In this document: piece by piece, positions 1 through 64,000 of the stretch
Layout: every line of letters starts with the position of its first letter
How positions within the stretch are numbered: the stretch's first letter is position 1
From: Rhabditophanes sp. KR3021
Lineage: Eukaryota; Nematoda; Chromadorea; Rhabditida; Alloionematidae
Assembly (NCBI GenBank): GCA_963281155.1
Contig: CAUJLY010000002.1
Coordinates: forward strand, 4,092,001-4,156,000
Direction of reading: 5' to 3'
Length of the DNA stretch: 64,000 nt
Position numbers and translations under genes: made by a program
Notes under the pieces: generated by a model
Databases searched by the model: none
What the model was told of the DNA's origin: nothing
What the model saw: only the letters and a program-made list of their open reading frames with translations

Positions 1-96
1 AATGAGATCAAATTTGAGTTTAGAATTTAACAATGGTAAATTGAATGCTCAAATGAAGAATATATTGTTGGCAAAAGACGTTTATTTCTTCTTAGT

Positions 97-1474
97 ATGG
101 CCTCAAGCAGTAAAGAAGATGTTAGTACAAAATTATTGATAAAAGGGGATTGGTAGTAAGTTATGAGGTTTTAGTTTATTTATTTACACCTTTAAGCCAT
201 GGCTTTCTGACACGCCAAGATTTGACAGAATTACTAAAAGATAAAGGCGATTTTTTGGTTAGATTCTCTGAGCCAATTGAACAATCGAGAAACTACATTG
301 TCTCTGTAATGTTTGCCCCTGACTCAATAGAAATAAAGCATTACGTAATTAAGTTTGCTGACAACAGATATGTTATTGAAAAAGCAGCTTTCGAGACGGT
401 AAAAGAACTTGTGATTTATCATGTTGAAACAAAAACTTCCTTATCAACTACGCAAGAAGTTGTTTTACTCAAAGGGGCACCAAACAAAGTTGGGAGCTTA
501 GTCGGGACGACATTGTTGTACAGAAAAAATTGGTGAAGGAGCTTTTGGAGAAATTGCAATGGGTATTTTAAGGAGGGTCAAAAGGAAGACATAAATGTTG
601 CCATTAAAAAGTTGGCAAATTTAGAAAAGATGAAGAAGGAAGATATTCAGGAAATTATGAAAGAGGTAAGATAGTTTGTTCAATTACATAGAATTCTTTT
701 TTTAGGCTAGATTAGTGAGACGGTTCAAGCATCCAAATGTCATTGAATTGCATGGAGTAGCTGCTAGCACTGAACCTTTGCCTTATTCTTATGGAATTGG
801 CCCAAATGGCGCATTAGATAGTTATCTTAAAAAAATAGAGTCTCCCCTGATAGGAAGCTGGAATTTTGTTGGGGTGTCGCTTTTGGCATTGAATACATGC
901 ACTCCCTTGGCATGATTCACAGAGATATTGCTTGTCGCAACGTTCTATATGCCGATCAAGTGAAGCTGGCTGATTTTGGTCAGACTGAAATCTGCACTCG
1001 CTTTAAAATGTCACCTACCGCTAAAGTACCATCGCGTTGGTTGGCTCCAAAGACTATAAAGCAATACTACTACACTGCTCGCTCAGATGTGTTCGCATTT
1101 GGGATCCTCGCAAGTTTTATCACTACTTAAATAAATACTCATATTAATTTTAGGCGTGGGAGATCTACAACGATGGAAAACAACCCTATGGCGATATGAC
1201 TGCTGTCGTTGCCGCCATTAGGGTTGCGAAAACTGGCTACAGAATGCAATTGCCTGATGGTATGAGGCCAGAGATGAAGGATTTGATTAACACCAAGATT
1301 TGGAATGGTCTAGATACCCAACGTGCTACTATGAAAGTTGTGGTAGATACCCTTGAAAAAATCTCTTCTATCACAAGACCAGGGCCATTGAATGAAGGTC
1401 GCGTTGCCGAAGTAGCATTAACTGTCAAAAATGCGTTTGGCCCAATCTTCAAATATTGTGTCAATGAATCTTAA
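97..1474 (+). pseudogene. Decayed SH2 domain-tyrosine kinase (Fer/Fes-like)
   Basis: An SH2 domain followed by a tyrosine kinase domain, the layout of the Fer-like kinases that are expanded in nematodes. Exon 1 (97-155) reads from ATG into the SH2 start; the intron 156-196 restores the WYHG motif, and GDFLVRFSE follows. The kinase part keeps VAIKK, HRDIACRN (catalytic loop), DFG and FGILAWEI. At least five places need a one-base shift to keep the conserved reading: near 520, 562, 779, 800 and 842. Introns are 156-196, 667-706 and 1110-1153; the last has a GC donor. A TTCTTAG acceptor abuts the first ATG. Neighbouring genes are almost free of shifts, so a pseudogene is likelier than sequencing error, but error-rich assembly is the alternative. 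Confidence 0.72.
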
Positions 1475-1843
1475 AGCAAACTTAAAATGATTAGATAACC
1501 AAATACACGATAAACCTCTATAAATTTATAAATATTTATTAAATCGGTATGATCTTTTCTGATTTTGTAAAATGTGCATGTCGTGTACTTTTCTATTTGC
1601 ACAATACTAAATTCAATCTAAAGTCCATTTAATTATCAATTTCTTTTAAAATTATAAATGACTAGCTTTCTATATTTAGACAAAAACAACGCCGCGTGTA
1701 CTATGTATATATAATTGTAGACAGCTACTACACAAATATTATTTACATGGCATATTTTTAAATGTGACTATTTACATATAATAGATTTTGGATGACGCAG
1801 TCTTTAGCATTTCATATATATTTATGTACTGCATTTTTGTCAA
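1475..1843. other. Intergenic, kinase 3' end to CDK-like promoter
   Basis: AT-rich spacer of 369 bases holding the 3' flank of the upstream kinase and the presumed promoter of the CDK-like gene. I see no coding signal or RNA gene. Confidence 0.5.
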
Positions 1844-2870
1844 ATGAAAACAGATTACGAATTTTTAGAAGCCATTGGCAAAGGTTCTTATGCGAATGTT
1901 TTCTCGGCAGTAATAATTAAGGTAGTTTATTATAAATATTATTGGTAATGATTAAAATATTTTCTAGACAGGTGAAAATGTAGCTATAAAACAATTATTT
2001 GTTTCCAATAACATTGAAAAGCAGAAAGAAATTCTTAGGGAGGCTATGATTATGAAAGAATGCTCGAATCATAATAATATAATCAGATTCATTGATGTTT
2101 TTTCTAGTCACTCATCTTTTTCAATAGTGATGGAATTAGCACCATGGAATTTGAGAGACATTATCTGTGATATAAATAAACCGATGAACGACAATTTTGT
2201 AAGAACCATCTTTCAACAAATAATTTATGGATTACAATATTTGCACGAAGAAAAATCTGTTATTCATTGCGATATCAAGCCTGAGAATATTTTAATAAAA
2301 ACATCTAGTAAAGAAGGCATGAGCGAATTAACTGTCAAAATAGCTGATTTTGGGCAAGCTTCGTTATCAAACAAGCATATGCGGAATAATAATGTAGGCA
2401 CAAGGTGGTATAGATCTCCTGAATTACTATTGGGGAGTCAAAATTATGATTCATCTATAGATTTGTGGAGTTTTGGGTCCATACTAGCAGAATATTATAC
2501 AGGCCTGCCAATATTTAATGGAATAACTGATTTGGAACAGATTTATTTAATCATAAACATTCTGGGTTTGCCAGATACTAATGAATATAAGGAATGGAAT
2601 CTATTACCTGATGTAAAAAAGCTTTCTTTTTTTGAAAATAATGAAGTTAGTCACCTAGAAGAGCACATATCTTGCGCACCCCCGCAAGTAATAGAAATTT
2701 TAAAAAGTCTTTTACAAATAAATCCCAATAAAAGAAAAACCACAACGGAACTTTTAAAAAATCCATTTTTTGCCTGGCCATTAAATTATTTTAAAATTCA
2801 TTACAAATTTAAGAAAGTAATTGCACCAAAGTTGGTTCATAATAATTTTATTTTTACGAATTCAAAATAA
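1844..2870 (+). CDS. CDK-like (CMGC) serine/threonine kinase
   Basis: Two exons (1844-1921 and 1968-2870) encode 326 residues, almost only a kinase domain. Visible motifs are the glycine loop GKGSYANV at about residue 12, the VAIK lysine, HCDIKPEN in place of the usual HRDLKPEN, DFG, and VGTRWYRSPE in the activation segment. DLWSFGSILAEYYTGLPIF and an ILGLPDT stretch are typical of cyclin-dependent kinases. It should phosphorylate Ser/Thr on protein substrates. I cannot assign the CDK subfamily: a CDK20/CCRK or CDK10-type kinase is possible. The Arg-to-Cys change in HRD places it outside RD kinases that depend on activation-loop phosphorylation. The intron is 46 nt and in phase 0. Confidence 0.85.
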
Positions 2871-4270
2871 ACTAATATTAATACTGTTACGCCATATGTG
2901 TTATGCATGCTTGACAAAAATAAAAATCAATCTTTGAATTTATATATTCTAAAAAGTACTTCCTGTATTTGAGCAAAATATAATGACGTGCTTTACACGC
3001 GTATGTCATTAATGCGATTAAACATGGTGATTAATATAATTTCATGGCTTCATGACAAATTAATTTAACCGTTTGCTTTTCCAAAATAAAAGACATGGGG
3101 GTGTTTGAGCTTCACATATATCCACAATAACATTCTGGCTTGATTAACAGAGTACTAGACAATTTAAAATTGATAGAGTCCTTTCGTAAATTATGCAATT
3201 ACTTTTAATTATTTAGGTATGCCATCAAATTATTTTATAAGTTATTTATGTGACTTAACTAAATAAATGTCACAATTTGTCAGAAGTCAAAACCTATTTA
3301 ACTACACATGTAGAGTTAGCAACAATCTGATTCGGATTACATGATATCGAATTATTACGCGTAGTTTGAATAACCAAGTGAATTGAATTTATTTTAGAAA
3401 TTCAAAACATTTAAATCACATATTTCCAGTTTAATTACGTGAATTCAAGTGCAGATGTCATCGTAGACATTTGTTATACTTACTATTACAGTTTGATCCA
3501 AATTCAAGATCTATTAACCCGAGAAATGCTAAAAGCACCTCCTATCTCAATAATATGTCGGCATTATATTTTATAAACAAGCTTCACTTCCAAGTATTTT
3601 ATCTGCCATTATCTTCCACGTAAAAAGGTTTAAGGATCAAATGAAAGCCAATAATACTTTTATACATCTGTTTATGAAAAGTATGGGCTGTAAACTAAAA
3701 TTGATCTAGACGACACTACTTGAAAATTGCAATTAATAACGTACTTAAAAATATATCAATTGACCATTTAGAATTATTTGATAGATATTTCCTACTATAT
3801 AATTCTTAAACTCCGTAAATTCATCATGTAACCATTTTTTTGTAAAGCTTTCAAATGGCTCAGCAAGCTGCTAGGCCTGATGTATAAAAAATGTGTTTGA
3901 TTAGTTTTGTAGAAAAAAACTAGCTCTTTTTGATGGCACTAACAGATTTTAAAAAATATTTTTTGTAACATGTTTTTAAGTGGCAAAATAGGTTTGCATT
4001 AATCAAAACTCTTATGTATAAAGAGAAAGGCTCATTTGAGTAGGGATATGCCACCTGCAAAGCAATCATATAAAAAAGTGTCGCAAAGGTGGATTCCGTA
4101 TCTGGTCTAGCTTTAATAATTTACACTTTCATCAGTTTTATGTTATGAAAACATATAGCCTTTTCGAAAGCTTTATATTATTAAATTATTCGTACACATG
4201 AATATGTTTTAATGATAAGTAAGGATGATAATTGATGGTTAACATAATTTTATTGGTTATGACAATTACT
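2871..4270. other. Long intergenic stretch, nothing recognised
   Basis: About 1.4 kb of AT-rich sequence between two convergent genes. All frames are broken often, and I found no conserved domain, tRNA-like fold or tandem repeat. It presumably holds the 3' ends of the flanking genes. Confidence 0.4.
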
Positions 4271-7200
4271 CTAATGATTTGATGTTTCCAAAATTGAAGC
4301 AATGCGGTTGTAGAAAGTTGAATACAACGTGGTGGCTTGATGGATGGAAGAGGTATCTCCGAATTCTCTAATAGAATGCATGGCATGTTGTGGGCAGCCA
4401 ACATCAATACACATCATTCCCAATTCAGAACTCAAGATTGGTCCCTGAAACATTTCAATTAATATTAAACAAAAAATAAATTCGACGATACATTTTAAGT
4501 TATTTATTTTTAGTCCCTTGTTGAGTCGCATACGCCAGACAAAAACATCACGCCTAACATCAAAATCAAAAATAATAATAATTTCGCAAATTGATGATTT
4601 TAAAACGTCCTTTACCAAATTTAGAGAGTGAAATGAAGTCAATCTTGACAAAAGATTAGAACAGATCGGGTGCTGCACTAACGAAGAGCTAAATCAAATT
4701 TCATGTTAAAGGCGCGCATTATCAATACCTTTTTTTGTAATGAATATTTAAACTTTAATAAAAAGTTTTAACTCTTTTCATTTAACTTAACAAATTTTCG
4801 TACTATTTTAGTCAAAAAGTATCTAGTGCTGCTCAAAAGATAAATAATCTTAGTAACCCGAATATATTTAGTTGTAGGCAAGTTTTTAGGATAACTTACA
4901 ATTGTTGTACCACATGGTGAATTGTTCTTGACACACATCTTTTGAAGCGGAACTTGAGCTTCAAAGGCAATTTGCTTCAAAATAGAGTGAGTGGTTCCGG
5001 TTGTCGCGTACCTTTGATTTGGATTAACTTTAACGACCACACCTCCGTGGAAATTTGGACGGTGGTTTTCTTCAATTCCTACGTCTGGATTATTTGGATG
5101 GAATGCATGCGCTAAAAAGGAATATGTTAACTGCATAGGCATTTTAAAATATTTACCTTGATCAGCTGAAATGAGGAAAGATTTGGCAATGGAAACCTCG
5201 AAGCTTTCTCCAGCAATACGACGGAGTACCCACTTTGTAAAAGCAGATTGAGCTCCTTGTGCAGATTGACTTCCACATTCTTCATTGTCGTAAGAAGCTG
5301 CAACTCTCACATTAACATCCTTTTCAAATGATCCACCTTTAACTGATTCAATGAGCCCATTAATTGCAGTATATGTGCCAACCAAGTTATCAAGACGTGC
5401 TCCAGATATGAATTCCTCGTTGAAGCCAGTAATTGCAGCTGAAAAACGTAATCTATTATTGAGCGCCCAGTTATTCAAATTTACCAGGATTACTATCATA
5501 AAGATAAATGTCCAAGTCAATGATATTTTCGGGAGTTGTGCCTGCTTCAGTGGCAAGCATCTTCAAGAAACTGTCATGGTGGTCGCCTAACACGGATCTA
5601 GGATCAGCATATCCTTCCAAAGTTCCCTCTACCTTTCCGCTACAACATTTTGCCTCGCCAGCTTTTGATGCAAAAATTGGACGGAGCTGAACTTCTGTGT
5701 TGCAATTAAAATTCTCTCTATCTTTTTCAAGATGAATAGCCAAATTGGGAATGAACAAAACAGGCTTCTTTATGTTGATTTGCTTCACGATTATTCCACC
5801 ATTTTCGCCTTTGATGCTGACTTCTCCGGCAACAGATAAATCTCTATCAAACCTAATAATAAAAATAAAATAAGAATTTATTCATCAAGTTGTCCATTTG
5901 TAAATTAAAACATTAAGTCAAAAAGATAGATGTTTTTAATTTTTAAATTATGGTGTTAGCAAAAGACCCTACCAACTCCAATTTAAGTATTTGTACCTTT
6001 GAATTTGGTAATTAGCTAAAAGCTATCTACGTGTCACGACGATATTTGAGATCAAATACACATTTACGTACTAATTCATTTTGTTTATCTTAGAGCTCGA
6101 GATCACCTCTTATTAGGTGTTTGTTAAGCTGTAGTGCAGGAAGAAGAGATGCCTAAACGTCCACACAAACGAGGGAATGATGAGATTTCTCGTCCGTTTG
6201 CAAAAAGTCTTAGTATAAACGTGGATGAATCTGCTTTCAATCAAGATGAGAAGTTAAGTATGGATAAAAGAAAGCAGTTGTCAAACTCATTAATATGGAT
6301 GAAAGACCATATCCTAGTACACCAATATCCGAAGATGAAAAGTATAGAAATTATGAGCAAACCTTGCACCTGAAGGATTTGATGCTCTTGTTTTTGAGAG
6401 AAAACTCGGTAAAGAACAGACTATTTGCAAATATTCAAGTAATGTGGCATTAACTTATCAATTATCTGAAAGCAATGATTAATTTAAAAGCTAGCCACTT
6501 GTTTTCATTTGGGAGTCTTCAGTCATTTTGAGAACGAATGACAGCCCACAAAAGAAAATTCAATCATGCTATTGAATTATAAATGCTATTTGATAGAAAG
6601 AGGGCTTCATTGGAAGAAGTCCACAACATCTTTCCGGAAATGGGTGATGAGGTAGCTGATCTAATCTCAGGATAATTCTTTGAAGCTAATAAAGATATCA
6701 AAAAGTTCATTATTTCACATTTTGTTTAACTCTCATTTTGATTGTCTTATTTAATAAGGTTACTATTTCCCATTTTTTAAACCCTTAATTCTGATTGCTA
6801 TGTTTAATAAACTGCATACCATGTTCTCCAGATACCACCTCCATACGTAAAGCAACCAACTTGGATAAAACGATCTCCGCCCAATTTTGAAACTGGCTTA
6901 ACACGAAGACATGGAGAATCAGTATGTCCAGCAACCATCGAAAATCCATTACCTAAATAAAAATAAACTTTTATATTTTTTAATACTTTGCACATTCAAA
7001 ATATGATTATTAGCTGGAAGGCATTTTACGTGTCATAATGTTTAAGCTCTAATTTAATACTCACTAATTTTAGTTACACAACATCGCACTCAATATTTGG
7101 TGTTATTTATTCTAATGGCCGAGCAATCTCGCAAAAGGAAGACAAATGCAGATGACGCTGAAACGATTGACCGAGTTTTAAGTAAACCTTTGAGTCAAGT

Positions 7201-8587
7201 TAGCATTGGAGAAAAGCCAAGGAAACTGATCAAGACAGAAATGGGTACATCTCGTGGAAGAAGCGTAGATTTTGTTGAAAGAGGTATGTTTTATGATTTA
7301 TCAACTTATTAATTATTTCCTTTTAGAGTATTTTCAATTGGAGTTTGTTCAATTCTTCGGAGAAGCAACTCTTATAATTAATGACCCCAAATTATCTCCC
7401 ATTATTGATGCAGATGCCATGAATGCTGCCAAAAGAAACTGTGTTCTGAAAGTGATGCAAGTTATTTGGTTAGACTCAAAGGAAGAACTGAAAACCTATG
7501 AAACCGTTAAAAAGTCATGGTCGCAGCTTAGTCGATCTCTTACCAATCTTTTTTGACACAAATGTAACTGCGGATCATTAACTGATCTTTTAAGGAAACT
7601 TAGAGATGATGAAATTTTTGAGAAATCAACATTTACAACAATTGGTATGATTATACAAGCACACTCAAAGGATGTTGAAAATATTCTCTATGAACACTTC
7701 AGATATAGAAACTGTGAAGGCCTTCTCTCTGCAGCCGAGAAATTTAACGTCATAAGAGATGCTGATTCGATTAAGAGTAAACTTGATGACTTGGGCGTGG
7801 GTGAAAGAATGTGTGATGTATATATCATGATTAATCTTGATATTACTCCATCTGAATTCCTTTCTGCGGAAGATGCTAAAGACCATGTTCTCTATATAGA
7901 CAAGACTACGTACACTTTTGCTGGAAGAATACCAGGCCACAAAGATGACTACAAAAAGCAGTTGAACGGGATAAAGTGTTCCCGGAAAAGGCTGTCCATA
8001 AAGTTTTCAATGCTGGCCAAGAAATGATTATCTCGTATAAGTCCTATGCTACAGAAGAACTTGCTGGCAATATCGAAGCTATACTCATCGAATACTTCAG
8101 GGATGAGAATACTAACAGTGACTCTGACAATCCATCCCTTAAAATTGTCTATCAAATGCTCCCTGAAGAGAAGGACGAGGTCGCAGAATTGATCTTCCAA
8201 GACCTTTTAGATGCTAATGATATTGTTTTTCTAAGAAAGTAAATGGTTACTTAATTGTTTTAAATTACTATATTCATATGTCTTTCATCATAATTTTTAA
8301 TAAACATTACCAGGCTTATAGTTCCCTCCAATTGCAAAAGCCATAATCGCCGATCTATTTTTAGTGACGTAGTATTTTCCAAAGTTGGCTAACTTCCAAG
8401 CTTCTGTTTCTTTCAACTCCTTGAAGCCAGCAGCTTCCAATAAAACTTTGCACTCAGAAACAGCTAAAATTATTTGTTACATATTTAAACTTGATTTAGA
8501 CTTACCATGGAACGGAGTTACCGATTTGTTTAAGAAGGTTACAAATTCAGCTGCCGCAGCACGAACTTCACTAACAGCGGAGGACAT
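4271..8587 (-). CDS. dnpp: Aspartyl aminopeptidase, M18 family (DNPEP)
   Basis: A cytosolic zinc metallopeptidase that removes N-terminal Asp/Glu from peptides. Exons, high to low: 8587-8506, 8463-8311, 6952-6820, 5852-5485, 5438-5157, 5111-4900, 4444-4271; all phases agree and the sum is 1404 nt (467 residues), the usual family length. M18 landmarks are [12 protein letters not shown] (metal-binding His), [58 protein letters not shown] and [12 protein letters not shown]. Two introns are far larger than the 40-nt norm here (5853-6819 and 6953-8310), and each carries an antisense copy of the GIY-YIG-like family. The 455-nt intron 4445-4899 may hold an older remnant. The gene symbol is by family only. 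Confidence 0.93.
5940..6730 (+). pseudogene. Intronic GIY-YIG-like family, copy 1 (in DNPEP intron)
   Basis: A degraded copy on the strand opposite to its host, inside DNPEP intron 5853-6819. Its 5' flank (5945-6125) matches the flank of the SerRS-intron copy over more than 100 bases, including the string gctaaaagctat and a ttttag-like acceptor region. A 79-codon start is open from 6134. Further on, [17 protein letters not shown] (from about 6369) aligns with [16 protein letters not shown] in the SerRS-intron copy. The shared tail [14 protein letters not shown] (about 6633-6674) ends in a stop. Zinc-finger and GIY-YIG parts are not recognisable, so internal deletion is likely. Confidence 0.7.
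6990..8242 (+). CDS. Intronic GIY-YIG-like family, copy 2 (most complete)
   Basis: The best-preserved member, nested antisense in DNPEP intron 6953-8310. The likely start is 7115 (MAEQSRKRK). A 43-nt intron (7284-7326, GT-AG) joins exon 1 to an open exon. After a stop near 7554 (one lesion), a region from about 7647 gives [16 protein letters not shown] as the first GIY-YIG strand and VLYIDKTT where YIG is expected (Gly replaced by Asp), then an Arg and GHKDD. A one-base shift near 7965 leads into [17 protein letters not shown] (Glu motif) and the shared C-terminus [18 protein letters not shown], ending at 8242. With a stop and a frameshift it is probably inactive unless unannotated introns remove them. 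Confidence 0.6.
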
Positions 8588-9160
8588 TTTTTGGGAGGTA
8601 TCTAAAATAATTATTTATTAAAGCATAGTAAATACTTGGGTATTTAAAGGCTAGTGCTGCAGCTAAATAATGCAAAATAACATCATCAAATAGTTAGTTT
8701 AAAGTCTTAAATAAAAGCTAAACTGGAGATGTTCTTAAAATCTCTCCTTATATAATGAGGTAATCTACATATAATAACTAATATAATAGGCGGATTTCAT
8801 AACTTCCTCAAGACGTTCATATTTGCAATATGGCTATTTTATTGTTCAAATAAAATATTAGTAATTAAACGACATGCGGTTGAGACAAATGTAAACAAAT
8901 GTTGGGAAGTCGTGTCACACACATTAGAGACATATTTAGTGGTGTGATGAATACATACATCTACAAAAAATAGATCAGTTCTGTTTCTAGGATGGGAGAA
9001 TAAATACAATTAAGATTTTATAAAAAGTTTTTCTAATTATTGATATGATAAGGACGATGGATGATGTGAAAAAACGCAAATAATATATTTTTGCTGACAA
9101 GGAAGAGGCAAGGTATAGTATAGCATTTGACCATCTAAAAAGTCGTGGTAAAAGAATTTT
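8588..9160. other. Intergenic, 5' side of DNPEP
   Basis: AT-rich DNA of about 570 bases upstream of DNPEP on the minus strand. No domain, RNA gene or repeat was recognised. It should contain the DNPEP promoter and the 3' end of the small secreted gene that follows. Confidence 0.4.
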
Positions 9161-9427
9161 TTATAAACGGGTGGTTAGATTAATATTATATGAAGTGAGA
9201 CAGGATGTAAATATATTTTTGTTATTCCACTTACTCTTTTGTATTTGATTTGTTTTGTCAAAATAAATTAGCTGTCTTTTTTTTGATTTGCGTCTAAATG
9301 ATCTCTTCAAAAGCTTGGCAACTTTGTTAAAAAAGCCGGGTTTGGTAAGTTTATCCTGGGTCATCGCAGAAGTAATAAACAAATATGTAAAAATTAAGAA
9401 TTCAAATGCAATTTTTGAAGATAACAC
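9161..9427 (-). CDS. Small secreted cationic peptide (predicted)
   Basis: An open frame of 88 residues. It opens with a clear signal peptide (hydrophobic core IAFEFLIFTYLFITSA, with cleavage probably near AMTQ). A strongly basic, possibly amphipathic stretch follows at about residues 25-50, rich in Lys/Arg and including KLLKRSFRRKSKKR. A GTAAGT donor lies inside the frame near 9230, so the last third may be intron and the real C-terminus could differ. No cysteines occur in the basic part. I do not recognise a family. Antimicrobial-like peptide, neuropeptide precursor or fortuitous frame are all possible; the signal peptide is the strongest support. Confidence 0.4.
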   Translation of the reverse strand: MLSSKIAFEFLIFTYLFITSAMTQDKLTKPGFFNKVAKLLKRSFRRKSKKRQLIYFDKTNQIQKSKWNNKNIFTSCLTSYNINLTTRL

Positions 9428-9567
9428 TTATCATACGTTTTTATGCAATTAGATAGTACTTTTTATGGTTTTACTGATTAAGATGAGATATATGTTGGGT
9501 GGAGAGGAGCAAAATAAGTAATTATCGCTATTTTTACAAAATCAAATATTATGTGTGTTTGTTTGTA

Positions 9568-10361
9568 TTAAAGAGTATAATAATACTCGTGGAATGATTG
9601 ACATTGCGTTGAGTTAACAAATGACAAAGGAGAATCTTTGACGACATCGGGATTGAGGAATTTGTAATTTTTCAAGAACGTGTATAGTTCCTTTGCATAC
9701 TTTTGGTCGAATTCTTGAGGATTACGAGCGAATACCATTGTGGGTGACTTTAAGGGTTGAGATAACACCATGTAATCATGAAGCCCTTCCTTATTTATTG
9801 GACCAAGCCGAATTAATAAATCTATAAAAAATAATTAATATGGTACATTATGTAATACTCACATGGGCAATAATCAGAAGGGTGATTGAAGTTAAATAGC
9901 AGTTGCCCAGGATCTGGACCATATTGCTGCCCGAATCCATTATAAATTGTATTGCTTTCAAAAGTTTTTGAATATTGAGTAATAGAAAAGGTAGCTGTAT
10001 ATTCTGCTTTTTCAATCATTTCTAAATGAGCGATGCTACATTGTTCGCTATGCACACTTGGCGTATCAACAACTATATGCCATTTTCCCATTAATCTCGG
10101 AATGTCAATATCGCCAATAGCGTGAAAAAGATTCTTATAATATGATTCCATATGGGTATCAGCCTCCGGATCTTTCAGTATCTTCTTCAGCAAATCGATG
10201 GAAGCAGAGACACTTTCTTTAGTTGAGCATGAGTTTAAGAATAACTCGAATATACTTAATGAAGGAACAACTCTACCCGGCACCGGAATACCAACAATAG
10301 CTCTTTTGGAAGACACATTCTTAAACAAAAATAGTAGCAACAAGATTTTATACAAGAACAT
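9568..10361 (-). CDS. Secreted nematode-type lipocalin
   Basis: Two exons (10361-9863 and 9821-9568) encode 250 residues. A signal peptide (MFLYKILLLLFLFKNVSS) is followed by an alpha-helical spacer and a lipocalin barrel beginning LMGKWHIVVDTP at about residue 95, the GxW motif of strand A. GFGQQYGPDPGQLLF and NHPSDYCP in the middle, and YMVLSQPLKSPTMVFARNP near the end, match a lipocalin-related family I know from nematodes. It should bind a small hydrophobic ligand outside the cell or in the cuticle/apical matrix. The intron is 41 nt. The chosen start is the first ATG that gives a signal peptide. The ligand cannot be inferred. Confidence 0.82.
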
Positions 10362-10622
10362 GGTCAAGTTTCTAAAATGGTCAATGAAATACTTTATTAC
10401 AAAATATTATTTGTAGGAAAGAAGGTCAAGGGTAAACGACATAAAACATTAGTACACCATTCTACATCATTTGAAATCAGTGTCAAAGAAATTGGTGACT
10501 ACGCTACCTCGATTTATTTTTAATTTAATAATGATAGTAGAATATTTAAAGTACGTAATGGTACGTTACAAGACTTCATAATACAGTCATCAAAAGAAAT
10601 TCAATTTATAGCCTAATAGAAT

Positions 10623-10840
10623 TTATGACTTATGCTCTTGAGAGACTTTTGCTTCTCTGATTTCCTGGATCTCTTTTCCTTTCTTTGTTTTCTTGGGTCG
10701 AGTTAAATCCGAAATTTTTTGGATCAGACGTAGATTTACTTTTTGAGCATGTTCACTTTTTACTGCATCAGCTTCAACATCAGTTTTTCTTGAGTCGCTT
10801 TGGAGTTGAAAGTCTTTTTGTCAGATTCAGACTTGTCAGG
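10623..10840 (-). other. Possible 3' exon of an unidentified lysine-rich protein
   Basis: From an acceptor-like TTTGTAG next to 10840 a minus-strand frame reads a Lys/Ser/Glu-rich peptide. After an apparent one-base shift near 10790 it continues to LRLIQKISDLTRPKKTKKG and a stop at 10623. Codon content looks coding, but no family is recognisable and no upstream exon was found. The rest of the 790-base gap between the lipocalin and the BRCT-like gene shows nothing else. Confidence 0.25.
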
Positions 10841-11151
10841 CTACAAATATACATATTAAAATTAAAGAAAACACAACATATCATTTTAATTAGCACTGGT
10901 CACCTCAATCATAAAAACACATTTCTTTACTTATTTTTAAGGTCTGAATTTTGGAAAATAATTAATTTAGATGTTGTGATTGACTGCATTTATTCAAAAA
11001 AAATAAGACGCATGTTACTAGAAATTAGCATTGTTATAAACTGAGATATTACACAACAAGTACAAAGATAAACTGCTTATGACCTAACTGTCATATCTAG
11101 TAATCCCTTGATTACTTAACGTGTGAGTAGCACGAAAGAGTAATATGCCTT

Positions 11152-12050
11152 TTAAGCAATAATATATTTTTGATAATTGACCGCTCTGCCTTCCCAAATA
11201 GACATACAAATGAATTTATACGACACTACAGGGCAATTCAATTTATCCCAAAAAACTTTAAAAGAGTGTCCTTTGTTAGATCCCGAAATTATAAGCGAAT
11301 TATTTGTTGAAGTAATTTCACTGAATGTAACCATCACTTTAGCACCAGTTTTCTTTAGCATATATACCATATCCTTCAACGCAAATTCCAATTCATTTTC
11401 ATCCCAAGTTAGTTTAGGTACCAAAAAAGAGTAATTATCGAAAATGTTAATCGTTTCTTTTGAATAAATCCTTTTATTGAATATGTCTTGAACTTGTTGG
11501 ATTTGTCGGGCACTGTCAATACTGTGTATAAAGCAATTGTTACAAATTGATTTAGCAAGCCACAGATTACTTTCAATTGCTTCAGTTGCCATTTCATGAG
11601 GATCTAATATAATGACTGTAGACTCATCCAGGTAGATTTTTTTATTCAGATAAGGAAATGATTCCCTAATTGTTTCAATTAGCCTTTGAATGTCCTTCGA
11701 TTTTCTCCAAAAAAATATAAATATCTAGAAAGTTAAATAATTAAAAGACACATTTATATCACATTTCCATTGAATTTGTATTAAAATTACCCTCTTTGAT
11801 TTATCAGGATTTTGAGATTGTAGCCATATGTCATTCCATAATACATATTTTTTCGTTTTCCTTTGATTTTTAATAATAGGTAGTTTGAAAGAGTCAAAGT
11901 CGTCATTTAATTCCTGAGGTATTGAGGATAAATTAACATTAAAGCGGTCATAGCTGAAAAGGAAATAAAAACCATCGTTATAAAGATTCTCTTCACTTAC
12001 AACGCCTTTATGACTTTATCATTCTCGCTATCTAAAATATTTGCCGCCAT
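11152..12050 (-). CDS. BRCT-like domain protein, otherwise unrecognised
   Basis: Three exons (12050-12001, 11953-11791, 11724-11152) with agreeing phases encode 261 residues. The last 90 residues look like a BRCT fold: a predicted strand-helix pattern ends in CPVVSYKFICMSIWEGRAV, the usual hydrophobic-Trp/Phe-x-x-x-Ser-I helix and the EGR turn of C-terminal BRCT repeats. A middle stretch, KKIYLDESTVIILDP, may begin a second, diverged repeat. BRCT domains bind phosphopeptides in DNA-damage and replication control. The residues that would hold phosphate cannot be confirmed, and the N-terminal third (many Lys/Arg, a tryptophan motif VLWNDIWLQSQ) is unassigned. No close homologue is recognised. 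Confidence 0.6.
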
Positions 12051-12199
12051 TGTAGGTAGGACAACGATGCAAAAAGTGTGTTGACTGTCTAACAAAGATG
12101 CGTTTTTAAAATGCAAATGTTCTTGCCACGATCTTTGTATTATCAAGGTCTACAACTCTTTCAATAACAAGTCATTTGTTATATCGCTCTATTTAAAAT

Positions 12200-13704
12200 A
12201 TGGTTTGGTTTGAAGGTGCCGTTTCTGAAGCAGTTGCAAAAAGTAAGGATGAAAAAGCTATTTTCATTGTTTATCTTCACCACAAGTTATGTAAGTCAAA
12301 CAAAACGCTTAATAATTATTAATATCGATGTTTTTAGCTGAAAAACAAGGAGAAACTGAACGTTTCGAGGCTTTTTGGTCACAAATTGATTTGGGCTTTT
12401 TTGAAGTTCCATATGTTGCTATCCGCGTTGAGATTGGTTCCACTTATTTTGCTCAATTCGCCAGTATTTGTAAGTATCTAATGCAACGTCATCATAATTA
12501 TTATTCTTTTAAGATAAGCATCCAGTTGTCCCATCTACTTACTTCATTGGGCAGGATGGTAAAGTCATTGACATTATCTCTTTGATTGAGGAAATCGACG
12601 GTGATATCTTCATAAATAGAATCACTAAGGCGTTTGATACCTTCGCTGGAAAGAATGGCTACAAGTCTTCTGTCGGTGCATCCATGACTCATGAGCAAAA
12701 GAACGAACATGTGAAGCAATTGGTCGATAAAGCATTGGCTCTCAAACAACAAAAAGATTTGGCAGAAAGTCATCAAAAGGAAATCGATCGTATCAATGAT
12801 GGCAAAAAAGCAGCCGAAGCAAAGGAAGCCTTCCGTGAGAAAGAATTGAAGGAAACCGCTGCTTCCTTGAAAAGACAAAAGGATGAAGACAAAGCTTACA
12901 AAAAGCGTCTCTTGGATCAAATGGAACTTGAAAAGAGAGAACGTCAAATTGACGAGGAAAGACGTAAAGGAATTTACACTCAGCCAAAGAAAACTCCTAC
13001 AGCAGCTACTGTTGCAGTTGCTTCCGACCGTTGTCAAATTCAACTTCGCTACCCCGATGGAAAAACAGCCGTCAAGGAATTCGATTCAACCACTTCTCTT
13101 CAAGCTCTCTACGACATCGTCGTATCCGAAAAGACCTTCGAGGGAGAGTTTTCGATTGTCTCGGCGTTCCCAAGAAAGGAATTCGTCGATTTGGAAAAGA
13201 ATTTCCTGGACTACCAGCTTACTCCTAGATCATGTATCTTGGTCGTACCCGTACGTTTAAATCTTTAAATGCCAAAAAAAAATTTTTATTTTCTAGAAAA
13301 GAACTGAGCAATAATAATTTTTTCGACTTATTAAAAACGTTTATTCATAACTAATTATTTTATTTCTTATTCTTAAATAAATTTTTTATGTATAGAAAGA
13401 GTATGATTCTCGTACCAGTGGTCCCATTACCGGACAGAACAATTACATTAGTGCGATTATAAACCTAATCAAAGCACCAATATTTGTTATTCTAAATTTT
13501 ATATTATCGTTTGTTGGGATGAATACCGCACCCGTTATAGAATCTGCTCCTGCCGAAACAAAGACAACGGACATTAAGAAGCCTGAGGATGAATCTCTAG
13601 TTCGCCAAAGAACAAACATCAGATCTCTCCCAAAAGACGGCAATGCAAGTTCAGACGATGAGAGAACCGAAACTTGGAATGGAAATTCCACGACACAATT
13701 GTAA
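12200..13704 (+). CDS. ubxn-4: UBX domain protein 4 (UBXN4/erasin)
   Basis: An ER-membrane adaptor that recruits the AAA ATPase p97/CDC-48 for ER-associated degradation. Four exons (12200-12290, 12338-12469, 12514-13250, 13396-13704). The N-terminus MVWFEGAVSEAV, with PSTYFIGQDGKVID later, is the thioredoxin-like fold of UBXN4. A long charged coiled coil covers roughly residues 140-260. The UBX domain begins at CQIQLRYPDG and contains the p97-binding loop AFPRKEF. A hydrophobic hairpin at about residues 335-355 (AIINLIKAPIFVILNFILSF) is the ER anchor, followed by an acidic tail. The final intron (13251-13395, 145 nt) is unusually long for this window but shows no inserted gene. Confidence 0.93.
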
Positions 13705-13831
13705 TTTATACAGAACAGTCACATTCTTATTTTGAAAATTTTATGTACCGTCATAATTTATTAAAAGTTTTGTCATTTGGTGAAAAATAAAATACTTTAT
13801 TGTTTAGTATCTTTCGTAAACAAACTTTAGT

Positions 13832-14307
13832 TTATTGGAACGTTTTCTTGTGGATTAGTTCCTTAATAAGTTCTTCCAACAAATCATCAGACACCTTGTT
13901 TTCCAAACTTGGGATAAGTGACTTGGCTTCTTCAGCTGTTTCAGGAAGCAAGTTGGATAATTGGGCCAGTTCGAACTTATGGATTTTATTTTGTCCATGA
14001 AATAATGTACGCACAGCACGGATAGTTTCACGGTTTTTGAATTTATTAAAACGCCTAGTGTAATCCAGGGTTTTGATAAAAACAGGACTCAACTCGTCGA
14101 TCTCCTCTTTTTGTTCACTTTGTTGTCTTCTGTGATCCAGTAGCATAAATACCTCAGACGTCAATAAAGCGTCACTGCTAGGATGATTGAATTCTAAATT
14201 AATAAAGTCAACCATGTGTATTTATGTGTCAAACCTTTAGGAAAACTCAAATCCGCTGCATCGTCAGTACTGGTTTCCGGGTTAGCTTTTGGAGCTGTAG
14301 ATGCCAT
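13832..14307 (-). CDS. rpb-4: RNA polymerase II subunit RPB4
   Basis: The RPB4/POLR2D subunit, which pairs with RPB7 to form the stalk of RNA polymerase II. Exon 1 (14307-14235) and exon 2 (14193-13832) join in phase 1 to give 144 residues, the normal size. Family signatures are LSFPKEFNHP, the HMLLDHRRQQ-like stretch, FKNRETIRAVRTL, HKFELAQL and PETAEEAKSLIPSLE, ending in a short basic tail. The 41-nt intron is canonical. Its start lies 153 bases after the stop of the small membrane protein on the same strand, so it may be the last gene of an operon that begins with seryl-tRNA synthetase. Confidence 0.95.
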
Positions 14308-14459
14308 CACAAATATTAAAAGTTTAAGTATTAAAAATTCGAATATACAATTTTAAATATAAAACAAATTTAATGTATGCAAACAACATTTTATTCACAA
14401 AGATATTGGAAATAGGTGTATGTGAAAAAGTATATGCAATATAAATTAGGATCGAAATA

Positions 14460-14846
14460 TTATTTAGGAGATGGTTTTTGAATGACTACGATTTGAGGTT
14501 GGATTGGCTGTCCATTAGCATCAACTCCTTGATTCAAAGTATTATCGGATTGCATCTTCGCGATTACTTTCTGAACATCCTTCATGATTTCTTTGTCGGT
14601 TTTGGGTTTGCTTGGCCTGGGGGACTTATTAGACTTATTTGTTGCCTTCTTCCTTGATGATTTTGACTTTTTCCTGGCTTTAAAAGCAATTTTCCCTTGG
14701 GCAACAAGAATTAGGCACATAACTGCAGCTCCAAGTACAAGTGAGATCATGCTAACCAAGACTTGGCCAATTACAGAGCGGGGACCATTGCCATATTGTG
14801 GAGTATATTGAGCATTTTGTTGTTGATAGCCGTTGTTACTATTCAT
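14460..14846 (-). CDS. Small single-pass membrane protein, unknown
   Basis: A single-exon frame of 128 residues from the chosen ATG (an ATG four codons upstream is also possible). An Asn/Gln-rich head is followed by one strong transmembrane segment at about residues 27-47 (QVLVSMISLVLGAAVMCLIL). A very basic Lys/Ser/Arg tract comes next (about 50-75), then a short helix (KEIMKDVQKVIAKMQ) and a Pro/Gln/Val tail. The positive-inside rule predicts a cytosolic C-terminus. I do not recognise a family. It lies between MUT (91 bases) and RPB4 (152 bases), all on the minus strand, which supports co-transcription rather than a shared function. Confidence 0.65.
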   Translation of the reverse strand: MNSNNGYQQQNAQYTPQYGNGPRSVIGQVLVSMISLVLGAAVMCLILVAQGKIAFKARKKSKSSRKKATNKSNKSPRPSKPKTDKEIMKDVQKVIAKMQSDNTLNQGVDANGQPIQPQIVVIQKPSPK

Positions 14847-14936
14847 TGTAATGAACAAAATGATGCGTATTAAATTTATTTTATAATGTGTTGACTAAAT
14901 AAATGAAAATTACAATATTTGGCAATTCTATCTTTA

Positions 14937-17723
14937 TTAATCTAATTTTAGTTTCTTTTCAAGTTTATCCAAGATTTCATTGGCGCACTCGGGAAGTCTT
15001 GATCCTGGGCCAAAAACACATGAAACTCCTGCTTTGTAAAGGGCATCGTAATCTTGAGGAGGGATAACTCCGCCTGCGATAACCATGATATCACCTCGTC
15101 CTAATTTCTTCAATTCATCAATCAAGAGTGGAATGAGTGTGAGATGGCCAGCTGCAAGACTGCTAGCACCAACAATATGAACATCAGCATCCACTGCCTG
15201 TCTAGCTGCTTCTTCAGGTGTCTGGAATAATGGACCGACATCAACATCAAACCCAAGATCAGCAAAACCAGTTGCTACAACCTTTGAGCCTCTATCGTGC
15301 CCATCTTGACCTAATTTAGCTACAAACAAACGGCAAGATCTTCCTTCCTTCTCCGAGAATTTCTTCACTCTATTAATTACATGTGTGATTTCATTAGAAT
15401 CTCCGAAACTATTGATATAAGCGCCTGATACCATTCGAATAGTAGCAGCGTATCTTGAAAATACACTCTCCATAGCATCACTCATTTCCCCAACGGTAAT
15501 TCTAGCACGAGCAGCATCGACGGCAGCTTGCAATAGATTTCCTCCGTTATTGCAGCAATCTTTGATATTCTGAATAGCGTCCTCAGCTTTTTTCTTATCT
15601 CTAGTTTCACGATTCTTTTGCAACTTGTCGCATTGGGACTTTCTTACTTTTGCATTGTCGACTTGAAGAATCTCAATTGGATCTTCTTTTTCCAACTTAT
15701 ACTTGTTAACTCCGACAATAACATCATCTCCACGATCGATTCTAGCTTGCTTCTTAGCAGCTGCTTCTTCAATTCGAAGTTTTGGCATTCCTCAAATAGA
15801 CTCATTAATAAATGAATTTTTAATAAAATAAGATACTTCAAAACCTTGTAATTTTTAGTTTGTCCGAAATCTATTTACGTGTTGTATAATTAACATCAAA
15901 TTTAACTTATACTAATCATCTTTAATAATCTTAATGCTTAAAGATCGCCTTAACTAAGTGTTTTTATCCAAAAATCTAATACTAACAGCAGATCAATTGC
16001 TGGGTGCACATAGATGATCAGAAAACAAATCATTTATATAAAGATCTATTCTCTAAAAAAATTGATGTGAACATATCTTAAATAATGACTACTGTGGACA
16101 GACTGCTAATCCCTCCTCAGGAAATGCATCTCTATCATTTGTCCCTACATAGATATTACCAAAAATAGGGAAGTAGTGAAATTAATCCTCAAACATTTTT
16201 CTGTCTGTGAATCCATTGAATTCCCTCCAAAGTGCTAATCCCATTTATAATTAGCTAATTATTTTTAAAGCATTACCGGTTGCGACAGCTTTAGCCATTC
16301 CTCCCAATTCATCCACTTCTTTTATGATCTCCATAGCTCGGTTGTACAGATCATCTGTCAGTGATTCCATCATGTATGAACCTCCCCATGGATCAGCTAC
16401 TTTAGTAATTCCAGTTTCTTCTTGAATAATAATTTGGGTGTTTCTTGCAATTCTGGCAGATTGGCGTGTTGGCAAGCAAACAGCTTCATCAAAAGCATTC
16501 GTATGAAGAGACTGAGTCCCCCAAAAACGGCTGCCATTGCTTCAATTGTTGTTCTGACAACATTGTTATAGGGGTCTTGAGCAGTTAGAGACCATCCAGA
16601 GGTTTGGGAATGGGTTCTGAGCATTAGTGACTTGGCTGTCTTTGGTTGGAAACGTTCTTTCACAAGTGTTGCCCATAATCTTCTACCGGCTCTCATTTTG
16701 GCTACTTCCATGTAAAAGTTCATTGATACTCCCCAAAAGAAACTAAGCTAAAGTAGACCAAAAGATTAAAATAAGTAACTTGAACGGCAAATTAAAATAC
16801 CCTTGGTGCAAATTGGTCAATTAAAAGACCAGCGTTTAATCCGGTTTGGCAATACTCTAATCCATCGGCAATGGTGAATGCCATTTCCAATGCTGCATCT
16901 GCTCCTGCTTCTTGAATATGATATCCGGAAATTGAAATGGAATTGAATTTTGACATATGTTGAGCAGTGTAAGCAAAAATGTCTCCGATGATTCTCATTG
17001 ACGCTTCTGGAGGGTATATGTAAGTGTTTCGAACCATGAATTCTTTCAGAATATCATTTTGAATCGTACCGGCAAGTAGTTTTTGACTAACTCCCTGCTC
17101 TTCCGCTGCGACGATATACATTGCCAACACAGGAATAACTGCTCCATTCATTGTCATTGAAACGGAGATTTTGTCCAAAGGAATGCCATTGAACAGAGCT
17201 TTCATGTCGTCTACGTAATCAACTGCCACTCCTGCCATTCCGACGTCTCCTGAAACTCTAGCATTGTCAGAGTCATAGCCTCTGTGGGTTGGAAGATCGA
17301 AGGCAACCGAAACTCCTTGTTGTCCTGCTTTAATATTTTCCTTGTAAAATTTGTTTGATTCCTCCACAGTTGAAAAGCCAGCATATTGTCTAAATTAACA
17401 TTTATATGCCCATAATACTAAATTTACCTGACGGTCCATGGTCTTTGGGTGTACATTGTAGGGTATGGGCCACGAGTGAAAGGAAATTGGCCAGGCAATT
17501 CTTGTTCACTCTTTTCAAAATCAGAGCGGCGATCAGAAACGGTGTATAGTGGCTTGATATCTATACCTTCAGTAGTATGCCAAATCAATGATTCTGGTTC
17601 TTTTCCTTTTAATTCCTTCTTTGCCATGGCAGCCCATTTCGGGTCTAGTTCAGAAGAAAATACACGTCTATTAGTATTTAATAAAGTATTCGGCTTGACA
17701 ACAACATTTCTAAGTCTTTGCAT
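14937..17723 (-). CDS. mmcm-1: Methylmalonyl-CoA mutase, mitochondrial
   Basis: An adenosylcobalamin enzyme that turns methylmalonyl-CoA into succinyl-CoA in propionate breakdown. Exons: 17723-17428, 17389-16801, 16747-16277, 15790-14937. A mitochondrial-type leader (MQRLRNVVV) precedes the TIM barrel ([40 protein letters not shown]). The C-terminal B12 domain carries GQDGHDRG (cobalt-binding His), GFADLGFDV and GGVIPPQDY. Exon 3 is one base short: a missing base near 16517, after AAVFGG, breaks the frame, and the exon length (471) confirms a deletion of one. I read this as assembly error or a recent lesion in an otherwise intact gene. The intron 15791-16276 (486 nt) holds a remnant of the intronic family. 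A TTTCAG acceptor sits just before the ATG. Confidence 0.93.
15850..16240 (+). pseudogene. Intronic GIY-YIG-like family, copy 3 (remnant in MUT intron)
   Basis: The only long intron of MUT (15791-16276) carries, antisense to MUT, a short remnant. [12 protein letters not shown] (about 16166-16201) matches the shared C-terminal motif [11 protein letters not shown] of the SerRS-intron copy at the nucleotide level (gggaagtagtg). A stretch near 15870 (ctatttacgtg) resembles the 5' flank of copies 1, 2 and 4. Everything between is unrecognisable, so this is the oldest or most deleted copy in the window. Confidence 0.5.
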
Positions 17724-18015
17724 TGTAAACGTCTGAAACATAAAAATAATATTGAATGTTAATTGCACGTAATTAATAAGCTTTGATGCCTTGGCTGATC
17801 AACTTCACCTACAATTAGTTTGAAATTGGAGAAACGTTCAATTACAGATGTTTCAAGAGTTTTAGAAACGAATATAGGAAAAGTAGATTTTAAATTAAGA
17901 TAGTTAAAGACGCATAGCATTAGATATTAACAACGTTAAACATGTATTTTAATATTGGGTAATGTAGCAATTTATTAAAGAATCTTTACATGCACTGATA
18001 TATAATAAATAGCAA

Positions 18016-18535
18016 TTAAAAGTCTCCCATTACCATAGTTGTTCCTTGGGCCTTGCGCGTTTCTGCCAATTGGTTTCTCTTGTCGAGACGTACGGCCCAG
18101 TGGCAATCCAAATCGTAAGGCTTGGTATCAACAGTATAAAATTCTCCATTTGGAAGTGGCTTCTTACACATGGTACATCTGAAACAGCGAGGATGCCAAT
18201 GCTTGTCCAATGCTATCAAGCAGGTGTCAACGAGAGTTTCACTGCACCCAGCACATTTAGGGTTGAATCTAGCTGCAAAACATGGAACACAAAATGGCAT
18301 GTTATCAGCAATCTAAAATGGATTTTTATACAAATAAACTATTAAATGAACTTACTTGGAAAGTTTGCTTGATCGGTTTGCTGCAGCCATTGCACGTAAA
18401 ATGTTCCGGATGCCAGAGTCTATGCAAAGCCATGATTGCTTCCTCGCCAATAGATCCCGAACACTTGGCACACATTCTCCGGTCGTCAGTCATCACTCCG
18501 CCAGGATTTTGAAGAACTTGATTCTTAGCACTCAT
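18016..18535 (-). CDS. Two-LIM-domain protein
   Basis: Two exons (18535-18356 and 18312-18016) encode 158 residues. The protein is little more than two LIM zinc-binding domains. The first starts CAKCSGSIGEEAIMAL, with HRLWHPEHF and CNGC. The second starts CAGCSETLVDTCLIAL, with KHWHPRCFRCTMC. All eight metal ligands of each domain appear present. LIM domains mediate protein-protein contacts, commonly at muscle attachment, focal adhesion or in the nucleus. There is no LD motif, PDZ or homeodomain, so paxillin, ALP/Enigma and LIM-homeodomain families are not proven; it may be a short paxillin/PINCH-related or CRP-like adaptor. It lies 220 bases downstream of SerRS and 293 upstream of MUT, same strand. 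Confidence 0.85.
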
Positions 18536-18755
18536 TTTCAGAGAAATTCGAGAAAATGCAATTGAGTGAGGTGAAATTACGATTTGATTCGGGAACGTGT
18601 TCTCTCATTTATGATTGGAAAATTTAAATTTATGAACGACGTGTACTCCACCACCAAAAATTTAAATTTATTTAAGATAAAGCAATATTTATTTGTCATT
18701 ACAGAAATTAATTATAATAATGCATATAAATGAAGTAACAATAATTATTATAAAC

Positions 18756-21700
18756 TTATGGTTTGGTTTCTAAGTCAACTGGAGCTGGTTTAACAAATAG
18801 AAGAATATCTCTGTATTTTTTTGGCATGAAGGGCTTCAATACCTCTGGAATAATAATCCCTTCTTCAGTTTGGAAGTTTTCTAGGATTGCGCAGATCGCA
18901 CGAGTGGTAGCACACATGGTTGAGTTAAGCATATGAACATATTCCGGTTCTCCGTCTCCTTTCTTGGTTTGTCCGTAGCGGATTTTCAAGTTGCGGGACT
19001 GGTAATCAGTGCAGTTTGAGCACGAAACCAATTCTCTGAATGCCTTTGAGCCAGGGAACCAAGCTTCCAAGTCGTATTTTTTGGCAGCAGCCAAATTCAA
19101 TTCTCCAGAAACAATATTAACAATTTGGTACGGAATCCCCAACGATTGGTAGAACTCCTCGCAATTTCCAATCATCTCGTCAAACATCTCCCATGAAATA
19201 TTTTCCCTTGGTGAACAAATGACGAATTGTTCAATTTTTTCAAACTGATGGACGCGGAAGATTCCACGTGTGTCGCGACCATGAGATCCAGCTTCTTGAC
19301 GGAAGCACGTGCTGTATCCAGCGTACTTAATTGGCAAAGTATCGGGATGAAGCCACTCATCCTTGTGGAATGCAGCAATCGGTTGTTCGGAAGTCGCAAT
19401 TAAATACTTATCCTCAGATCCCTCGCCATTGGGCTCGGTATTTTTGTCACTTAATTTGTAAAGTTCCTCATCAAATTGGGATAATTGGGCTACCTCGGCC
19501 ATCACACTTTTGCGCATGAAGAATGGTGGATAAAGGGGAGTATAATCTTTATCTCCAAGTAATTGCAGACTGTAATTGATCAATGCCAATTCTAAGTATA
19601 CAAGGCATCCTTTAAGGAAGTAAGCTCTTGATCCGGCCACTCTTTGTCCACGATCACCATCATACCCGTCAACCATGAAAGCAAGATCGAAATGAGAGTA
19701 TCTCTTAGTGGTCTTGATGTCTCCGAATGTACGGATGATTTCGTTGTCATCTTCGGTATTACTAATGATAACACTGTCGTGAAGCCAATTTCCAATGCTA
19801 ATAATTAGTTTGTCGCGTTCATCTGCAATTTCCTTCAGTAACTCTTCTACCTCTCCAACTTGCTTGACAACTAGTGGGTTAAGAGTCTTGATTACATCAA
19901 CCTTGAATGGCTCGATGTCAGCAGCAGTAATTTCTGATAATCTGGATTCGATGTCACTTGGTAGTTGATCAATCCCATCCTTTGATTTGGATTTCATTTT
20001 CCCACCAATGACCTTGGAAATGGTATTTCTGGTACGATTCAAACGATCCTTCTTGAAGGTGGCTAAATATAAAAGTTAAGTCTTTTTCAGGGTTCAAATT
20101 ACCTCCCTTTTGTGATTTAATATTAATGTAAAAAAGATTACAACTTTTAAATTATTGGGTTAATGCAAGACTCTACCAACTCTTGTCTCAGACTTTCAAA
20201 TTTTAATACGAGCTAAAAGCTATTTACGGGACATGGCTATATTTAGATTAAATACGCATTTACTATGTAATTCATTATGTCTATTTTAGTGGTAAAATCA
20301 CCTCTCATTATGTGTTTAGCAAATATCATGGAAGATAAGAAGGCTAATCTCTTTCGGGAAGAGGAGATGATTCTATTTCTCGGTCATTTGGAAAGTGCTA
20401 GTATTAATGTGGAGGAGAAGGTTGCTTGCTCTGGCGATGTAATGTCGATCTTAACAAGAAGTAAGAATTCTGTGGATGGATTAAGTTTAAACAGTCATTG
20501 CTTGCAGTAACTCTTTCATTTTAGGTCCACTTCAAATTAGGGGTGAGGAAGTGATAGGGTTACAGTTGGAAGAGCTGGTCTGCCATAAAACGAAAATGGA
20601 AGAGCCTAGTTTAAATACTGATAAGGAGTTGAATGGTGAAGAATTAGAGAAATGTATCGAGTGATTAGGCTGGACAGAAATACCCTGCACAAGCACAAAT
20701 ACATTTGAAAGAAACAAATATCAGAATATGAACAAACCTTCTACCTGAAAGATTCAATCTTTTTGTTTTTGAGAGGAAAATTGGTAAGAAACAGAATCTT
20801 CGAATCACTCCAGACATGTGGGGTCAACTTACTGAAGATCTTGGGACAATTGTTGATTTAACAGTTAGTTATTTGTCATCATTTTTATTTGGGAGTAATG
20901 TAATCTCATGCAGTTTTGAGGCTCAAGGATTTCTAGTACATTTTCGTCTTATGAATTGTTATACTATATTATTCATTCATCATACAAGTATCCAGCTTTT
21001 ACAAGGTACTTCTTTAATATTTTATTGAAAGTTAAACGCATTATTAATGCTTTTAATATGCATAAGTAGATGAATTTAGTAGGTCCCAGATCGATACTGC
21101 ATTTCGTATGATGGAAAAGGTTAATGAGGTAGATGAAATCAAACAACTTGCCCTAGATATCCAAACAGAATTGATGGGGGAAGTTGAGTAAACTTTTCAC
21201 TTAATAATACCCGCCGATGTTGCTTTCTCAAAACAAGACGGAGGACTACGGGTGACATGCCATACAAAAATTCAAACATGCTGTTGAGTTAGAAATGCTA
21301 CTTGATAGAAAAGAAGACTTCATGAAAGAAGTTATTTGGAATAAGTCATTTGGTAGGAAGGGCGTTATTATAATAAAGAATTGGTACCAGCCAAAAGAAG
21401 TTGCAAATAATTTTGAATGTATCCTCATTAACGCTCTCTACCACAACTTACTAATTCCAACTCAGGTAAGTCTTCATTCGAAGTAGTCCACATCATGCTT
21501 CCAAAAATGAATAGGGAAGTAGTGGATCTTATCCTAGGATAATTTTTAAAGCTAATAATGATATTAAAGATGCTGAATATGCCCAATTTTTTAAAAAAGT
21601 TTAATTTTTAATTTAACCAAGTTTGATCGTACCTTCTCTCCATTTTTTGTCTAGGTCGACAATTTTCCCAACAACGGCAGTATCCTTGTGGCGTTTCTTT

Positions 21701-21768
21701 TGATTTTCCAAAACTAAGTTAGGATCTCCTCCCTTTTCTTCACGGAAACTATCAATGCTGAGAACCAT
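18756..21768 (-). CDS. sars-1: Seryl-tRNA synthetase, cytosolic
   Basis: Charges tRNA-Ser with serine (class II). Exon 1 (21768-21633) gives [16 protein letters not shown], the conserved eukaryotic N-terminus, and joins in phase 1 to the single large exon 2 (20062-18756); total 480 residues. The long-helix tRNA-binding arm runs from about residue 40 to 110. Class II motifs follow: [44 protein letters not shown] (motif 2), [27 protein letters not shown], and [18 protein letters not shown] (motif 3). A Lys-rich tail is short. Its one intron is 1,570 nt, about 35 times the local norm, because it hosts an antisense member of the intronic family. Confidence 0.96.
20140..21605 (+). pseudogene. Intronic GIY-YIG-like family, copy 4 (in SerRS intron)
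   Basis: Nearly fills SerRS intron 20063-21632, on the opposite strand. The 5' flank (20150-20310) matches that of copy 1 (actctaccaactct, gctaaaagctat). An exon starting near 20326 ([14 protein letters not shown]) runs to a possible donor at 20460. Then [16 protein letters not shown] (about 20740), a Glu-motif region [20 protein letters not shown] (21386-21445), and [15 protein letters not shown] with an in-frame stop (about 21497-21541). Several stops and shifts separate these blocks. The YIG strand and zinc finger are not recognisable. Confidence 0.68.
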
Positions 21769-22156
21769 TTTAAACAATCTAGAAGCAAGGTGGATAAAAA
21801 TAATTATAAAGTAAGTAAAAATGTTGGCCACGTTATCAAAGTAATACGAAATATGTGTGGGAAAAAGTATAGTATCCGATATTATGAAATATTGTTATTA
21901 AATGATTAATAAATGTTGTTTATCAACACAAATGGAATATTAATTGCCATGATGAAATCTCTTCTTAATACTCCATCCTCCAATTGCTCAAAGCTTCGTG
22001 TCAAGAATTAGCCACAAACTTACCGGAAACAAAGTTTTAATATTTGTATGTATCGTTATTCCAATAGACAACGTTGTCAATTCTTTCAGAAAGAATATTT
22101 TAATAGAAAAAATTTTTATTAATGACAGTAAATATAAATAAAATGAAGATATACAG
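21769..22156. other. Intergenic, RBM-like 3' end to SerRS start
   Basis: Spacer of 388 bases on the 5' side of SerRS. No coding or RNA signal is evident. It is longer than the spacing within the downstream SerRS-LIM-MUT-TM-RPB4 chain, so SerRS may begin that unit. Confidence 0.4.
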
Positions 22157-23752
22157 TTAAACAATATTATCAACAAAATATTTGTGTTCACTTTCATGTA
22201 TTATATGTTTGATTAACAAAGATTTTTCATCAAACATCAATCCACAAAGCAAACATTTATAATCAGACCAATTTACTATCTTAGGATCTTTGTAATATTC
22301 TGATTCATTAAGTTCTTCCTCATTCGCTACTTTGAGATCCTTCTTGACTTGAATTAAGAAATTTTCCCAATGTTTGGCTATCTCCTCACAAGTAAATTGT
22401 TCTTCAATGTTTTTCTTTGACTTTTTAAGTTGACGATGATCTTCTGGAGTGGCGAGGACTTCTGTAACAACCGGAACTAATTTACGAGAATCATGAGTAT
22501 GAGGATTCTTATTCAGTAAATAAATTTTGGTTGTATCAATAGGTGCTCTCATTCTGAAGGTTTTTCCTGATCCTCCTATCTCCTCATCGGAGTCATCATT
22601 ATCTTGAAATGGGTTGTTTGATTTTTTACGATTATTACTGCCTTGAGATGAATTTGAAGACCCACCATTGTGGAGATTTATTTTTATCTGTGTACTTCTT
22701 TCTAAACTAATTGGTGTTTTGACTGGTTTCTTAGCTTCAGTTGGAAGTGCTTGTTCTTGTATTAGAGGAACAAATGGTGTAGGTGTTTTATTTGGTTCTG
22801 ATATCGCATCGATGCTTCCAAACGAACAAGGATTTTGCTGCATTTGAGTAATCACAGTTTGAAATTCCAAGTTTTGGTAGTTTTCAGGAGTTGCTGGAAC
22901 ATAAGTTTTGTATTTTTCAAACCATACTTTCCACATAGCCACATGTGGATCATAAAATAATTTACTGTGTGTGTCATAAAAATAGGTTGTCGTTTTGTCA
23001 TGTAAATAAGGAGTATCCGATTGTTGTTCAAAATTTCTTGAATCAGGAGTAGGAAAAATATGATAGTCTCCAAAAGGAGTAGTGACTGATTTACCATATG
23101 CTGGTTGTTGCATTTGTGCTTGTTGCTGCATGTGGGCTTGCTGTTGCATGTGGGCTTGTTGTTGCATGTGTGCTTGATGCTGTAGTTGAGTTTGTTGCTG
23201 AAAATATTGATGGGAAGCCGTTTCATTATTACACATCTGACCCGAACCTAAAGCATTTTGGGCAAGTTGTCTTTTCTGTTTTGAATCATTAGAGCTTTTG
23301 TTAACTGAACAACTTTGGTAAGCGTACTTGACTCTTTCTTCATAACACAATCTTGATACTTCGTCGAAGGGAATCAAAGAGAAAGAAATAATTAAATCCC
23401 AATCCTTTAAAACCGGTTGCTTTTTTTTGAACTGATTCATCATACCTACAGCTAAATCTTTTGTACTATACTTGATAAAACAGTAATTGCCTCGTCTTTC
23501 AAAGTGTATTTTTTTGACTTGCATCTGATTATAAGAGCACAGTTTTATCACATCACTCTCTTCAAATGTATTTCGATTAGGCAAGTTTCGTACGATTAAC
23601 GTATCTGAGGCTAGCGTTCCAACAAACCCACTTCCATTTTTTTCCTTCACTTCATTTTCTTTTCTCGAAACTGAGCAACCGAAGCAAAAATCTCTATGGC
23701 CATGGCATTTAGTAGTACATGCTAAGCAAATCCAATCTTTACTATAGGACAT
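22157..23752 (-). CDS. RBM5/RBM10-like RNA-binding splicing factor
   Basis: One exon, 531 residues. Order: a RanBP2-type zinc finger at residues 5-28 (DWICLACTTKCHGHRDFC), an RRM at about 50-125 (DTLIVRNLP, GNYCFIKY), a Gln/His/Met repeat at about 185-215, an OCRE-like aromatic repeat at about 240-290 (TTYFYDTHSKLFYDP), and a C2H2 finger at the end (CLLCGLMFDEKSLLIKH). This is the RBM5/RBM6/RBM10 plan; these factors act in the spliceosomal A complex and choose splice sites. The usual G-patch after the C2H2 finger is missing: the frame stops ten residues past it. Either a further exon exists beyond 22157 or this lineage lost it. Confidence 0.85.
   Translation of the reverse strand: MSYSKDWICLACTTKCHGHRDFCFGCSVSRKENEVKEKNGSGFVGTLASDTLIVRNLPNRNTFEESDVIKLCSYNQMQVKKIHFERRGNYCFIKYSTKDLAVGMMNQFKKKQPVLKDWDLIISFSLIPFDEVSRLCYEERVKYAYQSCSVNKSSNDSKQKRQLAQNALGSGQMCNNETASHQYFQQQTQLQHQAHMQQQAHMQQQAHMQQQAQMQQPAYGKSVTTPFGDYHIFPTPDSRNFEQQSDTPYLHDKTTTYFYDTHSKLFYDPHVAMWKVWFEKYKTYVPATPENYQNLEFQTVITQMQQNPCSFGSIDAISEPNKTPTPFVPLIQEQALPTEAKKPVKTPISLERSTQIKINLHNGGSSNSSQGSNNRKKSNNPFQDNDDSDEEIGGSGKTFRMRAPIDTTKIYLLNKNPHTHDSRKLVPVVTEVLATPEDHRQLKKSKKNIEEQFTCEEIAKHWENFLIQVKKDLKVANEEELNESEYYKDPKIVNWSDYKCLLCGLMFDEKSLLIKHIIHESEHKYFVDNIV
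23101..23190 (-). repeat. Gln-Ala-His-Met coding repeat
   Basis: Four to five tandem copies of a 21-24 bp unit encode QQQAHM-type heptads inside the RBM5/10-like protein. They are probably slippage-prone and length-variable between individuals. Confidence 0.8.
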
Positions 23753-24517
23753 TGAATTAATCTAAAAATTTGTTTTAATAAATAGTAATAAAGTGTGGAG
23801 GACAAATGTCATGATTTTAAAAAAGATATTCAAAATATTGTGCTATACAATACTATGTATTGCTATCTAAACAGATCCATTTTGGTACATAATGTATTAA
23901 AGAACAGTTGTTTATTAGATTTTAATCCAAATGGCGTTATTAAAATGAGGAATCTCGTAATATAATTTAAATATTGAGCCGTTCATTATCATTTAAAAAG
24001 GAATTATAAAAACAATTCCATACAATATTAGACAGCTTTTCCAGAAATAAATGAAACAATATAAATAATTTATTACAAAACTTGCTGTAAAGAATTTTGT
24101 TGAATGAATTTGGCAATTGCGAAGGTATTCTAAAAGTACAACGTAGTTATATTTTACATATTGTATTGGCGTTGGGAATTGAATTTTTGCCGTTCAAGTT
24201 CTTGTAAGAAGAGTTTGGCGTTCGTATTACATAAAATCAATGTTGGTTGTAAAGGATATCTGGGAAAGTTAAATATAACCCTGCTAAGATCATTTTCATA
24301 ATTGGTAAATGCTTCCTTCATTTTATCGAGCATCCTTTAGTAGTAGTCTAAATTGCGGAAGACGGCATTCATCAAATTGTTTAAAGTTCAAAAAGGCAGT
24401 GTATGACCGCCTGGCCACTATGTATCCTTCCAAAATAGTCTTACAACGACAAAACGGGTGGGCATTTTAACAGTCATTCATTGTTGTATATTCGTTGTTG
24501 TACACAAATTTGTTGCA
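23753..24517. other. Intergenic between divergent RBM-like and BIR genes
   Basis: About 765 AT-rich bases with no recognisable gene. It separates divergently transcribed genes and should hold both promoters. A weak short frame upstream of the BIR start codon is not conserved. Confidence 0.4.
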
Positions 24518-25043
24518 ATGGCTAAATCGTCATACAATTTATCAGTAACCTTGGATTCATTAAGAAACCCTACTACAACTGATCTACTTGCTGCAAAGAA
24601 ACGACTAATTTCTTTTGAAGATTGGCCTTATGATAAAAACCAGGCAAATAAATGCACCTCTTATGCTGTAAGTACATATTTCATTCAATCATAATAATCA
24701 AACTTTCTAGCTTGCCATCAATGGGTTCAAAATGACATCGAATGACGAAGGCGCTCCATCCGCTATGTGCATCTGCTGCCAAAAGGATCTTATCTGGGAG
24801 CCAAATGATGACGCAAAGGCAGAACATCTCCGTTCAAGTCCAAACTGTGCATTAGCTTTAATCCTGAATGGTAAGACAGAAGCTGATTTGACATTGCGTG
24901 ATTCCTTGACAATTGTTGTAATGAGGGAAAATGTTATTGCACTTAAAAGTGTATTTGAAAAGGACAAAGACAATGTACGGAAATGTAATGATTACAACAA
25001 CAAGTTGTACAAAAAAGCTTTGGAACAATTTAACAAGAAATAA
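24518..25043 (+). CDS. bir-1: Survivin-like BIR domain protein
   Basis: Two exons (24518-24667 and 24711-25043) encode 160 residues: one BIR domain and a C-terminal helix, the survivin/BIR-1 plan. The BIR runs from KRLISFEDWPYD (about residue 29) through GFKMTSNDEGAPSAMC. The zinc ligands are CICC, EH and NC, with the LIWEPNDDAKAEH signature between them. The tail (about 110-160) is a charged helix. Survivin is the chromosomal passenger subunit that places Aurora B at centromeres and the midzone. The start at 24518 is preferred over an upstream in-frame ATG because it gives the usual short leader. Confidence 0.9.
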
Positions 25044-25239
25044 ATGATTATGCCTGATAGACACTTGGTAATGTATAAAACATCTCTGCATATTTTGATC
25101 TTTATATAAATTGTTCTTTTTAATTCGAAGCTGATTTCATTTTAATAAACTAATGAAGCAAATATGAGTAATTATTTTAAAACCATTAATACACTAAAAA
25201 AGAAATTTACCTGAAAAAATACTTTATTTTATAAAAGGA

Positions 25240-26080
25240 ACTCAAATATACTTAGTCATTATAAGAACATAATCCATAAGTGCTTATTAGATTGAATATT
25301 CTAATACCTTCGGTCTGTATGTATTACAGAGAATAATTTGAATGGTGCTTTCACATTCTTCTTCTAAAGCCAGAGATGTCGATCTTGAAACAGTACCACG
25401 GAAGATTTACTAATTGAGTGTAATTTTCCATCTGGATTAAGTTTACTATTAAAATCTGTAATAAAGCCATCCTTACGATTCTACCAGTTGCTCAATACTT
25501 CAACTGATTTTTGCTTAAGACAGTCAAATGAATTTTGCACTTGGTACTTTTTGGCATCCGCAAAACCCACATTTAATTCTTGGACATTGTACTCTTTCTG
25601 TAAATTGCTCTTTATATATTTGCCATGATTGCGAATGACGCGGCAAACAGCATATGAAGTACTGACACATTCAGGCGTTGTTATTTTGTTTCTTTAATTT
25701 ATAAAAGTATTCTCTGTCAATTTTATATAAAGGATTATATTGGCGATCATCTAATAATAAGCCAAATGGTTCTTTGAAGAAGTTGAATATATTTTTGATT
25801 ACTGACTGTCTGAATTATTTTTAAAAGTTTTTCTTTAGATTTCAATGTCGACGAAGGAACGATTATAACTGCCTTCTTCTATTTAAAATACTCATCAGCA
25901 TATGGTAATAGCTTTGTTGATTTTCTTTCAATAACAGGTATGCATCCAATTTGAAGGCAAGCGGTAATTTTATTCACAAAATCACTAGAAATTCTAATCA
26001 AGCTGCTGTTAGCACCCTGTTTGTATGTGTTTAATAGTTTTTCAAAAAGGTTGTCTGTCTTACAAATTGATATCTGTTTT
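25240..26080 (-). pseudogene. Exostosin-like (GT47) remnant
   Basis: On the minus strand a fragment reads KITACLQIGCIPVIERKSTK, then LLPYADEYFK, a stop, and KKAVIIVPSS with a following helix (LLKIIQTVSNQKYIQLLQ). This resembles the exostosin domain, where the conserved order is GCIPV, LPF, a Trp-Lys-Ala motif and IVP. The stop falls where the conserved Trp would be. Further pieces downstream (FFKEPFGLLLDDRQYNPLY, near 25750) are out of frame. Exostosins polymerise heparan sulfate; this copy appears dead. The assignment is by pattern only. Confidence 0.4.
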
Positions 26081-26187
26081 GATACGACTTAAATGTAAAC
26101 AACACGATAATGTAAACTGTTTTATTTATAAAGTATTTTGGTATTCATAGTGTGTTTTATATCGACATTTTGATCACAGTACGATGT

Positions 26188-26622
26188 TTATGCAACAATA
26201 CCAGTGCCTAAGGCGACTGGAATATCTGTTGGAGATAATGTGAACGTAAAAAATCCACCAAAATAAAATACATTTTTATTGAGGGTCCTATTATTCTGAA
26301 CATTTGATATTATTGCACTATTTTGAGTGAAGAGAGTCTTTCCTGATTCACCAATGTGAAATGAAATACACGGCTTAGTATGTGAAAAAGCATTTAGGTA
26401 ATGTGGGGAATTAACAAAATAATTGTAAATATTTATCAATCTAGCGTCTTTAAAATTACGCTGCTTAGACACTTTAAATTGTTTACATTTACTAAAATCA
26501 AAATAATCTTCATAACTATCTAGTAAATTCATGGCATACACCACCTCATAAATAGTAATTAAATGAAAAGAAAATATTAGGAATAGTAAATATAGCGAAT
26601 TATTGAAGAAGTTAGCAATCAT
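26188..26622 (-). CDS. Secreted or signal-anchored orphan protein
   Basis: A single-exon frame of 144 residues. A long hydrophobic N-terminus (about residues 8-30, LYLLFLIFSFHLITIYEVVYA) is a signal peptide or anchor. The rest has only two to three cysteines (FSKCKQF, TKPCISFHIGES) and aromatic-rich stretches (NVFYFGGFFTFTLSP). No family is recognised. It lies in a gene-poor stretch next to the exostosin-like remnant and could itself be a fragment. The ATG and signal peptide are the main support. Confidence 0.45.
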   Translation of the reverse strand: MIANFFNNSLYLLFLIFSFHLITIYEVVYAMNLLDSYEDYFDFSKCKQFKVSKQRNFKDARLINIYNYFVNSPHYLNAFSHTKPCISFHIGESGKTLFTQNSAIISNVQNNRTLNKNVFYFGGFFTFTLSPTDIPVALGTGIVA

Positions 26623-26912
26623 TTAGAAATATATGAAATTGTAATATGTTTGCAAAAGTTTATGACAAAACTTAATGGTTGTTTAAATGCACAATCAACT
26701 TTAACCTTTGCTTGAATAAGCCATGGACAAATAGTTCTTTTGATTATCAATGGAGTCATTTTATAAATTCGAACATTTTTATTGAATTAGAACAATTAAG
26801 CTTTTACGAGCAAATAAATCGCAATTGGAAACAATTGTATTTAAGTTTTTATAAAAATGTTAATAAAAAGAAAACTGCAGATGAAAATAGAATTAGCAGG
26901 TGTGTAAAGAGA

Positions 26913-28224
26913 TCATGCACATTTTTTTTCAACGATATTTTTTCCACTTTCGTCATATTCCATTTTTGATATCCACAATTGTTGGAATGATCCAAGTGAA
27001 GCTGAAATAGAACCACCAATCCATGTTCCGAATTTCCGTTCCAAAACAGTAGTTTGTCCTTGTACGCGAATCTTGATTGTTTGAGAATTTTTGACGGCCA
27101 GACCGTGATTCAAGCGCTCAGAAAATCCCTCAATTAAAGAATTGCCTCCAGTAACCATGACATTCGAATACAATTGATGTCTCATATCAATGTCCGCCAT
27201 TGAACAACTGGTCACAACAACACTAGGTATATCCAACAATGTTTCTTTGATAGAATCTTCAGCTTGAAGATATTTTAAATTGAATAAAGATTCAGCAATT
27301 TTGTAACGTTCACTTTTGAATTCATGGTTCAAGCCAGTTGAAAAGCCATATTCATAAGATGTCAACGCTTCAAGGTTTTCGTTTTCAATGTTATCGATGA
27401 GGTGAAGAGCTGATGCAGCAACATCTTCAATCACTTGTTTTTTCATAAACTTTTCGAAGCTCTCGGTAACTTGATAGTCGAACTTTTTTTCAACCCACTT
27501 TGCCTTTTCGCCTGTCGATGTTTCCTGTTTGGTTGCAATTTTATAAGGGGCAACTATTTCAATGCCTTCTTTTTCAAAATGCTTTTCAAACTGATCAACT
27601 ATTGTGTCGCCCCCAATATTTGACCTTACCACAGCTTGTGTCAAGCAATATCCGTCATAAACAGGAGCTGCATATGTTTGAGAGGCACCACTATCGACAA
27701 CTAAACCAGTCGACTTGCCATTTGAGAAAGCAGCTAAAACTGGACTTTTAATTGTAAAGAAAGCGGGAACATTATATTTCTCGAACATCAGCTCCGTCAA
27801 TTTTTCTCGTTTTTCTTTCGAAACCCATGGAGCCTCCGACATCAAAACGCCGTGGTAGCGAGATTCAATTCCTAGACTTCTGTCATAAACGTGATCTAAA
27901 ACCTTTTCAAACAAATCCCAATCCTCAATTAAGCCATCCTTCATGTATGTTCTAATTTCAGTTTCTTTTCTAGGCGTATAAACCTCAGATCCTCCGATAA
28001 AAGTTTCCCTTGTTGTTTTTAATCCATTAATGGAGTGTTCATCATTGTTTCGTACGCCAATGAAAGATGGGATATCAATTGATGGTATTTCCTCTCCAGC
28101 ATATCCAGCGCGAAAAGAATGCGAACCTGCGTCAAAAACAAGTGCTGATACATCATCTAAAAAATATACAAAACATAATTACATGATAATAAAAAGTTAT
28201 CTTACCTCCACCATATAAAGCCAT
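26913..28224 (-). CDS. swsn-6: Actin-like protein BAF53/ACTL6, SWI/SNF and NuA4 subunit
   Basis: A nuclear actin-related protein shared by BAF/SWI-SNF remodelers and the NuA4/TIP60 acetyltransferase. Exon 1 (28224-28206, only 19 bases) reads MALYGG and joins in phase 1 to exon 2 (28156-26913), giving 420 residues. Actin signatures are ALVFDAGSHSFRAGYAGE, VVDSGASQTYAAPVYDGY, SNIGGD and VMVTGGNSLIEGFSERL. The end FGTWIGGSISASLGSFQQLW...SK is followed by a Cys-containing C-terminus (VEKKCA), the close match to ACTL6A that separates it from conventional actin. No inserted element is present; the one intron is 49 nt. Confidence 0.95.
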
Positions 28225-29230
28225 CGTTGTTGTTAATTATAATAGTAATCGTACAAAATGCTACTATTTGAACATCAATGTACGTTTTCCCAACTCCCTG
28301 TATAAAGTGACAACAAAGTTCCAATTGAGAAGACATTAATTAAACTTGACTATAGCTTTTTCATGTCAATTATATGATGGATGTTGTATCTAATTATATT
28401 TTAGCATTTTTTAAAAATATTAATTTGATTTGGTCTGATTAGCCGTTGTCGAATGTGCTTTGTGGTTGTTTCTTATTACTACTAGTTTGTTGCTAGGGTA
28501 TGGAAAAGCAGTTTTATGCGTTTTTTAATTTTTGGTATGCATAACCTTCGCCAATTCTAAATCATTATTACAGCCAAATGACTATTTATTTGCATTTTGC
28601 ATTATTTAAATAATATAGATCTTTATTCTTTAAATTCTATTATGTATATCTCTTTCTATAAGAGTACTAGACTGATAATTGTAGTTGAATATTGATTCTG
28701 CGATAAATGAAAGTTATATGATTTAATTTTCATTATATGTGCATATTATTCAATGTCAACATTGATACACTTATACTTTAATACTTTAATATGTATTGTG
28801 TTGATATGTGTTTTATTATTTAATGTTGTTTGTAAATGTGTTAGATTAATTATATGCGTGGATATGGGTAACCGTTTGTTTTTAATAATAATTTTTTGTA
28901 AACTATAATTTATTGTGACACGAAACACCCACGATTTGTACCAATAATCACACAAACATTTGAAGATGGAGAATGTTTTTAAAATAAGGTTCCAGCAAAG
29001 CATACTTAATATGTGACGCTTCATGTGGTGGAAGAATGCACCTTCCAACCTTCAATCTACAATTTTCACTTTTTTAAAGTCCTATAAAATTAGATTATCT
29101 CAAATCAATATTTAAAGTGTAATTGCCGTTTCACGTAATGCCGTCATATTGTGACTTTTGTTAACAAACTTTCTAATCGTTTCCTTTTTAGTAGATACAC
29201 GCAGTGTGAGATATTTAGAAGACTTAAAGC
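28225..29230. other. Intergenic between divergent BAF53 and SRA1-domain genes
   Basis: About 1 kb, very AT-rich in the middle, with no recognisable coding or RNA feature. It should hold both promoters. A ttttag acceptor-like site near 29190 could mark a 5' UTR intron or trans-splice site of the plus-strand gene. Confidence 0.4.
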
Positions 29231-31674
29231 ATGTCATCCTCCTATTCGTCTCCACTGCCACCCAACGTCCCATCTGGGTGGAACGATCCTCCTGCAATGA
29301 GTACAACTATCACTCGTCCTTCTGTCAACTTGAAGTCTATGCATAGGCGACTTGTGGACCCTTCCATACAGGTTTTTGTTTTCTAATTGACTCGAACTAA
29401 TTTATTTTCATTTTAGGTAATTTAAAGGACAATCAAATCTAAGAAAAAATTAGTATTAAATGACGTACTTAGAATATTGGTGCATTTTGTTGAGAGCAAT
29501 CTCCAAAATTCGGCCTACAATATGAGGATGTTTCTTCCACATGATATCGTTCGATTAATCCGATGCATCGGTGTTTGCCAAGACATTTTGTAAATCCATA
29601 TATTTGCGTACTCAAGAGCTTGATTACTAGTCATTTGATCGAGACCAAATACTGCCATTTGTCTCTTATTTTTCAAGATAACCAGAATACGCGTATTTTT
29701 GTCATTTAAAGGAATAAATGTTGAGCAAATCTTGTTTCTACGTCATTAGAGACTCCACAATAAAAGATTCTATTTTTAAATTCCTCAAACGATAAGGCCT
29801 TAATATCCATTCCAACAGGCAAGTCGAGCAATACGTACATTGTTGTTATCCACTGACTGTGGTCCGATAATTAGCTCCTTCAATTCAGCTTTTAACTTCT
29901 TTCATAACTCCTTATCAGATAATTGTCTTTCTTTATTAAAAGTCTCACTAACTTCGTTTCTAAGTCTGGTACATGCTCTTTTCTTCACATGGAATGAATA
30001 ATGCTCTATCTTTTTGAATATCGTGCTGTAATTCTGACATTTATATTGTCCGCCTTCCACAATCCTTAATTCGGTGCTAAGTCCAAAATTGGGTTCTTTT
30101 CATACATCCCGTGGTATATACTCATACATGTAGTCTCCAGCTTTTTGAGAGTTTCAGGATAAAGTAGTTGTATGAGCTCCATCGCTTTATTTGTTCTACA
30201 ACTGGCCATTTATAAACGACTTTTTCTTATGGCATACACAATAGCGACATCCGCAGGAAACTTATTTCTGGAGTAAATAAATCCAGCAAATCCATTCTTT
30301 GATAACGAGCTAGCAAATACTAATTCCTTTTTGGCCATTGGACCATCGTTTACCATAGCCAAGGAAACATCTTTACTGTGTTGCTCAAATCTTTCAATTG
30401 GACCATTCTTTAACTCTCCAACGTTGTTTATAATACCACTACAAAATCACTATAATATGTTAATGATCGGTTTCTTACAGACATTATAAATGTATTCATT
30501 TATTCTAGTCTTTTGTATTAACACGATCAGCTTATTTTAATTATATTAACATATTCTTTTTGTGGTTATATTGTTTATTATTCTTTTGACTAACAAACTC
30601 TTCCTATTTCCCCTTTCACTAAACATTTTGGTGTTCTTTTAGAGTTCAAGTTACGATTCACAACAGGTCAATCTAAATAACCAACACCAAAATTACAATA
30701 ACGCCTCGCAACAACAACCATTCAATAATTCAAGTAACAATCACGTTAGTTCTTACACCAACAACTCTCAAGTTACTACTCCTGCATTTGGTCAATCCAA
30801 CAACTCTCAAATTGCTACACCAGCATTCGGTCAATCCAACAACTCTCAAGTTGCTGCACCAGCATTTGGTCAATCCAGTAACTCTCAGGTTGCTACACCA
30901 GCATTTGGTCAATCAAACCACACCCACACTGTTGCTCCAGGATTTGTTCAATCTAACTACTCATATCAAGGACCACCACCCATTCAAGATTCAACACCCC
31001 TACAGCGGCCAATTCCGATTCAACCCTCGGCATTTCAGCCATATCAAAACTTCCAACAACAGCAAATGCAAGTTACTGAACCCGCATATGGTTTTTCAAT
31101 GAGTAATGGAATGAACGGAAACAAAAAGAATGGTTTTGTGCATGATAACAATGGTTACTCCCAACATCCGTTAGCACCATATCACGGGAGTGTTGTCAAC
31201 AACCAAGCCGAAAGTGATAACTCATTAATCTTCAGCCCACCAAACTCCATCGTAGGCGATCAAATTAGGCCAATTACCTCACCCGACCGAGCCACCTATA
31301 TTGCACCTATGAAAGCTCCTGGAGTTTTGAATATGAATGGGTCGACATTAGTAATCTTTTTGACAAAGGCAACAATGAAATTAAATGAAGGCAATACTTG
31401 CGAAGGAATCCAATTGAGAATTGCTCAGCTGCATGACATGTTACAGCAAAACAGGATAACGGAGGAGTGTATACGCAAGCTTAATGTCCTAGTTGACGCC
31501 ATAGATCGTGAGTTGTTTCCGGAAGCAGACAAGGCGTTTGATGACCTTCAACATTTGAATAAGGAAGAATTAGGGCAATGGTGTCATGGAATTCGTCTTT
31601 TGATAAATGAATTGAAAAGATTAAGTTTGGACAATGGCCGAATTCGCAGTGCTCCCATTCAAAGAAGGCAATAA
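29231..31674 (+). CDS. SRA1-domain protein (SRA1/SEC31 C-terminal fold)
   Basis: Exon 1 (29231-29371) encodes a Pro/Ser-rich start with VPSGWNDPPAMS, the N-terminal signature of steroid receptor RNA activator protein (SRA1). Exon 2 (30643-31674) adds an Asn/Gln-rich linker with five near-copies of a 15-residue unit (about 30745-30925), and a helical C-terminal domain (about residues 275-375) ending HLNKEELGQWCHGIRLLINE, the SRA1/SEC31C helical bundle. Total 390 residues. SRA1 proteins act as nuclear co-regulators, while the same fold in SEC31 works in COPII coats; the GWNDPP motif favours SRA1. The intron is 1,271 nt and hosts an antisense member of the intronic family. Confidence 0.75.
29425..30465 (-). 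pseudogene. Intronic GIY-YIG-like family, copy 5 (in SRA1 intron)
   Basis: The only copy on the minus strand, and its host is the only plus-strand host, so it is again antisense. A zinc-finger-like segment (YKCQNYSTIFKKIEHYSFHV, then KKRAC) lies near 30030-30056 and below. NNVYVLLDLPVGMD is the first GIY-YIG strand (about 29830-29860), and RIFYCGVSNDVETRFAQHL (29718-29776) is the clearest YxG/Arg/His motif in the window. TSNQALEYANIWIYK holds the Glu motif (about 29590-29635), and HPHIVGRILEIAL the shared C-terminal motif (about 29505-29545). Frame changes and stops interrupt it. Confidence 0.7.
30745..30925 (+). repeat. Coding tandem repeat, ~45-bp unit
   Basis: Five imperfect tandem units encode NNSQV-T/A-TPAFGQS repeats in the low-complexity linker of the SRA1-domain protein. 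Spacing is one codon multiple, so the frame is kept. Confidence 0.85.
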
Positions 31675-31971
31675 CGCTTGGTTTGTTTCGGGGAAATAAG
31701 TTATTTTAAATGACAAGCACCAGCTTGGTCTATACATATAAATATTTAAGAACATACGCTATTACTTTCAATTCATTATGATATATCTGTTTATATAAGA
31801 AAGCTTAGATTCTTTTGTTGTAATATAAATGATGAAACAAAATGCTTACCTTTCTCATTTGTAATATAAATATGTATACATTTATAACTATTTTTTAAGT
31901 CGTTAACACGATATGATATTTGATAATTATTGTTTTAATGTATGAAGTAAACACATGATATTATTTAGAAA

Positions 31972-32409
31972 ATGCGTTTTTCATTCACAACATTCGGAAA
32001 TTTAAATAAAATTCACTGGGACAGACGTGTATGGGAAATCGGATACCGTGGGCCTCATTTACCTCAAAGAAAAGCCACAGGTAGGCCGGATGTACCAGTT
32101 TCTGCGAACAAAGTCAGAGTGCTAAGGGAAAGATTGGATAGGGAATATAATGTGATGAGACACTTGGCTACACCCTTCCTTGGCAAAGAACAAGAACAGG
32201 CATATTGGGACAAACATGGAACTCCTCAATTGATGAGAACGAAGGAGGAAGAAAAGAAGGAGCAAGCCACGATGCCTGGAAAAGTTAAAAGAATCAGTGA
32301 ATTCAAGGGAGCCGATAAGAAGGTTGCCAATATCGGAAATATGCTGCATTTTGATAGAACCGTTGAAGACTCGCTCAAGGATCTCATTCGTAGAAATAGA
32401 TGGGATTAA
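31972..32409 (+). CDS. Small basic protein, probably mitochondrial, unrecognised
   Basis: A single-exon frame of 145 residues following an AT-rich upstream stretch. The N-terminus (MRFSFTTFGNLNKIHWDRRV) has the Arg/Ser/Phe make-up of a mitochondrial presequence. The middle is basic (GYRGPHLPQRKATGRPDVPV) and predicted helical (VRVLRERLDREYNVMRHL), and the end is Lys/Glu-rich. Size and composition recall mitochondrial ribosomal or respiratory assembly proteins, but I cannot name one. It stands 297 bases downstream of the SRA1-domain gene on the same strand. Confidence 0.6.
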   Translation: MRFSFTTFGNLNKIHWDRRVWEIGYRGPHLPQRKATGRPDVPVSANKVRVLRERLDREYNVMRHLATPFLGKEQEQAYWDKHGTPQLMRTKEEEKKEQATMPGKVKRISEFKGADKKVANIGNMLHFDRTVEDSLKDLIRRNRWD

Positions 32410-33037
32410 ATTGTTTCTTAGATAATTGTTTTTAGTTATTTGCTTAGATGAATAATAAATTTTTGTTTTAGTACTTTTTAGTTATTCTTATAAATATTCA
32501 ATCATCATACTGTTATCTTTTTAGAACATGTTGAACTTAGATAACTGCAATAAATTACATATTTTTATGTTTATTGCATTTTATTTGACATATATTAGTA
32601 CATTATATTCGCATATAATTTCAACATACATGCTTACTTAAATTTGATTTATTCTGGTGTAAACTCAAAAAAACCACTTATTTGCTAAATAATTTTTGTT
32701 TCTTTTATGGTTTTGATACATGTTTATAATTGCAGAGGAGTTGATTTATTTGTATAACTGTATAAGGTGTGATTTATTTTTATAATAAAAGGTTTGCTTT
32801 ATTTTCTACTACTTTATTGAAGTGGCAATGTTTTTAGGTGGCAAATAACGACATCGAATGTAAGAAATAATATTTTAGGGACCAATTTAAGAAATGTATG
32901 TACATAAAAGTATAAAATTTTTGTTTTTGTAAGATAATTATTGAACTCGTTAACTTTACAAATTCGAATTAAACAATTGCATATGTAATTAACGAGATAA
33001 AAAGAAAAGTTTATTTAAACTAATGCAAAAAAGAAGT
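32410..33037. other. Intergenic between convergent genes
   Basis: About 630 strongly AT-rich bases containing several ttttta/aataaa runs suited to 3' ends from both sides. No gene is seen. Confidence 0.4.
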
Positions 33038-34838
33038 TTATTTATCCGTTTTTATATTTTTCTTAGCCAAAATTTCAGCCATAACTAACTTTGCCTTTCT
33101 TCTCCGTTCCGCTTGCTTTTCCTTATCAACTGGAACGACATCTTCCACATCGAGAGTTATTTTCCTCTGCAAAACCGTATTTAATTGTTCTGCCGTACAA
33201 TTTTTCTCAGCTTTAAATGTTTCCAGTTTAGTCCTAAATAAATGGATATAAGAAATAAAATTTAAACAAATTATAAAAAGTTAACCCTCATATCTCATAA
33301 TCTGCAATCTTGTACAATAGCTTGATCTGTAAGATTTCACTGTCTATCCTCTATTACCCTCCATAAATGAAGCCCGGCAATATCAAGAAAGGTCCTTCAA
33401 ACATTCCACTAGAGACATTCATAACTTTGTTATTGTCATTGGGTATGAACCCGTATCGTGCATTTTATAAGTTACAAAATAACCAATGCTCAACAGACTC
33501 ACTAATTTTAGTTGCTAGCTTAGAATAAGCAAACTACTGTTATAAATAGCTTATCTTTGAATGGTCACAATCTAATTGTTTTATAGCAAAAACGTACATT
33601 TCAATAACTTTGACTTCCTTGGGTGTATTTCGTCTTTCATACTCCTTTTTAAGTTGAATTTGATAGTAAAAGTAAAAGGGATCGCCGTTTTTAAGAAAAG
33701 ATAATTCATGATTAGCATTCAGAAGCCTTTCTTCTTCTTTAACACCGTGATTTAAGATGTAATTGATTGCTGAGCTGACGATATTCTTCTTACTTTGTGT
33801 TGGTTCTGCAATTTCACTAAGAGGCGTTTGATCTAATTCATGCTTTACACCATATACTCTTAAATACCATTCATAATAATCACTTGACTCTTTATCCAGG
33901 ACAACCGGCTTTTCTTTCACTTTTGGTGCGAATTTTGACAAGTTTTTAAACAACTTTGAATACATGTCATTTCCATTCTTTATGTTGTATTCTTTTTTGA
34001 GTTTGTCGAATGTTTCTTTGTGGACCTTTTCATGTGTTATCTTGCCGGCCTCAGCTTCTGAAATCGGTCCCAACACAATATCATTCTTGGAAAGTTTTGG
34101 CTTCTTTAATGGTGGTGTTTCACTTAGTTTTTCAGATAATAATGATGGGGGAGTAGTTGGTCGTTTCTTCGGTGTATACTTGGTGGGAGCATATCCGGTT
34201 TCTTTAATATTTTTTAATACCATTTTGTAAAATGGATTTAAGGGATTGTGGAAATCTAGAAAGCCAAAATTCTTTTTGTCGTCATTTTGTTTGACTTTGA
34301 TAACTATTTCCATTTGAGGACCACTTTTTGAAACAAAGGCAGCTGTGGTTTCAATTTGAGAAGCTTCTCGCATTGTTTTAGGCAATGTCAATCCGTGAAC
34401 TAGCTTTAAGCGACTATCGGCAATGTATGGCTCTTCGATAAATCCATCCTCGTCAATTATATCCTCTTGTTTGGGAGCAGAAGTTGATGGTTGATCATAT
34501 ACATGATCAATAACGTCATTGGTATCCAAGTCATCTTTATTCGCATTGACCTGATCGCTTACTGTTTTTTGATGCGACGTATTACTCGGGGATAAATTAT
34601 TAATGATTTCATGAAATCTAAATTGGTATTTTTATTACATAAATCAAAGACAACAAATGGTTAGCACATCAAATTGAAAATACAATTTTCACCATCATTT
34701 ATTCCACAAAAATGTATCTGCCTCTGAAAGCGTGTGTTTTTTCAAGTTTAAATTAAGTCTAAGAACTATTGCGGCATATTTGTATATTAACACTTACTTT
34801 TCCTCAATACTTTTATCCGGATCAGTTAGTGCAGACAT
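33038..34838 (-). CDS. swp-1: SWAP/SURP splicing factor (SFSWAP-like)
   Basis: Three exons (34838-34798, 34617-33598, 33233-33038) give 418 residues. The first SURP domain (about residues 85-140) reads IETTAAFVSKSGPQMEIVI and FGFLDFHNPLNPFYKMVL, preceded by the SFSWAP-type linker GLTLPKTM. The second SURP (about 285-340) reads INYILNHGVKEEERLL, FLKNGDPFYFYY and QLKKEYE. The last exon carries VPVDKEKQAERRRKAKL, as in SFSWAP C-termini. The suppressor-of-white-apricot family regulates alternative splicing. The N-terminal DRY-EERY domain and the RS-rich tail of longer homologues are absent, so the protein is short. Intron 33234-33597 (364 nt) is long for this window but I see no clear nested gene in it. 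Confidence 0.88.
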
Positions 34839-35004
34839 AATGTATGGTATTGTAGTAAAGCGGCAGAAGTCTAATTATAGGGTAGTGATATCGAAAAATA
34901 TTTGTACTCTGAAGCTTTTTGTTGTGGAATAACGTATACGTACATTTAGTTGTGAAATTTAGTATCAGTTGGTTGTTTTAGATATTATTCATAGAAAGCT
35001 AAAG

Positions 35005-35468
35005 ATGGTATTTAGAAATCTGGCCAAAATAGCACTTGCTACCGCGGAAGCTGTGGGAAAAGCCTTAAGTAGAGCTGTAAAAGATGAAATCAAAGGTAAG
35101 ATATAGAAACTATTAAGTAATGCTATATATTTAAATTATTTTTAGCCACTCAGCAAGCCTCCGAAAGAATGAAGCAAAATACTGGGAGTTCGGGAAATTC
35201 TTCTGCAAGAACTAGTAACCCTTCAAAGTTAGGAATTTCATTACACGAATCCTGTCAAATTTTAAATGTAAAAGAACCATTTGATATTAAAAAGATCGAA
35301 GAAAATTATACGAGAATGTTCGAGGTTAATGATAAAGTGAATGGCGGGTCCCTGTATTTACAGTCTAAAATATATCGTGCCAAAGAGAGAATTGACGAAG
35401 AATTGTCCATGAGAGAAGAAAAACCAGATGAAATTAAATCTGAAGACAGTAGAAAGGCAGCGGAATAA
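35005..35468 (+). CDS. pam16: PAM16/TIM16 (Magmas), import motor J-like subunit
   Basis: Two exons (35005-35095 and 35146-35468) encode 137 residues. The N-terminus is hydrophobic with a mitochondrial character (MVFRNLAKIALATAEAVGKAL). The C-terminal half is a DnaJ-like domain without HPD (ISLHESCQILNVKEPFDIKK, then NGGSLYLQSKIYRAKERIDEE). In other species it pairs with PAM18/TIM14 at the TIM23 channel and restrains the J protein that stimulates mtHsp70. Length matches the family. Its start lies 166 bases from the start of the divergent SFSWAP-like gene, a likely shared promoter. Confidence 0.93.
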
Positions 35469-35622
35469 ATTTATTTATATAATTGGTTTAGTTGTTCGTA
35501 GAAATTATGTTTTAAAGTTTAATAAAAATATTAGATTTCATAATAAATGTTGTTTATATTATGTGAATAACTTAGTATTCATTATCTGTCAATTTCATTT
35601 TTATCAATATTAAATTAAATAA

Positions 35623-38600
35623 TTATATATCCACTACATCATCCGAATCGCTCAATTCAAGATTATCATTATCTGTTGATTCCTCTTCCGTTTGATCCTC
35701 ATTAGTCGGTAATAATCTGCTGAGATGGAAATAGTTATTACTGACCAAATTCGTCAAAATATCTGGATCCTCATACATTTGTTGGCAGAGTGGCAAAACT
35801 TGACTAATCACAAATTGGCAAGTACTTCCATGAACTTCTCTGGCAATATCAGAGTCTGGTATATTTGTCGTATTTAATAAATTGAGGTATTCAGTCCATA
35901 AAGCTATCATAAAAGAATTTGTAAGACTAAATAAATTAGATTGGTCCAATAATTTTAAATCTCTGCTCAGGGTTGTTGCAACGCGGGCAAAATTGCAAGC
36001 ATTTTGAGTAACATTTATGCATGAACGATGAGTTCTTGAACAGGACCAATCTATTGTAAGGCCTAAATCCGTCATCTCTTCCAAAAATCTGTTTAAATTA
36101 GTTTCTGTCTCTAGAGAATACATTTTCCATTTTTCTTCTGAAATACGCAAACGCATTGACTCTAATATATTTGAGAAATTAGACTCTAAAGCTGATCGCA
36201 AAGCAGGTCCTAATAACCGTTGAACTTCGAATTCCAAATCCATTCCAAGATTAACCAATATGTTACATTGCGAAAGTAAAATATTCCATGTATGCGCCAA
36301 TACAGCCATTGTTGGAGCTGTTTCAATTACACTTCTGCGAATTAAAGATAACAAAAGGGACAGCTCTCCCGAACACCATTGAATTATTAGGCAAAAATGT
36401 TCAGATTGTTTTTCGAATTCCTTGGCAAGGTTTCCAATGTCAGTTATGAAGAGTGTGCACAATTTCTTTACATAACTCAGAGGTTCCTCACTAACTTGTA
36501 ATTCTCTAGCATTTGCTCTTAAAATACCACTTCGGCGTTTGAGATATAAGTCTATAGCATATGTTCCTCTATCCAAACTTGTCAAGAAGGAAATGTATTT
36601 CTTAATTTTTTGCAAACCTGAAGATGGTCGTTAATAATTAATACTATCAATATAAAATTCATCTTATGTTTTAATAAAGATTAATTGGAAAAGTCTTTTT
36701 TGCTAAGTAAAATAGCTTGTTCAGTTATAAATTTTATCCCTATGATGCACAAATTAGAGAATTCCGGCAGCTATGGAGAATCAAGGAAAAATGATGCTTC
36801 GAAGAAGACCAATTTAGGCAAGAGTTTGCTTTTAGCAATATGTGTCACATTTAAGGAAGAAGTGGATGTAGTAGGTAAGTATCAAATAACCAATCAATTT
36901 AGCAAGCGTTGAATAAGCTAGCCAGTCTCTGTCAAGAATATCCATAAATAATGTAGGGAAGAATGACTTTGGAAAGAAGCTTGGCTTGATAATTGATGGT
37001 TGCAAAGCTTTATTGGGACATAACAAAGCTGATATTACCAAAAGTTATGTGACACTTTGTCATTAAAATGCCATATATACTTCGAAGATAGGGTTAAATT
37101 GTATGGAAAAACTAGGTATATCAAGCAATTCTTCGATAGTCCTGGTTATTTTCTCATAAATAAGTGTTGTGGAGGATATATAAACACACTTCTTACGATT
37201 ACAATAAACGTCTAGAAATGATTGTTAAGTAAAAATCTGGTGTTAGCTGCAGATTCTTAGTCGATGACAATTTGGTGATGATTCTGAAACATTCTGCTAC
37301 TGTTAAAAGAATCTCAACAACATTTCTCAACGATTTTTCTAAAGCATTATCATGTGAATATATCTCGTTCTAAATTTTTCGATTTTGTGTCCTTATAACA
37401 TGTTGTCTTAAGAATAATAAATTGATTACCTGATGGTCCACATTTTTTGATATCCTCACTTAGAGATTGTACAAGTCTATTTTCCAACACCTTAAACTGC
37501 GCGTTAATCTCTTCATTCTTACAGTTCTCATTCTTCCATTCCAAAATTCTTTCAACTGCATGATCAAAATCTCTTGAACCAATGATCATTTCAAGTTCGC
37601 TCAGCATTTCAACAAGCCATTCAGTTGAATCTTCATTTTGAGATTCACGATCTTCACTCAATTCATTTTCTCTGAGTGATTGTAGCATTGGATTGGCAGA
37701 AGGCTTTCTCGCGACAAAGTTCCGAGCGAAATCAGCTCCAGAACTTCTCTTCCCCCGGATTGTATTTTGTCTTTGCAAGTTGGATTCTTGGATCTTTTCT
37801 TTCTTAGCCAAATCTATCTTTTCAAGCCATTCATTCTTGACACGAGCAGAATCACACTTAATGTAGTGTTGATCAGGAAAAATAAGAAGCATGAAGACTA
37901 GGTCCTTGGAAGTTTCATCGAGGTCTTCAGTATTACGACTTTTGACGTTGACTGCAGCAACTGAAGCCAGAGGAAAAGTTGACTCAAGACTATATTTGTA
38001 CTTTCCTAATCCGGTTGACGGATACCCCACGAGTAACTTATCAGACAACAAAACTAACATAACCGAATGAATAGGCTTTTTGGAATCAGCATTGATTAGG
38101 GTCATTTCACCATGTCCTAATATTTTCGAATTTTCACCTTGATTATTCAATATTCTTGCGGCTCCATCAAGTTTTTGTAAGATTAGTTGAACGATTGAGT
38201 TTTGATTACTGTTTAAGTTATTTGTTGATGCGCTACGATTGCTCAATCTATCCTGGCCTATTGAATCCATCAAATTTTCGATATGCTTTTTCTGGTCAGT
38301 CATTAAAGACGTCATATGATAAATTTCTCGCTCCAAGTCTAAAAAGAATAATAAGTAGTAAAGCTAGAAAAAGCATACATGATATTTCTTTGGCAGTATC
38401 AATAAACTCTTTATAGTTTTCAAAAACGATTTCTCTAATTGCATCAACACTATCATCATCAATCGCTTGCAGTTTGTTTCTAAACTGTTGCAGCTTCTTA
38501 GTTTCTTGTCCAATTCGAACATCCTTCAACTGATTGCTAATATCTAAAAATAAAACAGTAAACCGTAAAGAATAGACTTATTAACTTACATTCTGATGCA

Positions 38601-38638
38601 TTAAAGGTTTCAGATGTAAATATATCGTCATCGCTCAT
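35623..38638 (-). CDS. exoc-8: Exocyst subunit EXOC8 (Exo84)
   Basis: A subunit of the exocyst tethering complex for secretory vesicles at the plasma membrane. Exons: 38638-38590, 38543-38379, 38338-37430, 36617-35623; phases agree and the sum is 2118 nt (705 residues). An N-terminal coiled coil (about residues 20-110) is followed by a PH-like domain (about 155-275: GEMTLINADSKKPIHSVMLV, then NVKSRNTEDLDETSKDLVFM and NEWLEKIDLAKKEK) and then the Exo84 C-terminal helical rods. Acidic residues end the protein. The third intron (36618-37429, 812 nt) hosts an antisense member of the intronic family, while the other introns are about 40 nt. Confidence 0.88.
36680..37365 (+). pseudogene. Intronic GIY-YIG-like family, copy 6 (in EXOC8 intron)
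   Basis: Lies antisense in EXOC8 intron 36618-37429. An open stretch from 36685 includes an ATG at about 36742 and ends at a donor (36874|GTAAGTATC) that matches the donor context of copy 8 (GGTAAATATCAAAC). A ttttag-less acceptor follows within 30 nt. Far downstream, VDDN and VKRISTTFLNDFSKAL (about 37262-37345) align with VDDSG and VKRISHIVLRQIFQNL of copy 8. The zinc finger and YIG strand are missing or unrecognisable. Confidence 0.55.
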
Positions 38639-38965
38639 ATTTAAAGTTGATACTAAATGTTAACATTTGTTTATTTGTCAAACGATTTTCCTACAAAGAA
38701 AATAGTTTTAAAATGTTTTGGAGAGTTAGATCGGTTTTACTCGCAAATATATAATAAATAGAATTACACAATATCAAATTTTGAATCTTAATTATGAACT
38801 TATTGTAAAAAGGATAATAATTGAAATTTAATAAAATGCTCGCCTACATTAAAGATCAATAAATATAGCCTATTTGCACTAAATAGAATGCAACATTGCC
38901 ACTTTGACCTTCAAATTGTGGTCAAAAGTGTAGGAATAAATCGACAAATACTTACTTTATTTAAA

Positions 38966-40468
38966 ATGCTCAGATTTTTAGCAAAATTTTACAATTCCAG
39001 CACAAAATTAGCTATTATCACATTGGTACTACTGTTGCTAAGATTAAAATTATTTTCTAATAAAAATGAAAGTTCTGTTGAAATTAAAGCTTTAGATAAA
39101 ATAGATATTGAAACATATCTCAGTGATTTTCATCAATCATTTAATAGTGCGTTGGAACCACTACAATATATGAATAAATTGACAACAGGAAAAGTGGTTT
39201 CTGAAGAAAACTTTGAATCGTATGGACACGTAGAGTATAAATACTTCTGTTCTAAATTCACAAAGAGAAATGACATAAAGAGTAATATTCAATGGACATT
39301 TAACACTCCATTCTATGTATTGACTGCCTATTATGATAACCGTGAAAATGAGTTTCTCAAATCAAAGCAAAACATAAAGATAATTGCCTCTGCATACAAT
39401 TCTTCGTATATTGAAGACAATACTTTTTATTGTCATATGTTTTCCAAGCAAACCAAACAATATTTATATTCATCCAAAGTAATTATTAGAGTTCTTTGGA
39501 ACCGCGGATGGGATCCTAGAGTTGGTGTTTTCTACACTGCATTTCTTCTAACATGTCCAACTCAAGATACCGAGGAAGTGTTTTTAAATATTGGATCAAA
39601 CTCGTGTCCTGGTAAAAAGTCCAAACCAATCCTTGTTGATCATCCACTCCAAAAATTATCAAATAACTCCTTGCCGACAGTTTCCGTTTGTGTTAAAGGG
39701 TTGGATTTCAAAGAAGATATTTCATCTAGACTAATTGAATGGATAGAATGGCAAAAACATTTTGGAGTAAAACATATTACATTTTATACTTATTCAATTG
39801 AAAATAACACTTCAAAGGTGTTAGATTATTACGAGAATAATTTTGTTACTTCTATTTCTTTGACCTTACCCGGCTATCAACCTAGCACTAATGAAACAAG
39901 AAGCAAATTTATATCAAACAATTTATTGCAGAAACGCAGAAATGAACTGATTTCTTATAATGATTGCTTCTACAGACATATTCATGACTCAGATTATGTT
40001 CTAATTATTGACACAGATGAAATAATTGTCCCATTGAAAGAGAACAATTACCCGAATATGCTGAAACATTTTGAGAAAATAAATTCCGCAAGTTTTATGG
40101 TGCAAAACGTGTTCAAATTTACAAGAAATATGAATTCGAGCAATTTAGAATTTCCTTTACTATCAAATAATAAAAGATCCCTACAAAAACAAGGAAAAGA
40201 AAGCTATGCAAAGTCATTTATAAAAACTAAGTTTACAACCAGTGTTTTTACACACTTTGCTTTGCACAAACAATTTCGGAATATCAAAAAGTTTTATGTT
40301 GATCGGCAGGATTCTTTAAAATTACACTTTAGAAAAAATTGTCCCAAGAATTCAATGGATTTATGTGACGATACGATCAAAGACATGGAAGAAGATACTA
40401 TACTGAAAGATCAAAGTGAAAACGTAAAAATAAACGTCTTGAAAGTACGACAGATTCTAGGATTATAA
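38966..40468 (+). CDS. Glycosyltransferase family 92 (DUF23) enzyme
   Basis: A type II Golgi membrane protein: a short cytosolic head, one transmembrane segment (about residues 13-30, KLAIITLVLLLLRLKLF), a stem and a GT92 catalytic domain. Family marks are FYVLTAYYDNR, VCVKGLDF, RLIEWIEWQKHFGVKHITFY, and the metal-binding DxD in YVLIIDTDEIIVP. A basic-aromatic tail follows. GT92 members in nematodes and vertebrates transfer galactose, for example to core fucose. It is a single exon of 500 residues from the chosen start; an in-frame ATG 78 bases upstream is possible but less typical. The divergent EXOC8 gene starts 327 bases away. Confidence 0.9.
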   Translation: MLRFLAKFYNSSTKLAIITLVLLLLRLKLFSNKNESSVEIKALDKIDIETYLSDFHQSFNSALEPLQYMNKLTTGKVVSEENFESYGHVEYKYFCSKFTKRNDIKSNIQWTFNTPFYVLTAYYDNRENEFLKSKQNIKIIASAYNSSYIEDNTFYCHMFSKQTKQYLYSSKVIIRVLWNRGWDPRVGVFYTAFLLTCPTQDTEEVFLNIGSNSCPGKKSKPILVDHPLQKLSNNSLPTVSVCVKGLDFKEDISSRLIEWIEWQKHFGVKHITFYTYSIENNTSKVLDYYENNFVTSISLTLPGYQPSTNETRSKFISNNLLQKRRNELISYNDCFYRHIHDSDYVLIIDTDEIIVPLKENNYPNMLKHFEKINSASFMVQNVFKFTRNMNSSNLEFPLLSNNKRSLQKQGKESYAKSFIKTKFTTSVFTHFALHKQFRNIKKFYVDRQDSLKLHFRKNCPKNSMDLCDDTIKDMEEDTILKDQSENVKINVLKVRQILGL

Positions 40469-41143
40469 TTTTTATAATTAATAAAGTTAAAAAATATTAT
40501 TAAAATAATTCTCAGTTTTTAAAATATAATCTGTGCATAAGTTAATCAAAGTACATATCGTTTAATTTTCAAATAATTCACCATAGTCGCCAAATATATC
40601 ATAATGATTATAAACTGCATTCTCATCAAAAAATTATATTATTACAACAAAACTAAATAAACTTTTAAAGCTGCTATCTTTAATTGAAACATTAATATTT
40701 CCCTTAGATAGTAATGAGTGGTAAATCTGGACTAAATTTATTTTTTAAATCACTACAAGAACTAGCTCGCGTCTAATTATGTAATTTCTTATCTTTAGTC
40801 AAATACAGTAATATTGTTAAATCAGAAAATGGCATGGTTAATCATTTTGATACTAATGAAATATAATTTCAAAATCAAGTATAAATACTTGGATGAAAAA
40901 AGAAAATATTTACTTTTATTGAAGATGAAGTATTTCACAGAATCACCATTATTATGCTCTATCATTATTGTGATAGCTACGGCTGATTATCTCCGAATGC
41001 TTTGCGCATATCAATGTCCAAACAATTGTAATTGGTTGATCTATTTATGCCTGAAACTAATGAACTGTATAGTGCAAGTATATAAATACCATTTAACAAC
41101 TTTTAATTGCATTCGTTGATGCCGTGCTTACACATATCATAGT
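40469..41143. other. Intergenic, GT92 to F-box gene
   Basis: About 675 AT-rich bases. A 101-codon open stretch (40814-41119) has no domain and atypical composition, so I treat it as chance. It should contain the F-box promoter. Confidence 0.4.
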
Positions 41144-42160
41144 ATGAATCATATCAATAGCCTTCCTGTCGAAATAGTTTTGAAAATCTTAGCCATGGCT
41201 AGTTACCGCGATAGATGTAATATTGATCTCGTATGCAGACGTTTTTCGGATATAACTACAAAATTCGAAGACAGAATGGATCACAAATGTTGGCGATGGT
41301 TAACTATTATACTGAAACCTTCAAAGGTTAAACATCAAGTTGATGGAATATATGTATATTCACAAAATGCGGATGATTTAAGGAATGATAAAAAAGGAAA
41401 ATTTTCATATGTAAGTCACCATTCTTCTTATCATCATATTAGTTTTTAGTTTGGATCATACGAAGTTTTTATTGCTAATTTTCGGAAAATTGAATTGCGT
41501 AAAGGTGATTTAAATGTGACAATTGAATTTCGTGAATTATCTGAATTTGTCCATGACTTCAAAAAAGAAATACAGAGATGCGGGACAATTAATGCGCTTA
41601 TACTTGATTATATGGGCTCTCCAGACACATACCCTGCTATACAGAAACTAAGCAAAGAATGGTCAGAAGTAATAAACAAGACAATTAGTATTTCGATATC
41701 AACCCCTTTTAACTTATTTGCAATGAAAGGTGAAACTGGATATTACAAGCTTTCAGATTCAGTCAGCTTTGCTTTCATGACGAGTGCAGATTGCAGTAAC
41801 TATGATTTTTCAACATGGACACAATTTATAAAGCGCAATAAATTGAATTCAATAAGCTTTCTATGTAAAGAGAACTTGGATATTCCCGATTTGGTGAACT
41901 TCACCACTCTGATTTTGAGTTTAATAGAAATGCACCAAGTAAATGGCTTTGATTTATTTTTGGACGCTCAGAGTTATTCACTTCGTGATTTACGTCGCAT
42001 AAACAGAGAAATGATGGTACTAAACTATGAAATCCTTGAAACCCAAAACGAAGATCAGAAAATTATAAAGTATTCTCGTAGTCAAAATCGTGATTCAGGT
42101 AATTTGTGGGGGTCATTTCAAATGACTTTCATAGGACTTTTTAAGAACGAAAATTTGTAA
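41144..42160 (+). CDS. F-box protein
   Basis: Two exons (41144-41410 and 41450-42160) encode 325 residues. The N-terminus is an F-box, INSLPVEIVLKILAMASYRD (about residues 4-23) followed by CNIDLVCRRFSDI, the Skp1-binding fold of SCF ubiquitin ligases. The long C-terminal part has alternating hydrophobic strands but no recognisable LRR, WD40 or kelch repeat; it could be a divergent FTH/FBA-like substrate module of the kind that nematodes have expanded. No substrate can be inferred. The intron is 39 nt with a GTAAGT donor and TTTTTAG acceptor. Confidence 0.8.
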
Positions 42161-42850
42161 TTCACTTTACCATTGAATTCATTTTCGAGTATTAATGAAT
42201 CTTTGCAAATGTTCTAAATTTAATTACAATAAATTGTTAAATCGGGTATTAGTTATTTCCATTTTTTCTACAGAAACATCATTTCTGATTTTAACATATA
42301 AGATTGAATGCTTACCATTCACTTTTGATGTTATTATGACAAAAGAATAATAGGTACCATTCATTTTTGACGAAATATTATGACGAAAGAAATAATGATA
42401 TCAGTTATTTGGTGGCATAAATGGGAAGTTATTCCGATGTTCTTGCAGTTAGATAAGAACAGATGTATTATTTTTGTCAAATGTATCAAAGACGCAGCCT
42501 TAAGTTATAATACTGAACTAATGTTAGCATACAAATAAGCAATTTTCCATTCACATTCCAGCTGAACTGGCAGAGAAAACACACTTTATTGAAAATCATA
42601 CAATTATATTCAAATTATTTAATGGTAAAACCAAAATGTGCGTTTTAATTAAATAGGGTTCGAGAATTGCACGTAACGAAGTTAGAATATGTGTGCACGG
42701 AATTAGAATCTATGTTGACTAAATTAGAATTTGGTAGTTGCTAAATTCAAATATCAGTCCCATATAAAGAAGCTCTTTTTCAGAGATCTTCATATTGACT
42801 TTCGTCGATTCTCTACTTACCGTCAGTACACGCAACACTCTACTAACAAT
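42161..42850. other. Intergenic, F-box to repeat gene
   Basis: About 690 bases. Short imperfect direct repeats occur near 42310-42380 (cattcacttttgatg-like twice). A plus-strand stretch from 42770 is the likely 5' UTR of the repeat gene. No other gene is seen. Confidence 0.4.
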
Positions 42851-43757
42851 ATGGCCGTCTCAGCTTACTTTGCCGCTCCAGGAGGAGCTTCTGCCGGTGG
42901 TGTTCAATCCGCCTATTTTGGAGTTGGAGGTGGGGGTGGAGTCCAATCTACTTACTTCGGAGTCGGAGGTGGTGCCGTAGCTACTCCAGCTGGAGGTGCT
43001 GGTCACTTCGCTTTACCCGCTGCTGCTGCACCACGTAAGTGTCCCCATCAGTATCCAAATTAATCAGCCTTCTTTCAGCAAAGGGAGGACAAAGTACAAT
43101 GACAGCTGTAGGACAGCCAATGGGAGCTTCAACTATGACTGGCGAGTTTAGATCTTTAGTTTCCGAATTAATATCTATTCTTTTTAGCTGTCGGTGCCCC
43201 ACTTGGAGCGTCAACTATGGCTGGCAAGTCTTACATCTTTAGTTTCAACTCTAATATTTAATCTTCTTTAGCTGCCGGAGCCCCAATCGGTCAATCCACT
43301 ATGACTGGCAAGTCTTACATCTTTAGTTTGAACTCTAATATTTAATCTTCTTTAGCTGCCGGAGCCCCAATCGGTCAATCCACTATGACTGGCAAGTCTT
43401 ACATCTTTAGTTTGAACTCTAATATTTAATCTTCTTTAGCTGCCGGAGCCCCAATGAAAGGACAATCGACGATGACGGGTTTGTTTACATCTTTAACTTC
43501 CAAATTAACGGTTTTCCTTTTTAGCTGTTGGACAACCAATGGGAGGTGCCTCAACAATGACAGGAATTCAAGCGGTTGGTGCCCCATTAGCACCTTTGCC
43601 TTCTGCATCACCTATGGGAGGTGGCGGTGGAGCTACTTCTGCTTACTTTGGAGTTGGAACCGGAGCTCAATCTGCTTACTTCGGAGTCGGAGGTGGTGCC
43701 ACGCCTGCTTACTTCTCAGCCCCAGGAGCCGTTTCAGCTTATTTCGCTCCAAAGTAA
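42851..43757 (+). CDS. Gly/Ala-rich repeat protein from serial micro-exons
   Basis: Seven exons (42851-43034, 43079-43141, 43188-43223, 43272-43307, 43356-43391, 43440-43478, 43525-43757) encode 208 residues; all introns are phase 1. The ends are built of SAYFGVGGG-type repeats, the middle of GAPIGQSTMT-type units, one per 36-39-base exon. There is no signal peptide, no cysteine-rich domain and no known family. Low complexity and regular aromatics suggest a structural or assembly protein, but this is inference. Introns after exons 2, 3, 4 and 5 use GC donors (GCGAGT or GCAAGT); the one after exon 6 uses GTTTGT. Whole exon+intron units are tandemly duplicated. Confidence 0.8.
43224..43475 (+). 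repeat. 84-bp exon+intron tandem repeat
   Basis: Three consecutive 84-bp units, each a 48-base intron plus a 36-base exon. Units are near identical, including the intron (a single C/G difference seen in tttcaactct versus tttgaactct). A looser copy precedes (43142-43223). Confidence 0.9.
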
Positions 43758-44185
43758 ATAATGCGTTCTGCCACTCATTCATTCATTTCGTTTGTATTTG
43801 AATGTTTATTCTATGTAGCGAATTGTAAAGTAAAAAGTATTTCGAGATTTTAAATAGATAAACTTTCGAAACTAATATCTTTTGGTATCTTTCTATTTTA
43901 AGATCGGTTCAATAAAAAGTTTATAAAAACATTTGGTAGTCATTATTTTAACACTTTTTAATAAAATAAAATAACTGTAAATAAAACAACTGTAAATAAA
44001 ATAACTATTCAAAATACTTCTCTTGCTTCATTCTTTTGATTAAAAGACTTCACTTTTTTATTCAAATTTTTAAACATTTTAGCATTTCTATATTATATGT
44101 ACGCATAAGCTTTTCATTTAAGTGTTTCAAACAACTATTTATTATTAAACTATCCATTTAAAAACAATCTATCATTATTTAATTA
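43758..44185. other. Intergenic between convergent genes
   Basis: About 430 bases of AT-rich 3' flank. A short aaataaaataactgtaaat unit is repeated about three times near 43965-44005. No gene is seen. Confidence 0.45.
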
Positions 44186-44727
44186 CTAATCGAACAGTCC
44201 TTCTTTAGCGTCCTTTTCCTTCAAATTGCTGTGCGAGCCATCGCAGAAAGGCCTATTTTTGGTTTGCTTGCAATTACATAGCCATACTTCCCGATCCTCA
44301 TTCGGAATGTAGCGGACAGGTTTTAGATTGGATTTGGGAGTTCTGACTGATTTGTGCGATCCATCACATAACGGTTGACTAGCACTATATCCACAACTGC
44401 ACCATGCGTAAACTTTATCTTTCTTTAATACAACCTTTGTTGGAAGTTTAGAATGCACACGACCCATACTCTCAATCAGATGATTATTTCCTTGCAAACC
44501 ATAGGGCTGTTCTGCTGTTTTTTCAGCTATCTTAAATAAATAAAATAATGAATACATCCAACAACTGGCATAATTATTTGTTGACTTACGACATGGTATT
44601 TTAAAGGACTTGGCTCAGTTCCTACAAAGTGCGTATTCTTGCGGTGTAATCTATAAGGACCGAATCCCGTTTTGTTACTCAGGCATACCGCACTTGATCT
44701 CAAACTTCTCACCAAATTTAGAAGCAT
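44186..44727 (-). CDS. cisd-3: CDGSH iron-sulfur protein, CISD3 type
   Basis: Two exons (44727-44590 and 44530-44186) encode 160 residues. A mitochondrial leader (MLLNLVRSLRSSAV) precedes two CDGSH zinc-finger-like motifs: CSCGYSASQPLCDGSH (about residues 100-115) and CNCKQTKNRPFCDGSH (about 138-153). Each holds a 2Fe-2S cluster by three Cys and one His. Two motifs in one soluble chain identify the CISD3 (mitochondrial inner NEET) class, monomeric in the matrix, as opposed to the one-motif, membrane-anchored CISD1/2. Its start is 134 bases from the divergent sphingomyelinase gene, so they probably share a promoter. Confidence 0.94.
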
Positions 44728-44861
44728 TTTATAGCTCTTTAATACGTAGTTCCTTTAATTTGAAAATACCAAAGCAACGACATACCAACACTTGCCCTTA
44801 CATTATCGTTAAGATAAAATGTTGATACTTACTCTGATCAATCTTATTGCTCGCCTACAAA
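44728..44861. promoter_or_regulatory. Putative bidirectional promoter, CISD3/nSMase
   Basis: Only 134 bases separate the start codons of two divergent genes. No specific factor site is claimed. Confidence 0.4.
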
Positions 44862-46195
44862 ATGAGTTATACTTTAAATGTTGTTACCTTGAATTGCTGG
44901 TAAGTCTATTTTCAATATTATCTCTTGACCTCAAAATATTATAGGGCAATTCCGTTTCCATACCCCTTTGGATCAACAGCAAGGACCAGAAGGATCCAGG
45001 CAATAGCCCAAACGCTGCTTGACTCAAATTACGACGTCGTTTCACTTCAAGAGGTTGCTTACAACTTAAAAAACTTTTCTATTATCATATGTTTTAGCTA
45101 TGGTCGGAGAAGGACTTTCATTACATAACAACCTTCCTCAAAGAAATCTTCCCCTTCGCACATTACTTCCATAGTGGGTTCATGGGTAGTGGTACTTGTG
45201 TAATCAGCAAATTCAGAATAGTATCCACTTTAAAGCATAACTACTCCTTAAATGGATTTGCTCATCACATCCATAGGGGAGATTGGTTTGGAGGGAAGCT
45301 AATTGGAATGGTTGAGATTATGGTTGGCAGAATGAAGGTAGCCATTTACACGACTCATCTCCATGCAGAGTACAATAGGCACAATGATCCATATCTTCCT
45401 CATCGTCTTATACAAGCCTATGAAGTCGGCCAATTCGTAAGATATACTTCGCAAGGTGCCGATTTAGCCATAGTAACAGGCGATTTCAATATTGAACCTC
45501 AGGACCTGGCTTACAAGGTAGTTACAGATGTCGCTGATTTAAAGGATGCTTGGGTTGTTAAGCCGAATGTTATGGAGATATCAGGGATGACCTGCGATAG
45601 ACCAGACAACTGCTTTACTAACCTCAAACTTAAGCAGGACAATCCTCTTGGCAAGAGATTAGACTACATCTTTTTCAAGGAGGGGTCCTCAGCAGTCAAG
45701 TTAATATTCTGTGACAATACTTTTGATGTAATTCCGGGATCCAAAATGAATTATTCCGATCATCTGGGGGTTTACGCCAGATTTACTTTGCAACAATCTG
45801 CGGACAGAACATTTAATTTTAACACCATTTTATCAGTCGATGAAAATATGATGGAAGAAGCTCTTGCCATCCTGGATCAAGGTCAACTTAGAGCACAATA
45901 CGATAAGAAACTATTTGCCGTCATTTCATCTCTACTTGGCATTGCTTTAATAACCTCCTTCTTCTTCAATTTCTGGGAGTTTAAGATTTTGGTGAACTTA
46001 GTCCGACTGGTGCTGACTTTAGTGCTAGGTTTTTCAGTTTGGCACTGGCTAATCATTTTGACAATCGAAATCAAGGGGTTAAAAGAGTCAAGAAGTTCAT
46101 TTAAGGAAGTTCTAAAGAAATCACCATCCTCCATCAACGACTCCATTCATTCAACTCAAAGTACCAGATCAAGTGAACGGATGGTATCAGACTAG
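44862..46195 (+). CDS. Neutral sphingomyelinase, SMPD2-like
   Basis: A membrane-bound phosphodiesterase that cleaves sphingomyelin to ceramide and phosphocholine. Three exons (44862-44899, 44945-45053, 45098-46195) encode 414 residues. The endonuclease/exonuclease/phosphatase core shows VVTLNCW, VVSLQEL (metal-binding Glu), GSGTCVIS, THLHAEYN, VTGDFNIEP and NYSDHLGV (catalytic His). Two C-terminal transmembrane segments (about residues 315-360, including ISSLLGIALITSFFF) are typical of SMPD2. A helical basic Ser-rich tail follows. It is the first of three closely spaced same-strand genes; 187 bases separate it from MRPL22. Confidence 0.92.
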
Positions 46196-46382
46196 CTTTA
46201 CATATTATACTGAATCAGAAGTAGCTTTAGGGGAAAAATGCACTTACTTAATCACTAGCCAATCATCTTAAAAATATATAAAGAGAATTTATTATTTTGA
46301 TTGTTTCTATTAATAGGTTTTATTGGCCTTGCTATTTTTGTTCAACTAATTATATGTTTTAACTCCTAAATATTTATTAGAT

Positions 46383-47087
46383 ATGTTGGCAAGGAGGCAA
46401 TTAGGATTATTTCTGAAAAATAATGTATCAACAGAACCACCACCAATCTTGCAAGCAATCACAAATGCAGAGAAATGGAAAAAAAGAACCGAACTAAGGA
46501 GACCGAAAATGCAGAGAGATGAAACCATAGCCCCAAAGGTTTACTATGCCCCAGAGTGGAATCTTGAGGCCGAAGATGATTTTGAATTGACTCCCCTTAA
46601 AAAATATGGGATGACTCCGAAAAAGTGGGAGTATTACAACCAGACAGTTTGGCCAGTTGATTACATCGTTCCCGAAACTGGTTTGCCTAAATCTAGAGAA
46701 GTGTTCCATGTTCGCGAACAAATCCATTTTTCGCCCAAACGTGCATGGCAAGCGTGTGAGCTAGTTTGTTGTATGAATGTAGACGAAGCAATTCTACAAC
46801 TCCAATTGCAACAGAATAAGGGATGTCTTATGCTGGCCGAAGTTTTAGAAGAAGCTAAGAAAAGAGCCAGTCATGAATTCGGAATTGAATTTAATAGCGG
46901 TATGCATGTTGCCGAAGCTTTTGCAATCCAGTCAAATATAATCAAGGGGGTTAGAAGACATGCCAGAGGAAACTTCAATCAAATTAAATATCGTTACATT
47001 GACTTGTATGTTAGGTTAGAAGAAGGTGATGGGCCTCAATTTAAAGGAAGGTTAAAGCCAAAGAATGGCTGGGAAAAAGGCAGATGA
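46383..47087 (+). CDS. mrpl-22: Mitochondrial ribosomal protein L22 (uL22m)
   Basis: A single exon of 234 residues. After a basic, cleavable-looking leader and an acidic linker, the uL22 core starts at SPKRAWQACELVCCMNVDEA (about residue 120), with EEAKKRASHEFGIEFN and a C-terminal HARGNFNQIKYRYIDLYVRL that carries the conserved RGR-like hairpin and final strand. The long N-terminal extension is normal for metazoan MRPL22. It belongs to the large subunit and lines the exit tunnel. It is flanked by nSMase (187 bases) and CCDC12 (186 bases) on the same strand, which fits a nematode operon with trans-spliced downstream genes. Confidence 0.93.
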   Translation: MLARRQLGLFLKNNVSTEPPPILQAITNAEKWKKRTELRRPKMQRDETIAPKVYYAPEWNLEAEDDFELTPLKKYGMTPKKWEYYNQTVWPVDYIVPETGLPKSREVFHVREQIHFSPKRAWQACELVCCMNVDEAILQLQLQQNKGCLMLAEVLEEAKKRASHEFGIEFNSGMHVAEAFAIQSNIIKGVRRHARGNFNQIKYRYIDLYVRLEEGDGPQFKGRLKPKNGWEKGR

Positions 47088-47273
47088 GTACATTGATTAT
47101 CTAAGAAATAGATCTGTTAAATATTCAATTTAATAGCCTAGTTGTTGTTAGTAGATAGAAGGATTTTTAATATATCTCACATTAAACATTTCGTTTACTA
47201 TTTTTGCATTGGTTTGTATTGACCATCTATTATTTTAAATATACAGCTTTTGGCATATAATTTAAGTTTAGGC

Positions 47274-47793
47274 ATGAAGATCCAGGAAGAAGAAGATATT
47301 CTTGAGGAACTACTGAACGCAGAGAAAAATGCAGCTGCGAGGAAACGGCGTTTGTTAGAACAAAAACAAAATTTTGGGGAATTTAGAAACGGATTATCAA
47401 GCAAGGGACTTGAACAAATTAAAATATTCCGAAATTACGAACCAATGGATGTTGATCTCAAAGCTGGGGAGGGACCAAATGAAATTCATAGTCACCTACA
47501 TGTGGTAGATGAACAAATTAAAGAGCATCTTGAATATGGAAAAGAAACTACCATTAGTGATGAATTGGTAAGTTTTAATTAATCAAACGCACAAAACTCA
47601 TCATTTCTAGGATATAACGAAGCTTCAGCCAAGGAAATTGGACTGGGATTTAAAACGCGATGAAGAAGGTATTGTAAATAAATTAGATAGAAGAACTCAA
47701 AAGGCTATTATCCAACTAATTGTACAAAAGTACGCCGACAAATCTGAATCTCTTGATGAAATTGTAAATGCAGCCACTTCAGGGCTTGATTAA
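47274..47793 (+). CDS. ccdc12: CCDC12/Cwf18 spliceosome-associated protein
   Basis: Two exons (47274-47567 and 47611-47793) encode 158 residues. The N-terminus is a coiled coil (MKIQEEEDILEELLNAEKNA, then AARKRRLLEQKQ); the C-terminal half reads DITKLQPRKIDWDLKRD and RRTQKAIIQLI, the cwf18 signature. The protein is a late-stage (activated/C complex) spliceosome component. The start at 47274 is preferred over an in-frame ATG 24 bases upstream because a TTTAAGTTTAG acceptor ends two bases before it, which suggests trans-splicing. Third in a row after nSMase and MRPL22. Confidence 0.93.
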
Positions 47794-48296
47794 CTTTCTT
47801 TTGTATTATTACTTTGTCTTTAATTCATCCTTTGCAGTAAGAAAATCAAATAAAAGAGATTTCACCAAACCGTTAGATTAGTTTTTGGTTGCAAAAAATA
47901 CCTTTACAATCCATTAACTTTTATTTGAAAGGAATAAAAATACTCATATACACATGTTTAGTATAATACTTGGCCAATCTCACGACACTAAACTAAACCA
48001 GATTGATGAATCCTTTTTTAGTAGTAATAAAATATGTCTTCTCATTTATTTCCATATTAAACTAAATTTGATTAAATGATCCATGTTATTATTTAATCAC
48101 TAGTCAAAAACCTTAAACATAATTATTTTTGGTCAATGACATTTTTTTAAATAACTGCTGGAACATTCTATTATAAATAGAAATTGCAACGCCATTTCTC
48201 CAACACAAATTTGAATTTTCAAAATCTACGTATTAAAATAACTTACTTTCACTCATATAAAAGCCAACATCTTACAAAACACATTTTTTTTCAAAA
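47794..48296. other. Intergenic, CCDC12 to orphan gene
   Basis: About 500 AT-rich bases, no recognisable gene or repeat. It contains the promoter of the following orphan. Confidence 0.4.
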
Positions 48297-49540
48297 ATGA
48301 ACTCTAATCAAAAAATGGAGCTCATTGAAGACTTTATGATCAAGTTTCGGTCCTCTCATTCTGATCGAAAGAATTTACTGCTATCAACACTGATAGACAA
48401 CGTAAGGTTAGTACAATTCTTCTGTTAACACACCAATTAAAGATTCTTTTTAGAAGCGACTGGAATGTAAATTTTGCCAAATTGTTTGCCGACTTAGGAT
48501 GGAAGAAAAACAATATTTACAATAACATCTTGCAAATATTGCATTCTCGACCAGAGATTGTCCTCGAACCAGAAGGGCAACTGGATTTTATTATTACTGT
48601 TCAAAGACCAAATGACCAAAAGGTCTTGTGTGATTTAATTTCGAGGTCTAAGCAAAAGAACAAGAATGGTATTACATTTACTAAAAAACCTTCTTATTTT
48701 TTGTCTGCATACGATCATGGCTTGTCTGAACAAAAGGCTGCAACGACCATTCCTAAAGCCAAGGTGAATGTAAAGTCTAAGATTGGAGACAATCAATTTA
48801 CACACAAAACTCCTTTTGGTAATTCCAAGACGTTCACTTACACTATGGGTGAGGGAGTCAAAAATGTAAAAAGTGAACCGTCCGTCAAACCTGAACTTGT
48901 GGTTAAGAAACTATCATCTGGTCTTGTAATTACCAGACCTCCAATTATTGAAAGAAATCAAGCGAAGAAACCGAATCTACATGTAAAGCTCTTTCAAAAC
49001 ATGTTACCTTCTGGATGTCTAGTAACTTGCTGCCATGAGAAGGTCAACGAAAAGGACAAAATCAAACGCCCGATTCCAGTTATCTCTCCCAAAGTAGCTA
49101 CCAATATTCAAATTAAGACATTCAAACAGGGCAAAAAAACTTATTCGTTTCCTGTTAATAATGCACTGATTGCCGAAAAGCCATTAAATAATGAAAGAAA
49201 GGACCTTGACAAATGTCCTGAAAACGAAGTTACACCAACCACCAAAGACAAAAGACAACAAGTCAAATATGAAGGCTTTTTGTTTGAAGAAGGAATAACA
49301 ATCCATGAAGGAGCAATTGAAGAAGAATGGGATGGCGTTAATTTCGATGGAATTAGTGATGATGAAACTGACTCCGGGTTTCCTTCAGTCTGTGGCAGTC
49401 CTTTTACTGAATCCCTCAACAACCACTCCTTCGATCAAATCAGCCAAGCCTTCAATTCATTCAACTTATTGGATACTCCATCTTTCGGTCAACATAGCTA
49501 TTATGGTAAGTACACGTGGAATTATAGCAACAACAGTTAA
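48297..49540 (+). CDS. Unrecognised 398-residue protein
   Basis: Two exons (48297-48406 and 48454-49540) join in frame. The first about 95 residues look like a small helical domain ending LHSRPEIVLEPEGQLDFIIT, which faintly recalls a LOTUS or winged-helix module. The middle is basic and Lys/Pro/Val-rich without domains. It then turns acidic (EEEWDGVNFDGISDDETDSG) and ends in a Ser/Phe/Asn-rich tail (FNSFNLLDTPSFGQ). That make-up, with an ordered head and a long disordered tail with short acidic and aromatic motifs, is common in germline or RNA-regulatory proteins, but I cannot assign a function. The last codons could be intronic because a GTAAGT lies at 49506. Confidence 0.65.
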
Positions 49541-50600
49541 ATGCAAATAGAATAAAGATAATTTATAAGTATTATTCATATCATAAAACCATTAACTGAT
49601 CTTCCTTTATTAACAAGGCTGTTTTCATTACATAGATACTTTTATTTCTTTGCTAATAAACTAAAATAAAGATATTTAAAATAATTTCGAAAATATTCGC
49701 TTGGAGGTTGTCGATTATTCTTTTATTGCTTCCGGATGCTGTGTTTTTGCGGGTAAAATATTCCGGATTTTAATTATGAGAAACACAAGATAGGCCAACT
49801 TGACAAAAAATGACGAGCCGCGTGATTTGGATAAAGAAGCCCAACAAGGCAGGATGTCTAGGAGTTATTGGTTTAGAATTATGGATGATCCTTTGACAGA
49901 AGAAAGTTTAAAGAAATCTCGTTTATTCGATGTCTGGAAAGAATAAAACCTTCAATGGATTTTATGGGTCTCTTGATGTGATGTCAAGATTGGGTAAAGT
50001 AGCTGCATATTTAAGAATCTTCAGGAGGCATATGCAAGCTCCAAATGGAATGGATGGATTTAATTACTTGTTTCCGGATTTTCCCTTTGATTTAGATACT
50101 AAGATTATGGAATCTTGCACAAAGCATATTTGGGCAGGTAAACATTTAACAATTTATTAAATAATACATATTTTAACAAATGATTAATTAAATATATTGC
50201 TCGTAGGATTGCATGGATATGATTGCACATGAAATAGAAGATGGAACAACTTTCTTTTACAATAAATATCCAAGCTCGTCAGAATACTCTTTATTGAAAT
50301 TAGATTACTTCAAAAAAGAATTAACAAACTTAAATACAGACTTTTCCTCAATTGCTTCAAATAACTGGAATATCACTTGTAGTTGTGAGAAAGAAAGCCT
50401 TTGGATATGATATTGACTTGGATTTATGTATTGATATCAATGAATGCCTAAATAGTGATGCTAAATGTAGAAGAGATGAAGTGTGTGTCAACAAAATAGG
50501 AGGTTTTTCATGCTTATGTAAGCCAGGATTCGTCAACAACAAAAAGGGAAATGTGTTAATATTAATCCTAAGAAAATGACTTGGGATAGTCACAATTTTA
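49541..50600 (+). pseudogene. Fragmented EGF-domain gene
   Basis: A plus-strand stretch holds several short open pieces. One (about 49930-50140) reads YGSLDVMSRLGKVAAYLRIF up to a GTAAAC donor; another (from about 50208) is acidic and aromatic. A final piece (from about 50425) contains one calcium-binding EGF domain: [26 protein letters not shown], then KPGF. Frames change between the pieces (near 50375 for instance), and no start with signal peptide was found. Either it is a decayed gene or its introns are not visible to me. Secreted or membrane origin is implied by the EGF. The first 270 bases (49541-49810) show nothing. Confidence 0.4.
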
Positions 50601-50689
50601 GTCCTTTTGCCTTAAGTACTTACTAAATAAAAATACGAGTTCCGTCAATTTTACCGAATTCGAAATAGTGGTGATAATGGCAATCATTA

Positions 50690-50850
50690 AATCTATATAC
50701 CCATACCCATAAAAACCTTTAGGAAATATCCAAAATCGCTAATTTTGGGTGTCGGGGAAAACGAAGTGGGTTGGGTATGAGTAGGGCTAAAAAATGGATA
50801 AAAATGAGTATGGGTAAATTACCGATACCCATATATAGGTTCAATAATAA
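50690..50850. repeat. Short repeat-like segment with tacccata motifs
   Basis: The motif tacccata, or its complement tatgggta, occurs several times in both orientations within about 150 bases (tatacccatacccata, gagtatgggtaaat, cgatacccatatata), with a G-rich core (gtgtcggggaaaacgaag). This could be a small non-autonomous element or decayed satellite. No target-site duplication was established. Confidence 0.35.
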
Positions 50851-50955
50851 CTAAATACAATAAACAAACATTCATGACAAGTGAAAATTGAAGAAGCAAA
50901 AAAAGTTATTATTAAAAGTCATTAAAATTATACAAACACATGTTCAAAATACATG

Positions 50956-52112
50956 TTATTCTTTCTCATAATCTTCGAGTCCTCCATCAGCAATAGCAAA
51001 GAAACATTCAGCTTCTGGAAGCAAAGGACTTTGAAAAAGCTTCGCCATCTTTTTACCCTTCTTCTTAGTCTTGTCGAATGAGATTCTAGTTTGACAAGCA
51101 TGTGCAAGTACATGGCCACCGGAACCAACTTTATCAGGAGCTCCAAAAATAGCCGACCCATCAACGGTAGCACATACTTGATTTGTCATGACAACAGCCA
51201 CACCATACTCACAGGAGAGTCTCATCAAATGCCTGAGGAATCTATTCAACGCCATTTGCCTGTCAGCCAATTCACCTCTCCCACTAAATTCATTACGGAA
51301 CAAATTGATCACACTATCAACAATAACCAACGAGTATTTAGATGCCGCCAGCAAAGCCGAAGCTTGAACCATCATATCCATTTGATGCTGGGTGTTGAAG
51401 ATTCTAGCAACAGAAATGTTATCAAGAACGCAATCGAAATTCAATCCCAATTTATCAGAGATTTCAACGATTCTCTCAGTTCTGAACGTACCCTCCGTAT
51501 CCAACCAAAGACACCGGCCTTCACCACCACCTTCATCGGCAGGCAATTGGCAGTTGACAGCTAAAGTATGACATAATTGAGACTTACCAGAGCCCGACTC
51601 TCCAAACACTTCTGTCATGGATCCAGTCTCGATACCACCCCCCAAAATCCTATCCAGTTGCCTTGATCCAGTCCTTATTTTGATTAGGTTTTGGCGCTGC
51701 TCCAAAACTTTGTCTGCTTTTGTAAAGCCTACATCCATCAGTTTCCTTACTTCGATAAGGATCTTTGTAGCTTTGGCCTCAGATATGCCATCATAAGACA
51801 TAATCTTCCTTTTTGTCACCATCATGACCGACTCAATTGTGTTATGTCCATAAGATCTTAATATATCAGTGTCTTTTTTTGTTAGACCGTATTTCTAAGG
51901 CATAAAAATGGTTACATTATCAAATAAATTGATGATTTTACCTCGAGGTTAGATATCTTTTGATACCCTAATTGACATTCATCAATTTCTTCTTCGGGTT
52001 CTCCTTGGGTGGTAGTATCATCTGTTTTGATTTTTGAAAAAGTTGGATTAGTTGTAGTTGTAGGTGAAATTTCTTGCTTCTTAACTCGCGTGTTTTTTGG
52101 ATTTGCGATCAT
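50956..52112 (-). CDS. rad-51: RAD51-family recombinase
   Basis: A strand-exchange ATPase of homologous recombination. Two exons (52112-51942 and 51894-50956) encode 369 residues. An acidic Thr-rich leader is followed by the N-terminal helix-hairpin-helix domain (about residues 52-110). The core begins TGSRQLDRILGGGIETGSMT. Walker A is GESGSGKS; RAD51 and DMC1 nearly always have GEFRTGKTQ here. The rest is canonical: LPADEGGGEG, WLDTEGTFRTERI, Walker B SLVIVDSV, FSGRGELADRQM, YGVAVVMTNQV (loop 2 start), and PEAECFFAI. RAD51 versus DMC1 cannot be settled. The divergent Walker A and loop 2 suggest fast evolution, not loss, because the lysine and Ser/Thr remain. Confidence 0.88.
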
Positions 52113-52359
52113 TATAGATTAAGAAAATAGTTAAGTTAAATATAGCATATAACTAATATGGTGCAACGTCTGGGTAGTAGAATGGCGCTGAGTTTGTCTT
52201 GAAAAGAAAAAACAAATTCGAAAATGGTTGTTTAATAAAAATGCTGCTATTGTACAGAGACATTTTGAGTGAAATTTATTTTTAAATATTATACAGAATA
52301 AGCTCGTTCAAATTATACATGTTGGTTAAACAAAAAATGTAGAATGCAATCAATGGGTT

Positions 52360-53409
52360 CTAACCAGATGGAACAGCTGGGGCGCTGGCAATCGTCTTTA
52401 TAATAGTATTTGAATCTGCTGGAGCACCGCTTACAAGTGCACTGAAGGCTGAATTAGCAAAAACGCGGCATTCGCAGAACGCGCCAGTAGTGAGCGTCAC
52501 TTTCGTATTAGTGTCCTTTCTAAGAACTTCTAAACTTCTTGTACCAACGGAACACTTAGCAAATCCAGATAGACACGTAACATCAGTTGTGTCGCAAACT
52601 AATTCATTGATAAAGTTTGGAAAATAGTTGTCTGGGAGCTTGCGCCAAGTCCAGCATTTATTACATAAGTTTAAAGTTCCTGTGTTGTCGGTATCAAATC
52701 CTTTGGCAGTGCAAGAAATATTAAACCTAGTTCCAAGTGAAGAAGCTAGCAGTGGAGTAGGAGTTCCTGCTTGGCGCTTTCTTCTACGATGATTGTTCTT
52801 CTTACTTTTGTTTTTTTTATCCTCTTCTTTTGAATCACAGTCGTCCTCGGAATCAGAATCATTGTCCTCACCGCATTTATCATATTTTTTATATGTGTTT
52901 TTTGTTGGTTTTCCCCATTCATAATTAGATGGATCGTTACTCGTAAATCTGTATTTACTGCAGACGGACGTTGTAGTTGCATTGGTAACAGTTACCATTG
53001 AAGCGTCAATCATTCCAACCTGTACAAGTCTTTGTGCTAAATCATCTCTGCATTGCATACAGTCTGGTGTTGTACAATCCATCATTGTGCTTATCGCAGG
53101 AAGCTCAATTTCCAAATTATCGTTCGAATTCACGTAAGTGAGATCTGCAAAGCTAGCCAAGGCCTCTTCGATTGATGTAGCCAAAAAGCGATTATCATAT
53201 GCGAAACAATCACCTCCACTTGTTGGTTTTACACATGGACACTAAAAATATCTTTATTTTGATATTACTTCACTTACTTGAATGCCATTTGGCGAAGCAG
53301 TAGACTGTTGTTGACTATAATATGCATTTCTCTGTGCTCTGTTTCTTCTTGATCCATAAATTTCGATCAAAAAAGAAGCAGTCAATATAATTATTTCAAA
53401 CAATTTCAT
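52360..53409 (-). CDS. Secreted proprotein with furin site and Cys-rich end
   Basis: Two exons (53409-53278 and 53241-52360) encode 337 residues. A signal peptide (MKLFEIIILTASFLIEIYGS) precedes a Cys-containing propeptide (CPCVKPTSGGDCFAYDNRF; MMDCTTPDCMQCRDDL). A very acidic then very basic stretch ends in the furin-type site RRRKRQ (about residue 185). The C-terminal domain of about 150 residues has paired cysteines: CNKCWTWRKLPDNYFPNFI, CDTTDVTCLSGFAKC, GAFCECRVF. This pro-region/furin/cystine-rich layout is that of growth factors and cystine-knot cytokines. No family is recognised with confidence; a nematode-specific ligand is my inference. Confidence 0.75.
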
Positions 53410-54113
53410 AGCAATGTAGATATTTCATATAAATTGTAATAAAGTCTCCGACTAAAGTGTGTATATCACTATAAAAAATGATTCACCACAATTTGTATGA
53501 TGTACAAAGGATGTAATGCTTTGTCCTCCTCTAACAAAATTATAGTTAAATGAAATTAAGCTGATTAAACAAGGGTTATGTAAAAGACATATTTATACAA
53601 ATTCATGTAAAAAATTGGTATAAGTGCAGAGTAAAATATTATTTATTACGGAACAAATTAAGCAAAAATGTATCGGTTTTACGTTTATAGGAAGTTAGTG
53701 TAAATAAAGGAAAAAACTAGTTTGTAATAGCGGACATTGTTTTCTTGAACTTTACTAAAATGTGCAAATTTCTAGTACAGAAGAGTGATGTTTAGTGTAA
53801 ATAAAGTAGATTCCATGAAATTCGGATTCCATCTGGACTCATTGATCAAACAACAATCATTTTCGCCCTATTTAGTATTCTCTTTGGTATTGTTTTAGAA
53901 ACAGTGTCGAAATTTGTATAATATTAAATATATAATGTGACATGTGTTTTTCGGATTGACCTTATCAAACACAATCATTAATCTTTCAATCATGGGTATT
54001 AAAAAAGCATATTCTTGATTACTCAAGGTCTATTTTTTGTTTATTTAATGTATTTAGTAGAATGTGTGTTTTAAAATATATTTATTTAAGGTACCATACA
54101 ACAAACAATTTAT
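53410..54113. other. Intergenic, secreted ligand 5' side to NALCN 3' end
   Basis: About 700 AT-rich bases. One phrase (gtgtaaataaag) appears twice near 53699 and 53796. No gene is recognised. Confidence 0.4.
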
Positions 54114-63526
<9,413 letters not shown>

Positions 63527-63599
63527 CTTGAAAATTAGATCATTATTAGTACGAGTTAAATTAGTTGATTAATTATATTTCTAAATTTTAATGTTTTTA

Positions 63600-64000
63600 G
63601 TTGAAAATGCTCTATCGCAATATTACGATGGCACCTCATATATCTGAATATTAGCTGAAAGTCATTCATATCTTTGGCAATATTATGACCGAATAAAGCT
63701 TTCTTAATATAGTCTGTTTATATTAGTTGCAACAAGATCGCCTCATACTGGTGTTATTACTACTATAGTTCGACAAGTAGAAAATAGGACTATTGCTCGT
63801 GGTTTAGGAAATCAGTTTGCAAGGCAAGCATCATTGGAAGAAAAGCCACCGAGTAAAACATCTAGGAATGAAGATAGTTTGACTGTTGCTAGAAGTGTGT
63901 CTTTTAAAGAGAATAGTACGTTTAAAAGTCAAGTATGTTATGATTGATAACGGACTGAATCATTATCCAAATGGAAGTTATCAAAATGCTCTGTATTTAA
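63600..64000 (+). pseudogene. Intronic GIY-YIG-like family, copy 11 (cut by window end)
   Basis: The 5' part of another copy, antisense in the NALCN intron beginning at 63527. Its start phrase (gatcgcctcatactggtgtt, 63728-63747) matches the phrases at copies 1, 2 and 4. A following frame (IVRQVENRTIARGLGNQFAR, then VARSVSFKENSTFKSQ) resembles the first exon of copy 10. The window ends before the diagnostic domains. Confidence 0.5.

Follow-up and report, generated by a model that had tools for sequence, protein, structure and literature searches.

A dispersed family of antisense GIY-YIG nuclease-like genes in the introns of a nematode, probably spread by insertion at AG|GT sites

The origin of spliceosomal introns is a long-standing question, and the known relatives of the elements described here, which belong to an animal nuclear genome, are the introners and the shintrons of mirusviruses. 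According to a survey of 3,325 genomes (PMC9860276, PNAS 2022), introners are introns of similar sequence that recur across many unrelated genes, their ends close to the splice sites, with duplications of 3-9 bp; in some families the element brings the 3' splice site and the duplication provides the 5' site, and among animals and land plants introners were found in only two groups. The same text gives median lengths of 30-654 nt for introner families and takes them as non-autonomous, and the word nuclease is absent from its main text. Shintrons (PMC12768974, Nat Microbiol 2025) are spliceosomal homing introns that harbor nested endonuclease genes, of the GIY-YIG type in 132 of 334 cases, and show no signature of group I or II introns; they reside in viral genomes, target few virion genes and spread by homing between co-infecting genomes, and neither "orientation" nor "antisense" occurs in the main text of that paper.

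The elements of Rhabditophanes sp. KR3021 (44.8 Mb genome, six contigs) resemble introners in being similar introns of unrelated genes whose ends lie at splice sites (a branch-point-like motif 9-12 nt from one, 3-37 nt on the donor side), and differ from them in measuring about 0.5-2 kb and holding an antisense nuclease gene. With shintrons they share, on the evidence of gene models, an endonuclease gene inside a spliceosomal intron, whereas the cellular animal genome, the hundreds of unrelated hosts, the antisense orientation, the in-register AG|GT repeats and the tandem GIY-YIG domains set them apart. A literature search of partial coverage found no report of such elements in a nematode or any other animal. 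We consider it probable that a large mobile family with antisense GIY-YIG genes has spread by insertion at AG|GT within genes, making introns as it did so. If the insertions made introns, biologists could watch an animal genome gaining them, and a family that has hundreds of copies and encodes its own nuclease would open the gain of introns to direct testing, because its target site, its product and a candidate enzyme are all available; moreover, nuclease-bearing spliceosomal introns, named in 2025 in mirusviruses, would extend to a cellular genome.

In the window, by which we mean the whole 64,000-nt stretch analysed, gene models whose coding sequence is 300 nt or longer give 49 introns, 45 of them of 36-110 nt. 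An initial annotation had placed family copies in eleven introns of six genes; when the whole window was searched with six-frame profiles, a copy being accepted on a match of E 1e-5 or lower antisense to its host, eight of the eleven held (two in DNPEP, one in SerRS, five in NALCN), the SRA1 copy proved weak, and the MUT and EXOC8 introns gave no family match. The identities of DNPEP, NALCN, SerRS and MUT were checked against solved structures, while the names SRA1 and EXOC8 are assumed. Outside the DNPEP, SerRS and NALCN introns no profile match in the window had E below 0.1, matches at 50783, 57442 and 61690 (E 0.17-0.55) being at chance level. Six of the eight confirmed copies match profiles seeded from other copies; those at 58196 and 60399 match self-seeded profiles, and are assigned to the family because of 149 and 17 other genome matches, respectively.

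The first DNPEP intron (6953..8310, minus strand, 1358 nt, length and ends from the gene model) contains a family gene at 7115..8239 on the plus strand, antisense to the host (gene model; profiles N2 5.5e-22, M 2.5e-17, G2 7.9e-45; profile-matching span 7115-8230), which comprises a basic N-terminus, a middle part, the GIY-YIG-2 region and a C-terminus and is broken by one stop and frame changes. It is preceded by a conserved non-coding 5' end (TTTGCACATTCAAAATATGA..., 6972..7070, plus strand) that is common to other copies. On the minus strand the heptamer GGTAATG is present at both intron boundaries, as the left copy of a repeated, putative insertion site at the donor (8305..8311) and its right copy at the acceptor (6947..6953), within the contexts AAGCCTG|GTAATG and TTTAG|GTAATGG. 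The spliced host protein aligns without a gap to human DNPEP (4dyo) at this intron, and likewise at the position of the second (TW|FD; 5853..6819, minus strand, 967 nt, gene models); this gapless restoration of the host protein counts in favor of a mobile, intron-making family. The second intron houses a decayed antisense copy (6331..6702, plus; G2 6.5e-11, C39 2.1e-11) with matches at 44 further genome places, and the SerRS intron (20063..21632, minus strand, 1570 nt, from gene model and host identity) a family copy at 21256..21551 (plus, antisense; G2 2.2e-12, C39 2.4e-12). The five NALCN copies, all on the plus strand and antisense, lie at 54698..55292 (G1 2.9e-9, G2 5.1e-14; parts of GIY-YIG-1, zinc finger and GIY-YIG-2), 58196..58354 (C39 2.5e-16, self-seeded; 150 genome matches, which 13 PF01541 places adjoin), 60399..60689 (a further subfamily; C40 5.5e-39, self-seeded; 18 genome matches including itself), 62371..62888 (decayed; G2 9.2e-6 and 1.8e-3) and, as an N-terminal exon in the most upstream NALCN intron seen, 63792..63905 (N2 8.0e-10). 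The possible copy in SRA1, a plus-strand host, occupies 29489..29593 on the minus strand and is thus also antisense (pairwise E 7.6e-6, profile E 0.2). Those window copies that were examined are broken.

That these copies form one dispersed protein family, as had been proposed from the window, was borne out by profile searches, four of which combined yield at least 299 loci in the genome, with similar intron sequences in many unrelated genes, hosts including DNPEP, SerRS, NALCN and RyR. The most informative locus for the protein, L014, has an uninterrupted frame of 443 aa in which two stretches match PF01541 (26.3 bits against a cut-off of 22.6), with weak C2H2 matches beside them; by eye, and using positions of the GIY-YIG active-site motifs that we take as given, both domains have the active-site tyrosines, arginine, glutamate and asparagine, and across the alignments R and E are conserved in GIY-YIG-1 and N in GIY-YIG-2. 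PF01541 alone finds 48 genome places, 23 of them above the cut-off; 25 of the 48 lie within 1 kb of a family match on the same strand, and 11 of the 23 adjoin one. By similarity the protein is a GIY-YIG nuclease, and its sequence suggests a protein that combines zinc fingers with as many as two GIY-YIG nuclease domains and has a predicted cleavage activity. More distant comparisons gave little: a protein database returned 2816 candidates for L014 and none at E 0.1 or better, solved structures gave weak matches only (best 2wsh, endonuclease II, E 0.11), and the protein of DNPEP intron 1 retrieved nothing from Pfam at E 1. LEM-3/ANKLE1 and Penelope-type proteins (PMC1564403) are also GIY-YIG proteins, and they share this fold with the family, a fragment at L011 matching LEM-3_GIY-YIG at 20.9 bits, below that family's cut-off of 27; they differ in that the L014 frame, with its two GIY-YIG stretches and weak C2H2 matches, contains no detectable ankyrin, LEM or reverse transcriptase. 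Nor did that frame match a transposase. As for group I or II self-splicing introns, no Rfam match reached the gathering score in the window or in four loci.

An ordinary family of host genes that sit in introns, have dispersed through gene duplication and are retained because they serve the host could account for the few copies with long uninterrupted frames (L014 and, as another, L082); it is nevertheless highly improbable, since most of the listed copies are fragments or contain stops, the hosts are unrelated, the insertion-site signature is repeated, and non-coding ends are conserved in common among several copies.

At the junctions, the ends of the elements all but coincide with the splice sites. 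Viewed on the host strand, one element end presents a branch-point-like motif, TTACTAATAA, whose spacing from the acceptor is fixed: in 11 of 12 copies it ends 9-12 nt short of the junction, which falls within a repeated AG|GT; the distance from the donor to the conserved element start varies from 3 to 37 nt, unlike a precise transposon end. Donor and acceptor contexts agree in register at 6.42 of 9 positions versus 5.65 when mispaired (p 5e-5, n=26) and 4.09 in ordinary introns (n=47), and GT opens the exon downstream of the acceptor in 15 of 26 element introns versus 1 of 47 ordinary ones (p 7e-8), it being understood that the 26 junctions were curated by eye, with possible bias, 15 of their acceptors differing from the gene finder's or being absent there. 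At the eleven junctions set by the gene finder the context match is 6.55 versus 5.66 (p 0.004), with exon-start GT in 7 of 11 (p 8e-6). The exon-start test left out L033, L035, L036 and L065, where by eye an ordinary intron comes next; for L033 the omission is conservative, because an exon may follow there instead. Two coarser procedures gave no duplication signal: the best 9-mer anywhere around the ends, in long and AT-rich regions (7.48 versus 7.32 mispaired, n=21), and an automatic junction rule that kept 16 loci, some with doubtful junctions (p 0.42).

There is statistical support, then, for duplication of the target AG|GT, whose two copies together with the branch-point-like end would make donor and acceptor. 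Because of the end position, the excess of exon-start GT and the matching contexts, the elements probably insert at AG|GT, duplicate the site, and make or lengthen introns; we infer both the transposition and the novelty of the introns from sequence. An element would enter an AG|GT site in a gene, where the encoded nuclease may make a staggered cut into which repair would copy the element; the duplicated AG|GT and the element's branch-point-like end would supply donor and acceptor, and the element would then leave the RNA as a spliceosomal intron, as the gene models imply. Insertions thus appear to have made many of the long introns themselves, and some may have struck the splice site of an older short intron, producing a longer one. 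A more specific version, which we advance tentatively and to which we lean less than not, is that an animal here carries self-mobile spliceosomal introns, whose antisense single-chain double GIY-YIG nuclease would recognize splice-junction-like DNA, cut it in a fixed direction and plant a ready-made intron; if true, homing by a nuclease and the gain of introns would form a single process that operates across a whole cellular genome.

Alternatively, the elements might enter existing short introns, through splice-site-like targeting or selection, and create none, sense copies being lost through their own splice and polyadenylation signals in the host RNA. An ordinary short intron does stand directly downstream of the element at L035 and L065 (gene finder) and seemingly at L036 and L046 (by eye), L012 has a 36-nt intron-like piece upstream, and in the paralogous hosts L020 and L064, presumably AP-1 mu, elements that are not mutually closest relatives share a codon position, which fits an old shared intron struck twice. 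We nonetheless judge this account unlikely, given that the intron sequence outside the element measures 23 nt in the median and less than 36 nt in 9 of 11 cases, that exon-start GT is far commoner than after ordinary introns, and that the donor and acceptor repeats are in register.

The elements could also be non-autonomous passengers of a LINE-type retrotransposon, moved by target-primed reverse transcription. In this direction point the variable 3'-end sequence and a LINE on contig C5 (about 318-324.5 kb), in which a first protein sharing a module with the 60399-60689 subfamily precedes an APE endonuclease (PF03372, 39.6 bits) and a frame that resembles a reverse transcriptase; the reverse transcriptase that the L014 element frame lacks is present in a LINE, L077/L081, distinct from the elements. 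Such passengers would nevertheless seem quite improbable when some copies retain introns of their own, both ends are kept despite internal deletions (e.g. L026, with 555 nt between the ends), no poly(A)-like tract is seen by eye at the junction, and the reverse transcriptase has 49 matches against hundreds of elements.

The orientation of the elements agrees with an intron-making family. In tests on the spliced host, 46 of 52 evaluable elements score higher under the opposite-strand model than under the same-strand one (binomial p 1e-8), although the sense-strand score may drop through the element's own coding, and 22 of the 52 lack a strong antisense score (>5), often for want of flank, so that rare exceptions are possible. 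The sense score is higher at L005, L015, L016, L023, L052 and L057; the models for L015, L016, L023 and L057, when read, place host exons on the opposite strand, and L005 and L052 may lie in either orientation. When the element is masked, it is spanned by an antisense intron at 25 of the 32 loci with a family match (34 loci examined), the single sense call, at L033, involving a 2-nt exon and being accompanied by an antisense call. The earlier observations that copies reside in introns, antisense to the host, with no intergenic copy seen, extend beyond the window, no convincing intergenic or sense copy having been found among the 52 evaluable elements, 22 of them without a strong antisense score. 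The initial annotation had also taken the introns as given and read the antisense orientation as shielding the host against signals of the element; the antisense rule survives, but junction anatomy points to the element usually making the intron, and the rule would then be largely one of construction, because only that orientation would give the host a 3' splice site.

The initial annotation had claimed eleven element-bearing introns in six genes of the window (DNPEP, MUT, SerRS, SRA1, EXOC8 and NALCN), a count that is partly confirmed, since a profile search recovered a family match on the non-host strand in eight of them (two in DNPEP, one in SerRS and five in NALCN), the SRA1 copy was reached by pairwise match only, and the MUT and EXOC8 introns gave no family match in that search. 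For the copies at 58196 and 60399 the profiles were seeded from the copies themselves, and their support consists of their other matches in the genome. Host identity was checked for four window genes (DNPEP, NALCN, SerRS and MUT); the gene finder was trained on the window alone, and removing both element introns from DNPEP gives a protein that aligns with human DNPEP without gaps at the junctions. Ordinary introns are tiny: 45 of the 49 in window models whose coding sequence reaches 300 nt or more measure 36-110 nt, the shortest being 36 nt. Judged by gene content and intron size, the genome is that of an animal, probably a nematode.

Across the genome (44,845,725 bases in six contigs, C1 to C6, the window being C2:4092001-4156000), a 367-aa query has at least 116 matches, 111 of 470 candidates having been scored; for the conserved non-coding 5' end of the element the count is at least 41 (40 of 80 scored), for the DNPEP intron 2 copy at least 45 (40 of 45 scored) and for a divergent NALCN copy at least 150 (150 of 396 scored). 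Merging 347 places, namely 112 of the 116 rows of the 367-aa query, 40 of the 41 of the 5' end and all those of the other two queries, leaves at least 299 element loci, among these 154 on the plus and 145 on the minus strand. Orientation was assessed for 55 clustered elements, 52 of them scorable, by splicing the host across the element on either strand: the opposite-strand host was better supported at 46 of the 52, and scores above 5 were reached 30 times on the opposite strand vs twice on the same strand, which was ahead at six elements, two of which (L005 and L052) still stand as possible exceptions. The same-strand score may be depressed by the element's own coding, an effect that is avoided by masking the element, and in the masked run 25 of the 32 loci bearing a family match have an antisense intron that spans the element. 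The earlier claim that copies are antisense, with none intergenic, finds support in that no convincing copy of either other kind was seen among the 52 scored elements, but 22 of these are without a strong antisense score.

The encoded protein can be read at L014 (C1:5777240-5778568), a 443-residue uninterrupted frame inside a ryanodine-receptor gene of the other strand, which matches Pfam GIY-YIG in two stretches at 26.3 bits (cut-off 22.6), comes near the cut-off of a second GIY-YIG model (19.5 vs 21.4) and has weak C2H2 finger matches. By eye, the tyrosine, Y-x-G, arginine, glutamate and asparagine of the GIY-YIG motif are present in both domains. A fragment at L011 has a LEM-3 type likeness (20.9 vs a cut-off of 27), and PF01541 alone found 48 places in the genome, 23 of them above cut-off; of all 48, 25 are within 1 kb of a same-strand match to the 367-aa, DNPEP intron 2 or divergent NALCN queries. 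A search requiring shared short words found no relatives among 5.8 billion proteins.

Viewed on the host strand, one element end reads ...TTACTAATAA, a branch-point-like motif that stops 9-12 nt short of the junction in 11 of the 12 copies that could be measured and 18 nt short of it in the other; at L035 the junction reads AA and the acceptor lies further on, and at L012, L017, L024 and L028 conservation reaches right to the acceptor. The other end begins near TTTATTAAA; in 17 of 19 measurable copies it follows the donor at 3-37 nt. Where both ends could be measured, the non-element remainder amounts to 23 nt at the median and, in 9 of 11, falls below 36 nt, the length of the shortest ordinary intron. 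Near the donor, L016, L019, L021, L023 and L024 have in common, in host-strand reading, CTAACTAAT...TTTTAG|GT(A/G)AGTA(C/T)TGG, where an acceptor runs straight into a donor, an arrangement like that of recursive splice sites. L002, L003, L005, L007 and window 5853-5930 form a subfamily whose conserved end next to the acceptor is another one, reading AATTTACAAA.TGG in host orientation.

In 26 element introns whose junctions were picked by eye, the donor context agrees in register with the acceptor context of its own locus at 6.42 of 9 positions vs 5.65 when mispaired (p = 5e-5), ordinary introns scoring 4.09 (n=47), and the nine-base repeat is exact in L006 and L035. GT opens the exon after the acceptor in 15 of 26 element introns vs 1 of 47 ordinary ones (p = 7e-8), or in 11 of 22 (p = 4e-6) once four junctions judged to precede an ordinary intron are left out. 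As a guard against bias, both tests were redone on the eleven junctions, two of them in DNPEP, at which the gene finder had chosen donor and acceptor: the in-register agreement was 6.55 vs 5.66 (p = 0.004), and 7 of the 11 following exons began with GT (p = 8e-6). Two cruder tests, an unconstrained 9-mer comparison around the ends (7.48 vs 7.32, n=21) and an automatic junction rule (p = 0.42, n=16), revealed no duplication. Existing splice junctions are entered too, because an ordinary short intron lies directly behind the element in gene models of L035 and L065 and, by eye, seemingly behind it at L036 and L046 and upstream of it at L012. L020 (C3:3793145) and L064 (C2:886644) lie in paralogous hosts, which we take to be AP-1 mu genes, at the same codon position, and are not each other's best matches.

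Judging from these sequences, the most likely course is a cut at AG|GT, duplication of the site and removal of the element as a host intron. The element protein would cut gene DNA at AG|GT, and repair would put in an element copy and duplicate the site; the left AG|GT would then act as donor, the element end and the right AG|GT copy would supply branch point and acceptor, and the host mRNA would be left unharmed. A sense insertion would be without an acceptor, so that antisense copies would be those persisting in genes. Mobility might instead originate from a LINE on C5 (L077/L081, about 318-324.5 kb), which has one frame for an APE endonuclease and another that is reverse-transcriptase-like. 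The first protein of this LINE has a module in common with one element subfamily, represented by the NALCN intron copy at 60399-60689; this protein is GIY-YIG-like by eye and has no Pfam GIY-YIG match.

Introners (PMC9860276) account for the intron-making anatomy of the family, and mirusvirus shintrons (PMC12768974), in which nuclease genes lie within spliceosomal introns, an association that their authors describe as not observed before, are the sole such case found in a partial coverage of the literature. The present family appears to unite the two traits and lies in a cellular animal genome, a combination for which partial literature coverage returned no report.

At 43132-43455 in the window, an 84-nt unit is repeated 3.9 times, coinciding with exons predicted at 36 nt and introns at 48 nt; it is a tandem duplication in which exon and intron were copied together, and an intron that has a GC-type donor was apparently multiplied by it. 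Among the at least 299 loci, copies on C1-C3 are densest in the middle fifths, and C6, the largest contig (11.2 Mb), holds 9 of them vs 9 of at least 66 WD40 loci merged by hand among the matches listed (Fisher p = 0.0015); C6 is perhaps a sex chromosome that is silent in the germ line.
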